Shown here: positions 1 through 64,000 of the stretch, in pieces
How positions within the stretch are numbered: the first letter of the stretch is position 1
How the letters are laid out: each line of letters begins with the position of its first letter
Assembly (NCBI GenBank): GCA_017506865.1
Contig: JAFCMP010000547.1
Span: 1,550,001 to 1,614,000, forward strand
From: Tribonema minus
Taxonomy: Eukaryota > Sar > Xanthophyceae > Tribonematales > Tribonemataceae
Length of the DNA stretch: 64,000 nucleotides
Reading direction: 5' to 3'
The notes under the pieces: generated by a model
Seen by the model: only the letters and a program-made list of their open reading frames with translations
Database searches by the model: none
Told to the model about the DNA's origin: nothing
Made by a program: the position numbers and the translations under genes

Positions 1-381
1 TCCACCGTTGGTGCTGTTGCCGCCACGGAGAGTGACGCCTTCCAGCACCAGCTTCGCATCGTCGCCCACTTGAAACAGCTGGACTGCGTCAGACTCTATA
101 GCATCAGTGTCCGGGCCTGTGCCCACTATCTCCACACACGTTCCTGTAGGCAGCACTATGGTTTGCAGCAGCCTAACAGCGCCACCAGCAAGGATGGCGC
201 GAAAAGAGCGCTGCCGCGGTGCCCTAGGGCCTGCTATAGCTGCCAATTCAAGTGCGTTTTGTAGTGGCGGGCCCATCTTCACCACAAGTGCGGGTTCTGG
301 GCACCCTTCTGCCAGTGGCTTGGCGCCAACTTGCGTGCAGCACAACGCAAGCAGTACTACTAGTACTAGGCAGATGGCCAT
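1..381 (-). CDS. Secreted beta-helix-like protein, N-terminal part (runs off the left edge)
   Basis: A minus-strand frame is open from an ATG at 381 to base 1 (127 codons) and continues outside the window. The first ~20 residues form a classic signal peptide: a short start, then the hydrophobic run ICLVLVVLLALCC, then a small-residue cleavage region (QVGA/KPL). The mature part contains alternating hydrophobic strands and ends in LEGVTLRGGNSTNGG. That resembles the repeating turn of right-handed parallel beta-helix (pectin-lyase-fold or polymorphic-outer-membrane-like) proteins. The family assignment rests on this short motif only and is an inference; the signal peptide is clear. The frame stays open upstream of the ATG, so the start was chosen because it gives the signal peptide. 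The rest of the protein and any catalytic residues lie outside the window. Confidence 0.6.
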   Translation of the reverse strand, partial: MAICLVLVVLLALCCTQVGAKPLAEGCPEPALVVKMGPPLQNALELAAIAGPRAPRQRSFRAILAGGAVRLLQTIVLPTGTCVEIVGTGPDTDAIESDAVQLFQVGDDAKLVLEGVTLRGGNSTNGG

Positions 382-3300
382 TGCTCCTCGGCCAGCTACC
401 GTGACCGCAGTGGCTGCGGACCTGCGTTGAAGTCGTGTAGCCGGGATGGTCACTGAAGAGCAGCCGTTTACCGTCCATGATGGCGCAGCAGCTGCATGAT
501 GCACAAAGCAACAAGCTACTGTCAGGCAAAAGCTGCGTTGTGGGTGAGAACAAGAAAAAAGTTTTGAACCTCCGGGAATCAGAACAGCACAAAAGCTTTA
601 GTGGACAGAGCGCCAAACAAGTCTTAAGGAGAGAAATGGTGAAACATTGAGACGCATTCAATTTGTCACTTTAAATTATTGTCACATTGAAGCATTGTGA
701 AGATCTGATGCAACAGTTACTGGAATCCGTCTTGACAGCGGGCCATTACGGTGAGTCAGACCTTCATGTAATTTAGTATTAGAAGTGGTGTAACAGTATC
801 ATAATGGACATTTTTGAAATCTAAACCTGGTCCAGCCTGCTGTCACTGGCGCGGTGTTTAACTTACTCAGTGAGTCGTTAAGTGAGGGCCTGAGAAAATA
901 AGTGTACTAAAGTAGCCAACTTCAAGCTGACGGAGACTACTTTTTCGAAGCAATTCGCGATGTAATCAATCTGCCAATTGCAGTGGAGGGCACCACGAGG
1001 GTTCCACACGCGACCGGTCCGGACACGTCCGAGGAATTCAAGTTGGTCCACAGACTGAAAAGAGGTTCATACCTTTTCTGAATTTTTCAACTTTACATCG
1101 TTCTCTCCGCAGTCCAAAACTACATCAGTACTTCAATTTGAATTTGGCGTCATAGTTACAATTTAATGTGAAGTTTGCAGATAACGAGGATATCCATTGT
1201 CACAGGCGCTGTGCCTGATTAAATTCTTCAGGAAATTAAATTATTCAGTGAGGCCAATAAAGGCTGCCGCCAGTTATCCAGGGCGAGCACGCTTGCCAAA
1301 ACCCTAACTCCTTTTCAAAAAGTGTGCCTTTAAAAACTGGCGGATAATCGTTGTCGAAGAAAAACCTATCCTAGCAGTTGCTGCTTTAGTACGTCATACT
1401 TCATGAAAGCGACTGAAACTGAAAGAAGTGAACTTCCATACTTTGCAGAACTCCACAATTGAGATTCATGTTCAAGGTCAAGTTCAATCGCTGAGACATG
1501 GGATATTTCAAAATCCTGAGCATCACAAAATAGATAGCTAAATAAATTTGTTTCTAGACGATGCCACAGCTATCACATCCATATATATTCACAATTAAGC
1601 AGATTCCGAAGTGCATTGGAACGGTTCACCCCTGCACAGTGCGGGTCGTCTTTTGAAATCAGCACGGTCCTGCTTTTCGCAATTCAAACCTGCTAGTAGG
1701 CTATTTTTTTCAACTGTTTCAAGTCTACGTAGTAGGCTCCTCAGCTGTCACAACCGTTACGGTTGCAAACCTCTCCAGCACCTGCCAGTGCTTGACTTGA
1801 GTGCACTGTGGCACTCCCGCCCCACTTTGCAAACGACACTTCCGGACCATCTTGAATGCCGCAGTGTGATGGCAATCCAACGACTCAATGGCATTCAATT
1901 TGGCAATGCATTGTGTGCGCCCAGGTGTTGTCGAAACAACGCATCGCGGTACTTGTACAAGTGTCGTTGATACAATACATCTCGGTACCTGTACTACTAC
2001 GAGCGTCGTACATGTACTGTTACGGTACCAAGATGCGAGGATTGAACTGCAAAAACCGGGACCTGAATTGGAAAACGTGACCCAGCATCAACTTTGGCGA
2101 AGTTTGGTTGGACCCTGCCAGAGTTCGATGCTCAATTTCAACATGATGTTGAGGTTGTTAGGTAAAGTGCCCAGTGTTAGAGTTGGTGAGGATTCCATGA
2201 TGAGCACTGAGCACCTTTCAAACTTCAAATTGGACTTGAAGTTCTGTACTTGGCCAAAGTTCACAGTTGAGGTTAAAGTTCAAGTCCAAGCTCAACATCC
2301 TACATCACCACAATTGAGAGAAGTCCATTTGCAGAGCATCTCCGTGGGTCCCGTTTTGAATTCAGTTCCGTTTTTTCGCAATTCAACCCTTGCGTTGCAT
2401 CAACAAAACCTGGGCGCACAATAATTGCCATGGCATAAAGCCCCAATATCACATTGGCCTTTGATGATAAACTAAATATGCTACCAGTAGTAGACTATCG
2501 TCATAACTTTAAGTACTACTTAGTAGTGCTATAGTTCAACGTAAGATACTGTAAATGGCTGTTACTGTACCTTAAACTCGGCACTGCATACTTAGTCTAC
2601 ATAGTCTACTAGTAGTAGTTGTTGTAGTAGTAGTAGTTGGTTGCTGCATCAGATAAATCAGATCATGTCAGTGATGTCATAGACATGACTGTGACATGGT
2701 GGTACTTTCTTCGTCATGATATACACTACGAGTGCGACAGCGGCAACGGACACATTTGTTTATACTACTAGTAGTACGGTAAGTTTGACATCAGATTCCC
2801 CCCTCGGAGGCGTCTGCGCCGGCGATCGTCAATGTAATTTTTCTCAGAGGAGCAGTGGTTGACCCAGACGCTGCAGCCGTTGGTATTGTTAACAACAACA
2901 ACAACAAGAACAACAAGATGTACTACAATACATCATTTCTAAAGTGCAGTTTTGTAGGCCTCAGAGAGAGCATGAGCTCATGAAGTTAACTTCAAGGCTC
3001 TTCAACTTGCTGACATCTGCTTCCAGGTAGCTAGAATTTACCTCAGGGAAACCGATGTGCTTTTGTTTAGTGCAAGTATAGTGTGGCTGTGTCATGATGG
3101 TGGCAACAATTGTGCTCCGCCGTCCCAGGGCGCGACGGTGTTGAATTTGCGCAAAACCCATGCATCCAAAGAGAACAAATGCCTGCGGCATCATCACCCC
3201 TCCCGCCATTGCTAACGTTCTTGCGTTACAGCTGGTATCTTCCTCAGACACACATGTCATGTCGCTTGAATGCTGTTTTCATGTGCACGGATCATGCACG

Positions 3301-4949
3301 GGATGCAACTTTAAGTTCTGCGAACTTTGACGCACCTGAGCCGCCGCCTGGACCTGGCGTGCTTTTACCCATGACAGATGGTAGCATGCTCGCGACCACG
3401 ACCCACGCCCTTGTCCTGCGTGCGCCTCTAGATCTATATCTCGCCTGTGTCTCCGGACCTTTCGTCTCAATGGCTAAAAGCATCACCATACAAAAAATGC
3501 AAAAAGGGCAAAATTGGCCGGTGAAGCGTGAGCTGCAAGCAGAGTGTGGTGGGGGGAAAACCATCCTTATAGGGAAACATAATGTCCGCAAACGCGCAAT
3601 GGGGGGCTTCACTTGCCATGTGCACACATATGCCCCCACACTTTAGAATGCATTGTGTTTCAATTGTCAAACAGAGAAGTCCCCTTAAAGGCCCCACACA
3701 CAAGCTCACTAGTTTCTGTCCATTGGATTGATTGAACAAACATAATAAGCTTTTGTGGCGCCAAAGTCATGCACGCAAGTGCAGCAACTCCCATTGGCGC
3801 TGCCGCTGCAACAAGAGCTGGCTGCCGCCGCCACCAGCGCTTCTGAGCGCTGATGCAAGCACAGTTGCGTCAGTTTCGACGGCCATCGCCTACCTCCCCG
3901 CACCACGATCTACAGTCAGAAACAGCGCGCGCCGCAGCACGGCAGACGCGTTTGATGCTGCGGCAATGAACAGTGACCCACCCACGCACCACCAACGCAG
4001 CGCACTTTGACCCACTAAACTTCAAATGGCCGTCAGCAAAACACAGATGCAGCGCGGACGCCGTCGCAAAGCGTCTTCGCAGCAGCGCTCACCGCCGTCT
4101 AGCTGCCCCTGTGCGCGCGCGTGCGCTGCCGCGGGCAATCGCATGTCCACGCACCGCCGCTGCCGCCACCGCTGCTGCGCGCTCATATGCGCCGGGTCTT
4201 GCAGCACCGACTGTGCCGCTCGAAGCAGCTGCGCCGCGTGCGTGTGTGCACCGCCCCGTTGCGCCCCGAGCAGCAGCGACCGCGTGTCAGCAATAGCCAC
4301 AACTGTGGCAAAGTGCACAGGCGCGCCCGCCGCTCGCCGCGCGCCGCCACCGCTGTGCTGCACGCGCGCCGCGCAACACTGCCGCACCGCCGTCAACATG
4401 CTACGGCGGCACAATGCAGGTGCGCGCTGTTGCCTACGCGACTGGCCATGACACCGTTCAAGCTAACGAGTTTGCTGTCGCCCCCCCCCCCCTCCACGAG
4501 ATTCTATTCCCGCCCACAGCCGCACGGCGTGGACGTGGCGTATTCCTCAGTGCTCACAGAAAGCCGCCATCCGCAAAGACGTATTTGCATCCCCCCCCCT
4601 GCACGTGCGCTGCACGACGGGTGCTGCCAAATGTCACAGCCGCGTCCAGAGCTGCAGGTATTGCCGCAAGTCCTGCCACCGCCATCGCAGCAGCAGGCAG
4701 CGCACAGGATGCTCTGCAGCTGCGTCAGCTGCCGCTGCTGCTGCCGCTGCCGCAGCGGTGTGCCAAACATCTCCATATGCGCAGCTGCGGCGGCCACCAG
4801 CAGCAAGCAGCGGCGCGCTGCGCCCGCGCCCGCGCTGCTGCTGCTGCTGCTGCGCTGCAGTGCTGCCGCGCGACAGCCTCCCCCTGCACCTCCAACGCCA
4901 GCCAGCGCTCACGCGCCCACACACCGCCGCAGGCGCGGCGCCGCGCGCC
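382..4949. other. Intergenic, AT-richer spacer without convincing genes
   Basis: I found no ORF here with protein-like composition, and no multi-exon model could be built. The stretch holds simple sequence, including TAG/CTA-rich runs around 2575-2640 and an ACAACAACAAGAACAAC run near 2891-2917. A set of imperfect GTAC-rich palindromes lies at about 1948-2031. From about 3.8 kb the base composition becomes very GC-rich; the long open frames there are overlapping on several strands and look like composition artefacts. Confidence 0.5.
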
Positions 4950-5887
4950 TCACAGGAAGGAGTACACGCGCGTGAGCAGCGCGCGGCTGCGCCAGAACGA
5001 GTCCGGCGGCGCCGCGCGCTGCGCCGGCAGGACGACAAAGTGCCACACGACCTCGCGGCGCGCGCGGAAGAAGAGGTCCACCACCGGCGCCCCCAGCGTC
5101 GCCGCGTGCGCGCGCAGCCACTGCGCGAACGGCTGGAACGCCGCGCGCTCCGCGGGCGAGAACGCGCCGCCGGCGGCCGCGAGCGCGCACGGCGCGCGCG
5201 GCGACCAGCTCCGCGGGGGCGCCTCCCAGACGCGGCGCGCGCGCGGCACGGGCGTTGCGAGGTCGAGCCCCAGAAACGCGACGCGGAAGAGCGTCGTGTC
5301 GAGGTGCGCGAGCGCTGCCACAATCCAGCTGGCGCCCTCGCCGTCATAGTCCCACGCGAACGACGCCGCGTGCATCGCATGCCAGATGCTCGGCTGCGCC
5401 CACCGGCGGCGCGCGGCGCGGTCGGCGTCGGTGAGCATGCGGCGCAGGTCCATCAGCGCGATGAACGGCGGCGTGGTGCTGAGGTAGCACTTGGCGCAGT
5501 AGCGCGAATAGGGCCCCGCAATCTCGGCCAGGTCGCCGGTGACCTCTTCCGCGGCTTGCCGTCGGTAGCGGGCCATGTTGGGGTGTGCCCACACGCTGTC
5601 GTCCTGCAGCATAACCTCAGAGAAGTGGGGGAAGCTGTACTGGAGGCCGTGGAGCCGGGCATCTGTCTCGTAGATGAGGGCGTCAGGGGGTCCAGCGTGA
5701 TCGAAATGCGGCCCTGTTGGGCGTGGCTGTCCAGCCATAGGAGCCAAGCCTGCTGCACAGGGGTATATGGGGCCGTGACGTCGCCGACCAGGCCTCTGAT
5801 GGAAGCGCTCCAGCGATCCGGCTCGCACATGGAATGCTTGCGCTTGGACCCACTCAGGAGAGGAGGTGTGTCCTGCTGCTCTGTCAT
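4950..5887 (-). CDS. Single-exon protein of unknown function, one frameshift
   Basis: I do not recognise this protein. The likely start is the ATG at 5887 (MTEQQDTPPLL), followed by a basic SGSKRKHS patch that could be a nuclear signal. The frame reads well to residue ~66 (GRISITLDP). The continuation PDALIYETDARLHG lies in the next frame. Both join cleanly if the five-base G run at 5686-5690 (plus strand) were six bases, so a homopolymer indel, in the assembly or in the gene, is the simplest explanation. The downstream frame stays open to the TGA at 4950 and ends VYSFL. The product would be about 312 residues, soluble, and rich in Trp, Phe and Arg in its second half (for example DLFFRARREVVWHFVVLP). 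No introns or echo arrays are seen. It is divergent from the unit starting at 6225, with 337 bp between the two start codons. Confidence 0.68.
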
Positions 5888-6224
5888 GGGAAGCAGCACC
5901 CAGGCCTGCTGTGTCCCTCTAGAATATCACGAGAGGATGCTAGGTTGTGAGAAGATCGCCGGTGGCTCACGCGCCTCTGCCCGGTGTTGCTCTGCGAGTG
6001 CTTTGTTTGTTGCTCTGATGATAAGTTGGGATCTGAGCCAAGGTGTTGCCACAGCAGCTGTGCTGCCTCGTGATCAGGTCAAAGCCAGAAGCGACTGCTG
6101 ATATACTGTCGCGGCCACCACCCGCAGCCACCACCACAACGCACTGTTTTTGATCTAAAAACAGTTCAACTTTGAAGTTTCCTTTTTCGGCAACGGTTGG
6201 GAGACCTGTGTGTTTGCAGTCATC
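5888..6224. promoter_or_regulatory. Putative bidirectional promoter region
   Basis: This 337-bp spacer lies between the start codon of the minus-strand gene at 5887 and the plus-strand ATG at 6225. Both genes point away from it, so it must hold at least part of both promoters. It is less GC-rich than the flanking coding DNA. No specific element could be assigned. Confidence 0.4.
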
Positions 6225-7998
6225 ATGGCGACACGAGAGGAGGTGCAGCTCTACAGGCTGGAAATGGAGGCATGTTCTTCTATGCGAAGCATGCAGGAAC
6301 GCGACGCGAGCAGCGGTGCATGGCAAAACTCTACTGGAGACGACCTACTCGGCGATAAAGACGTGCTGACAGCGTCGGCCGCGTCTAAGGCGCCCTCTAC
6401 GACTATCGGCAGGACGGATCCGCAGTCGCCTCATCGTGTTGACCAGCGCACCGCGGACTCGGTGAGTGACTGCTGTCGATGGGCAACTCTGTCAACACCC
6501 TCGGCTTATCGGAAACACACGTTGCATTCAAGCCTAAATGGGTTGCAATTCCTTACTTGTCGTTTGTCGATACATGAGCTGTTGCGGACAGCCAATTGGC
6601 TTCCGGCTGGCGCTGGAGTGCCACTCTGTGCGCCTTTGTCCAATTTCCCTGCACACTCAGGGTCCCTGATAACGGCGGATCAAGCGGAATGCTGTCAGTC
6701 ATGCCAGCTAAACCGCTGCAAAATCCCCAAATTAGATATGATGCTGCGCGCTGCAGCTCTGCAGGGCTCCTATTACATCAGTATTCACTGCAGGTGGCCA
6801 TAGGGGGTCACCACAATCCGCAGTATTGTGTACCAGCCGCTAGGTATGCCACAGCAATACGCCTGACCGAATGTATTGAGCTCTGATCCTGTTGCAACCA
6901 TCTAAAATTACACGTCAAGGGCTCGCTGCCGAATGCAGAGTCGGCATTGAGCTGTTTGGATGATTGCCTGTATGTTCAAACACACCATTAGCAGGTCTTA
7001 CGGAAGGTGCGAGCTCTGGGCCACTACAGCAAATCCAAAGCACGCTAACAGACGCAGGCATCAGTGCTGCCGGCTTGCAGGCTTGCGCAAACGCCCAACT
7101 CAAATCATTGCATCAGGCGCCCAGCACGGACCGATTGTAATGCTTTGCACACCACTTGAGCCCAGCAGACAGAATGCCACACATGCCGGATTTGCCGCCA
7201 CTGGTGGATCTCGCACATTCGCAACGGGCAGGTAGGTATGCACCTCACTGACAATACGTCAGGTTGTGCCGCCGTCTTGACATTTCAGTACAACAGCGGG
7301 ATGCTAATGCCTGTGCCCTTAATCCACAAAAAATGTCAAAACAATGCAGCGTTCGACAGCGGAACAGGCTCGTGAAACTTTGAGCACGAACATGAAGTCG
7401 TTCAGGAGACCGCCGCTTCGCCTGCGAGCGTACGGCAACCCGTCCGCGCGCAGCGCCTAAGCCTGCGCATCACTCAATACACGGCACCTTAGATTCCTTG
7501 TCTAAACGTTGGGCTGTTGACAAACCTACTCCTTGTTATCGCCTGCCGCACCTCCCGTCTTCACAGGGCGCTGATGCGTCACCGGGCGGGGGATGTTCGA
7601 TTTTTCTTCCAAGGGATGTTCGATTTTTTTTCCAAACATGGGGCTTTAACAAACTTACTCCTCGTTATCGCCTGCCGCACCTCCGGTCTTCACAGAGCGC
7701 TGGAGCGTCACCGGGCGCGGGAGGAGAGTCACGCGCGGAGGAGCCCGAGGAGCTGGTGACGCTGGACACTGCGCCCGTAGCGCAGAATGGCGGCGCGGCA
7801 GCAGCGGCGGCAGGGGACGGAGAGGGGGAGAGGGAGGGGGAGGGGGAGGGGGACGATGATGGCGCGTTAGGGCTAGAGGATGAGACGCTTGTTGAGGGGC
7901 TCGCGTCGGACGGGCTGCTGCTCGCTGCTGCTGCGGAGAAGGCGTTGCCGCTGCCGCCTCCGCAGTCCTCGCTGGCGAGGGCAGCGGCTCTGTTCAAG
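6225..7998 (+). CDS. 5' exons, acidic N-terminal region (probable start of the ankyrin gene)
   Basis: Exon 1 is 6225-6461, from ATG (MATREEVQLYRLEMEAC) to the donor GACTCG|GTGAGT, 79 codons, phase 0. Exon 2 is 7696-7998, from acceptor CTTCACAG| to donor TTCAAG|GTAACT, 101 codons, also phase 0 at both ends. The two join in frame. Exon 1 is charged, Ser/Thr-rich and probably disordered. Exon 2 is very acidic (a Glu/Gly/Asp-rich block in its middle) and ends in an alanine helix. An imperfect copy of the exon 2 acceptor region sits about 130 bp upstream (around 7508-7600). I infer these exons begin the ankyrin gene downstream. The next supported exon needs phase 1, so one further small exon between 8000 and 9500 is missing from the model, or these are a separate gene. 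A small alternative exon near 7170-7232 is possible. Confidence 0.5.
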
Positions 7999-8261
7999 GT
8001 AACTGCCATAACCGCTGTGTGTCTGCGGCGGCGTAGCGCGCAGTGTGACTGGTTGACTGTGCGTATCGCCAGCTGCCGTCGTTTCTGCGCAAGTGCCGTC
8101 CGTCTGCGGGTGCGCGGCGCGTGCACGGTGCGCTTGATGACTGTGGCGTATCGCTGACCGCCATTGTCATGCTGCTGTACGCCGATGCACGCACTGTCGT
8201 TGTCGCGCACGCGCGGCCGCGGTCTCGGCGAGATGGATTCGAGGAGCAGGGGCTCAGGGAT

Positions 8262-8572
8262 GGTTTAGGGTGAGGGTAAGTTGTAGGGTTAGGGTTAAAG
8301 TTAGGACTGTGGGGCCAGGGAGAAAGGGGGAGACGCGCTCAATGTTCGGCCTCCTTGAGCTGGCGTTTTTGACGCACCGTACATGCACAGCGCGTCGCTT
8401 TACGCCCGCCCGCACTTCTTGGCGAGACTCCGAGTTTGCGCACAAGAGTCAGAGCTCACGCACAAGCAGCCGCTGCACGACGGCCCCTCTTCTGTACCGC
8501 CAGCGTACTGTGCGAGCGCAGCGCCACTACTTAACCCTGACCCCAATCCCTAACCTAACCCCTAGCGTTACA
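8262..8572. repeat. Two telomere-type islands in opposite orientation
   Basis: Degenerate GGTTTAGGGTGAGGG/TAGGGTTAGGG at 8262-8300 and ACCCTGACCCC...CCCTAACCTAACCCC at 8535-8566. They flank a ~240-bp stretch upstream of the first ankyrin exon. Confidence 0.75.
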
Positions 8573-8633
8573 CTCACTCCGACGCACGGCAACTGCAGCT
8601 GCAGCGGCCATGCAGCACGCGCGCACCGCTGAC

Positions 8634-9507
8634 TCAAACCGACTGCCGCTGCCCACTGCCGCAGCGCAACGGCGGCAGAGCGAAGCGAAGGGCGCCGCCG
8701 CTGCCGCCGGCGCAGCAGCTGCTGACGGTGGCGAGCGTGCACCGCCCCGCTTCCGCGCGACCCGCCCTTCCCTCACTTGAACTGCGCGCGTTCTCTGCGT
8801 GCGCACTTCCAGCACGCCTGCGCCACCTCTGCGTCGAAGCGCACGCGGCTGCAGCAGCGCTCAGCAAGCGTGGCTGTCCGTTTAAGTCAGTCAGCTTAAT
8901 GATCCTACCAGCTAGGGTTGATTTACCATGATCTACGTGCGCTATGATTGAAAAGTTTCCAAGTAGGTGTATTTCGTTCATTATCGACGAACACGTCTAA
9001 GTCATTGTCGTTAAAATGAGGTCGGAAATGACCATACACAATTGTGCATTGCAGTACTCCGTCTGTTCTGGTTCTGAATATTTGGCCGCCAACTCAGAGC
9101 CGCTGCCGCTGCTTGGCACCGCCGCAGCGCAACGGCGGCAGGGCGGATGCAAAGGGCGCCGCCGCTGCCGCCGGCGCAGCAAGTGCTCACCGCTGACTCG
9201 AACCGACTGCCGCTGCCCGCCTTTGCAGCGCAACGGCGGCAGAGCGGAAGCGAAGGGCGCTGCAGCCCTCGCCGGCGCAGCTGCCGCCGAAGGTGGCGAG
9301 CGTGTGCCGCCCCGCTTCCGCGCGACCCGCCCTTCCCTCACTTGAACTGCGAGTGTACTCTGCGTGTACACTTGTGAAGTGCACGCGGCTGCAGCGGCTG
9401 CTCAGCAAGCGCGTGCTGCCAACTCAAAAGCTGCTGCCGCTGCTTTGTACCGCCGCAGCGCAACGGCGGCAGAGCGGAAGCGAAGGGCGCCGCCGCCGCG
9501 GACGCAG
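8634..9507 (+). repeat. Acceptor-side tandem repeat array before the first ankyrin exon
   Basis: About four imperfect copies of a GC-rich unit occur at roughly 8634-8790, 9097-9180, 9185-9350 and 9430-9507. Each contains a CCGCAGCGCAACGGCGGC core. The better-preserved copies end in GGTGGCGAGCGTG, which matches the start of the ankyrin exon (GTGGCAAGCGTGTGGG at 9531). They are therefore echoes of that exon's 3' splice region. An AT-rich insertion at about 8875-9085 interrupts the array. Confidence 0.75.
8865..8981 (-). pseudogene. Fragment of a LepA-like translational GTPase (G1 motif)
   Basis: From an ATG at 8981, directly after an in-frame TAG, about 39 codons read as the N-terminus of a translational GTPase. 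NFSIIAHVDHGKSTLAGR carries the P-loop (G1) signature AHVDHGKST and is closest in wording to LepA/EF4. The homology then stops and the frame runs into the local GC-rich repeat. Codons are AT-rich, unlike all neighbours. The AT-rich island extends to about 9085 and holds the end of another minus-strand frame (KYSEPEQTEYCNAQL...), whose stop is at 8997, only 16 bases from the GTPase ATG. That operon-like spacing and composition suggest inserted bacterial or organelle-type DNA. No G2-G5 motifs follow, so it is not a working gene. Confidence 0.55.
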
Positions 9508-12500
9508 CAGCCGCCGCTGCACCGCTAAAAGTGGCAAGCGTGTGGGACGCGGTGCTGCGGGGGAATCTGGCGGGGGTGCTGAAGGAGGTCGGGCGGGGGG
9601 CGGACGTGGACGAGTCTGATGACGACGGGCGCACGCCGCTCATGGTCGCGTGCGCAACTGGCGGTGAGCGCTGCATGCATACGCATGTATCCTTTATGGC
9701 TATTACAAGTACCGTACATGGGCACGAATCAAAAATACATACTGTATGTGAGTTGAATGATGACGGGCGCACGCCGCTCATGGTCGCGTGCGCCACTGGC
9801 GGTGAGCTCTCCGTGTAGACATATGTGCCCCAAGTAGGGTATCATGACACACATGCATGCTGTATATGAGGCGGAAGCTGACGGGCGCACGCCGCTCATG
9901 GTCGCGTGTGCCGCTGGCGGCGAGCGCTGCGCGCTTGCATGCGTATCATTTCAGCGCCTTGTGCCTCAGCAAAAGTGCATAAATTGTGGCAGTGCCTGAT
10001 GGCATCCATGTACAAGTACACGCCGTGTGTGAGTTGTGTGAGTTGGTCGGACGATGACGCACACGTGCTGCTTGTTGTGACATGTGCCTCTGGTGGTGAG
10101 CTCTTCGTGCATACGTCCATATTTACCCCATATTACTACTCAAAGCACATACCGCATGTGAGTCGGACAATGACGGGCGCACGCCGCTCATGGTCGCGTG
10201 TGCTACTGCTGTAAGCGCTGCGTGTAGAGATGTATATACCGATGTAGACGTACATGTTCATGTAAGTGTGTGTGCATGTACCGCACATGGCCACTGCGAA
10301 TGTGTACATACCGTAGGTGAGTCAGACGTTGGGCGCATGCGCCACCGGCGGTGAGCATACAAATGGGTGCCCTACACGGCCGCTGCGAAGACACTCTCGT
10401 ATGTGGGTCAGACAATGCGCCCTGCATGGCTACTGCGAATGCATTGTGCGTATGAGGCGGAAGCTGACGGTCATATGCCGCTCATGGTTGCGTGCACAAC
10501 TGGCGGTGAGCTCTCTGTGATTGATACTTACCCAACATGTCAACTGCAAATGCATGTTGTATGTGAGTCGGACGATGACGGACGCACGCCGCTGCGACGC
10601 GTCGGTGCATACGCGCCCTGCATTGTGCTACATGCAACAATCACATACCATATGTGAATGAATCGGGTATGTACTCTATACTGTTTGCATGCGACTTCGC
10701 AAACAGTGTGTGGCTTTGTGGCGTCATGTTGCTGCGTGTGCAACTGCCCTTGCTGCCCTGCAGCTGCGGACATCGTGCGCTACCTGGTCAGGGAGGCCAG
10801 ATGCGTCGGGGCGCTGTCGCACGCCGCTCATCGCGTGCGCTGTCAGTGGTGACCGCTCTGTGCACACCTTGCCTACACTGTGCTACACACTGCACTCACT
10901 TACCACATGTGGATGAGTTGAATGCAACTCTGTTCGCGCGTGACTGCAGTGGCGTCAATTCTATGTCTGATGTATGGGCGCATCTGCGCTTGTCGCCTTT
11001 GCAGCCGCGGACATCGTGCGCTACCTGGTCAGGGAGGCCAGACCCCCCGCGGCGCTGGAATCACAGGCGGTGGAGGGGTGGACCCCCCTCATGATCGCCT
11101 GCGGCAGCGGTCATCTGCAGGTACACTAGGGGAAGGGGGGGGGGGGGCGTTGAGCACTGCCGCATCTGATGTTGAGCAATGGTTATCGTGGTTGCCCCTC
11201 ACTACTGCCTGTGGCAGTGGTCATGTGCAGGTACACTAGGGGAAGGGGGGGGGCGTGAGCACTGCCGCATCTGATGTTGAGCATGAGGCAGGGTGACCAT
11301 GTATGTTTTCGGCAGCTCGAGCATCTGCCGGTGTGTGTGGGGAGGGGAGGGAGGGGGGGGGAACAGCGCTGCTGAGCACTGTTGCTTTGATGCTGAGCAC
11401 TGTTGAAAACGCAGTAGGGGCGCGGACAACCTCCGTAATTGCCCCGCGTCAGCGGAAAGCGCTGCTGATGGCAATGGTCACGGCGCCGGCCGTAGAGGGC
11501 CCTCGCCTACTCGCTTGCGGCAGCGCGCGCCTGCAGCTGTGGCGGCGCTGCTGAGCGCTGCTGCATGCGACGGCTGAGCACTGTTGAGCGAGGTGTCCAA
11601 AAGTGTGGCATGACTTTTCCTGAGTGCCGCCGCGGCCGCCGTACGCTTCCCTGATTGCAACCGCAAACATTTGTGTACGATTGAACGCCTTGCCGTTAAT
11701 GCCGAAGATGACGCTCATAGTGTTGGCACTGTGTCCGCCGCTGCGCGCTGCTGACACACGGCTCAGCTGAGTTCGCCCCTGCCCTTGCGTAACTGTTCGA
11801 AACTGTCAATGCATCGTGTGATTTCGTTTTGAATCCTCCCGCTAATTGCAGGTCTTGCCCGGGGTGTGGAGGGGAGTGGGGATGTGTGTTTGTTGCTCGG
11901 CGGCAATCCAAGGCGGAATGTGCCCTCGCCTGATTATTGTTGGCGTTGTTGGTCCATATTGAAGCTGCATGTGGTGCCGCTCGAATTCAGTCTGACGTTG
12001 CTTGTACGATGGTGGTCTTGCAGGTGGTTAAGGTGCTGGTCGAGGCGGGGGCTTCCCTGGCGGCGCGTGACACCACGCACGGCTCGACTCCCCTCATATG
12101 GTGAGTCTGAGTCTCGCAGATGGGTAGGTTTGTTAGTGCTATATGGTGAGTCCGGGCAGTAGGCATGTACATATTATGGTGAGGTTTGGGTCTTGCACTC
12201 CTCGCTGCCACAGAGGTGATGTGAGCTTGCCCTCAACAAATCAGCACGGCTTGCACTTCAACACAGGTTGTCACACTGCCGCTGCTGCTGCTGCGGCTGC
12301 TTGTGCTGCAGGGCATGCGGCGGCACGCCTCAACTGTACACCCGCTTTCAGCGCGCCTCGCCACGTGACGCTCCCCACTCTCGCAGCCATATTCTTTAGT
12401 ACTGCACGGCACTTTCAAAGCCTCAACGCGCGACACTCACCCTCAGCGGCCAAACCTTGAAGCACTGCACGGCACCATCAAAGCCGCGACGCGTGACGCT

Positions 12501-12509
12501 CCGCCCTTG

Positions 12510-12554
<45 letters not shown>

Positions 12555-15500
12555 GACTGCAGGGCATGCGGCGGCGGCCACTGTCCCGTCGTCGAGTACC
12601 TGTTGGAAGAGGGCAGGGGCGGCGCCAGCGCCGCGGCGATGGTGCAGGAGCGCAACTCCGAGCTGTGGACGCCGCTGATGGTCGCTGCGGATGGTGGCCA
12701 TGCAGATATCGTCAGGTATCTTGTGAAAAGTCAACTTTTGTGTTTAAGTTGTGTCAGAGTTGAAGATGCAATTGAAGTTGACAGTCGTCGAGTACCTGTT
12801 GGAGGAGGGCAGGGAAGCGCCAGCGCCCGCGGCGCTGGTGCAGGCGCGGAGCTCCGAGCTCTGGACGCCGCTGATGGTCGCTGCTGACGGCGGCCATGCA
12901 GATATCGTGAGGTATGTATGTTTTTTTTAAGTTAAAGGGTGATCACACGCGACATCACGTGGTGATACTTGCTGCGGATGGTCAGGCCATGCGGATGTCG
13001 TCAGGTATCAATTCGTTCGTCCTGTACATATGCGTCGGCGTTGAAGTTGAAGTTTGACAAGACGGGCCATTCGGATATCGTCAGGCGTATACAATTATAA
13101 TTCAGTCGCGGTCAGAGTTGTAGTGGACACCATGTGACATGCTAATGGTTGCTGCAAACAACAGCTGCGTGAGTCAAGATGGAGTTGAACTCGAAGACAG
13201 CGTGCAGGTACTCGTGCTTGACGATCAGGACGACTGCCGCTCAAGCAGAACAGCGCTCGACATCTGCTGCCGCGTGCCGCATCATTATCGCGCAGAGCGC
13301 TGCTGCATGAGTTCCTGCGTCCCAAAGTCTGCTAATAAAACATCCGCTGCCGCGCGTCGGTGGTGTTGCTGGATGACTTCACGCTTCCTAAACCCTGTTG
13401 ATACCGCTTACCGAAGTGTGTTCATCACACATCACTACCGTGCGTTGGTGCGATGCTCCGTGCGCAAGCTCGGCTTGTCTCGTGAAGCGCTGCTGAATGA
13501 AATCATGCTTCGCGAAGTCCATGTTTTGGGGCAGCACAGACATCTTGGCTTTATGGTCCTGTTGCTGCCATACCTACTGACACGGGTGGTAATGAGCTCT
13601 GAGCTCCCTTTGGAGGGTGAAATTGCTGTCATGAATGTCATATCGTGCATCGATGGTGACGCTGCACGCACACGCATCTCGTGGCATGCAGAACGCTGAC
13701 GGATGAGTCCCTGCTTCCCGAAGTCTCCTGATAGCACATTGTTGCTTATCGATGACGCTCTACGTGCAGGCTGCTCGTGGCGCGCGGAGCGCTGCTTAAT
13801 GAGGGTTCTGCTTTCCGAAGTCTCCTAATAGCACATCATTGCTTGTCGGTGACGCTCCGCATTCAGGCTTCTCATGGCGCGCAGAGCGCTGCTCAATGGA
13901 CGAAATTCTTCTTCTTGAAGTCTCCTAATAACACATCACTGCCTGTTGGTGACGCTCCACGCGCGTGGTGTGCGTGGCGCTGCTGGCTGAGTTCATATCC
14001 TGAGTCTCTGTGCCCGAAGTCTCCTGATAGCGCTTACTGCTGGTCGGTGACGCTCCACGTGCAGGCTTCTCGTGGCGCGCGGAGCGCTGCTGGACAAGTT
14101 CATATTCCCGAAGTCTCCTAATAACACATCCCTTCCGTACGTTGGTGGTGACGTTCCGCATGCATGTTCCCGAAGCCTCCTAATAGCATTACTGCTTGTT
14201 GGCGACGCTCCACGCGCAGGCTTCTAGTGGCGCGCGGAGCGCTGCTTGACGAGTTCAATCTGGAGGGCCGCACGGCACTGGACATGGCCACCGCATCCAA
14301 TGGCAAGCTGGTGGAGGCGTTCCTGCGGCGCGTGAAGGTAAGATGATACATGGGCACGTCACCCACTGACACACTTCAACTTCAACTTGGGGAAAGTTCG
14401 GGTGTGTACCACTGACATCATGAAGAGCATCGGAATTAAAAGTGCACTGTGCGGCAGACACGACATGGCCACCGCCTCCAACGGCAAGCTGGTGGAGGCG
14501 TTCCTGCGGCGAGTGAAGGTGAGTGTTTTTTTCTGTGCGCACGGGATAGCCGCGATGGATGCGCACACAGCGATGCCTACATGCTGCCTCTGAAGATTGG
14601 GGTTGCGGTCAGGCTTAGGGTTATTCTTAACCCTAACCAAAGCTGGTGGAGGCGTTCCTGCGGCGAGTGAAGGTGCGGTGATACATGGGCACCTCATGTA
14701 GGGGCAGAGGCGGTACCTACATACCCCGCTCTCGTCGACGCCTTCGCTCACGATGTGCGCCTGCACTCGCTGCAACTGCGCCCTGTTGAGACGCCCATGT
14801 GCTGATTCTCATCGAAAACGCGTTGCCGCAGGCGCGCACGGCGCGCGACTTCTGGGCCGCGGTCGTCAGCGACGAACGCGCTCACTGCGATACCTACATA
14901 CCCTTGCTAATTTCATTGTGCGCAGGAGCCCATTGGAACACGCCTTAGCTGCACGCTCAAGCGCTTATCCTTTTGGGAACGTATTGCCGCAGGCGCGAAC
15001 GGCACGCGACTTCTGGGCCGCCGTTGTCAGCGGCACCGTCTAGACAGTGGCGGAGGTGCTGGCGACGAACGCGCTTACGGCGACACCTACATACCCTTGC
15101 TTCTCAAATCCTCAGTGTCAGTGTGCAAAGGAGCCCAGTTTGTAACGTGCTTCAGCTACACACCCATATGCCTGTCCGTTGTGCACCGCTTTGCCACAGG
15201 CATGCACGGCACGCGACTTTTGGGCTGCGGTTGTCGGCGGTGACGTCGAGACGGTCGCGGAGGTGCTGGCGACGAACGCGCACACCCGCACACCCTGGCT
15301 GCTGCTCAAATCCTCAATTTCAGTGCGTGCCGGAGCCCAGTTTGTAACATGCTTTAGCTGCACACTCATGTGCTCATCCTTTTGGAAACGCATTGCCGCA
15401 GGCGCGAACGGCGCGCGACTTCTGGGCCGCCGTCGGCGGCGGCGACGTCGAGACGGTCGCGGAGGTGCTGGCGACGAACGCGCTTACGGCGATACCTACA

Positions 15501-18500
15501 TACCTTTGCTTCTCACAAACTCAAATTCAGTGTGCACCGGAGCCCAGTTTTTTAACGTGCTTCAGCTACACACGCCACCTGCCTGTCCGTTGTGAACCGC
15601 TTTGTGAACCGCTTTGCCACAGGCGCGCACGGCGCGCGATTTCTGGGCCGCGGTCGTCGGCGGCGACGTCGAGACGGTCGCGGAGGTGCTGGCGACGAAC
15701 GCGCACATGGCGCGCTCGCGCGACGCGCACGGCCGCGCGCCGCTGCTGCTTGCGTGCCTGCAGGGCGACGTCGAGATGGCGCGCTTCCTGATAGAGGAGG
15801 GCGGCGCTGATGTGAGTCAGAGTCTGAGTCTCTCAGTGCTTGTTGCATGCCAAACCCCCCTGTGGCGCGCACGCTGTTGCTGGCATACCCTCTAGGGGCG
15901 CTGCCAAGATGGCGCGCTTCCTGATGGAGGAGGGCGGCGCCGATGTGAGTCTGAGTCTGAGTCTCGGTGCTGGTGCCAGTCTGAGTCTGGGTCTCGGTGT
16001 TGGTGCACACGCGTGCGGCGCGCATGCTGCTGCTGCTGGCATGCCTTCAAGACAGTGTTGAGATGGTGCGCTTTCTGCCAGAGGAGCGCGGCGCCAATGG
16101 GAGTCGCGAGTCTGGATCTGGGTCTTGTCGTACACTACATGAAACGATCAAGCACTGGGCGATTCAGCGTGCGACGTGCACAGTTGCGCTACACTGCTCC
16201 ACGTCTGCCTCCAGAGCGATGTCAAAATCGTGCGCTTCCTCGTAGAGGAGGGCGGTGCTGATAAGAGTTCAAGTCTGTGTCTCGGCGCTTGTGGCGTGGC
16301 AAGCCATGTTATTAGGATATATCACACACCGTTCGTGAACTGAAGAGGAGGGGGCGCCAGCGAGTCTCGCAGTCTTCTTGGCATGGCAAACCTTAGGGTT
16401 AGGGTTTGGGTTAGGGTGAGGGTTAGGATTAGCCTAATCCTAACCCTAACCCTAACGCGAAAGATGTCAGGGTGCATGGAATGCCCAAACACAGGGAGCC
16501 TTGACAAACCCGCATATGCTGCCGGCAACCTGACCTGTTTATTCCCACTGTCTAATGATGGGATAATTTAGTGCGCCGCAGGTGAACACGCAGGACGCAG
16601 CGGGCACAACAGCGCTCGACGACAAGTTCTTACGTTCTTCTCCAAAGTCCGAAAAATGCAATCATTTCATGCGCCGCAGCAGCATTGTTCTCGTCAAGTC
16701 GCTGACAACAAATTTGTGTCAAGCGCCGCAGGTGAATACTCATAAACAACCAGGATGCGGCAGGCGCAACCTACTATGCTCATGCTCCTGCGCATAGGAA
16801 CTGAGGCCGATGGGCCGGTGCGCGATGTTGGAATGAAGCACAGACAAATGCTCAGGATGCAGCAGTTCTTGTGTTGTAATCAAGTGTCTGATGGAAACGA
16901 ACCAAAAGATGGTAGAGACCTCGGTGACAAGGAGTGGTTAGCCGCAAGTGCCTTCCACCCATAACCGTGGTCGCCGCTGCTGCAGTCATTGGCCACGAGT
17001 CAAACAGTACCATCATATCCACAGTTGTCAAAAGACTTCTGTGTGCAAGCTGTGTAGCTGATAACAAATTTGCTTCATGCGCTGCAGGTGAACACGCAGG
17101 ATGCGGCCGGCACAACAGCGCTCGACGTCGCCGTCGTCACCGGCGAGAAAGAGCTCGCGCACTACCTCGCGGGCGCGGGCGGCGCGGATCTAGGGCTCAA
17201 GAACTCGGCGGGCTGGACCCCGCTCATGCAGGTCGGCAGTTACATCGTTGAAGTTCTCACACTGTGTGGCGTGTGATGGAGGGCTGCGCCCCGCTCTTGC
17301 AGTTTGCTACCCACACTTGCCCCCCCCCCCTCCCTTGACTGCTTGCGTCGCCCTCTCTACAGCCCTGCACTGCTTCTGTGTGCAGTCGTATGACCGCTAC
17401 AGTTAGACTGCCAGGTGCCAACTACCGCTAGTGCGCTCCAAGATTCGGCCGCGTGTGTCTGTCACCCGCGCACGATCTCACAGCCAGCGGCAGGGGATCC
17501 GCACAGGCGCAGCTGCCCATCACTCCCTCTTTTGGGGGGATTTTGCCCCATTTCGCTACAAAGCTCATTGTATTCATCGCCGCAAGCACAGGCTATCAGC
17601 TGCGGGCAGGGAATCCGCACAGGCGCAGCTCCCCATCTCCCCCTCTTTAGGGGGAAATATCGCTCCTTTGCGCTAGCCCATGTAGCCTCCTTGTTGTACA
17701 TACATATCAGCAGCCACTCTCTCTTGACGCGTGAGCAGGCCACCGCTCCTGCTGTTCGCATTTGCGAAATCCTGAAATCGCTGCACTTTCGGCTGAGCCC
17801 TGGTTGTTGCGTCCGCGCGTGCGGTGCTGCAGGCGGCAGCGGGGGGTCCGCCTGACGGTCCAGCGGCGCTCGACATGATGAGAATACTGGTGAGCAACTT
17901 CATACACATACCTACACATGCGCAAGTGCGTTGGGCTGCGTCTCGCTTATCGCATGTGTGTTGAGCTGCGTCCCGTTTGAAGGCTATCGCCACACATGAT
18001 TACAGTCGATGCATCAAGTGGGGGGGGGGGGGGATGCCCTTTCTAGCCATCGTCCGTGATTGTTGGCGAAGGGTCCCGTACCCCTACCGCAGTTGGCTTT
18101 TTACGGCAGGTTATGTGTGTATTGGTGCTTGGTTACAAATCTTGTCGTGAGCGGATGTCTTGATTTATAAACATGCACATTGTTTGTCGCTTTTGACAGG
18201 TTGATGCGGGAGCGGAGGTCAACAGCTGCAACCTCGACGGCGACACAGGTGCGTACTCCAACCTCAAGTTTGAAGTTATCTGGCACCCAAATCGGCTCAC
18301 TTTGCGTGCACAGCGCAGTGGGAGCTCCGATCCCTGCGTCCAGAGCACTTGTGAGGTTTCATTGTGGTACCTGAAATAGCCCAGATGTTTAGGATGGCCA
18401 CGCTTGCTGCCGAGTCTGAACACACCTTGTGACTCGTGTGCAGTGTGCTTGAGGTTAGGGTCTGCAGGCCTGAGCTCCACTGAGATCGGAGCCGCGTGTA

Positions 18501-19514
18501 GAGGGCCTGTGTCTGTTGACACCACGACCACACGCAATGAAAGGTCTCAACAGCGGCAGTTTGCGGTCAGGAACCTCTTGGCTTTAAGCTTGGCTACAGT
18601 AAGCCCCGAGCACACCACCAATGCTGCTCGCGGGTGAGAGCAGCACCGCGCGCGTGTGCCGTTGCCCCGCCGCCACCTGCTCAGCTTCTGGCACAGGTCA
18701 GCACCATGATGCGCTCAAATTCAACTCAACACAAACTTGAACTTCCCCTCGTCGCCTCGCGCTCTTCACGCAGTTCTGGACGTCACTAGTGACGTAAACC
18801 GCTGCGTCGCCACCTCTTGTAAGTTAAAGCTTCAACTGAAGTTCAACTTTGCCTTGCCGCCGCCCTCTCTCCGCGCAGTCCTGGACGTCACTAGAGATAT
18901 AACGCAGCGCCACCACCTCATTCAAGTTAAGACTTCAACTCAACTTCAACTTCACCTTCGCCGCCGCGCGCGCTCTCCGCGCAGTCCTGGACATCACTAG
19001 TGACATAAAACGCTGCGCGGCCACGTATTTCAAGTTAGCAATTAAACTCACCCTCAACTTTGCCTTCGCCGCCGATGCTATTTCGCGCAGCCCTGGACGT
19101 CATCAGAGACATGTATGAAGTTTATGATAAAAAGCTGCGCCGCCACCTCTTAAAAGTCAAAACTTCAGTTCAACTTCTATTCCCCCTCGCCGCCGCGCGT
19201 TCTTGGCGCAGTCCTGGACGTAGCCATCAAGGCGGAGCGCACGGAGGCGGCCAGTACCTCAAAAACTCAACTTCAACTTCCACCCCGCCAGTCAGCACTG
19301 CACCATCACGCGCTCGACTTCCACTCAACTTCAAATAATTTCTTGCCTGCCACTGCGCGTTCTTCTCCTTGCAGTTCTGGACGTGGCCATCAAGGCGGGG
19401 CGCACGGAGGCGGCCAAGTACCTGGCCTCCAAGGGCGCGTTCTCCGCGGAGGACGTCAAGCGCCAGATCAGCATGGTCAACGGCGGCAAGCGCGGCACCT
19501 TCAAGCTCTGGTAG
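9508..19514 (+). CDS. Ankyrin-repeat protein, ten exons
   Basis: Exons: 9508-9663 (start approximate), 11005-11120, 12024-12100, 12563-12715, 14220-14337, 15623-15811, 17088-17231, 17833-17889, 18200-18248, 19375-19514 (TAG). All nine junctions have GT/AG ends and matching phase (1,0,2,2,0,0,0,0,1). The product from WDAVLRGNL onward is about 390 residues with eight to nine ankyrin repeats. Good examples are DGRTPLMVACATG, GWTPLMIACGSGH, LWTPLMVAADGGHADIV, EGRTALDMATA, HGRAPLLLACLQGD and GTTALDVAVVTGEKE. Many repeats are split across exons, for example GHADIV|RLL. It ends in a basic tail (VNGGKRGTFKLW). Ankyrin repeats mediate protein binding; partner and location are unknown. The N-terminus is unresolved; exons 6225-7998 probably belong here. 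Every intron but one or two contains echo copies of the adjoining exon edges. Confidence 0.88.
9755..10605 (+). repeat. Donor-side echo array of the first ankyrin exon
   Basis: Seven imperfect copies of the exon end plus its 5' splice site follow the true donor at 9664. They lie at about 9758-9801, 9875-9920, 10042-10100, 10162-10214, 10330-10352, 10460-10510 and 10565-10600. Most keep the coding phrase DGRTPLMVACATGG and four keep a GGTGAG donor. Spacing is about 100-160 bp. Confidence 0.8.
10750..11260 (+). repeat. Echoes on both sides of exon 11005-11120
   Basis: An acceptor-side copy at 10757-10850 repeats CTGCAG|CTGCGGACATCGTGCG and reads ADIVRYLVREAR before diverging. A donor-side copy at about 11190-11245 repeats GGCAGTGGTCATGTGCAG|GTACACTAGG, including the first intron bases. 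Only the central copy (11005-11120) has both edges and a complete ankyrin segment. Confidence 0.75.
12300..12345 (+). repeat. Acceptor echo of exon 12563-12715
   Basis: The bases TGCTGCAGGGCATGCGGCGGC around 12304-12325 duplicate the junction at 12555-12575, then the copy degenerates. It lies about 250 bp upstream of the true exon. Confidence 0.6.
12511..12553 (+). repeat. (CTG)n microsatellite in an intron
   Basis: Fourteen or so uninterrupted GCT/CTG triplets lie just upstream of the acceptor of exon 12563-12715, where a pyrimidine tract is expected. Pure triplet tracts like this are length-variable in other genomes; here it could affect splicing. Confidence 0.85.
12785..12911 (+). CDS. 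Duplicated ankyrin exon, possible alternative cassette
   Basis: This is a nearly complete second copy of exon 12563-12715. It has its own acceptor (GACAG|) and donor (GTGAG|GTATG) and an open frame: VVEYLLEEGREAPAPAAL then ELWTPLMVAADGGHADIVR. The protein phrase is conserved although many bases differ. Start phase is 1 and end phase is 2. It therefore cannot follow exon 12024-12100, but it could follow exon 9508-9663 and join 14220-14337, skipping three exons. It is either a cassette or a well-preserved echo. Two shorter decayed copies follow at about 12962-12998 and 13062-13086. Confidence 0.5.
13300..14219 (+). repeat. Acceptor-side echo array of exon 14220-14337
   Basis: Tandem units of roughly 100-150 bp precede the true exon. 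Most contain GTGACGCTCCACG(T/C)GCAG followed by an imperfect GCTTCTCGTGGCGCGCGGAG, the acceptor and first exon bases. Each continues into an intron-like CCGAAGTCTCCTAATA phrase. Copies are visible near 13760-13800, 13850-13895, 13950-13985, 14045-14105 and the true site 14204-14250, with weaker ones from 13300. At least three decoy acceptors remain intact. Confidence 0.8.
14460..14675 (+). repeat. Donor-side echoes of exon 14220-14337
   Basis: Two copies of the exon end with its donor follow the true one. The first, at about 14463-14518, reads MATASNGKLVEAFLRRVK and then GTGAGTG. The second, at about 14638-14673, is shorter. A telomere-like phrase (CTTAGGGTTATTCTTAACCCTAACC, 14614-14638) lies between them. 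Confidence 0.8.
14825..15622 (+). repeat. Acceptor-side echo array of exon 15623-15811
   Basis: Four tandem copies of the acceptor and the first 50-110 exon bases lie at about 14829-14890, 14990-15085, 15198-15290 and 15400-15490. They encode variants of ARTARDFWAAVVGGDVE. One copy has a stop (SGTV then TAG) and another has a Gly change, so the copies are decaying. The unit is about 200 bp and carries a constant intron part (CCTACATACC, GGAGCCCAGTTT). Confidence 0.85.
15895..16345 (+). repeat. Donor-side echoes of exon 15623-15811
   Basis: Copies of the exon end (MARFLIEEGGAD) with its donor lie at about 15905-15943 (intact GTGAGT), 16058-16103 (donor now GGGAGT), 16215-16261 (donor now AAGAGT) and a remnant near 16340. 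Splice-site decay increases with distance from the true exon. Confidence 0.8.
16383..16460. repeat. Interstitial telomere-type repeat in inverted (hairpin) arrangement
   Basis: TTAGGG-type units on the plus strand (about 16391-16431) are followed directly by CCTAA-type units (about 16432-16456), so the two halves can fold on each other. It lies inside an intron of the ankyrin gene. TTAGGG is the telomere repeat of many protists and animals. Confidence 0.85.
16570..16760 (+). repeat. Acceptor-side echoes of exon 17088-17231
   Basis: Two copies of GCGC(C)GCAG|GTGAACACGCAGGA lie at about 16573-16625 and 16724-16765. The first still reads VNTQDAAGTTALD. Both diverge soon after. Confidence 0.75.
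18760..19374 (+). repeat. Acceptor-side echo array of the last ankyrin exon
   Basis: Five copies of a ~110-bp unit precede the last exon at 19375. Each has a CTTCAACTTC-rich stretch, a GC-rich stretch, then GCGCAG|TCCTGGACGTCA. They lie near 18770, 18878, 18982, 19090 and 19210. The last one before the true exon is the longest match, reading LDVAIKAERTEAA with frame damage. Confidence 0.8.
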
Positions 19515-21737
19515 CGCACGCGCACGTGTGCGGAGAGTCTCCATTTGTGTCGCGGAACCGCAAACACCTCAACAGCTGCCCTGCCCCATAGTACTCCGAA
19601 GTAGATGGAGTTCTGCCACTGCACAGCCGTGCGGCGTCTGCGGGCCCGCAAGCTGTCCTGCAGTGGCGGGGGGCAGCATACTTCTGTACTTGAAGTGTGG
19701 TGTTTGCGGTTGCGGTTTCGCGGCATCAGTGGAGATGCTCTTGGGCGAGCGCTGCTGCGTGTGACGCCATTTGTGCCTCCCCCCCCCTCCCCTTCTCGTG
19801 CCCCCCCCCCCCCCCCTTCCCCCCCCCGTCCGCCCCTGACGCATCTGTTTGGGAGCTGCCCTCCCAGGATGACCAGTAATTTGGGGGGGCGTGCAGCAAG
19901 CGGTGTCGGACTGTCTGCGAGCGTGGCAGCACTAGCACTCGTGGCACACGCTCGTTAGCAGCTAGTGCCGTCCGAAACCCCCCTATACCCCCATGCCGTC
20001 GAACGTACCCAGGGAGAGCTGCCCTCTCCCCATACGGTTCGGTGTCGGGCACTGCGTAGGCTACACCCGCCTTTGCTGATTGGTGGCCGCATTGCCGCGA
20101 AAGCAAGCCCAGGTGTCCCTTGGTAGACTGTAAGGTAAAGGAACGCCGCATGGGACTGCTGCCCTGCGCGCAACGGCTGCGGCAGCGGCAGCGGCGGCGG
20201 TGGCAGCGTCGGCTTGCACACCTTCCTGTGCACGAGTACATGTTTGGTATGTCGTTTGTGTGGTGCAAGGCGAGCGCTGCTCGCACGCCTGTTGCTGTTC
20301 TCTTGTGTTCCTTGTGGGGTGACTCCCCTCTTGACCCCCTAATCCGAACCCCCCCTAAATGCACATACTGCAGTTGACCGGTGAATCTTGCAACTTGCGC
20401 GTATGCCATGCTGCCCAGCGCTTGCAATTTGGTTGGTTCAGTTTTCATTGTGCGCGCAATCATGTAGCTGCTGCCATCAAGTGCATTTCGCCTTTGTTGC
20501 CCGCAGCAACAATTTCGTCCGCCGCCATCGCTCTGTTGAGCGTTTGAATGTGTGGATTCCATCATCTACAGTGCCCGCTTGCGGTCACGCACCCATTAGA
20601 GGGGAGTGCACCTCGATGAATGAGCACTGCGTTTGCCAGCGGTCACATTGCACTTGAAGTCGTGCATTTTACATTGCAGTCTGTATGATCGTTGTTCGGT
20701 GATACGCTCAGCAATCCTGAGCTGAGATGCTCAGGCTTGCTGTGCTCTTGTGATGTCACTTCCATTCCTGCACGCAAGCGCGTGTGTATCTCCTTGCTGT
20801 CATGGCGCAACTTCAAATTCATGTTCCTCTGCACGCATAGTGATGATCTGTGCAATGTCAACATTGCAATACCTGGTGGCGTGTGCAGACGCTAAGGCAG
20901 CTCTAGGTATATGTATACGTGCAAACCAGACATGTATACACACATAACATCCCTCTGCACCGCTCATACTCACCCAAACCCTAACTCATGAACGCTTGCA
21001 GTAACGCTGTGTTTCTCATGATGTTCATGCAACGGTCGAGGACACAACTGCTGACTGCGCAAAGCAAAGCACACCCGTAGGCAGTGCTACATGTATGATG
21101 CATGTGCTCAGAGCACTGAGGACGCGCAGCAGGCCATGGAACGCATGAGCACTGACACACAGTTCAACGCGCAACCGGCAGCACACAGCACCAAATAGAA
21201 CAACCATGCTTGTAAAAGCAACATAGGAGTAGAGCACAGCAGACCTGAAAGCATGCAGCACGTGGCAGACACCAGAAGAGAAAGACCGAGACGAAATTGA
21301 CAGAATGCGAAAGCAACGCGCAGCACGTGTTATTGAAACAGGTGGCATGCGGTCGGGTGTACGCGGTGACGAAGCAAGGCGCAGTCTTCAACTGCCACGC
21401 GCCCATTTTCGCACCTCTAATGGCACCTGCCCATGCAGCGATTGCAAGGGCAAGTGGACCCACGGACCCACAGTTGGCCGGGCTGTGGCGGGGTCTCATC
21501 CTAGGGGGTGGGGGCTTAGGGGGACAGAAATAAAGCCCCCCCCCCCTGCATAGGATCCATTAGGTACATGGTGAGGGGAAGTGAGGACCTGCCTCGACTC
21601 ACAGAGAGCAGAATCACACTTCACAGAAATACGTGAGAGGGTCTCGGCCAACGCCGCACACGACCCCTACTGGCCCGAGGGGGGACGGCTCGCGAGCGCA
21701 CACGCGCACACGCAAGCCCCCCCCCCCTCTGTTTGTC
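19515..21737. other. Intergenic region between convergent genes
   Basis: The ankyrin gene ends at 19514 (plus) and the glycine-zipper gene ends at 21738 (minus), so this stretch holds two 3' flanks. It has long C tracts (about 19779-19826 and 21536-21547). A telomere-like CCCAAACCCTAAC lies near 20973. No protein-like ORF was found. The long minus-strand frame at 19726-20565 looks like composition. Confidence 0.45.
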
Positions 21738-21851
21738 TCACGCGCTGGGAGAGGGGGAGCGGTGGCGGCGCCCCCCCCCCTCCGCGCCCCCGTTCGGCGG
21801 CAGCGAGCCCGTGTCGGCGCGGCCCCTGCTCTGCTGCGCCTTCTCACTCTT

Positions 21852-21885
<34 letters not shown>

Positions 21886-24800
21886 AAGAAGAAGCTGCCG
21901 ATGCCGTTGGCGAACGCGCCGATGCCGCACGCGACGCCCGCCGCCGCGCTCACGACGTTCCCCACGGCGCCGGCGGCGGCGCCCGCTACGCCCTGCGCGA
22001 GGCCGCCCACGACATCGGCAGCGCCGGCAGCGGCGCCGGCGGCGGCGCCGGCGGCAGCACCCGCGACACCCTGCGCAAGGCCGCCCGCGGCGGCGGCGGC
22101 GCTGTGAGCGGCGGCGCCGGCGGCGGAGGCGGCGCCGTGCTCGCCCGCGTGCTGAGCGGTGTGGACGACAATGCCGGCGACAGCGCTCAGTGCGGCGCCG
22201 AGGGGGTCCTGCTTGGGGGGCTCGATGTGGCCGTAGCTCTTGGGGTAGAAGAAGACCTTGGCCTTGGAGTAGCCCTGCGCGTTTTGGAGAAAGGAGCATG
22301 GCAAATGCGGTCAGGGACTTGAAGTTTGCATGCATCCTGAGGCTAGCGCGTACTTTACTTGTTGGTGATTCTCGGCCAAGCGCACAGAAATGCGCTGATC
22401 ATTGAAGTGTTGTGCACTTTGAAAGGGTGCGTGTGGTGTCTCGTCACCGGCGGGTGTGTGCAAGCGCGCCATCGGTGCAACCCAATAGTGGCACATGATG
22501 CACACCCTACACTCCACTGGAATGCATACCCTACATGCTGCAGGATGAAGCGTGTGCGTCCACAAACCTCACGGCAAAGAGTCACCAGCTTCTGCAGTGC
22601 GTAAACGCTGCGCGCTACCGCAGCGCGGCGGTGCTTCTGACAAACACAACTTGAGCGCGCCGCCGCCGCGACGCATTGCGGCACATGATGCACTCATGAT
22701 GCTACATACCCTATGTCACATGTGCCATGACAGCAGATGCCATGGCCATGGCAACAGTTGCCCTACGCACCACTGGGGCGGGATGCAACCGTGCGCACCA
22801 GCGAACGCTGCGGCGGAGAGCTCACCAGCCTCTGTACTGCGTGTTTGCTGCGCGCTGCCGCAGCGGCAGTGCTTCCGACAAACACAAGCCGAGCGCGTCG
22901 TTGTCGCGCACACTCGCGGCGGCGCAAGACACACGCATACCGTACGCACCATGACAACAGATACCCCTACACACCACAGAGCGGAGTGCACTGCTCATAA
23001 ACGTCGCAGCGGGGAGCTCACCGGCTTCTGTGCTGCCTCGTCCTTCTGGCGCAGTATGTCGTCTATGTCGGCCCAGGCCTGCCTCCCCCATGGGTAGTTG
23101 TCTGACGGCCAGACCTGTCGCCGCGAACAGCGTATGGAGGGAGCAAAGTGGATATGAGGCACAGTATGCGATACGGGTGAACAGTTTCACGACGATCAAT
23201 TTTAACGTGTCACTCTCAAGTCAACCCCAATCACTAGCGCTAGCACTGGTACCAGCGTTGGTCACCGTCCGGAGACATTGCAAGTCTAGCTCTCAGTGCG
23301 CGTGCTGTGTTCGGATGTGCGGGACTGCCATCAGTACATCTGCTGTGAGACAGCCTTCACAATGAGCGGTGCATGATGCTGTTGCGCCATTGCAAAACCA
23401 CGGCTAGGTCGCATGATTGCGAGTTGAATACACTTCACACATTCTAGTGATAGTGGAGTTGGCCGTTTGACGGGGGACAGACGTGTTTTGTGCCGCCGCA
23501 GCGAGGCACACACACAGAGACCGACGCGCGCCAAGCGCTGTGAGCATTCTCCAACCCTAACCCTAACCCTAAACCTAACCCTAATGAATGCACAAAAAGA
23601 CGTAGTCGCGACAAGTCGCACTCGCGACGCATGCCGCAACCGCCGCCCGCCCGCCTGCGGAGCGCTGATCACAAACGGCAACACGCACATGTGCTCGTGC
23701 GCGCCGCAGCAGCAACGCTCACGGCGCAACACACAATGATCGAAGCGGCCACAGCTGCAGCTAGCATTCCTCTCGAAGCGCAACAGCTCGCGCTTGCACC
23801 GCGCACTGCGACCTCGTCAACAACGCTCACCTCCTGAGCGCTGCCCACAAACGGGGATGCGAAAGCGGGTTCAATTGCAGCCAGCGCCGCCGCCGGCTCG
23901 CAAGGCCTCTCGGCAGCAGCCTTGGCGGCCCTGACCTCCTGGCGCGTGTGCGTGCGGTAGTACACCGCTGCCGCCGCCTCCTTCTCCTGCGTGCGTAGAA
24001 GGGTGGCGGGCAGCGGCGGCGGCGGCGGGAAGACATGTCAGCAGCAGCGTCGAACGCGTGCACGTTTCTCTGTGTCAGTGACGTCTGAACGCAGCACCAG
24101 TGCCGAAAATATGACGCCTTGCCCTGGTCTTGACCTCGCCTCTGACGCTGAGTCAAACCCTTGCATAGGCCTTGGTAGCAGAGTGCGCAGTACTTCAGGT
24201 CACGACCTTGACTGCAGCACATCGCCCCTCCACGCACAAGCGCGGGTGACAGGTACGCACCGCGAGCACGCACGCAAGTGGCGTTTGAGATTCCGGGCCG
24301 TCACCGTGACTTGCCAGCTGAATAGCCCAAGACCTGTGGTCAGGGGACCAAGCCCTAGATGTGCGCTAGTCAATTGAAGACCTGCGAGGAGAGTCACCGC
24401 TCCAGCCCCAAGTGTAAATACACCAGTCAGTCAGACTGATTCAGTCTCCGGTCAACACAGTAACCACTGTTGGTGCGGCCCTCTACCACCACCGAACAAT
24501 AAGTGTTGGCGTGCCTATGTACTGCTCCGCTGTCCACCAGCACGCCCGTTTACATCACCTACCTACCTACCCTGCCCCTGTTCACGCATTGCCAACGAGC
24601 GCTCACTTGCCAAGGCGCAGAGTCGCGCACGCCGAGGTGCGGCCGGGAGTACGCCCAGTAGCAGCGCGCGCGCCCCGCGTGCGACCAGCGCCACGCCGGC
24701 GCCGCGGCCGCCGCGCCGCCGCCGGGCAGCTCCCGAAACAGCGCCGCCGCCGCCTTTGCGCCGTTCCGCGGCAGCGCGGCAGCGTCGCGCGCCAGCTGCC

Positions 24801-25533
24801 GCAGCGCCGCCACGGCGGCGGCGCGCGCGGCGCCCGCGCGCAGCGGCCGTGGCGGCGGCGGCGGCGCGGCGGTGGCGGCGCCGGGGAGCGCGGCGAAGGG
24901 CGCGGCGGCGGCGGCGCGCGCGCGGGCGGAGGCGACGGGCGGCATTGCGCGGCTGCGGCGGCGGCGCTCGTCGTTGCGGCGCTGCTCCTCGCGGAAGGCC
25001 TGGAGCGCGGCGTACGCCACTGAGGGGAGGGGGAGGGGGAGGGGAGAGGGGGGGGGGGGGGGGGGCGAAGATGCCGCTTTGAGTGTGCTGGACGAGTGCG
25101 CCGGGTTGGTAAACGGTTGCAACAGCTTGGAGGTATTCGGCACAGAGCGGGGTCAACTTCTTTGCAGCTGTGCAGGGCCAGCAAGGCCATGCAAGGGCGC
25201 AGCCTCCTGAGCCCATTTCCGCATGCGTTGTGACCCCAAAGCTGATCAGGCGCCAGAAGGCATGTTGCTGCTAATTTAAATTCTCAGAAAGCCTACATGG
25301 CAGGCAAATCGTAACGAACACGGTCATGCGTCATGCTGCCAACACGAACTCAGCGAAGGGCGATGGTGAGGCAGCGACTTACTGCGCAGCTGGTCCTCAG
25401 CCCGGACCAGGAGCTCCCGAAGGTGGTCAAGGACATGGCGAGCAGCGGTGGTCGCACATTCCTGAAGGCGCTCCAACGGCAGCCCCCGCCAGCGGGTCAG
25501 CTCGTTGATAACGTTGACGACGATTTCGATCAT
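21738..25533 (-). CDS. Five-exon protein with a glycine-zipper tail, unknown function
   Basis: Exons (minus): 25383-25533, 24607-25019, 23831-23986, 23022-23114, 21738-22274. Phases 1,0,0,0 match and the total is 1350 bases (449 residues). The start ATG at 25533 follows an in-frame TGA. The N-terminus is helical (MIEIVVNVINELTRWRG, then a basic EEQRRNDERRRRSR segment). The middle is Ala/Pro-rich. The part around LGVRDSAPWQ|EKEAA and VWPSDNYPWGRQAW is aromatic and conserved-looking. The last exon runs GYSKAKVFFYPKSYGHIE, then ~90 residues of Gly/Ala repeats (GGLAQGVAGAAAGA twice, with GIGAFANGIGSFFFGG). Such glycine zippers usually pack in or across membranes. I know no family for the whole. 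Donor echoes of exon 23022-23114 lie in the last intron. Confidence 0.7.
22440..22900 (-). repeat. Donor-side echoes of exon 23022-23114
   Basis: On the minus strand the exon ends GCACAGAAGCCG|GTGAGCTC. Imperfect copies lie at about 22800-22870 and 22565-22640, with a weaker trace near 22440, in the direction of transcription. Each is followed by the same CGCTGCGGTAGCGCGCAGC-like intron phrase. Confidence 0.6.
23545..23586. repeat. Interstitial telomere-type repeat (CCCTAA)n
   Basis: About five CCCTAA-type units in a row, with one variant (CCCTAAA), lie in an intron of the minus-strand gene 21738-25533. Confidence 0.85.
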
Positions 25534-28391
25534 GGGCACCCTTCACGAAGACACCTACTCGAGGAGCACGAGAGCAAAGGCAGGCCGGGATCAGAACACG
25601 GATCATTGGAGCAACTACATGAGCTGCTATCATGGCAGGCACAGTATAGTCACCCCGCCATCATGAGGCGTACACGCGACAGTGTGTGTGTACACGCTGC
25701 TGCACGAGCAGGAAATCACCTGGCGCCTGCGCCGCTCTCTGATAGTGGTCTTGTCGAGGCAGCGGCTGACGCAAAGCGTAGCCAGGAGATCCTACGAGGC
25801 GTAGGCTTGTATGTGCACTCCTTTGAGTGTTCTTAACTCTTGAACTGTCGTCCAGAACTTGTTTTGCTGGACCCTGTCGGTGAGAGCGCGTGCGCGGTGG
25901 TAGTCGCTGGGCGGCGTGGCGGTAGCTATGTGCTGGTACCAGGCGGCAGAGTGGGTAGGAGAGTGATACAGCGTGAGAGCCTTGCGTAGAGCCAGCACAA
26001 GTTGAAGCGCTCATTTGAAAGATTTCAGTTACACCAACGGAAAAACGGAAACCGGTAATCGCGATGTGAGGTTTCTCGCCGAGACTTTCACAACACTTCC
26101 GTACGACTCAGATGTTCTGCTGCAAGGATGAGAGCAAGCCAGATACGGTCTTCACCGAGGTTACAGCAAGCACTGCAAGAAGGGAAGCACTCACGGCATT
26201 GTGCTGCCCAGGCAGGGCCGTTGATGCACAAAATAGCCAACTCACCATGATGGGCACTTGCACTAATTGCTCTGCATGTTGCGCACCGTGCTGAGCACCG
26301 CTGAGCCCTGCGGAACATGCCGAGCCAAGTGCTGCACCCCAACTGCGCCGCCCTGCCGCACTATATCATATCCCCATAGGCCAGTGGCACCCATGTGCAT
26401 CACGTGACGTCATGCTGGGCGCCGCACACCACGCTGAGCGGTGACACACTGCAATGTAACCGCATAGCATGGCAAAGTGCGAGACGCACGCATGCAGAGC
26501 ACCGCACACTCACACCTACCGTAGCACTGCATGCCACGCAGTGCTCATCGATGCTCAGCAAACGCGGCTTTAGTATACCCTGCTAGAAGCCCTGTAGCCC
26601 ATGCAGCTCGGTGACTGAGTCGGACCTCTGTGCGTCACGTGCTCGTGCAGATCCGCAAACGCTGTCTATCGGCACAGCAGCATCACTGAGCTGCCGCCTG
26701 GCTGAGCAGCCGTTAGCTGCAGCTGCAGCTGCCGCACCGCGCTGGGCCGCGCTGCGTAGGCGAACCAGTGCGCACAGCAGCGGCGGCTGTCGGCGCAGCG
26801 CGCGCCGCCCGCCGCGCTCCGGTGAGGGGCGGGCACTCCGTGCAGAGCGCTGACACATCCGCCATTCTGCACATCGCCATCGGCAGCAGCAATCCCGTGC
26901 ACGGCATCGCACCAGGCTCCTCCGATGCCGCACTCGCTGGCAGTAAACGCGCAGGTGCAACAGCAGCGGCATCACCGCTGAGCGCGATGCCTCCCTGCTG
27001 TGGCAGCGCTCGGCCAGGTGCAAGCCCCCCCATGCTGCCGCAGGCTGCCACCACCGCACCTGAACGCCCTTTCCGCTAATGATCTGTCCGGTGGTGCAGC
27101 GGTCGCAGCGGCGGCGACGCGACCAGTGACCAGCCATGTCCGAGCAGTAGTTTGGCGCCGGCAGTGCGGAAGCTGCGCATTCCGCTGAGCGAGATGCTCA
27201 ACAGCACATGTATTGTCGCCGCTCGATGTACAAGGATGCGGGTGCTTCAATTGATGCCGCAGCCGCGAACGAAACGCTCAAACTTGCCGTCAGAATTGTT
27301 CGGCAGCTGACTGACGTGAGCTGCCGATGCTGGATCTGCAGGTGCTCAAAGCTCCCCCCCCATCCCCCCCGCCCCGACCGACCACCTCCTCTCCACTGCA
27401 GGATCCGCTGGCAGCGCGCTCAGCTTCTGCTACTGCACACCGAGATGCCAGTATGTAGGCGGTTTTGAGCGACTGCGGCAGACTGACCGGCGCATTCTGA
27501 GGTGAGGACGAGTCCTGAGCAGTGCTGCTGCCATCATCTTCCATCGCCGCGATCTCCGCACTCGCTGGCGCCCGAGCGTACAGTAGTTCAAGTGAAGTTC
27601 TTTCCCGTTCTTCCCCGTGTGTATCACCCTGAGCCCGGCCGCCTGCACCGCAGCGCCAGCCGCACCTGAGAAACTATGCGTTCTGCTCACCATCGGTCGC
27701 TGCAGCTCTTCAGCCGCCCTACTGATATTTGGGCGCATCAACAGAGTCGAATCGCCAGCTGCCCGCATGCGTACTCGCAAGTGAGCCCACCATGCTGATG
27801 GGAGGTTATGTGTGTGTGAATGCACGCATGCGCCTTGCAGTGTTGCTTGCAACTGAAAACAACATCTGAGCGAGCAGCACAAGGTCTTGCTAGTTGGCCC
27901 CAGAACTGTACAGACATGAAATGGAGTTTGATTACACTTTGCACGCACATCAAGCGAGGTGGCAAATACTGCCATTATGAGGAATAAGGCGCTTGCAACA
28001 ATGAAGCAAATGTCAGTTCAAACATGATGCAGCTCGCAGCCCAGTTGGAGAAAGCCACCATCGACTGATTTTGAGGGAAGCATGTATGTATTGGATTGGT
28101 GTGTTTCCATCCAGAGCGTGCTAGTTACACGCCCTTGCTAATCCTTGGATGTCATCAACGAAGAAGCAGCAGCGCTTGCTGACGTTTGGTTGTGTTTACC
28201 AAACCGGCAACTGACGCAATTCCTGTCAGCGTGTCTAGCACAGCTTGCATCACGTCACCTCATTCATGTCTGCCCAGAGATCATCGAGCTTCAGATTGTG
28301 GGCTTCCGAAGATCACAGCCGGCAATTGATGCAGATCTTGTCCGCCTTTTTAAAAAGAAGGCAGCGCGCATCCGCTGATCTCCGCTGCTCC
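25534..28391. other. Mostly unassigned; possible minus-strand exons near 27440-27790
   Basis: No complete gene model could be built. Two stretches look partly coding on the minus strand. About 27605-27766 reads from MRAAGDSTLLMRPNIS to an AGG|GTGATA donor. About 27442-27544 reads from MEDDGSSTAQDSS to SLKTAYILASR before a possible donor. A related phrase (GCCAGCGAGTGCGG) recurs near 26940, which fits an echo as in neighbouring genes, but no frame is decisive. Around 28145-28378 a short plus-strand frame is open without support. Confidence 0.3.
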
Positions 28392-29643
28392 TCATCGCAT
28401 GTCTGAGGTCAGCGAGACGTCTAGCTTCAGGTTGTGCGTTTGCGAAGCTAATGCTGTGGCTACATCCCTGGCACCCAAGCCCAGCAAAGCAAGTCCAGCC
28501 ACGAAGGCAGCTCCAAGGAGACAGCTGCTGATGACCATCGCCTGCGGGATCGACAAAGCCATCTTTCGTTGCAACTCCTGGCTTTCCTCAACCTTCGTGA
28601 ACCTCAAACTTGAAGATGGATGGATCTGTGGAAGCCCTCATTTTCAAAATTTGAAAGAATTCTTCTCAAAGCTGCAAAGCAAACAGTGCACTAGTGCCCT
28701 TCACCCGATTCATGGAAGAGTGAATCCGTTCACCTGTGCAGGCTGCCAACTGGCACCAACTTCTTGCCACTGCTGAGCTCAACTCTCAAGGCATCAAGTA
28801 TGTATCCAACACACACAGAAATGTGAAACTTTGAGCAGTTAGATGGCTAAATTCAAGCCAAAGCTGCTTGGTCCCAATGAAGCGGGGCGGTACGAATGCC
28901 GGGCAGTGCTGAGACTGCAGTGCACATTAGCATGATGCTTGGCAGCAGCTTTAAGCGATCCACAATGGCATCCACATGAAACTGCCGTTTGCTCAGGAGC
29001 GATAAAGGGGCTGAGCTGCACACAATGACAAGTCATCATTCACACATAATGTCTGTCGTGCGAAGATTTGGTAAAGGGCCATCATCACAGGACAAACGCC
29101 TGCTGGCTGCTGCAGGTGGCACATGCAGTTGCGAATTAACTTGTGATGTAGCTGTTGCAAAGCCAGTGTGACCATTTACCTGTGAGGCCAGGGCTACCAC
29201 GAAACAATTGCTTGCACTTGTAGACCTGGGCTATCACAAGAAGCAACAAAATTATGATTGCCTGCGCTTCATCAAAGAATGCTGGTAATGCAGCTGCCTT
29301 GACCGCCTCAGTTCGTTGTGCCTGCGCGCTGTTCAATAGCCATAAAATAATATTCACCACCAGTGCTGTTGGTCTTGTATATGAAGGCCCCGAGCAGGCC
29401 AGATGTGCAGTGCATTCCAAATTTTCACAAGCTATGCAGCCACCAACAATGCCACAAGCGCCAAGTCACTGGGGCTGCAATGCAACCCAGCATTGACGCT
29501 CCGCTTGTCTGCGCTGCGTGCACTTTGCACTTTGCCAGCTGCTGCGCCAAACTCACGTTCAGATTGGTGAGAATCTGACGCTGGGACAAACTCGGCCTGG
29601 TGCACTCCCCCCTCTTCCCCCTCCCCGCCAGTACAGAGCCCAT
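28392..29643 (-). CDS. Small two-helix membrane protein, four exons
   Basis: Exons (minus): 29557-29643, 29180-29321, 28734-28782, 28392-28602. Phases 0,1,2 match and the total is 489 bases (162 residues). The start is MGSVLAGRGKRGE at 29643; the first donor is GAAC|GTGAGT. The second exon starts after GCGCAG| (AQRTEAVKAAALP) and has a first membrane segment (AIIILLLLVIAQVY). The last exon has a second (AMVISSCLLGAAFVAGLAL) and a polar tail ending TSDMR. I do not recognise the family. The first two donors and the acceptor of exon 2 are good. The acceptors of exons 3 and 4 (GAGAG|, TTTGAG|) are weak, so the model depends on the phase agreement. The DNA is less GC-rich than neighbouring genes and no echo arrays are seen. 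Confidence 0.5.
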
Positions 29644-31637
29644 ATGAAACCTCATTAGCCTACACTGGCACATCATTAGTAAGGGAATATCGCGCATGTG
29701 CATGACGAAGGCTGAAGCCTGTGGCTTTGCAAATGGTGAGCACTGTTGTGCCACTCATCATAGCAGATGATCAGAGATCATCTCATCGATTATCAGACAC
29801 AAAGTTTGCGTGCAATTGATTTCTAATAGCATCGAGAAAATGAATACGCTACATTCCCATTCGCTGATAACCAAGTCAAACCAACATGGGCCCCTGGCAT
29901 GCGTGCAGATGGCATGTGCCCATTTGCACTATCCATGTGTCAGCTGCAGTTCCCTGCTTGTTGTGTTGCAAGCAAATGATTGCATACACATCGCATCAGC
30001 ACCCACATCTTGCTTGTTGCAGATGAAACATGCAGGTGGCTGTGCCCATTCACAATATACGTTGGTCAGCTGCAGTTCCGTTTCTTGCCCTGCAAGCAAG
30101 TGATTCGCACACACATTGAATCAGTACCCACTTCTTGCAGCATTAGTGACTGGTCACGGGTGCTGCAGAACAACTACCTTAAAAGCACGCTCATGCATAT
30201 GCACAAGCAGACGGAACTTCAGCCACATCCTACACCATATACAAACCGGCACTGCTAACATCACACCATGCACAACCAACTGAATGCAAACAGATACATG
30301 AACAATGACAAACACACAAACACTCACAAAAGGAGAGGGCAACAAACAATGTACAGAGTATGTATATTACGCATGTGCAAGCGCGTGTGTTTGCACGAGA
30401 CACACGTTCCAAAGCTCCAACCCGAGTGCGCGTGTGAAATCTGTTTGCTGCATCCTTGCGTCCATCTATCTAGGGAGTAGACACAGACACGCCCACGGCT
30501 CGCCGTCTGAAACCCCAACCACAAAACTACTTGCACCCGGCGCGCGCCACTGCGTGTTGTTTCCCTGCACCAATGTGGCTTAAACCTTCCAGAGGGGGAG
30601 AGAAGAGAGAGAGATATGGCACCTGCACCTGCACCGCATGTTGGCGAAAATCGCACATGCAGAAACGACGGCGTATCGTCATCGGGCGGCGCATCTGCTG
30701 CGGCGCCGCCGGATGCAACCGCCCCATACACAAGAGTCGACCAAGAGCAGCAGGCGGCACAACGGGAGAGGGGGGGTAAACATGGCCCCCGCTCTCTGCC
30801 GCCGCCGCCGCCACTGCGCAGCAGCACCGCCATGGACGGGCCGGGTGCGCGCGCATTGGCGCCGTCGACTAGGGAAGAAACACAATTTGCGAGGCGCAAC
30901 TGCGCAGCAGGGGCAGCATGCCTCAGCAGCCACCAGCCTGTGCCCGCGAGTGCGCCGCGCCGTGATAAACAAAGACCAAAACTGCGCGCCGAGCTTCGCC
31001 CCCGCCCTAATGTGGTGGGAGGGAAGGGGGGAAGCGCAGCCGCTAGAGCACGTTCGCGTCGCCGCGCGCTGCTGCCCGCAGTGTGCGTCGCCGCTTGCCG
31101 TCACTCTCATGAGGGGGGGCGCGCGCGAGGGGGGCGCGCAGGCACGCGGCGGGACGGACGAAAGGGGGCTGTTGGGGGGGGAGACCACACTTCGGGGGGG
31201 GGGGGGGGGGGCTTACTACGACTACCAAACCACAAATGACCATCAAGAGAGAGAGGGGGCGGGGCCAGGAACTGGCCACCGCCGCCACCACTACCACCAC
31301 CACAGGGTATTCAAGGGGGGGGAACTTGTCCCTCTCGCGCACCCCCGCAGCCGCGCTGCTATGAGCCGCGGCCGCCTCCGCCGCCGTTTTTCTTCGTATC
31401 AGCGGCGCTGCCGCATCTGTTGCTGTGTGTCTGATGTCTAGGCGGGGACGGTTACTACGATATGTTGTGGCGTGCGCTGCGCGCGGCACCGTGTGTGTGT
31501 AGGTTTGTGTGTCGGGCTGATGCGCACGATGCGCAGGAGGCAAACCTCGGACACACACACCAGGGGGAGGGGGGGGGGGGGGGGGGGGGGGGTGCCAAGC
31601 GCTGCTGCTTCAGCACCACGAGCGTGAGTGACAGCGC
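29644..31637. other. Intergenic; tandem duplication and poly-G tracts, no gene found
   Basis: A ~120-bp tandem duplication lies at about 29916-30150 (shared GTCAGCTGCAGTTCC, GCAAGCAA(A/G)TGATT and ACCCAC(A/T)TCTTGC phrases). From 30.6 kb the sequence becomes GC-rich. Long G tracts occur at about 31194-31211 and 31567-31592, just past the stop of the next gene. Several overlapping frames are open in both directions; none has convincing composition. Confidence 0.4.
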
Positions 31638-33206
31638 TCACAGATCCATGACCGCGGTCGCATCTGCGCCCCACGCGTCCTCCGTGCTGCACGTGGACAC
31701 CTCGTCGCTGTCCCACGCTGCGCCGTCCGCAGCAGCGTCGGCGGCAGCGGACTGGGCGCCGTGGTTGCTGCCGGCGGCGGCGTTCTCCTTCTCCTGCTGC
31801 TGCTCGTCCTCCTCGGGGAAGAGCATCGCGCGGTACTCGCGCAGCAGCGACTCGAGGCGGAACATGTCGCGCAGGATAGGGCGCACGTCGGGCGCGTGCT
31901 CGAGGTGCTGCACGAGCTGCAGGACGCTCGCCAGCGCCGTGTCCTCCGCGTCGTCGTAGAACGAGGTGACGAGGATGCCGTTCGTGGGCTGGCACAGGAA
32001 GCTGCACGGGTTGTTGTCGAGGAGGACGCAGCGCCCGGGGTGCTTGTCGAAGACGGGCCCGAGGACGCTCAGGTCCTTGAGGAACGCGCCCCGCACTTGC
32101 CGGCAGGAGGACCGGTAGAGGCGCTTTGAGATGAGCCTGCCGGTGGGGTCGAGCTTGTCGAGAACGGGACCAGCGTAGTCTGGCATCGCAGCTGTGAAGA
32201 CGACAACGTCGCAAGTCTTTGCCAGCTCCTCGAGGAAGTCGTGCAGCCCGGGCCTGATGTTAACCTGCAAGTTGAACATCAAGATCAAAACAAAAATAAA
32301 TCAGTTTCCAGATATCAGCGACTAGATTGCGGCGCTCTGCAGGCATGAAAGCAGATGGCGCAAAGTATTTCACCATGGCACCAGTGGTAATCTCATGCAA
32401 CGACCTGATGCGTCCGATCGCTCAGAAAGTGGAAAGTGCTGGGGTTACGTCAACTGCTACCAAGCTAGTGACAGCCCTCTGCGAGTGCGGATGCCCGCAC
32501 AGCAGCTGAAGCTCTGAAGACGGCCATCAATCAATGCTATCGAGGCAGCAACGCTCTGCGGTGAGGCTGAAACTGATGTGGCAAGTATGATTTCGTTCCC
32601 GCGTTATCTCACCTGCGCCACGCCATCATCCAGAGGGATGCAAAAGGAGTTCACTTCGCCGATGTCCTCCGGCCGCTCCTCCTGCTGCCTATAGTCAATG
32701 GAGCCCAGGCCGTGGAACTTGCTGTGCAGAAGGCACTGCAGGGAGGCACCAGACAAAGAAAATGAAGTCGCGGGTAAGAAAATGTGGCCACCGGAGAAAC
32801 GCAGGCAGCGGCTGTCGTCAACAGAGTGGGCAGCAGGTGCTTGCATAGTGCATAACCATGAGCAACAAACGCTCTCCTCCCGCCTGGACGGTGCCTGGGA
32901 CCGCCACAAGTAAAAAAGCACCCCTCACCCGCCACAACGGACAAATGCACTGACTACCAGCCGAGCGAGGCATGCTGGGCGTGCCCAGACCGCCAGCAAC
33001 CTCCACCATGTTTAGTAACTATCTCAGATCAACCCCTGGGCAGCCAAGTGCCGGGCGCCCGCGGCACTGGCTAGAGAAGCCATCAGAACACTGACCTCGT
33101 CCATGTCCAAAATGACGGTCAATCGCTCCAGGTTTGCGGACGCCGCCTTGAAGCCCAGGGGCAGCTCCGCCTCGCTCGCCGTCTGCACGCACACTGGCCC
33201 CACCAT
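31638..33206 (-). CDS. SCP/FCP1-type (NIF domain) CTD phosphatase, three exons
   Basis: Exons (minus): 33096-33206, 32613-32735, 31638-32264, all phase 0, 861 bases, 286 residues. The HAD phosphatase signature VILDMDE|CLLHS (residues 31-41) spans the first junction; Asp34 and Asp36 are the expected nucleophile and acid/base. Exon 3 holds the rest of the NIF fold: VNIRPGLHDFLEELA, VVVFTAAMPDYAGPVLDKL, LYRSSCRQVRGAFLKDLS and CVLLDNNPCSFLCQP followed by FYDDAEDTAL. These correspond to known blocks of SCP1/Dullard-like enzymes. Such enzymes dephosphorylate serines, classically in the RNA polymerase II C-terminal repeat. The family member most like this one cannot be settled here. The C-terminus is acidic and Ala/Ser-rich. 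The ATG at 33206 was chosen because it is the first in frame. A second, inverted copy of its promoter and first codons lies at 37818-38476. Confidence 0.93.
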
Positions 33207-33792
33207 GCTTATGGCTGTAGTGTGTGTGGGTTGTGTGCGCGTGCCTGTCCTAGCTGTGCTGCGCTGGTTGTGAGTGACACACACAAATGCCGTCGTCGCC
33301 ATTCATATTTGAGGAGGGATTTTTCGCTCCTTTTTCCTTCCCCGGCGTTCTTTCGGGCCAGAACGGGCCACGGAAATGTGACAAACAGGCAGACTTTTGC
33401 CTTCCGTTCCGGGTCATCCTGCGTGAGTCACCAGTAATGACTCAGCAAGAGACTCAATTCTGGTGATGAGAGTAGCCCCTCAGGGGGGTAAAAAAGGGGA
33501 CAACTCTATCCCCCAGTCGCCATTGAAATAGTCCAAAAGGGACACACCGCTGGTGGTGGCCAGTTGTATACACCATATACGTTTGCCAAATTCGGCAGTG
33601 CTCTGACTGGTGCGCGCGGGCACATTACTGGTGTGTGGGGGCTGCTGGATGTGCACGAGTCGCAGTGAGTCAAGACTCAATTACTCAGACTCAGCCGCTT
33701 CACCAGGAGGGAGGTCTTCCGAACCTAGAGCATGGCTCTTGCTGCATGAGGCATGGTCGCAAGCATGAGGCATGTTTGGTAGCACAACGCTG
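33143..33792. repeat. Left arm of a ~650-bp inverted duplication
   Basis: This arm contains the first ~20 codons of the CTD-phosphatase gene and its upstream region. It matches 37818-38476 in inverted orientation at very high identity, with single-base differences scattered along it. The match spans coding DNA, the 5' flank and distal spacer. Confidence 0.93.
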
Positions 33793-35257
33793 TTTCTTTA
33801 GGGGGGGGGGAGGGGGGGGGTCAGGTTATCCTGCATGATGTCACCCAGACGCAAGGCTCTCTTTTCAAATGACCAAGTGCATTGATCAGGAAATCTCATG
33901 GGTTCACACACAAGATGATGGCCACTACAAGACGAGGACCACTGAAGAAGTGCTCAGTGCCCAACACAATGTCCCCGTGCGTACCTCGGCGTTACTGTGC
34001 GTACGAGACTCTCTGCAGTGAAATTCAAGTGCCCTGAGTGTTTTGTAGCTTCAATGTCTGTCAGGTGCATTCCTGCCTTGGTGCCTTCAAGGCATGCAAC
34101 TGATTGCGCAATGAACAAATTGCAATACATCTTGTTGATGCAATAGGTGATGACATAGCGGATTAGGAGGCCATATGGAGCCCCTACCATTGTTAGACCG
34201 TCAGCAAATTACAAAGGCATATTTCTGACAGAGGGAGGTGATGCAGTGTCCCACAAACGCGAACGCACACACTCGACAATGCACTTCTCAAAAAGGTATT
34301 ATAGCGGCAGTGTCATTGAAAGCTCAGATGAATATGCGATGCAGGGGCCACCAACTGCCAATGCGCGAGTCCCTCATGGCAAGCTGGCATGCATGATGTT
34401 ACTACAGACTTAAGAAATGCCCTTGCTCCAATCTGCACCGCGTTTGATGATTGTGACGTCAAATGCAGCAATCGTGCATCAACAGCACATGACAGCAGCT
34501 GATGAAGGCGCAAAAAACACACACCACCAGATCAAACATCATCTACCATTACGACTCCTCTTCAAGGACTAAGTGCCAGTGGCTCAGCCGTTTGGTACCG
34601 TGGTGCAAGAGGCATGCAGTTCAGCGGGCACTGCAGCACTACTTGAAGTACAGGCCAGGCCGCGCAGCATATGCACAATTTACGCGGGAGTACCTCAATG
34701 TGTGCCAGGAGGCACCATAGCGCCGCAGACAGAACAAGCCTGCCAAAACCTTCAGCACCATTGTCGGTGGCGCCTTCGTACATACTGTACATACCGCTGC
34801 AGTCAGTTCTGGCCTGTAGCCGACCGGCGCTACATCCATGATGCAACCTACCACAGGAAAGCATGAATTATGTGTACTGAATTGGCGTTTCCGCCGTAAT
34901 GCAAGATCCCAAATTCAACACACAGGCGCACGCGCACCGCAGCTCCGTGTCATGCCTGCTGTGTCGCTCTGAAGTGCAGAAAATGCTCAAATCTGTGCCC
35001 ACACGTTTCTGCAGCCCCCCCCCCCCCCCCCCCCCCCCCGACCCCATCCCCGCTTTCAGGTTGGCGATTCTCAGCCGGCGACACCGCGCCGCCGGCACCG
35101 CGCAGTGGCAGCAGATGCAGCGCCCTCCGCCAGATGCGCCGTTGCATCGCTCCGCCGCCTGTGCTTTAGGCAGCGGACGCCAATTACAGCGCTCGCTCTG
35201 CGCGTGGGTGTGCGCGCGAGCACTGGCGTGTGCGCAGGGCGCTTGCGCAACACGCTC
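33793..35257. other. Intergenic; no gene found
   Basis: This spacer separates the CTD-phosphatase promoter from the 3' end of the lipase gene. It includes an AT-richer part and a ~24-base C tract near 35016-35039. A short plus-strand frame (34502-34720) ends YLNVCQEAP but has no supporting context. Confidence 0.4.
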
Positions 35258-38200
35258 TCAGTCCGTCGCTGCCGCCGCTGCCGCCAGTTCCGGCGTCACG
35301 TCCTCTGCCGCCGCTGCGGCGCCGCTGCTGCCGCTGCCATTTTCGGCACTACTTTCGCCACCGTTGTTGCCGGCGGCGGCGGCGGCGAGTGCGACGCGGT
35401 GGTCGATCCAGTCGTGGACGCGCTCGCTCACAAGCAGGCACGCGTTGGTGAGCATGTCGTGCAGGCAGCCCTTCATGGGCTGAAGCTCGCGGCTGCGGGA
35501 GGGGGCGCCCCCCTCATCGGGGGGGGTCGCGGCCTTCTCGCTGAGCAGCTGCGAGCCTGGCGGCACCCCAAACAGTTCAAGTGGTTTGCAGTCAGTGCGA
35601 GTTGGGAGAGCAGCTCAAACCTCTGCAGCGGTATAGTGGCCGATGTGCAAGTCTGTAAGTGTAATGGCCCTTTCAGAAAGAGGCAGCCATAGTACAGTTA
35701 GCGGCCACTGATGCCAGCCAAGTCAGTGCGAGCTGGTGGAGCCTCTCAAAACTCTGAAACGGAACAATGGCCGATGTGTAAGTCGGTGAGCGCAATGGCC
35801 CCTCCAGAAAGTTGCGGCCGATGTACGAGTTAGTGGCCACTGATGCCAGCCGAGAGAGCAGCGTAACGGAATGCTCGCTGAGCAGCTGCGAGCCTGGCAA
35901 TACCCCATACAGGTTTGAGTGGTACGCAAGCCAGCGCGAGCTGGGCGATCCCCGAGAGGGGGGAGTGGCTGATGTGCGAGTCAGTGAGCTTTATGGCCCA
36001 CAGGTCTGAATGGTACACGAAACACAGGAGCTGGTGCAGCCTCGGAAATGGTGCAGTGGTCGACGTGCAAGTCTGTAAGTGTATTGGCCCCTCCAAAATA
36101 CGGCGGCTGATGTACGAGTAAGTGAGCACTCATGCCAGCTACCAGGGCAACGCGATGGATTTTTCTCGGAGCAGGTGCGAGCTCCAAGCCGCGGAATGCG
36201 CCACAACGAGCGCGTGTGCGAGTTGGTGGGTGTCGCCTGACGGCACTTGCGCCGCAGCAGCGGCGCGCTTGGGTGCTGGCGCACTGTGCCGGTTGACGAA
36301 TGATGCACACCGCTGCTGCTGGCTCGAGGTTCTCTACGCAGTCATATGCACAATGACATAGTGTACAATCCCTAGAGCGCATTACATGTTGGCACCAGTC
36401 AACAGAGCCCCATGACATTCTGTGCCGAGGCTGGCTGCTGAAGTCGGCGACTGATGCGCCAGGCAGATCTCGTGAACGGCAGCGGCTGGTGCCGAACCAC
36501 ACTTGATATCTAGTATCACAACAGCAAATGTGATGCTACCATTGCGCCGAATGCTGACCATGCGGGTCTGCAGTAAGGACTACAATGCTGAAACTACAAC
36601 CCAGGCCAGGCCGTTGTGCGTGTATGCAGCAGTTGTGCATCTACACAATGGATGCAGAGCATGATTGAGCCCACACAATCTCAGAATGAAAGAGTTGTGC
36701 TCATCTATGTATGCCAGTGCACGACCTTGCGCGTAAAGTACCACACGCCCACACGCGACCTGCCCGGAGGGGGACCCCAACTACTTCAAAATGAAGTCGT
36801 GGTGAAAGCGCAGCGCGACGCATCTTTGTACAGCACGATGACGTCCTCCGTGTCGTGCAGTGACGAGGATGCTCCATTACTTCAACTTGAAATCCATCAT
36901 TACTTCAACTTGACATCGAGCAAGACTGCCAAGGCGTGACGCACCTTCTTCATACAGCACGATGACGTCGTCCGGGTCGTGCAGAGACGAAGATACTCCA
37001 TTACTTTTACTTGAAATTGAGGCAAAACTGCCAAGGCGTGACGCACCTTCGTACAGCACAATAATGTCCTCCGGGTCGTGCAGCAAGAGACGAGGATGCT
37101 CCAGTACTTCGACTTGAAATCCATTACTTCAACTTGAAATTGAGGCAAGATTGCAAGGCGTGACGCACCTTCGTACAGCACGATGACGTCCTCCGGGTCA
37201 TGCAGCGACAGGAACGGGAAGCGCACTTTGTGCAGCGAGCTCTCCACGTACTGCGCCTGGTCCAGCATGTTAAGGCCCATGCGGAAGCGCATCTGCTTGC
37301 CCCAGCCGAGGGACTGCGCGCATGCACATAGAGGAGGCGGGCGGTGCGGTAAGCATGGGTTTGTTCAACTTCAAGTTGAAGTACTCAGCATGAGAGCGCA
37401 TCTGCTTGCCCTAGCTGAGTGACTGCGCGCGTGCATTGAGGGTGTGTGTGTGGGGGGGGGGGGGGGGGAGCATAGGGGTGTTGAAGTACTGCGCCTGGTC
37501 CAGCATATTAAGGCCCATGGGGAAGTGCATCTGCTTGCCCCAGCCGAGCGACTGCGCGCGTGCATTGAGGAGGGGGGGGGGAGGGGATAGGGTTGAAAAA
37601 CTTGTTGAAGTTGCACAACCTGTGAGAGTGTGTGTCCAGCGACACAGAGGCACAGGGGTAGAGCGTGGTTCACACTCTTGGGCGTGTAGAGATACGCCAA
37701 GAACATGGAGAATTGCGTTAGTGCGGTTTTGTTCACTTTCAAGTTCGGACTCTTTCAGTCATTGCTTGCCCACTGCGTGTGCACTTCTAAGCAACAACAC
37801 CATGTGTGTTTTACACAAATAAGAATATTATGCTACAAACTCCGTGCTTGCAACCATGCCTCATGCAGCAAGAGCCATGCTCTAGGTTCGGAAGACCTCC
37901 CTCCTGGTGAAGCGGCTGAGTCTGAGTAATTGAGTCTTGACTCACTACGACTCGTGCACATCCAGCAGCCCCCACACACCAGTAATGTGCCCGCGCGCAC
38001 CAGTCAGAGCACTGCCGAATTTGGCAAACGTATATGGTGTATACAACTGGCCACCACCAGCAGTGTGTCCCTTTCGGACTCTTTCAATGGCGACTGGGGA
38101 TAGAGTTGTCCCCTTTTTTACCCCCCTGAGGGGCTACTCTCATCACCAGAATTAAGTCTCTTGCTGAGTCATTACTGGTGACTCACGCAGGATGACCCGG

Positions 38201-40975
38201 AACGGAAGGCAAAAGTCTGCCTGTTTGTCACATTTCCGCGGCCCATTCTGGCCCGAAAGAACGCCGGGGAAGGAAAAAGGAGCGAAAAATCCCTCCTCAA
38301 ATATGAATGGCGACGACGGCATCTGTGTGTGTCACTCACAACCAGCGCAGCACAGCTAGGACAGGCACGCGCACACAACCCACACACACTACAGCCATAA
38401 GCATGGTGGGGCCAGTGTGCGTGCAGACGGCGAGCGAGGCGGAGCTGCCCCTGGGCTTCAGGACGGCGCTCATGTTGGCGCATGGAAGTTGACATCATAT
38501 CACTTGAAGTTGCCTGAGGGGTGACGCCCCACCCGTCCTTCAAAGCACCCGCCCCTGTCGACACATAGCAACCACGCCTTCTCCGTTCAGGCCTACTTCA
38601 ACACATCATACACTTGAACATAACTACTTGAAGAAGCTTGCCTGAGGGGTGACGCCCCACCTGTCCTTCAAGCGCCCATTCCCTGTCCTCCGGGCGCAGC
38701 CACGCCTTTCTCCATTCAGCCTACTGCAACACGGCACACTACTTGAAGCTTCCCTGAGGAGTGACGCCCCATACGACTCGAGCCTTCTCCAATCACCCTA
38801 CTGCAACACAGCACACTACTTTAAGAAGCTTGCCTGAGGGGTGACGCCCCATCCGTCTTGCAACCACCCCTCCCTGTCCTCCAGGCGCAGCCACGCCTTC
38901 TCCGTTTGCCTACTTCAACACATCACATTACTCGATGATAACTACTTGAAGAAGCTTGCCTGAGGGGTGACGTCCCATTTGTCCTTCAAGCATCCCTCCC
39001 TGTGCTCAGATCGCAGCCACGCCCTTCTCCGTTAAACCTACTTCAACACCTACTTGAAGAAGCTCGCCTGCCTGAGGGGTGACGCCCCATCCGTCCTACA
39101 GTCACCCATCCCTTTCCTCACATCGCAGCCATGCCTTCTCCGTTCATCCTTCTTCAACACAGCCCACTACTCGGAGAAGCCTGCCTGAGGGGTAACGCCG
39201 CATCCGTCTCAAGCCTTCTCCGTTCACCCTACTTCAACACGGCACACTACTTGAAGAAGCTTGCCTGAGGGGTGACGCCCCACCCGTCCTGCAAACACCC
39301 CTCCCTGTCCTCCGGGCGCAGCCACGCCTTCTCCGGCAGGAAGACCGAGTCCAGAGCCTTGGGGATCTCTCTATAGGGCACCAGAGGCGCGATCAGGTAC
39401 CGCAGTGCTGCCACCACAGGCTTGGGAGGGGGGTTGCCCTTGATGCCGGGGGCTATCTGCACACGGTGATGGCGTGATTTGAGGGGGGGGGGGGGGGGGG
39501 GGCACATTAATGAATGGCTCAAATTCAAAGCGGTAGAGACAATGGACCTGTAGTGACAGTATACCTTACGCAGAGCATGTGATTACGGCAACAGACCTGC
39601 TGAGATGAGCGAGCTGCCAGCCACTGTTCGTCGACGTGGTGATGGGTACGGGCGCGCAACGACCGAGGTTGCAGGGGCGTGCATCAGTCTGGCCTATCGA
39701 CGCGTGCCGATTGAAAGTTCCAGAGGTGAAAAAGTGACTGCAAGGGGCGACACACCGCTGGTCTTGATGACAGTTTTCAAACCTCGAAAAGGAGCGGCTT
39801 GTTGGGACAGCAACTGCAAGAGGGGTGTGACGCACCACGCACGCGCCGGCGAAGCGCCTCGCCACGCCCGCCTCCTCGTCCTGCAGCCGCAGCCCCAGCG
39901 CGATCGCCTGCGCGCCGCCCAGTGACTCTCCCGTCAGGAAGTACGGAACGCGCGCCAGCGCTGAGCGTTGCTGCTCCGTGAAACCCAGATTAAATTCTGT
40001 GCCGTTGGCGGCGGCAGTCGCTGCGGCGTCGCACACGAGACCGATCAGCATGCGGTGGTCGTCTATCCAGTGCTGCCAGCTGTTGACGTATGCGCGGGTA
40101 CCCTGGTGAAACGGGGGCGGGGGGGGGGGGGGGGGCGGGGGGGAGGGGGCGACGCATCGGCACCACAGTCATGAGGCACGCATTTTGGTCCAACACAAGT
40201 GTTTTTCATCATGCACATACGCTGAGCGTGCGAATGCATCGCGTCAGACTGCGCAAGGCATGCACGCTTTCGGAATACGCCAAGAGCGCTGTGCTGCCAA
40301 CTGAATTCGCATTCATGCTCACTGTGTGCCACAGTATGCAGCGGGGTTTTAGATCAGTAGGGACAGAGAGCGGTCCCCCAGGAAAAGGAGGTATGTGAGA
40401 ATGTGTGGCAATGCCACAACACCTGCGCTGCACGGGTGTAGCAGTAATATTGTGGATCAAGCTTCTATGCTGTAAATCCGCATCGCTACAGAGTAAAACA
40501 CCAAATCACTGCAAGCGAGGCTGTCCCACCTATCGGGCAGTCCAAGCCAAGCTCGATGCCGGGTCAGCCGACAATGATTGCCATTACAAGATTCACATGG
40601 CCATATCAAAGAAAGGTTCGGTCAGCTCACCTCGCTATATCCGTGGCCGACGAGGTCGGGCATCACCACCGCCATCCCCCTCTCGCTCAGGTACTTACCA
40701 TACCACAGCTTCGAGATATAACTGTTGTGCCCTCCATATCCGTGGAAGAAGAACACCACGGCCTTGATGGAGCTCGCGTCTTCAGGCATGAAGGTGCGAA
40801 CATGCAACTTCTCGCTCCTTGAATTCTTGTACCAAAGCTCCGTCTTGGGAGCATTGGCGCTGGGGTGCGTGGACCAGCCGTCGCCTGGAGCAGCCAGAGC
40901 AGAAGGGCTGATTGGCTCTACTGCTGCCGTCACGACAGTAGCGGCCGCCGCTGGCGCCTCAGGAGCTGCGGACAT
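35258..40975 (-). CDS. Monoacylglycerol-lipase-like alpha/beta hydrolase, five exons
   Basis: Exons (minus): 40631-40975, 39836-40102, 39277-39456, 37169-37313, 35258-35556. Phases 0,0,0,1 match; 1236 bases, 411 residues from ATG 40975. The family is the serine-hydrolase S33/Hydrolase_4 group that includes monoacylglycerol lipase, which releases fatty acids from monoacylglycerols or lysophospholipids. Seen: oxyanion-loop HGYGG (78-82), DLVGHGYSEGTRAYV (the HGxS block), nucleophile elbow GESLGG with Ser175, LHDPEDVIV with likely catalytic Asp306, and KGCLHDML with likely His345. After the fold comes an Ala/Gly/Ser-rich tail to TD. There is no signal peptide, so it is probably cytosolic or peripheral. 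The exon 3 donor (GGGC|GTCACC) is atypical but is the phase-correct choice. Introns hold echo arrays, and intron 3 holds the inverted copy of a neighbouring gene's 5' end. Confidence 0.92.
35685..36130 (-). repeat. Acceptor-side echoes of the last lipase exon
   Basis: On the minus strand, copies of CCAGGCTCGCAG|CTGCTCAGCGAG and its intron lead-in recur upstream of the true exon start (35556). The clearest is at about 35865-35900. The lead-in phrases (GCCGCATGTACGAGT-like, GTGGCCACTGATGCC) recur several times between 35640 and 36130. Confidence 0.65.
36830..37168 (-). repeat. Donor-side echo array of lipase exon 4
   Basis: Three copies of CTGCACGACCCGGAGGAC...GTGCTGTACGAAG and the donor follow the true donor at 37168. 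They lie at about 37050-37085, 36950-36990 and 36825-36865. They encode variants of LHDPEDVIVLYE, the catalytic-Asp segment. The intron part of the unit is rich in ACTTCAACTTGAAAT. Confidence 0.85.
37380..37575 (-). repeat. Acceptor-side echoes of lipase exon 4
   Basis: Two copies of GCGCGCAG|TC(G/A)CTCGGCTGGGGCAAGCAGATG precede the true acceptor, at about 37487-37567 (long match, to the phrase GLNMLDQAQY) and 37388-37432 (short). Each is followed by a poly-G tract and a GTGTG run on the plus strand. Confidence 0.8.
37818..38476. repeat. Right arm of the inverted duplication: promoter and first codons of the CTD phosphatase gene
   Basis: Oriented plus, this copy contains the 5' flank and ATG (38403) of the CTD phosphatase gene and reads MVGPVCVQTASEAELPLGF. 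It then loses homology within the exon. The copy lies in intron 3 of the lipase gene, antisense to it. It is a truncated gene fragment, not a working gene. Confidence 0.93.
38500..39276 (-). repeat. Donor-side echo array of lipase exon 3
   Basis: About seven tandem units of roughly 100 bp follow the true exon end at 39277. Each contains CCTGAGGGGTGACGCCCCA (plus strand) and many continue into CTCCGGGCGCAGCCACGCC, the reverse complement of the exon end. Units also share ACTACTTGAAGAAGCTTGC. Outer copies are shorter and more diverged. Confidence 0.85.
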
Positions 40976-41370
40976 GGGTGCTTGCGTGGTTCTAGAAAAT
41001 GGCTCAAGTCGCGCGTACTGGGCTACTTGTGCTGCACCCGACTTCGATCAGCGCGTACAGAGAAACGAGGGCCTGCGCTCTCCGGGTGGTCTGTCTGCGC
41101 GTGTCTGCCGTAAACAGGTGAGTGCACTTTACTCACCAAAGTTTCGCAACAAACTTGGCACTTGAAGTTCTAGTTCCCAGGTGACACGCAGCGCAGAGTG
41201 GGGGCACCGCCCAGTTTAGTGGCGGCGGCGTTGCGTCTTTTCGTGAATTGTATTCTAGGTGCCGCTGGGCAGCTACGACGAAGCTGACTTTTTCCCTGCT
41301 GCTCTACCTTAGATTAGATCGCCAAGGAGAACAAGGAGAGAGGCTAGTCGCAAGCAGAGGCTAGTCCATC
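40976..41370. promoter_or_regulatory. Putative bidirectional promoter region
   Basis: This 395-bp spacer lies between the lipase ATG (40975, minus) and the ATG at 41371 (plus). Both genes diverge from it. No specific elements were assigned. Confidence 0.4.
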
Positions 41371-44300
41371 ATGGACAGCACCGGCTCTTCGCTTTGGAAA
41401 TTAATTGCACCAGCTGCAGCCGCCAACCACGGAGCCGAGCCTCCAGCAACCAGAGCTGCACCGCTGGGCAATGGCATCACGAACCTCGAACAAGTGCCCG
41501 CGCCAGAAGCAGGACAAGACACAAAGAGGGGGCCTCCTCCCACGCACAGCCGCTTAGAGGGCATTCCTGCTGCGCAGGCAGAGGTTCACGGCCGCCTGGA
41601 GTACGTGCGCCATGTCTGGGAGCGAAACACCGGGAGCCTGCCTCAGCCCACTGCGTGTCTGGGGAAGTGGAGCACTGCTACGGCGAATTCAGAGCGAGCA
41701 GGTCTCATAGAGCACAGAGAGGGAAATCATGGTCAACTCGCGAACTCGCCCGTTATGGCACCCCTTCACAGTGGTGCACACGCGGCGAAGTATTCCGGGT
41801 TGGAGCCACACATGATTCAACAACCACACGTGATTCAACAACATCAAACAGCCGTGCGCAGTGGCCAACCGCATGATGCGCAGCAGCAGTGGGTCGATCA
41901 CGTCGCCTCGCAACCGCACGAGACCGGTCGCGTTGTGCACACTGACTCGCATCACCCGCACCCGCAGCAGCAGGTGCCGCGCACACACGACGGGCTGGCT
42001 GCATACCACTCGGAACACACCATGAAACAAGCAGCGGCAGCAGCCAGCAGCAGCAGCGGCGGCGCCCATGCCTTCCGAGCATAGACATTACAGCGTGGCG
42101 CCCCCGCCGCCGCCGCCATTTATACACGGCATTCGTACAGGCATGGGCCTGCTGCACTCGCTGCTGCCGCCGCCGCCGCCGCCGCCACCGCCGCTGCTGC
42201 CGCCGCGACACATGGTGCAGCATGCGCCCCCCGGATGGATAGGCGGGCCGCAGCGTGCGCCCCTGCTGCCCGTGGGCGTGCCGCTGCCGCCTGCGCAGGC
42301 GGCAGCAGCGGCGCGACACCCTTATGCGGGCGTGGCCGGTTTCCAGCCTCCGTTCGCCGCGCCGGCACCGCTGCCCTCCGCAGCCGCAGCGCATCACCTG
42401 TACGCAGGATAAGGAGGCAGCGGCAGCAGCGCGGCGGTGCCCACTGACGGCGGCAGCGCAGCAGAGCTCAGTGCAAGCCGCGCCGCGGCAGCGTTCCAAA
42501 GACGTGCAGCCAACCTGGCGGTGATGCGTCTTCGCAATGCGCACGCGGCAGCGGCGGCGGCAGCGGCGGCGCAGCGCAGCGTCGTCGACGAGGGCGCCTC
42601 CGTGGCGGACGTGATCGCGCAGCTGGGATTTGGCGGCAGCGCTCAGCAGCAGCAGCAGCAGCAGCAGCGCGGCGCGCGCGTCCTCCTCGGCGCTGACGCG
42701 CTACAGACGTGCCCGCGCCTGTGGGGCCGCGTCTCCGCCGCCGCCGCCGCCGCTGCTGCCGCGCGCGCGCCGCCGCCGCCGCTCGCGCGGCAGGACATCG
42801 CGTGGTTCCGCGGCTACACGGCGTTCCTGCGCGCCTCCGCCCCCGCCGCCGCCGAGAGCGATTACGTCTTGCACATTGCCGCGGTGGCGCTCGGCGAGGC
42901 AGAGGCGTTCATCCACGCGCGCGCGCGCTGCGGCGCGTGGCCGCCGCCGTCGCTGAGCGCTGCCGTCGAGGCGCTGCTCGCGGAGTTCAACCCGCCCAAG
43001 AAGGAGCGCGGGCTCGACAGGTCCTGGCGGCGCGCGAGGGGGGCGGAGGAGGCGGCGGCTGCGGCGGCAGCAGGGAGCGCTGCTGCTGCTGCGGCGATGG
43101 CAGCTGCGCTGGAGGGCGCTGCTGCTGTGGCAGCGGTGGCGGCTGCGCCGGGCACTGCTGCTGCGGCGGCGGCGATGGCAATGGCGGCCGCGCCGGAGGG
43201 CGCGGCTGCTGCGCCAGCGGTGGCGGCTGCGCCAGGAGCTGCTGCTGTGGCGGCGAGTGCTGCTGCTGCTGCTGCGGCAGTGATGGCGGCCGTGCCGGAG
43301 GGCGCTGCTGCTGCGGCAGTGATGGCGGCTGCGCCAGTCAGCGTTGCTGCTGCGGAGGCAGGCGCGGCGGAGCCGGAGAGCGCCGCTGCTGCTGCTGCTG
43401 CTGCAGAGGCGAGCACTGCTGCTGCGCTGGCGATGGAGGCAGCGCCGGCGGCCGCTGCACCGGCGGCTGCGGCGGCGGCGGGTGCTGGCATTGGCTGCAG
43501 CGACAGCGCCAGCAGCGACAGCGACTGGAGCGATGATGACGAGAGCGCTGCTGACAGTGCTGCTGACGGTGACGAGCTGCGGTCTTTGAGCGCTGCTGCT
43601 GCGGTGTGGGCGCATGGCACCCCCCGTATGGCTGAAGTGGCGCCGGCGGCAGCATGGATGCAGCCCTTTGGTGGCGGCGCACGAACGATGGCCACACCGC
43701 CTGAGCGCTGCTGCCCGCTTGAAGTACCAGCAGCCATGGCGTACGCCGCAGCGCCGTTTGCCAGCGTGCGCCGCGACTGGTCTCGTGACGCGCCTGCTGC
43801 GCCTTTCGACGGCCGTGTTGGGCACGTGGCTGACCGTTCTCACCGCGCGGTGGCGGCGCTCGCTGGACACTACATGGAAGATGAGCTGGCTCAGGCGCGC
43901 TATGCGCTCAGCGCTGATGGCGGCGCCGCCGCCGCCGCCTGCTGGCACAATCGCGAGGGATTCTACGGAGGCGCAGGTGCAGGGGCAGCGCCGTTCGCTG
44001 CTGCCGCGTACTGCAGCGCAGCCGCCGCCGCTGCTGACGCCGCGCAGCTCTACGCGCTGCCGGCATTCGCGGAGCACGCTGTACTGCGTCGTAAACGAAC
44101 GCATAGGAGACGCGGGCCAGGGCATAGGGGGCGCAAGGCCGCTGCCAAGGCCGCCGCCAAGGCCGCCGCTGCTGCTGCCGCTGCCGCGGCAGCTGGCCAG
44201 CCAGCAGGCCCTCCTCGTGACAACGTGCTGCTACCCGGGAACGTCAGCGACGCCGCTGGCGCTGCTGCTGGCGGCAGCGGTGCGGCCGATGCGGCGGCAG

Positions 44301-44919
44301 CTGTCCGCGCAGCAGACCCGCCCGATGGCGTGCTGCCGCCGCGCGCGCCTCCCGCCGCCGCCGCTGCCGCCAGCGCCGCGCCGCCGCTGGCGGCAGCGGC
44401 GCGGCAGATGCAGCAGCGGTCGCCGCGCAGCCCGCATGCTCCGCCGCCAGCAGCAGCAGCAGCAGCAGCAGCGCCCCGCTCGCTGCTGCTGGCGGCAGCG
44501 GCGCGGCAGGTGCAACAGCGGTCGCCGCGCAACCCGTGGGCGCCGCCGCTGCCAGCAGCAGCAGCAGCAGCAGCAGCGCCGCGCTCGCTGTTGCTGGCGG
44601 CATCGGCGCGGCAGATGCAGCAGCGCTCGCCGCGCAGCCAGCGGGTGCCGCCGCCGCCAGCAGCAGCAGCAGCGCCGCGCTCGCTGCTCCTGGCGGCAGC
44701 AGCGTGGCAGATGCAGCAGCGGCCGCCGCGCAGCCCGCGGGCGCCGCCGCCGCCAGCAGCAGCAGCGCCGCGCTCGCGCAGCTGCTGCGCGCGCTGGTGG
44801 ACTTGCGCAGCGCGGCGCAGCAGCTGCAGGAGGCGACGGCGTGTCCCGGCGGCGGCGGCGGCGGCGCGGCGGCGCAGCGGCGGGAGGCTGCCGCGTGTGC
44901 CGGCGGCAGCGCGAGGTGA
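41371..44919 (+). CDS. Low-complexity Ala/Gln/Pro-rich protein (frame breaks in the model)
   Basis: The start is [18 protein letters not shown] at 41371. The first frame (to 42084) is His/Gln/Pro-rich. A second frame carries a proline-rich block (42068-42409), an in-frame TAA at 42410, then a long open stretch to about 44500. It includes a conserved-looking core ([43 protein letters not shown], [13 protein letters not shown]), poly-Ala and poly-Gln runs and a basic patch ([18 protein letters not shown]). The end probably returns to the first frame ([19 protein letters not shown] to TGA 44919). Frame changes sit in repeats, so short introns, homopolymer errors or decay are all possible. Composition suggests a nuclear, disordered regulatory protein; this is inference. 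Confidence 0.6.
44395..44775 (+). repeat. Tandem coding repeat, ~95-105 bp unit
   Basis: Four units of (C/G)CGCTCGCTGCTGCTGGCGG, GCGCGGCAGATGCAGCAGCG and a (CAG)n run repeat within the low-complexity gene. In one frame they read [12 protein letters not shown]; in another, Ala/Ser-rich. Unit number probably varies. Confidence 0.75.
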
Positions 44920-45058
44920 AGCGTGCAGGCACCGATGGCCTGTGCGGAACGTGCAGGCACCGATGGCCTGTGCGGAACAGGTTTGCGCTGCTGCTGCGGC
45001 GGCGGCGCAGCAGCTGCAGGCAGCGGCCGCGTGGCCCGGACTTGGAGGTGCAAGGTGA

Positions 45059-46671
45059 CGCTTGCAAGATTTGATAATTAGCGCGACAGCGCGCCGCGGC
45101 AGCTGCAGGGTGGGGGGGGGCTTGGGGCCCGGTGGTAGCGGCGGCAGCGGCGGCGCCGGCGCAATTGACGCCTGCCGGAATGCATCAGGTGCTTCTGACC
45201 AACAGCAGCGCTGGGCACAGAGCTCAGCGCAGGGGTCGTATGAAGGCAGATGGCGGCTGCGGCGCAGTGCAGCAGTGCGCTGCGCTGCGGGCGTCAGAGG
45301 CGTGTGGATGCTCAGAGGTCTGCAGTGCTGTGGGGGGGTAATTGGGGGAGGTGGGGCGAGGGGGAGGGGGGCTGCAACGCTGTGTGGTGCTTGGCTCGGG
45401 GCGATAGTGCACACCAGCCGCTCTGCCTTCATCACGACGTGGAGGCAAGAGCGGGGAACACAATAGAGGGAAGGGGAGCGGAAGCCGTCACTGTACACTT
45501 CGGTCTGGTGCAGAGGGGCGCCTGTTGAGCGCTGCCATCACAGCGCGCAGCAGCGGCTCTCCGCGCTCTAGAGACCGTGTGTCGCGTGCGTGTATGCGCA
45601 GCCCTGCGTGCAGCGCTCAGCGGCAGTCGACGGCACGCAGTGCTCAGCAATTTTGAGGAACTGCTGCAGCAGCGCCCGCGAGCGCCGCGCGCTGCGGCAT
45701 CGGCAGCGCCGACGGCGGCGTACGCAATGGTGCGCGCGCTGCATCTGCGTCAACGACATCATAAACAACGGCGCCCCGTGACGAATGCTCAATTGTGCCC
45801 AGTCGCGCTGTTGCGGCAGCAGCGCTCAACATGCAATAGAGCAGCACGCTGTCGAGCAGCTTGCACTGCACGGCTGGCGCAGGCATCGCGGCTGCGGCGT
45901 GTTGCATTCATGCTGTGTATGGCGAGTAGCGCCGCTTTAGTCGGTGGCTTTCAGCGTGTCATGATGACGTTTGGGTGGGTCAATCCGAAGTGTGCATGCA
46001 CCGCCAAATGTCGCTCTCGTGATGTTTGCTGCTGCATGCTTGGCTTGTACGTGCAATGTTTGTGCAATGCGCACACGTGGACAGTGACTGCAAGCTTTTG
46101 TATGTACCACAAGCGCTCAGCTGTGAGTGTGCACACGCTTTTGTGGTCACATTGCAGCATCGCTGCTGCATACGCCATGCACGAAGACACTGGCTGGTCA
46201 AACACTTCGAGTATAACGCAGCTGAACGAGCATTATGCCTTGTGGCTCGTGTGAGAGCCAATGAGCCAGTTCCTTTGAGCCCGAAGGCAACGCATCCGGA
46301 ATAGACACGACACAAAACATGGGTTGTAGTATTGATTCAATCGATCCAAGATGGCATCAGCAAGACGTAGGTAAGATCTCCACTGCACCTGTCACAGGTG
46401 GCAGGGCATACCCTGTTCAATTTAAAGCAGGGATGCATGCATGTATCCAGCGTTCCAACAAACTTGCCTGCCTGCCCTTTTGATGAGGGCCCTTCATTGC
46501 CATACTGCATCACAGCAATACTGCGTTGTCTGCCCCGCATGCATTGCTTTAAAGGCTGGCTTACTGCGCAAGCGCTGAGAGAACGACCGCACATGGGATC
46601 CGGTCCATTGCCCGGTCAATGCACGTTTTTCAATGCTTTACTCTTGCTCAATGCGCAAAAAAGCCCGATGA
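45059..46671. other. Intergenic; no gene found
   Basis: This stretch follows the low-complexity gene. It is GC-rich at first and more balanced later. The longest frame (45577-46254, plus) is Cys/Arg/Ala-rich without recognisable motifs and I do not accept it as a gene. Confidence 0.4.
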
Positions 46672-48280
46672 GTGATGTCAAGCTCGCTTTTGTATATGCT
46701 ACCAGGGTCTAGTACATTGATTGCGGCAGCACATGTTGCACCTCAAGTGGCCTCGGCGGCATCACTAACTGCAGCATCAACAGCAGCGGCTGCGGGCATA
46801 GGCAACACAGCTGCTACAGGCCCTACTAGCCTAAGGGCTGCTGCAGCACCTGCAACAGGAGCAGCGTCGGCAGGCGGCGCCGCAACCGTGCCGGCTGCGA
46901 CAGCGGCAATGGCGGTGGCAGCGGCCAATGCGGCAGGTGCTGCACCAACACCTGCGGCAGCAGCAACACCACTGGCAGCAGCAGCAACGGCAGGCGGCGC
47001 AGCTGCAGCACCAGCGCACGCAGCAGCGGCAGCCGTCAATGCAGGCGCTGCGCGTTCCACACCAGCAATGCTACAAGGCGCAGCAGCAGCAGAGGTGGCG
47101 CGCCTGCCCCTCATGCGGACGATCGCCACAGCTGCCACATCTCTACGTGCAGCAACAGGTGACAAGCTGGAACATATACTGCCACCAGCGCTAACGCCAC
47201 TGCAGCAGCAACCACCTACGCAGCAGCCGCCGCTGCGGCCGACAGCAGGTGGTGGCACTGGTGCGGATGCTGCTTGGTACTTGACGCCAGTGCTCTGCAG
47301 TTGCAGTGTAGCCTGAAGCGCCCCAATCAGAGTGCGCTTGCAGATGCCGTCGCTACCGAGCTTGCAGATAAGGTGGAGGCGGACCTGCAACAGCTGCCGC
47401 AGGGCACGCAACGCACGCAAGCACTTGCTCGATTCCGGTCGCAGCGCCACATGCACTCGATCGGCATGGCATTCCTCAACGAGCCCATGTACTCCACAAC
47501 GGCTTCGTTCGATGGCCTATCCTGGCAGCTGGCCGTCAAACGCGCCATCGGAGTAGAGGAGCAGACGGCAGGCTGCAAGCTGTGCGGGAAGTCGCCGGGC
47601 GGCACCCTGCATGCACGGCTGTGTCAAGCGCCACGCGTCAAGGCGCACGACACCATCGTCCACAATAGCGTCAAGAGGGCCACGCAGCGCATCCTGCGGC
47701 AATACCTCAAAACGGGACTGGTGGACGAGGACTACACGCCGTTTCTGGGGTCCGCCGGCCGCCGGGGAGTCGCAGGATGGACATCGTGCTGCCTGCCGAC
47801 GCCTTCCCGGTGACCGGGTACGACGACCCGACACGCCACCTACCGCTCATGGTGGACGTTACCTGCTTCGAGGCACAGGTGGCGTCGCGGGCGGCGAAGA
47901 CTGCAGCAGACCCCGAGCGATGCTGCCGCGACCAAGAGGCCGCCAAGACTACCCACTATTCTGGTCATTATGATCAGAATTGCTACATACTTGCCACTTT
48001 GGCAATAGGGTCATCTGGCAGCATCGGGGAGCAGGGGCGGAAGCTGCTGGAGGCTGTGGCGACGGAGTATGCCAGCAGGATGTCAGTGCCCGGAGGAGCG
48101 CGCCCTAAAGCTCTCAAGGGCATCGCCCTGGCGCGCTTACGCTCGGCACTGTCGGCAGCGCTCCACATGGCGTACTCTGGCCGTGTCATGACACACATGG
48201 CAGAATCCAGGGAGGGGGGGCACATGGAGGAGGACATAGGGGAGGACCCCGAGATGCCATTTGGCGGCGGCGGCGTTTGA
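46672..48280 (+). mobile_element. Decayed non-LTR retroelement, C-terminal ORF remnant
   Basis: Three overlapping frames together read as the end of a retroelement protein. The first (46672-47316) is Ala-rich. The second (about 47278-47770) has ALARFRSQRHMHSIGMAFL and a zinc-knuckle-like CKLCGKSPGGTLHARLC followed by KAHDTIVHNSVKR, as at the C-terminus of many non-LTR reverse transcriptases. The third (47777-48280) has RMDIVLP, PLMVDVTCF and EAAKTTHYSGHY, which fits the PD-(D/E)XK-type endonuclease tail of such elements. The frames switch near 47285 and 47770 without splice sites, so it is probably broken. The reverse transcriptase core itself is not present. Assignment is from motif memory only. 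Confidence 0.55.
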
Positions 48281-48370
48281 GTGGTTGTCGTTGCGACACT
48301 TTCAGACTGTCATACGACATATAGATTCCTTACAGCTAGATGCCAATCATCTGGGCTTTTTCGCGCCCTG

Positions 48371-48418
48371 AGCGAGAATTAATAAAAAGTACACTGAGCG
48401 AGAATTAATAAAGTACAT
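48371..48418 (+). repeat. Duplicated AT-rich tail of the retroelement
   Basis: GAGCGAGAATTAATAAA(AA)GTACA occurs twice in tandem just past the last ORF. Each copy contains AATAAA. Short 3' tandem repeats of this kind are common at the ends of non-LTR elements. Confidence 0.5.
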
Positions 48419-48419
48419 T

Positions 48420-49681
48420 GATTTACCTTGCAGAGTGTCTGTATGCTCATTGATGACCACAATTCGTACCTGCCAAACAATCGCCTGTGTGGCAAGGCCC
48501 CACAACATGCACAAAAGCTGGTCGCATGCCACCTTTGCAAGCGTAGTCAGCGCAGCGGAAGGCAGTGCATCACGCACATACATAAAAGCAAGTCCACAAG
48601 TCCATCACACGCAAGTTCGTAGTGCATCACACACAGGTGTAGACAACACGCGTACCGCCGTTGCACAGAGACCGCTGACGACAACAGTGTCAAGCATGGT
48701 GTTGGCGCATACGCACATGCACACCAGATCATATTGACACATGTCATTGTGACTGCGCTCCCGCATGCATGCAGCTGCAGAGGTGTAAGACAGGGGCGTA
48801 GGGGCGCTGCTGCCTTGTACTGAGCACTGCTGCGGTGCAGCGGCGTCTTGGCAGGCAACCTTTTCCCATGAGCAAAGTGCACGGACAGGTCTGCCTGTCA
48901 TATCTCTGAGTTGCATACATGTCGCATCCTTGCTTGCTTGCTGATGCCAGGAGCCAGACACGTCGCAAAGCGGTACAGGTTCAGAGCCGCACAGCATCAA
49001 CAGCCGTTGAATGTGCTTTGCAGCGCACGCATGTGCGCATGCGCGTCCGTCCGTGCGGCGACCGGCACGGACTGTGAGACGTGCTGCTGCGCTGCCGCGG
49101 GACGGTGGCGTTATCGCAGCACCAGCTTGCAAAAGGGCCCAGCAAGCAGCGGCGAGTCGGCACAACTGCCCGCGGCACAGCGGCGGAAGAAGCGCCAGGC
49201 GTGCATAACAATGCAAATCGCCACCAGGTTCAAGGGGGCCTTGTAGGTACCCGTGCAGTGGCGTTGAGCGCGGCGCCCGCAGTCTCAGGGGGAGACAGGT
49301 ACAAGTGCAGTAGCGCCGAGCACTGCTGCTGCATTTCCATCGCGCGCGGCGTCGGCGCCTCGACCGCGCTTGCGCCGCCTCTTGCAGCGCGCGACCCCCC
49401 CCCCCCCGTTGAGCGTTGACAACGCCGCTGTAACGTGTCTGCGACTTGCAGCAAAGCCCAGCGCTGCTGCTGCATTCCCAGCACGCGCGACGCTGGCGTC
49501 TCGACTGCGCTCATGCTGCCTCGCAGCGCGCAACACCCCCCAGCAAGCGTTGTGTTAACATAGAATAACGCTGCCAAAGAGTGGAGCGGAGTGCTGACAC
49601 TTTGGCCTGCTGTAATGCGTCCGTGACTTGATGTGTTGTGGCTTTGTTGGGGCGCTTCCTGAGCGCTGCTGCACTGCGCGC
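48420..49681. other. Spacer between retroelement remnant and RPAP2 gene end
   Basis: No gene was found. A ~130-bp tandem duplication lies at about 49315-49410 and 49450-49550 (CGCGCG(G/A)CG(T/C)(C/T)GGCG(C/T)CTCGAC and CTCGCAGCGCGCAA phrases). Confidence 0.4.
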
Positions 49682-52600
49682 TCACAGCTGGCACGCGTCC
49701 GCTTCGAGCACGCCGCACAGCAGGCGGTACTCGCTGCGCGTGACGCCGAGCGCCTCCGCTGCTGCTTCCAGCGCCTGGCAGCAGCCGAGCATGTCAATAG
49801 GCGCAGCGTGAGATTTGCGCGCAGACATTGTCAAGGCGAAACTAATGAAGCACTGTTGTGACCAATCAGAAACATGGCTGCGCTCAAGAAAATAAGCTGC
49901 GCGTGACGCCGAGCGTCTCCGCCGCCGCTTCCAGGGCCTGGCAGCAGCCGAGCGTGGCGGCGTGCACAGCAGTGAGATTCGCGCACCGGCACTGTCAAGG
50001 CGAGATTGGTGAAGCGCCGTTGTGACCAATCACACATGGCAGCACGCGTTCATCAAGCACGGCACCGACCAGCATGAGCTGCTCGTGATGCCCTGAGTGC
50101 CTCCGCCGCAGCCTCCATCGCCCAATGGCAATCAAGCCGCTGGCTTCAGCGTGTGATTCAGCGCGGCAGCGCCCGGCGTGAGATCTGTGCACAATTCTAG
50201 ATTCTGAAGGTGTGAAGGCGCGCTGTGACACCGACATCGCCGATGACTCACAGAGAACTCCTGAAAGCAGTGCCCAGTGCCCACACAGGCGTGAGCGACG
50301 GTCATGCAGGCTGCGCGGTATAATGCACGCCACCTGCCGCAGCCGCAAGGCGAAGCGGATTGTATGAACAGCGGCGCGATTGTCGCCCTCACCTCGGCAG
50401 CTGACGCCACCGCCGAAACCTGCGCCGCCGCTGAGCCGCGCTCCCGCCGCCCCCCCCCCAGCAGCGCCCCCCCGAGCACCAGCGGCAGCAGCGCCCACTG
50501 CTCGCGCGCCAGCTGCGGCGTCGCGCACGTGTAGTCAAAGCTCGCCAGCAGCGCCGCCAGCACCTCGCGCGCCGCCGCCACGCTGCTGCCGCGGCCGCCG
50601 CCGCCGCCGATGCCGCCGCCGATGCCTACGGCGCCGCCTCCGCTGCCGCTGCCTGCGGCGCTGCCGCCGCCGCTGCTGCCGCCGCTGCTGCAGCGCGCGG
50701 ACCAGCCGAGCAGGAACGGGCCCTGCTGCGCGAGCAGCGTTGCGCGCGCGTGCTTGTGGACCTGAGCACTGACGGCTCGGTGGCGGCCGTCGAGCGTTGC
50801 TGCCGCCGCGTGCGGCGCGCGCTGCAACGGGACCGCTGCGTCCTGGTGTAAGTAGGCAGATGGCAGCAGCATGGGCAAGAGGGAGCGCGTGGAGCGTTCG
50901 AACGTGGTGTACTCATGGTTGTGCAGATCTCGTTGGTACTTCGAAGTAGTATAATACTTCAGTACTTGTTATGTTACTACGCAGTGACTTTAGAGTGAGT
51001 TTATGCCCTTGCGGGCCGTGTGCTGTTTGTGCATGATGCTTTTTCAGTGTCCGCTGCGGCGGGTACCGGGTAGTTGGATAAAGCAAGGGCGAGAGGGAAC
51101 GTGGAGCAATGAGATGCCATGAGTGCACATGTCGAAGTTGTGCTGGTTTGATCGACGGTCGCTCCCTTCCACTCCAGGGATGGTCGTGCGCTCCGCCTTT
51201 GCTTCCCTTAGCTCGGTGGGCCAAAATAGGCACTGACGCCACAAGAAAAAACGATGAATGGGCGGCTGTGCCATTGGGCACCCGGGGCGATAATACAGAT
51301 CATTGCAAGCGCTCTTCGCGCGGCCGGATGGTGGGTATGCAGCCAGCTATGAACCCGAAACTGCGTGTGTGTGGGCCGTGTACAAAGTGATCTTATCATG
51401 GCGCACATGCGCGGAGCGTTGCAGCGCCGATGTACAAGTGATCACATCACGGCGTACACGCACGCAGAGTGCGAATGCTGGGCTGTGTTGCAACGCCGAT
51501 GTCACGCTCTCAGGGCGCAGTGCAGACTTCTAGTTGGCTGCTGCGTAGGAGCTACATAGTTTCACGATTGCGTACGACACCCAGCGTCCCTTGGGGCCTT
51601 TGTAAACGCAAGTCTATATGTACACGTGCTATGTACTGCGAGGAGTTCAGGCATGCACCCGGCGTCTCACGCGTGAGCAGTGCTGACACCACACCAGCAT
51701 CGCTCGCAGAAATACAGTGAGAGCGCACAAGTGTATCCAGATCATGCGTTCGCCGTACGAGACGCGACACGGAGCCGCTCACACACCCCTCTGCGCTGGG
51801 GTGGTGCACTTGAACTTGAAGCTGTGACGGCGGCGCGTCTCTCAAGCTTAGCAGGCACGCCCGCGTATCAAATGTGCTCCCTTGACGCTGAGTTTGAAGT
51901 TGATGTTGTGATGCGGCGTCGCCTGCCAACGCGAGACGAAACCGCTCACATGCCCCTCTGCGCTAGGGTGGTGCACTTGAACTTGAAACTGTGACGGCGG
52001 GGCGCCTTTGAAACCTTAGCAGGCATGCTCACGTATCGTGCCTGCCCTTAGACAGTGCAGTTGAAGTTGAAGTTGTATTGACAACCGCAATCGCATCTCA
52101 ACATGAGCAGACAACGCGCGCGTCTCTTACCTGCCCATCTGCACTGGAGAGTGCACTTGAAGTTGAAGCGACGGTACACTGGAGAGTGCACTTGAAGTTG
52201 AATTTGCAACGACATCGCTTCTCAACCGTAGCAGGCACCCACGCGTCTCTTACCTGCCCTTCTGCACTGAAAAGTGCACTTGAAGTTGAAGTTGCAGCGG
52301 GATCGCCCCTCAACCGTAACAAGCACGCCCGCGTCTCCGGCGTGACCCACTCTGCCAGCGCCCCCCACAGCGTTATGAACGAGCTCAGAGAGGCCCGGAA
52401 CTCCTCCCTGGCGCGCCTGTACATGTGAGAAAGAGAGTGAGTGAGTCAGTGAGTGAGTGAGTGAGTGAGTGCATGGGAACATAAGTGAGTGACTGGCTGC
52501 ATGGGATTGAACATTACTTTGTTGTTGAAATTACCATGTGTTTTCATGTGCCTAGGGGGGGCACAAACATGGGCAATCAAATGCATCCATTGAACACAGT

Positions 52601-55600
52601 TGCTCTGGGCGCGAAGACGCACACGTGGTCAACGTTACGCTGAGGCTTGTTACAACATGTATATAAGCGTCTTGTCCCCCGCAAAGCTCACTTGTCATGC
52701 AGTGCATCCAGGTCCAGCCAGAGCCATATCGTGAAGCTGTGCAATGTTCTTGAATATGGCTAGTACAGTAGTCTCAGGCAGAGTCGGCTGCAACGTTAAA
52801 TAGTCTCACTCACTTCCCCTACGATACTACATGATTGATATAACCCTGCGGCTTGCTTACGTGGTAATAAGCGTCTTGTCCCCCACACAACTCACTTGTC
52901 GTGCAGCGCATTCGAGTCAAGCCAGGGCCCGCCCGGTCCGCTCAGATGATTAAGTGAACCTTTATTCGACGTGTTATGAGGTGTATTGTGCCCCACAACA
53001 CATGTTATTGGTGGAAGGCACTTGCGGCTAACCATCCCTTGTCACCTAGAGCTCTACGATCTTTTCATTCGTTTTTCATATGTTAATAAGCGTCTTGTCC
53101 CCCACACCACTCACTTGTCGTGCAGCGAATCCAAATCCGGCCAGGCCGCCCGGTTCGCCCAGATGATCAAGTAAACCTTTATTCGACATGTTACTGAGGG
53201 TATTTGAGTAACCTTTTTTCAATGTGTTAATAAGCGTCGTGTCCCACACAACACATCTGTCGTGCAGCGCATCCAATTCAAGCCAGGGCCCGCCCGGTCC
53301 GCACATGAGATTTTTGAAAAGTAAACCTTTATTCGACGTGTTAATTAGTGTCTTGTCCCCGACACAACTCACTTGTCATGCAGCGCATCCAAATCCGCCG
53401 GTTCGCCCAGATGATCAGTAAACCTTTATTCGACGTGTTATTATTAAGTGTCTTGTCCCCTACAAAACTCACTTGTCGTGAAGCGCATCCAAATCCAGCG
53501 AGGGCCGCCCGGTCCGCCCACATGGTCAAATTAACATTCATTCAACGCGTTATTAATTGTCTTGTCCCCCACACAACTCACTTGTCATGCAGCGCATCCA
53601 AGTCAAGCCAGGGCCCACCTGGTCCGCCCAGATGATCAAGTAAACCTTTATTTGACGTGTTAATAAGTGTCTTGTCGCCCACAAGACTCACTTGTCATGC
53701 AGCGCATCCAAATCAAGCCAGGGCCCGCCCGGTCCGTCGGCATCGCTGCCGCCCCCTCCCTCTTCGCCCTCCTGGAAACCGGGAAGAAAGGAGGGAGCCT
53801 CAGATTCACAATGAGCAGTTCAGGCTGCAGCAAAGTTATAGTTGCACGATCGCCAAGCACAGTGTGGTGCCTGACAGTGGCCATTTCCGACTGATGTACC
53901 GGGCCTTGTTACATGGTCATCTGGCCAGTGCCATACGCCAATATTCACAGTGCCAGGGTATGGCGATGGCGGCGTGATCACTACCCCGCTCATGCTGTGG
54001 TCACAATGGAGCGTCGCTGTTGAAGAAGCCGCAGGGCCCGCTGTAACCGCCGTTCGGAACGAGAGTAACAACACACAATGAGGAGCCCGCTGCTCCTGAG
54101 CAGTGGCCATGTGACAAGAGCACTGAAATCATCAAGTGACGTGTGTGCCAGTGGTACTTTAAAAAAAATTGGCGATGTGACATGGAGTCATCGTCAACGA
54201 GCATAGAGAAGCTTTGCCACAAGAATACATGTGGTCTCTGGACGTCAACTTCAAGTTCAAGTTACCTCATCCCAGTCATCGGCGTCCCCTTGCGGCGGCG
54301 CGTCGCTGTCCCCCTCCTCAGCCTCGCCGCTCGTAGAGCCCTCTTCGAGCCCCTCCCCCTCTTCAGGGGGCCCCTTCGTACTGGCCATTGGGGGGGTACT
54401 GGCCCCGAGGGGAGCTTCGCGGGGGGCTACGGAGAAACTGACGGTGGCCTCAAATGCCGGCGAAGGCGCGTGGCCCTCCACCAGCCTGGATGTACAGTAG
54501 GGCACAAGTTCAAGAGGTGACGTGCCGACATGAGAAGTGATGTGTGGTTGTCTACCCTAGGGGGCGTCACGGGGGGCTACGGAAAAGCTGATGCTGGCCT
54601 CAAATGCCGGCGACGGTGCATGACCTTCCACCAGCCTGGATGTAGGGCGTAAGTTCAAGAGGTGACGCGCCGGCGTTAGGAGTGATTTGTGGTATGTAGT
54701 CTGCCCGAGCTGACGCAGGGCGCAGGTAGTAGAGGCAGCGACGTGTTGACCATGCGGCTCATTATGACTTGAATTGTGTAGACGTGAGCGAGCGTGCGCG
54801 TGTTGTTGGCGTGAAGAAAACGTGCTGCAGAGTGGTGTGCACTGCCGCGGCAGTGCTCAGGGAGGCGGCGCGTGCGGACGAGACGTGTAGCGTACTTTTT
54901 CGCGCTGCGGTACACGGCGCCGCAACGCTCACCCTGACCCTACCCCTAGCTCCAGCCCATGACAACGCAAAACCATTGAGCGCTGAACACGTATTATTTC
55001 GAAGGGAAGGACGCGGGCCCTACGTGAGCGGCTGGCCTCCCACTGCTGCTGCTGCTGCTGCCTCCCACTGCTGCTGCTGCTGCTGCTGCAGCTGCAGCAG
55101 CAGTGCGAGTGTACCTGAGTAGGCTGCAGGCCCTGGCCCTGGCGACCACATGCACTCTACCTTTGATTGCCACTGCACAACAGCGTCCTGCGTAAGTTTT
55201 GCAGATTATTTCATCTAAGCGGTGCGCAAGTACGCTGCTTCAGTTGACGTCTTGCAGTACGAAAAACACCGTGTCGAGGCCTGCATGAGCATTCATCTGA
55301 AACAGCGACATAGGACGCGGGCTGCAGGCATCAGCACTCACCCTCTGAATGCGGGCTGCAGCAGCGGCATCGGCTGCGCGGCAGCGGGCGCGCGCTCCAC
55401 GACTGCTCGCTTCATCACGGTGTCGGCGACGCGGTGCGGCCGCGGCGGCAGCGCGCCTGCGCGAGAGTACATTGGGCACGAATCAGTTCAATAATGCCGC
55501 CAGCAAGCTCACACAAAAATTATGCCTGTTCAAGTACTTGAGGTATGCTTCACCGCGGCATCAGCAACGCGTGGCGGCAGCGCGCCTGCGTGACAGGACG

Positions 55601-58600
55601 TCAGCGCACAAATGTCGGCGGCAAGATGCGCTAGAAGACAGGAAATGTCATAGTTCAAGTACTTGAAGTATGAGATGAGACGCTCCGCAACTGAGCGCTT
55701 CATCACGGCTTCGGCAACGCGGTGCGGCCGCGGCGGCAGCGCCCCTATGCGACGGCACATCAAGCGCCAAAGCAAAAAGTGCACTTCTGAAAGTTCAAGG
55801 ACTTGAAGTATGAGGCGTGACGCTCCACCAATGCGCGCTTCACCACGGCGTCGGCGACGCGGTGCGGCCGCGGCGGCAGTGCGCCTGCGCAACAGTACAT
55901 CGGGCACCATATCACTGTCACGATGCCGCCAGCAAGATTATACTTGCGAAACAGGAATGTCCTAGTTCAAGTACTTGAAGTATGAGGCGAGCGCGCGCTC
56001 CACGACTGTGCGCTTCACCACGGCGTCGGCGACGCGCTGCGGCCGCGGCGGCGGTGCGCCTGCGCGAGAGCACGGCGCTCACTTGAGATGTTGTGACAGT
56101 ATGTAGCACCAAGAGGATAGCGCGCGTGAAAGAGGGAGCGCTGTTACTTCAAGTTCTTGAAGTATGCAGCAGGCGCGTGCTCCACGACTGCTCGCTTCAT
56201 CACGGTGTCAGCGGCACGGAGCGGCCGCGGCGGCAGCGCGCCTGCGCAAGAGTACATCAGGCACCAAATCAGTGCACTTGTGAACAGGAAACAAGTTGAA
56301 GCACTTGAAGTATGATGTGAGATGCTCCACCACGGCGCGCTTCATGACGGCGTCGGCGACGCGGTGCGGCCGCGGCGGCAGTGCGCCTGCGCGAGAGCAC
56401 AGTGCGCACTTGAGATGGTGTCACAGTATGTAGCACCAAGAGGATAGCGCGCGTGAAAGAAGGGAGCGCTTCTACTTCATGTACTTGAAGTATGCAGTGG
56501 GCGCGCACTTCTCCACCTAGCGCTGCACCACATCAAAGTCAGCGATGCGGCGCAGTCATGGCGGCACTGCGCTCCACAAGAGCAAATGTGGCACCAAGAC
56601 GCTTTCACGATAACACCAGCAGGGTCGCAAGTGTTGAGGGGAACATTCATACCTCAAGTACCTGAAGCATGCAAAACAATCCTCGCTCCTCGCTGCAATT
56701 ACTGTGTTCAGGTACAACTGAGTTGCTTTCACCGACACTCAACTTACGGCTCTTCGTCAATTTGATCACCGAAGCATACACCACCACACTCACCTTTCGC
56801 CTTCCTCTGCGCAGCGGTCGGCCGCCCCCTGGAACCCCCCCCCACGTGTTTCCCCTCCCCCGCCTGCGGCGCCGCCTGTGCCCCCGCCTTACCCCCCTCC
56901 CCCGCCCCCTCAGCCCCCTGCGAGATCTCCACCGCCTGCAGCTGCTCAGTGATCCCTTCCATAGCCCCCCCGTCCCGGTGCTGAGCAGCCGTTACTTCAA
57001 CAGCCGCGTCACTGACAGAGGCCGCCGCTGATGTGTCCCCCTCCGTGTCCATAGCGGCTGCAGCGGCAGCAGCACTGGCGGCGGCGTCGCTGGCAGCAGC
57101 CGCGTCGCCACGTGACACGTCAGCAGCGGCAGCAGCAGCCTCCGCAGCAATGGCCACAGCAGCACCAGCGCCCCCGCGGCCGCCGTCGCCAGTGCCAGCA
57201 GCAGCGGCAGCAGCAGCAGCACCAGCGTCAGCAGCAGCGGCAGCGCTCAGTGCGCCGCCGCCGTCCGCGAGCGACAGCGCCTCCAGCTTCTGGCGTATGT
57301 CGGCGGCGTGCGGCGCCTGCGAGTCGCGGCGCCGCGCGCGCTTCGCTGCAGTTGTTTTCGCAGGCGCCGCGCCCGGTGCGTCACCACTTGAAGTTTGGAC
57401 ATCCGCCACGTGCGCCAGCGCGACGGCGCGCGTGTAGGGAGAGTCGGTTGGGAAGGACGCCGCCAGGGCGGCCGTGATGGCCTGGCAGTTGACGCTGCAG
57501 AACTGCGGGCGCGAGAGATGAGTGAGGTGACACTGGCTTTGTCGCTGAGCTGAAAAGCTTGTGCACAGTTAGCACGGTAGGCCGTCCCCTTCTGGAGTGC
57601 TAGGATACAAACGCTAAAAAGCTTGCACACTGAAGTATTTTGACCAGTGTGGACATGGTGGTACTGTTTGACTCGTGCCCACTGCTGCAGCAGCGGCGAC
57701 CACAGTTATTAATGGAAGGCATTCAAGCTGACGGCTAACCACACCTTGTCACCTAGAGCTCTACGATCTCTTGATTCATTTTCATACCACATGAATGGCG
57801 AAACTGACGTGTGCTGCTCATGTCTGTTGGCGCCGCCGGGCATTGCTCAATCAGCTGGGCGAAGAGCCCACGAACAACAGCCAGGAAACTTCATCTACTT
57901 CAAGTACTGGATGTGCGCGCACCAGGAGAGCACAACGTGTCACAAGCGCTTCTGCATGAGTGCAGACACCGCACCATTCAAACTCAAGTAACGACCACCT
58001 AGCCACGTGACGCGACTGCACAAGTTCACAACATCATCACCTTAACTTCAACACACGGGTGCGCACCTTGCTCGAGTCCACCCTCTCGTAGATCTCGTGC
58101 GCGCGCAGCAAGATACGATAGCGCGACTTAAAGCGCGTCAGAAGCGCTTCTGCATGCCTGCAGACTCCGCATCACTTAAACACAGGTAACAACCACCTAA
58201 TTACGTGCGCGACTGCACAAGTTCACAACATCATCACCTCAACTTCAACACACGCGTGCGCACCTTGCTCGAGTCCACCCTCTCGTAGATCTCGTGCGCG
58301 CGCAGCGAAATGCGGTAGCGCGACTTCCCCTTCACGGCCCACTCCGCTGGCCCCCGACACAACGGCCAGCCGCACAAACCCGCCAAGGACCGCTCCTCCA
58401 CCACGTCCTGAGCGATGGGGCGTGCACGGGTCGTACAAGAGTGAAGAATAACGAGTCACGATCCACAGGACGCCGCATGCACAGGAGCATGTAGGTCTGA
58501 GAGACCACCATAGACCACTCCTCCACCACATCTTGAGCGACGGGGGTGTGTATGAGTAATGCTGTCAAGTCAAGAGAAAAGAGTCGTGAGGCAAAGGCCG

Positions 58601-59433
58601 GCGCAGTACGGCAGCATGTCTCAGAGGCCGCCAGAGACCGCTCCTCCAATGCCAGCTGAACGATGGCTCACGCATATATCTTAGAGACGAGCCAAGAGTC
58701 CAAGTTCGCTTGGAGCCAGGCAGGTCCACATTGAGTGCAAGTTGAAGCAGAAGCAGGTGGTGGCTTGTGCAGCGGCATTGCATGAGCCTTACATAGAGCA
58801 ACAGTTGACCCAGCCAGCAATGCCAATGGATCAATCCAGCATATTGTGCAAGTGCGCTTTTTGCAGCAGACTACAGCATCACAGCGGCATCTGCCTGTGG
58901 CACCTGCCCTGTACGAAGACGCACCCGTCGGCATCAGAATCGCAACGTCGGCACATTAGCTTCCACGAATATGGCTAGAAGACGCCTGCCGCCACTGCGC
59001 AACAGCTGGTGCGCCGCAGCTGACAGTAGGATATACTGCAAATCACAGCCCTGCCAGAAGTTGCCTCGAGTTAATGTCCAATACATGACATATCGGCCTC
59101 ACATCGAAGTGTCTTTGCGGCCAGCTTCACGGCTGCCGTCGTGAAGCCTTCGGTGACGGTGGATGTAGCTGCATCAACAGCTTAAGGCTTACTTTCGACG
59201 AAGAAAAACAGAGCCACGGCGCGCCCATGTTGATGCAAATCAAGCGGCGCTCACCCCATATGTGTGCTGTGAGATGCATTGACTGTACTCACCTGCATAT
59301 GCTTCGGAGTAAACCATGCGCGGCAGTCCTCCAAGGCCGCTGGTTCCACGGCATCGCCAAGCAAGGCTTCCTGCAGCCTGAAAAGCTTTGAATCTATGGT
59401 CCGCCTGGTCGCGTCAGATACGAAGCCAGCCAT
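49682..59433 (-). CDS. RPAP2: RPAP2/RTR1 homologue, nine exons
   Basis: Exons (minus): 59293-59433, 58264-58407, 56794-57502, 55342-55456, 54266-54485, 53692-53771, 52315-52416, 50393-50768, 49682-49774. All eight phases match (0,0,1,2,0,2,2,0); 1980 bases, 659 residues, close to animal RPAP2. The RPAP2_Rtr1 zinc domain is clear: DVVEERSLAGLCGWPLC (48-64), then KSRYRISLRAHEIYE, then KFCSVNCQAI (95-104), with Cys59, Cys64, Cys97 and Cys101 as likely zinc ligands. Family members bind RNA polymerase II, help its assembly or nuclear import, and remove phosphate from CTD Ser5. The remainder is Ala-rich and acidic (DADDWDE|EGEEGGGG) with a helical C-terminus. Most introns carry echo arrays. The donor of exon 3 has an alternative 36 bp downstream in the same phase. 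Confidence 0.92.
49885..50165 (-). repeat. Acceptor-side echoes of the last RPAP2 exon
   Basis: Two copies of GGCTGCTGCCAG|GCCCTGGAAGC and the following ~50 exon bases precede the true acceptor (49774). They lie at about 49890-49990 (good match) and 50085-50165 (decayed), each with a shared CAAATCTCAC-type intron phrase. Confidence 0.75.
51650..52314 (-). repeat. Donor-side echo array of exon 52315-52416
   Basis: Copies of ACGCGGGCGTGC(T/C)TG(T/C)TA(C/A)G and adjoining intron follow the true donor. They lie near 52220, 52105, 52020, 51915 and 51845. Units share CACTTGAAGTTGAAG and GGGCAGGTAAGAGACGCG phrases, about 100 bp apart. Confidence 0.75.
52620..53691 (-). repeat. Donor-side echo array of exon 53692-53771, with repeated AATAAA
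   Basis: About eight units of ~110 bp follow the true donor (GACAA|GTGAGT). Each repeats GGATGCGCTGCATGACAAGTGAG or a variant on the minus strand, preceded by the GGGCCCTGGCTTGA exon phrase and followed by GGGGACAAGAC. Five units also carry CGAATAAAGG (or CAAATAAAGG) on the transcribed strand. Confidence 0.85.
54540..54665 (-). repeat. Acceptor-side echo of exon 54266-54485
   Basis: One long copy of the acceptor and first ~80 exon bases (CATCCAGGCTGGTGGA, then CCGGCATTTGAGGCCA) precedes the true exon. It carries substitutions that break the reading phrase. Confidence 0.8.
55545..56580 (-). repeat. Acceptor-side echo array of exon 55342-55456
   Basis: Seven units precede the true acceptor at 55456, near 55560, 55725, 55860, 56035, 56215, 56370 and 56550. 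Each has GCGCAGGCGC(G)CTGCCGCCGCGGCCGC and reads variants of LPPRPHRVADTVMKR. The intron part carries a TTCAAGTACTTGAAG-type palindrome. Confidence 0.88.
58050..58135 (-). repeat. Donor-side echo of the zinc-domain exon 58264-58407
   Basis: One copy of CACGAGATCTACGAGAGGGTGGACTCGAGCAAG|GTGCGCACC, split here as the exon end and donor, lies about 190 bp past the true donor, with an altered upstream part. The flanking intron phrase (CACAAGTTCACAACATCATC) is also repeated. Confidence 0.8.
58495..58665 (-). repeat. Acceptor-side echoes of the zinc-domain exon
   Basis: Copies of CGCTCAGGACGTGGTGGAGGAG are seen at about 58510-58545 (CTCAAGATGTGGTGGAGGAG) and 58630-58665 (more diverged). Both lie upstream of the true acceptor at 58408. 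Confidence 0.7.
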
Positions 59434-59811
59434 GATCCCAGAATCCTCGGTCTGATGGCGCCAGATCCTGCTCGGGTGGCCTGCTTTCGCGCTGCGCTCA
59501 ATGGGCTCTGCTAGTTCCAAGACTCCACGTCAGAGGCGGTTACCATTTCAGGCCGCCACTTTCCTTTTTAGCTTAGGCCTTGCTCTCTTCTCTTTCTTAC
59601 TTGTGAACTTCAAGCAGTTGAAGTAGTTGGAAGTTCCCCGACCTGTTGCGTTCTCCAGCTCATGGCGCGCTAAAACAGTGGATACACTGGTGCGGTGTGT
59701 CAGCAATCCTGACGCCGAAAAGTTAGGGTTCCGCGTACGCTTCGTCGCACGAGATCCAGAGTTGCGCTACGGTTGTGAACCAGCCCGACAGGGAGACGCA
59801 CCCAGCCGAAG
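59434..59811. promoter_or_regulatory. Putative bidirectional promoter region
   Basis: This 378-bp spacer separates the RPAP2 ATG (59433, minus) from the ATG at 59812 (plus). It contains CTTCAAGCAGTTGAAGTAGTTGG near 59610. No core element was assigned. Confidence 0.4.
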
Positions 59812-62800
59812 ATGTCGCCGCTGCTGCTGCTTGTGCTGGCGCTGCCGACGCTGTGCATGGCAGCCATGAAGGCCGTCACGCTGCAGGAGAGCCGGTTGAA
59901 CATGTACTCCAAGCAGCCCCACCTGAAGATCGCCGGCGACGGGCTGGAAGCTGTCGACGATCCAAGCAAGCTGCAGGTGTGGCAATCAAATAACCACCAT
60001 CGGATATGTCCGGTCCTCATTTCTTCTGAGCCAAGGTGCCGCGCGCCATGGGCTCTAGCAACTTCGGATTCACCAAAGTTTGTTGTCAGTAGCTGTTTCA
60101 GGTTGACCATCTGTCTGTCGGTCGACTTCACTATGCTATGCCTGTGCAGGTGACATTTCGGCAGTCGCTGACACTGGACGTACCTAGCCACACGCCCTGG
60201 CGGAGCGCTGTCACTGCAACCATACCGGTCTCCCCAATTCGGCACCCACGCAGCACTTCACTACCCATCACTGACCCTGCCAGCCCGCTCTATTCATTCG
60301 AACCTACCTGCGCAGGTCGCATTGTCGCCGCCGCTGCCGCTGGGTGCGTTTGAGGCGAAGATCGCGCGTTCCGGCGGAGCGCTGCTATTGCTGCTGGACC
60401 TCAACGAGGGCCACGCCTGGGTAGACTTTTCGTCGGGGGCGGAAGGGAATGCCGCGGAGACGTTGACAGTGGAATCTATATCGTACGACGGTTTCGAGCT
60501 GCTGGTGGCGCCGGCGCAGATTGGCACGGTGGTGCCGACGCCGGAGGTCAGCGGCAGCGAGCAGATCGTCTTCAACACGGCGACGCCCGCGCTGGTGAGT
60601 TCAACTTCAACTTCACATTACACTTTCTGCAATTGCTGAACTTCCCAACGATCTCCTGAGCGCTGCTGACTACCCGTCACGCATTTGGAAAGAGCACCTG
60701 CGCCATCAGTGCAAGCAGCATGCAAGCCCGTCTGCGTCAGTACCCACGTATTGTTTTGAGAACGTTTGGGAATCACTCAAGTATAAATATTAAACCACGC
60801 AATCAGGCTCACCGCTGCGGCGTCTGCTTTGGCGGTCCGTCGCCCCATGTGAGGTGCGATGAAGCCCGGCGTGCCGCTAGTGCCTTCTTAGGGTTAGGGT
60901 TATGGTAAGGGTTACGAACCTCAACCTAAATTAACCCAATTTATGTAGCCTTACCTAATCTATTCTCGACCATAACCCTTGAATCAAATGCCTTCTTCAA
61001 CTCTTGGAAACCCCGGAGTACTCGCAGCAGACGTGCAGGGCTGCAGCTCTGCTGAGCGATGTGGTGTGTGCCACTGTAACCGTACATGTTTTGCTTCAAC
61101 CCTAACCCTAATACTAACCCTAAGGGCGTACGCCGTCCTGAGAAGCTGCTGCGAGGGGGCCTGCACGAGGGCTGCTGCTCAGCGCTGCTCACGATCAACT
61201 ACTGAAGGAACTGGCGGGAACGAGCAGCGGCATCGGATCATGTTTGTTCTCCAGTCGAAGCTTTGAACGTGTGAATTTCGGGACAGATGGGGTGTTTCGT
61301 GACACCTGTGGTATGACCTCCGCTGCGGCGGTACTGGAGCGTCAACTTGAATGCCACGTATGCGCACTCTGAGCAAACGTGATGCGCCAGTACTGCTCTC
61401 GCGCCTTGTGGCTGGAGACACTGGCATCGCCTGAGAGCTGCAGTTCACTCGGTGTCACTTGTGCGTCGCCACCCTGGAGCAAACTTCAAGTTCAAGTGTG
61501 AAGTTGGGCCAACTGTGAAGAAGTTTTCATTTACAGGCGCCTCGTAACCGTTGTTCAGCGGTGGGCGGTGTACGCTTCTGCCGCATGGCAATACCGAGGG
61601 CCTGGTCATCACGGCGTAGCAGCACCTAGGGTTACGGTTAAGTTTAGGGTTAGGGTAAGGATTAGCAGTGCAATGCGGCGCGTGTCTCGAGCTGCTGCAC
61701 GCCTGCGACGCAATGCGCGCTGCGCTGGCGTGACCATGATGGTGACGATGCGCTTCACATGATCGGGATGGGCACATGCGTCGTGAACGCAAGCATCGCC
61801 GGCGCCGCTGCACGCACAGCGCACCAGCGCACGTCTACGCCAAGCGCACGACGCCCTACTTTGACCCACCGCTGCGCCAGGGCTAGCACTACACCGCGGT
61901 TTCAAGCAAGCAGCTGATGGAGATGACAACGATGCTCTTTACTCGGTTCCGCTGGAAACATGCATTGTGAATGCGCGTGCGCCGTTGTCGCCATCGCCCG
62001 CAGCACGTCAGCGGCGCGCTCTTCAACGCCCAGCACACGTCGCTCTACTTCGACCCGCCGCTGCGCGAGCGCGATGGCTTCACCGCAGTATTGGTCAATC
62101 ATCCAATGAACATGCAACCGCTAAGAAGTTTGCGGTTCAAATGATGGCGATGAACTCACGCGCCGCGAACGCGCGCCCCCCGCCGCGCCGCAGCACATCT
62201 GCGGCGTGGACTTCAACCCCAAGCGCACGCCGCTCTACCTCGACCCGCCGCTGCGCGAGGGCGACGGCTTCACGGTCACTTCGATCTATTTATTTGAACA
62301 TGAAATCACACATGAAATCACACCACTCGAATTGAGGCGATTAACTCACGCGCCGCGAACGCGCCCCCCCCCAACTGCGCCGCAGCACATCAACGGCGCG
62401 CACTTCAACCCCAAGCGCACGTCGCTCTACTTCGACCCGCCGCTGCGCGAGGGCGAGGACTTCACCATGGCCGTCCCGTCGCCGTCGCGCATCGTGCTGA
62501 CCAAGCGCTTCGGCGCCGGCGGCGAGCCGCGCGCGTGGCGCACGGACGGCGCCCCCGGCCCGCTGCGCCTGCTGGCCATCAACACCGGCGGCGGCATGCT
62601 CACCGTTGGCGGCAGCGCTGGCCTACAGATTGCGCAGGTGCGGCGAATGATGATTTCGCGTGCTATCGCAGCGTGGTTAAATGAAAATTGTCGGTGGTGA
62701 GCCGTGAAAGGAAATTGTTGGTGGCGAGCCGCGCGCGTGGCGCACGGACGGCGCCCCCGGCCCGCTGTGCCTGCTGGCCATCAACACCGGCGGCGGCATG

Positions 62801-64000
62801 CTCACCGTGGGGGGCAGCGCCGGCCTACAGATTGCACAGGTACGGCAATTAACGGTTTCAAGCGCTTACAAGTACGATGGTGGCACTGTTTTGGCGTTTC
62901 ATTAGCAGTTTGCCAGCGGTGCGCCTGCTGGCCACCAACACCGGTCACCGTCGGCGGCACCGCCGGCCTACAGATCGCGCGGGTGCAACAAACAGTGGTT
63001 TTGAGTGCTATTGCGGGTTGCGTAGAGAACATCGGCAGCAACTTACAAGCAGGTGCTAGGGCCGCGGCTGGTGGCCATCAACGCCGGCGGCAGCAAGGAA
63101 GCTCGCCGTAGTGGCACGTCGCGCGACACCCACATTGCTCACCTGCAACGCCATGAGTCGCGGCGCACTTGTGGTGGACACTGCATCGATAAGACCACCA
63201 CACCACGGATTGGGGCCTGTCAGCAGTTGCCTGGGCTGTGCGTGGTGACGCCCGACGCCGGCGACGGCAACCTCGCCGTAGGCGGCGCCCCGACATGCAG
63301 GTCGCGCAGCGCTGCGCGTGACGCTTGGCACGCGGATTGCAATAGGTAGTCAATTACACATGCAGGTAAGCAGGAAAAGCATGAGGGCCAGGGTTAGCGC
63401 TGGCGGCGGCGCTGCCATGCACGCAGATGGCCCCGGTGAGTCTTGCCGCCGCTGCCTCTGTAAGTTGGCCGCGGCCCGTGCCTGCTTAGGGTTAGGGTTA
63501 GTGTTAGGGTTACCCTGAGCTGCGCATGGCCTGGAAACGCTCAGCTGCGTGCTTGATGCACCTGGCGAGCCTCACATTGCATAGCAGTGATCACGCTGGC
63601 AGAGGGTTAGGGTTAGGGTTAGGTAGGGTTAGGGTTAGGGTGAGGGCGTAGGGTTAGGTCCTCGCTGGTGCTGGCGGTCATTGCCAATGGTAGCAAGCGG
63701 CGGATCGCCGCGCCTCCAAACGGAGATTGCCTAAGTCTGCGCGAGAAAAGAACGTCATCAATCATAGCTGAGGTTCACGCGTCTTGGGGTGTATTGCCGG
63801 CGTTGCAGCAGCCTCATGAACAGTGCGGACCTTAACCCTAACCCTGACCCCTAACCCTAACCCTAAGCAGCAGCGGCAAGCTGGCGGTCGCAGCTCGCCT
63901 GGCACGCCGGCTGCTATGCTCGAGTGAGTGATCACGCAAGCACACGCGCACTGCACGCGCCTCGTGCGACGGCGGGCCATGCCAGGGTGCTGAGACACTG
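59812..64000 (+). CDS. Secreted protein with repeated beta-type modules, 5' part (runs off the right edge)
   Basis: Supported exons: 59812-59976, 60316-60594, 62386-62637, all phase 0; the next exon is not identified before the edge. The start is MSPLLLLVLALPTLCMA, a clear signal peptide, then MKAVTLQESRLNMYSKQP. Exon 2 reads LPLGAFEAKIARSGG, LLLLLDLNEGHAWVDF, YDGFELLVAPAQIG. Exon 3 reads HINGAHFNPKRTSLYFDPPL, EGEDFTMAVPSPSRIVLTKRF, GPLRLLAINTGGGML, AGLQIAQ. The two parts look like a repeated beta-sandwich-like module with an FDPPL...DFT...IVLT...W...GPL...TGGG pattern. I recall similar secreted modules in heterokont algae but cannot name the family. The function is unknown; a cell-surface or wall role is a guess. 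Acceptor and donor echo arrays flank exon 3. Confidence 0.75.
60885..61125. repeat. Interstitial telomere-type islands
   Basis: TTAGGGTTAGGGTTATGG at about 60889-60906 and CCCTAACCCTAATACTAACCC at about 61100-61122, in opposite orientation, lie in an intron of the secreted-protein gene. A third island (GTTTAGGGTTAGGGTAAGG) lies near 61640-61660. Confidence 0.8.
61810..62385 (+). repeat. Acceptor-side echo array of exon 62386-62637
   Basis: Three copies of the first ~80 exon bases precede the true acceptor, at about 61822-61895, 62003-62085 and 62193-62280. They read variants of HINGAHFNPKRTSLYFDPPL. The most distant copy has a stop and has lost its acceptor; the two nearer ones keep CGCAG|CAC. 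Unit length is about 185 bp. Confidence 0.88.
62710..63320 (+). repeat. Donor-side echo array of exon 62386-62637
   Basis: A long copy at 62714-62840 repeats the exon end, from GGCGAGCCGCGCGCGTGGCG to the donor CAG|GTACGG. Shorter copies lie at about 62920-62986, 63055-63100 and 63243-63302. Decay again increases with distance from the true exon. Confidence 0.88.
63484..63868. repeat. Interstitial telomere-type islands near the right edge
   Basis: TTAGGG units lie at about 63487-63512 and 63604-63655, and CCCTAA units at about 63833-63867. Orientation changes between them, so this is not a chromosome end within the window. Confidence 0.85.

What the first reader, a model, noticed from the sequence alone, without database searches (positions are those of the whole stretch)
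8634..63320. Splice-junction echo arrays: introns built from tandem copies of the neighbouring exon edge
In at least four unrelated genes on both strands, true exons are flanked upstream by tandem copies of (intron tail + acceptor + first exon bases) and downstream by copies of (last exon bases + donor + intron start). Unit length is about 100-200 bp, copy number one to eight, and decay generally grows with distance from the true exon. The most complete exons stay single. Tandem repeats inside introns are known, but I am not aware of a genome described in which duplication is so regularly centred on splice junctions of many genes. A mechanism that repeatedly duplicates across exon edges (replication slippage, R-loop or repair of nicks at junctions) is an inference.
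Basis: partly seen in the sequence, partly recalled or inferred. Interest (0 to 1): 0.92.

Follow-up and report, generated by a model that had tools for sequence, protein, structure and literature searches.

The report
Exon edges echoed inside introns
In the yellow-green alga Tribonema minus, many introns contain tandem, decaying copies of the edge of the neighbouring exon, splice signal included, which suggests how introns can grow without changing the protein and leaves strong decoy splice sites beside the real ones.

Summary
The window is Tribonema minus (its contig has the length of an annotated T. minus protein's contig). In 261 kb I built splice-aware gene models, checked against that protein and Pfam. 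Of 218 splice junctions tested, 74 have a copy of their exon edge in the adjoining intron, against 13 in the opposite flank and 11 in reverse complement. In 78 of 78 pairs acceptor copies lie upstream and donor copies downstream; whole-exon duplications: 0 of 149 pairs. Copies nearer the exon are more alike (70 comparisons against 27). Copies carry splice sites nearly as strong as the real ones but decay like non-coding DNA. Junction-spanning duplications outnumber purely intronic ones 45:15, a share of 0.75; circular shifts of the annotation give 0.33, and 0 of 400 reach 0.75. A typical unit is about 43 bp of exon plus 107 bp of intron. Best reading: recurrent short tandem duplication concentrated at exon edges, surviving because splicing removes the extra copy. 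What focuses it there is unknown. Nine literature searches showed no description.

The parts
9459..9663 (+). ankyrin-gene exon (single, true copy)
   Evidence: gene finder; Ank domains
8664..9289 (+). three acceptor echoes of exon 9459-9663 (exonic parts 9229-9289, 9127-9194, 8664-8724; all with AG)
9757..10505 (+). four donor echoes of exon 9459-9663 (9757-9801, 9880-9919, 10160-10208, 10466-10505; identity 96, 92, 88, 85% outward)
10766..10816 (+). acceptor echo of exon 11005-11120
11195..11230 (+). donor echo of exon 11005-11120
12800..12888 (+). donor echo of predicted exon 12563-12693 (its exact end is uncertain); two shorter echoes follow by eye (about 12970-13010 and 13062-13085)
   Evidence: sequence
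14832..15491 (+). four acceptor echoes of exon 15623-15811, period about 200, all with AG
   Evidence: tandem array
15865..16262 (+). three donor echoes of exon 15623-15811 (80, 77, 76% outward)
19213..19259 (+). acceptor echo of exon 19375-19485
39265..39456 (-). hydrolase exon, true copy (annotated protein P0001 ends it 12 bp earlier, at 39277; my model ends it at 39265 with a GC donor)
38514..39208 (-). seven donor echoes of exon 39265-39456, five of them 71-72 bp long with GC at the donor position
   Evidence: tblastn of P0001
37169..37313 (-). hydrolase exon, true copy
37395..37551 (-). two acceptor echoes of exon 37169-37313
36824..37084 (-). three donor echoes of exon 37169-37313
35874..35893 (-). 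short acceptor echo of hydrolase exon 35258-35556
49896..50121 (-). two acceptor echoes of predicted exon 49686-49774
52655..53736 (-). array of about eight units (110 bp in its regular part) that read, on the - strand, as exon end plus GTGAG donor; the exon beside it (from about 53737) was missed by my gene finder
   Evidence: read by eye, not counted as a junction echo
55381..56597 (-). array of about seven 140-bp units that read, on the - strand, as intron tail plus AG plus exon start; exon not in my models
   Evidence: read by eye, not counted as a junction echo
58264..58407 (-). RPAP2/Rtr1 exon, true copy
   Evidence: Pfam PF04181 E=8.3e-18 across the spliced exons
58067..58129 (-). donor echo of the RPAP2 exon (94%, GT kept)
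58505..58648 (-). two decayed acceptor-echo fragments of the RPAP2 exon (82% and 90%; the first without AG, the second not reaching the splice edge)
62386..62637 (+). exon of an unidentified gene, true copy
   Evidence: no Pfam match
61827..62273 (+). three acceptor echoes of exon 62386-62637 (90, 89, 84% outward; the outermost does not reach the splice edge)
62750..63095 (+). donor echoes of exon 62386-62637 (94, 77%, then a fragment)

Best explanation
The arrays come from recurrent short head-to-tail tandem duplications (unit about 150 bp) whose two breakpoints straddle a splice junction. When the unit spans an acceptor, using the acceptor nearest the exon leaves the mRNA unchanged; when it spans a donor, using the first donor does. 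The extra copy becomes intron and is neutral, while duplications inside an exon or of a whole exon change the protein and are lost. New events tend to happen next to the true exon and push older copies outward, where they decay: the intron grows by shedding copies of the exon edge. Shown here: tandem layout, one-sidedness, single exons, an exon-outward age gradient, non-coding decay, preserved decoy splice sites, and an excess at exon edges over random placement. Inferred: the molecular step, most likely fill-in and joining of breaks with staggered ends (as in CST/Pol-alpha-primase duplications), and that recognition of the exon as a unit keeps the decoys silent. Unknown: why breaks gather within about 80 bp inside and 200 bp outside exon edges.
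For: Edge-query test 74 of 218 against 13 and 11 in controls. 78 of 78 pairs one-sided and 0 whole-exon among 149 pairs, where random placement predicts about 3% whole- or multi-exon. Exon-internal, whole- and multi-exon classes 5% against 20% in shifts. Exonic part of junction pairs 0.897 identical, intronic part 0.803: one decaying branch against two. Mismatches 0.062, 0.054, 0.136 at codon positions 1-3; 16 of 93 echoes frameshifted, 5 of the 74 ungapped with a stop. Gradient 70:27. Junction excess. Unit anatomy: exonic part median 43 bp, intronic 107 bp, uniform placement rejected, p=1.5e-7, n=59. Same pattern in a kinesin gene fetched for its domain (5 of 6 domain exons by inspection) and in a myosin gene (13 of 22 junctions). 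CST/Pol-alpha fill-in at 3' overhangs makes small tandem duplications (PMC8355091, passages).
Against: Random placement plus selection predicts a junction share of about 0.33, so an unexplained hot spot is needed. No transcript data: most exon models are my own predictor's, and it was trained on the hydrolase and kinesin exons it recovers. A second kinesin gene fetched in the same way (L023) has an edge echo at only 1 of 10 junctions and 9 of 25 clusters have none. The spliced RPAP2 query found no T. minus protein, so that exon model is unconfirmed by annotation. Joints are too decayed to read microhomology or filler. Coverage profile shows no peak at the junction. Gene ends gave no copy (0 of 7 stops, 0 of 3 starts), which hints at a splice-specific process, though n is small.
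Confidence: 0.62

Rival explanations
1. Pure survivorship: tandem duplications fall at random over genes and selection removes those that alter exons; nothing favours exon edges.
For: Explains one-sidedness, single exons and the shortage of exon-internal and whole-exon classes. Duplication coverage runs flat from intron through the junction before it falls inside the exon. Exonic fraction of the copied stretch did not differ from random placement in a first test (KS p=0.17).
Against: Junction share 0.75 against 0.33 in 400 circular shifts, none reaching it; 38:5 in supported genes against an expected share of 0.32; simulated detection bias lifts the expectation only to 0.29-0.38; exonic parts shorter than uniform, though selection against long exonic decoys could do that.
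Confidence: 0.15
2. A process tied to splicing or transcription at the junction (R-loops, spliceosome-bound nascent RNA, positioned nucleosomes) makes staggered breaks there, so duplications are aimed at splice junctions.
For: Junction excess and the confined exonic breakpoints; no copies at 10 gene ends. Five loci with few exons (L007, L008, L011-L013) have 0-2.3% local duplication.
Against: No direct evidence of any such agent; confinement could be selection against long exonic decoys; gene-end sample tiny; the link with exon density is loose: stretch C550 with 2 exons has 9.8% and C544b with 7 exons 24.7% duplication coverage.
Confidence: 0.15
3. A small mobile or nicking element marked by TTGAAGT acts in introns and leaves very long target duplications.
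For: TTGAAGT/ACTTCAA is 10.9-fold over-represented in non-coding DNA; at echo breakpoints a TTGAAG-type word points toward the breakpoint in 16 of 78 flanks against 2 of 78 reversed, background about 4%; 13 against 2 of 62 groups.
Against: No shared insert between genes in the window self-comparison; other permutations of the same letters are also skewed at breakpoints (65 to 24) and the intron-wide polarity equals the composition control; 62 of 78 flanks lack the word.
Confidence: 0.05
4. The copies are real repeated exons of repeat proteins, or assembly errors.
For: One of the genes does encode ankyrin repeats.
Against: Annotated protein P0001 omits the copies; in the window edge-reaching copies are truncated and mostly 76-96% identical, with an age gradient and frameshifts; same pattern in kinesin and myosin genes.
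Confidence: 0.03

Closest known systems
Small tandem duplications from fill-in at staggered breaks (CST/Pol-alpha-primase; PMC8355091, passages read; the paired-nick work in plants seen only in that paper's reference list and recalled)
   Same: Direct head-to-tail copies without a fixed insert.
   Different: Those are induced or sporadic; here they gather on splice junctions of many genes and form multi-copy arrays.
[quoted passage not shown] potato RdRp case, PMC4974935, passages read)
   Same: Tandem duplication across an intron-exon boundary; the potato event copied an upstream intron-exon structure.
   Different: Here no new intron is made: no pair joins the donor side of one exon to the acceptor side of the next (0 of 149); existing introns lengthen.
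Introners (PMC9860276, passages read)
   Same: Many introns of one genome affected.
   Different: Known introner families with transposon marks have 3-9 bp target duplications and recur in many genes; these units are private to each junction and about 150 bp.
Exon or domain duplication
   Same: Tandem copying within genes.
   Different: No complete exon is copied (0 of 149); copies are not kept coding.

Membership tests
Tandem duplication by staggered-break fill-in | head-to-tail adjacent direct copies | tested here: met
   74 of 286 pairs directly adjacent; arrays
Tandem duplication by staggered-break fill-in | blunt or short-homology joints | tested here: inconclusive
   intronic ends too diverged
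Tandem duplication by staggered-break fill-in | dependence on CST/Pol-alpha/NHEJ | not testable with these tools
   needs genetics
Intron gain by tandem duplication | donor side of one exon homologous to acceptor side of the next across the new intron | tested here: not met
   0 of 149 pairs
Introners | similar sequence in introns of unrelated genes | tested here: not met
   window self-comparison only: the arrays do not cross-match between genes; one small dispersed repeat family and one inverted pair do match across distance
Introners | 3-9 bp target duplications / terminal inverted repeats | tested here: not met
   unit or spacing medians 140-205 bp; neighbouring TTGAAGT sites mostly in the same direction, 35 of 48 pairs
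Exon duplication | whole exon with both splice sites copied | tested here: not met
   0 of 149 pairs
Minisatellite arrays inside introns | arrays placed without regard to splice sites | tested here: not met

The most novel reading that the evidence does not exclude
T. minus has a mutational process coupled to splicing or transcription that repeatedly duplicates DNA across exon-intron junctions genome-wide, making exon edges the growth points of introns; the resulting decoy splice sites, nearly as strong as the real ones, must be ignored through exon definition.
Probability: 0.3. Interest if true: 0.9.

Novelty: new variant of a known kind. Interest (0 to 1): 0.72.

Why it matters
It gives a concrete route for intron lengthening: introns can grow by budding off copies of the exon edge, with the age of each step readable from its decay. 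It also sets up a natural experiment on splice-site choice. Echoes carry acceptors about as strong as the true ones (median score 4.7 against 4.9, p=0.32) and donors slightly weaker (4.5 against 5.1, p=0.016, where echo sites were scored as the best of a few neighbouring positions, which favours them a little), and the first echo lies a median of 111 bp from the exon. RNA-seq would show directly whether pairing of sites across the exon is what picks the right one. The excess at exon edges asks what makes DNA break there.

Tried and rejected
Telomerase-like addition or CST recruitment by TTAGGG at breakpoints: TTAGGG-type words point to the breakpoint in 10 of 78 flanks against 2, but other permutations of the same letters do so too (91 to 17) and intron-wide polarity equals the permutation control, so I dropped it as a claim. 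A palindromic ACTTCAA...TTGAAGT element: inverted neighbours are not in excess. RNA-intermediate copying (lariat or free exon): rejected because copies run across the splice site and do not end at it. Detection bias from exon conservation: simulated, too small; the simulation used a uniform age range and few indels, so it is a guide only. First gene finder broke up into tiny exons and was replaced. Two protein searches for the RPAP2 gene found nothing, so only one gene has an independent annotated model. The gene-end control is tiny (10 ends). Telomere and genome-wide pattern searches did not complete. Low-complexity exons at 42.5-45 kb and virus- or transposon-like loci are included in the counts; one search drops 5 of 25 clusters (the low-complexity one and four in three such loci) and drops 7 of 25 (the two ankyrin clusters as well).

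Full report
What the window is. It lies at C544:1550001-1614000 of a 158-Mb, 554-contig genome. A spliced query from its alpha/beta hydrolase gene hit one protein at 98% identity, P0001 of Tribonema minus, whose contig is 1,859,316 bases long, exactly the length of C544. The organism is therefore taken to be T. minus, a yellow-green alga.

The repeats. Self-comparison of the window lists 102 pairs, 93 of them direct and local. Read on the sequence, upstream copies hold intron tail, AG and exon start; downstream copies hold exon end, donor and intron start. P0001 maps to one full copy of each hydrolase exon, with weaker partial matches at the echoes. It ends one exon 12 bp before my GC donor; this does not affect the echo.

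Gene models. From five hydrolase exons and ten kinesin exons found by Pfam search I trained a splice-aware gene finder on 261 kb: the window plus about 197 kb fetched. It returned the hydrolase exons, which were among its training set, to within a few bases, except one end that differs by 10 and one by 12. It gave 216 exons, of which 134 score at least 10 and are not echoes of a better one. Spliced predictions matched myosin head (1.9e-144), kinesin (8e-96), WD40 and NIF phosphatase, RPAP2 and ankyrin; of the six predictions one had no match and one only a short repeat. It misses exons, among them those beside the arrays at 52.7-53.7 and 55.4-56.6 kb, so intronic classes are if anything overcounted.

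Frequency and anatomy. In 25 multi-exon clusters (128 kb, 117 exons) 29 of 114 acceptors and 32 of 110 donors had an echo by self-alignment. With exon-edge queries 74 of 218 junctions (6 of 224 had too little flank) had a copy on their own side, 13 on the opposite side, 11 in reverse complement; 120 of 162 hits reached the splice edge. Of these, 50 of 56 acceptor echoes have AG and 50 of 64 donor echoes GT or GC at the edge. Echo junctions occur in 16 of 25 clusters, from 13 of 22 in the myosin gene to 1 of 10 in kinesin L023; nine clusters have none. Kinesin L022, fetched for its domain, has echoes at 5 of its 6 domain exons by inspection.

Decay. Junction pairs are 0.897 identical in the exonic and 0.803 in the intronic part, and mismatches to the true exon are 6.2, 5.4 and 13.6% at codon positions 1-3 in 93 echo alignments from 18 of 25 clusters. 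This fits a copy that drifts freely beside an exon that is free mainly at third positions. Sixteen of the 93 are frameshifted. Nearer copies are more alike (70 to 27), so arrays seem to grow from the exon outward.

Is the focus on junctions more than chance? Random placement gave a junction share of 0.245 against 0.574 for pairs; with exons masked 0.221 against 0.516 (33 of 64 arrays); within 100 bp of exons 0.63 against about 0.85. Simulated detection raised the expectation to at most 0.38. Pairs of 85% identity or more were 14 junction, 2 exon-internal and 2 intronic, the last two being one pair counted on both strands in a virus-like locus. Circular shifts of the annotation, after dropping 5 of 25 clusters, gave 0.33 (sd 0.06, maximum 0.48) against 0.75 observed; eight supported clusters gave 0.36 (maximum 0.60) against 0.82; 0 of 400 shifts reached either. 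Against this, the plain coverage profile shows no peak at the junction, and a first test of where the junction sits in the copy fitted random placement (KS p=0.17). The profile mixes originals and echoes, and the second test used aligned lengths; with full periods the exonic part is clearly short (median 43 bp, p=1.5e-7). I read the whole as selection plus a hot spot at exon edges.

Mechanism. Tandem layout and lack of a common insert fit fill-in of staggered breaks; CST/Pol-alpha-primase does this at 3' overhangs in cultured cells, human HPRT among the loci (PMC8355091, passages). That T. minus does the same is inference. TTGAAG-type words lie near some breakpoints in one orientation (16 of 78 against 2), but composition accounts for part of it; I leave it as a lead. 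Duplication is not simply a matter of gene density: five exon-poor loci have 0-2.3% coverage, but C550 (2 exons) has 9.8% and C544b (7 exons) 24.7%.

Decoys. Echo acceptors score about as well as the true ones (4.7 against 4.9; random AG 0.5); echo donors slightly less (4.5 against 5.1; random GT -0.2) (echo sites taken as the best of a few neighbouring positions). Each echo has one splice site and a truncated exon, so exon definition would ignore it; this is inference.

Literature. Nine searches (listings) and passages of three papers showed no account of splice-junction echoes in T. minus or elsewhere; the library holds only open-licence PMC papers. The published T. minus genome announcement is known to me by recall only.

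Noticed in passing
33141-33765 and 37845-38468: Two 625-bp stretches, 98% identical in opposite orientation; the second lies in a hydrolase intron beside the donor-echo array. Possibly a young mobile element.
   Followed up: no
16891-17058, 52999-53080, 57613-57785: Small dispersed repeat family, 81-87% identical, at three distant places.
   Followed up: no
16393-16456, 23553-23584, 61627-61665, 63603-63866 and other loci: Short interstitial TTAGGG-like tracts; telomeric heptamers are among the most enriched non-coding words. The telomere sequence itself could not be checked (searches unanswered).
   Followed up: partly
non-coding DNA of the 261-kb sample: ACTTCAA/TTGAAGT is 10.9 times over-represented (224 non-coding sites), the strongest 7-mer apart from poly-C and telomeric words; function unknown.
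   Followed up: partly
L005 (C1:50001-60000) and L011 (C150:50001-60000): Long predicted exons; L005 has GC 0.72 and a ResIII helicase piece, L011 a D5_N domain; may be endogenous giant-virus DNA (not tested). Described only.
   Followed up: partly
hydrolase exon 39265-39456 and gene models: Many donors called as GC (35 of 126 in the self-trained set); some are surely predictor errors, but six of the seven donor echoes of this exon have GC.
   Followed up: no
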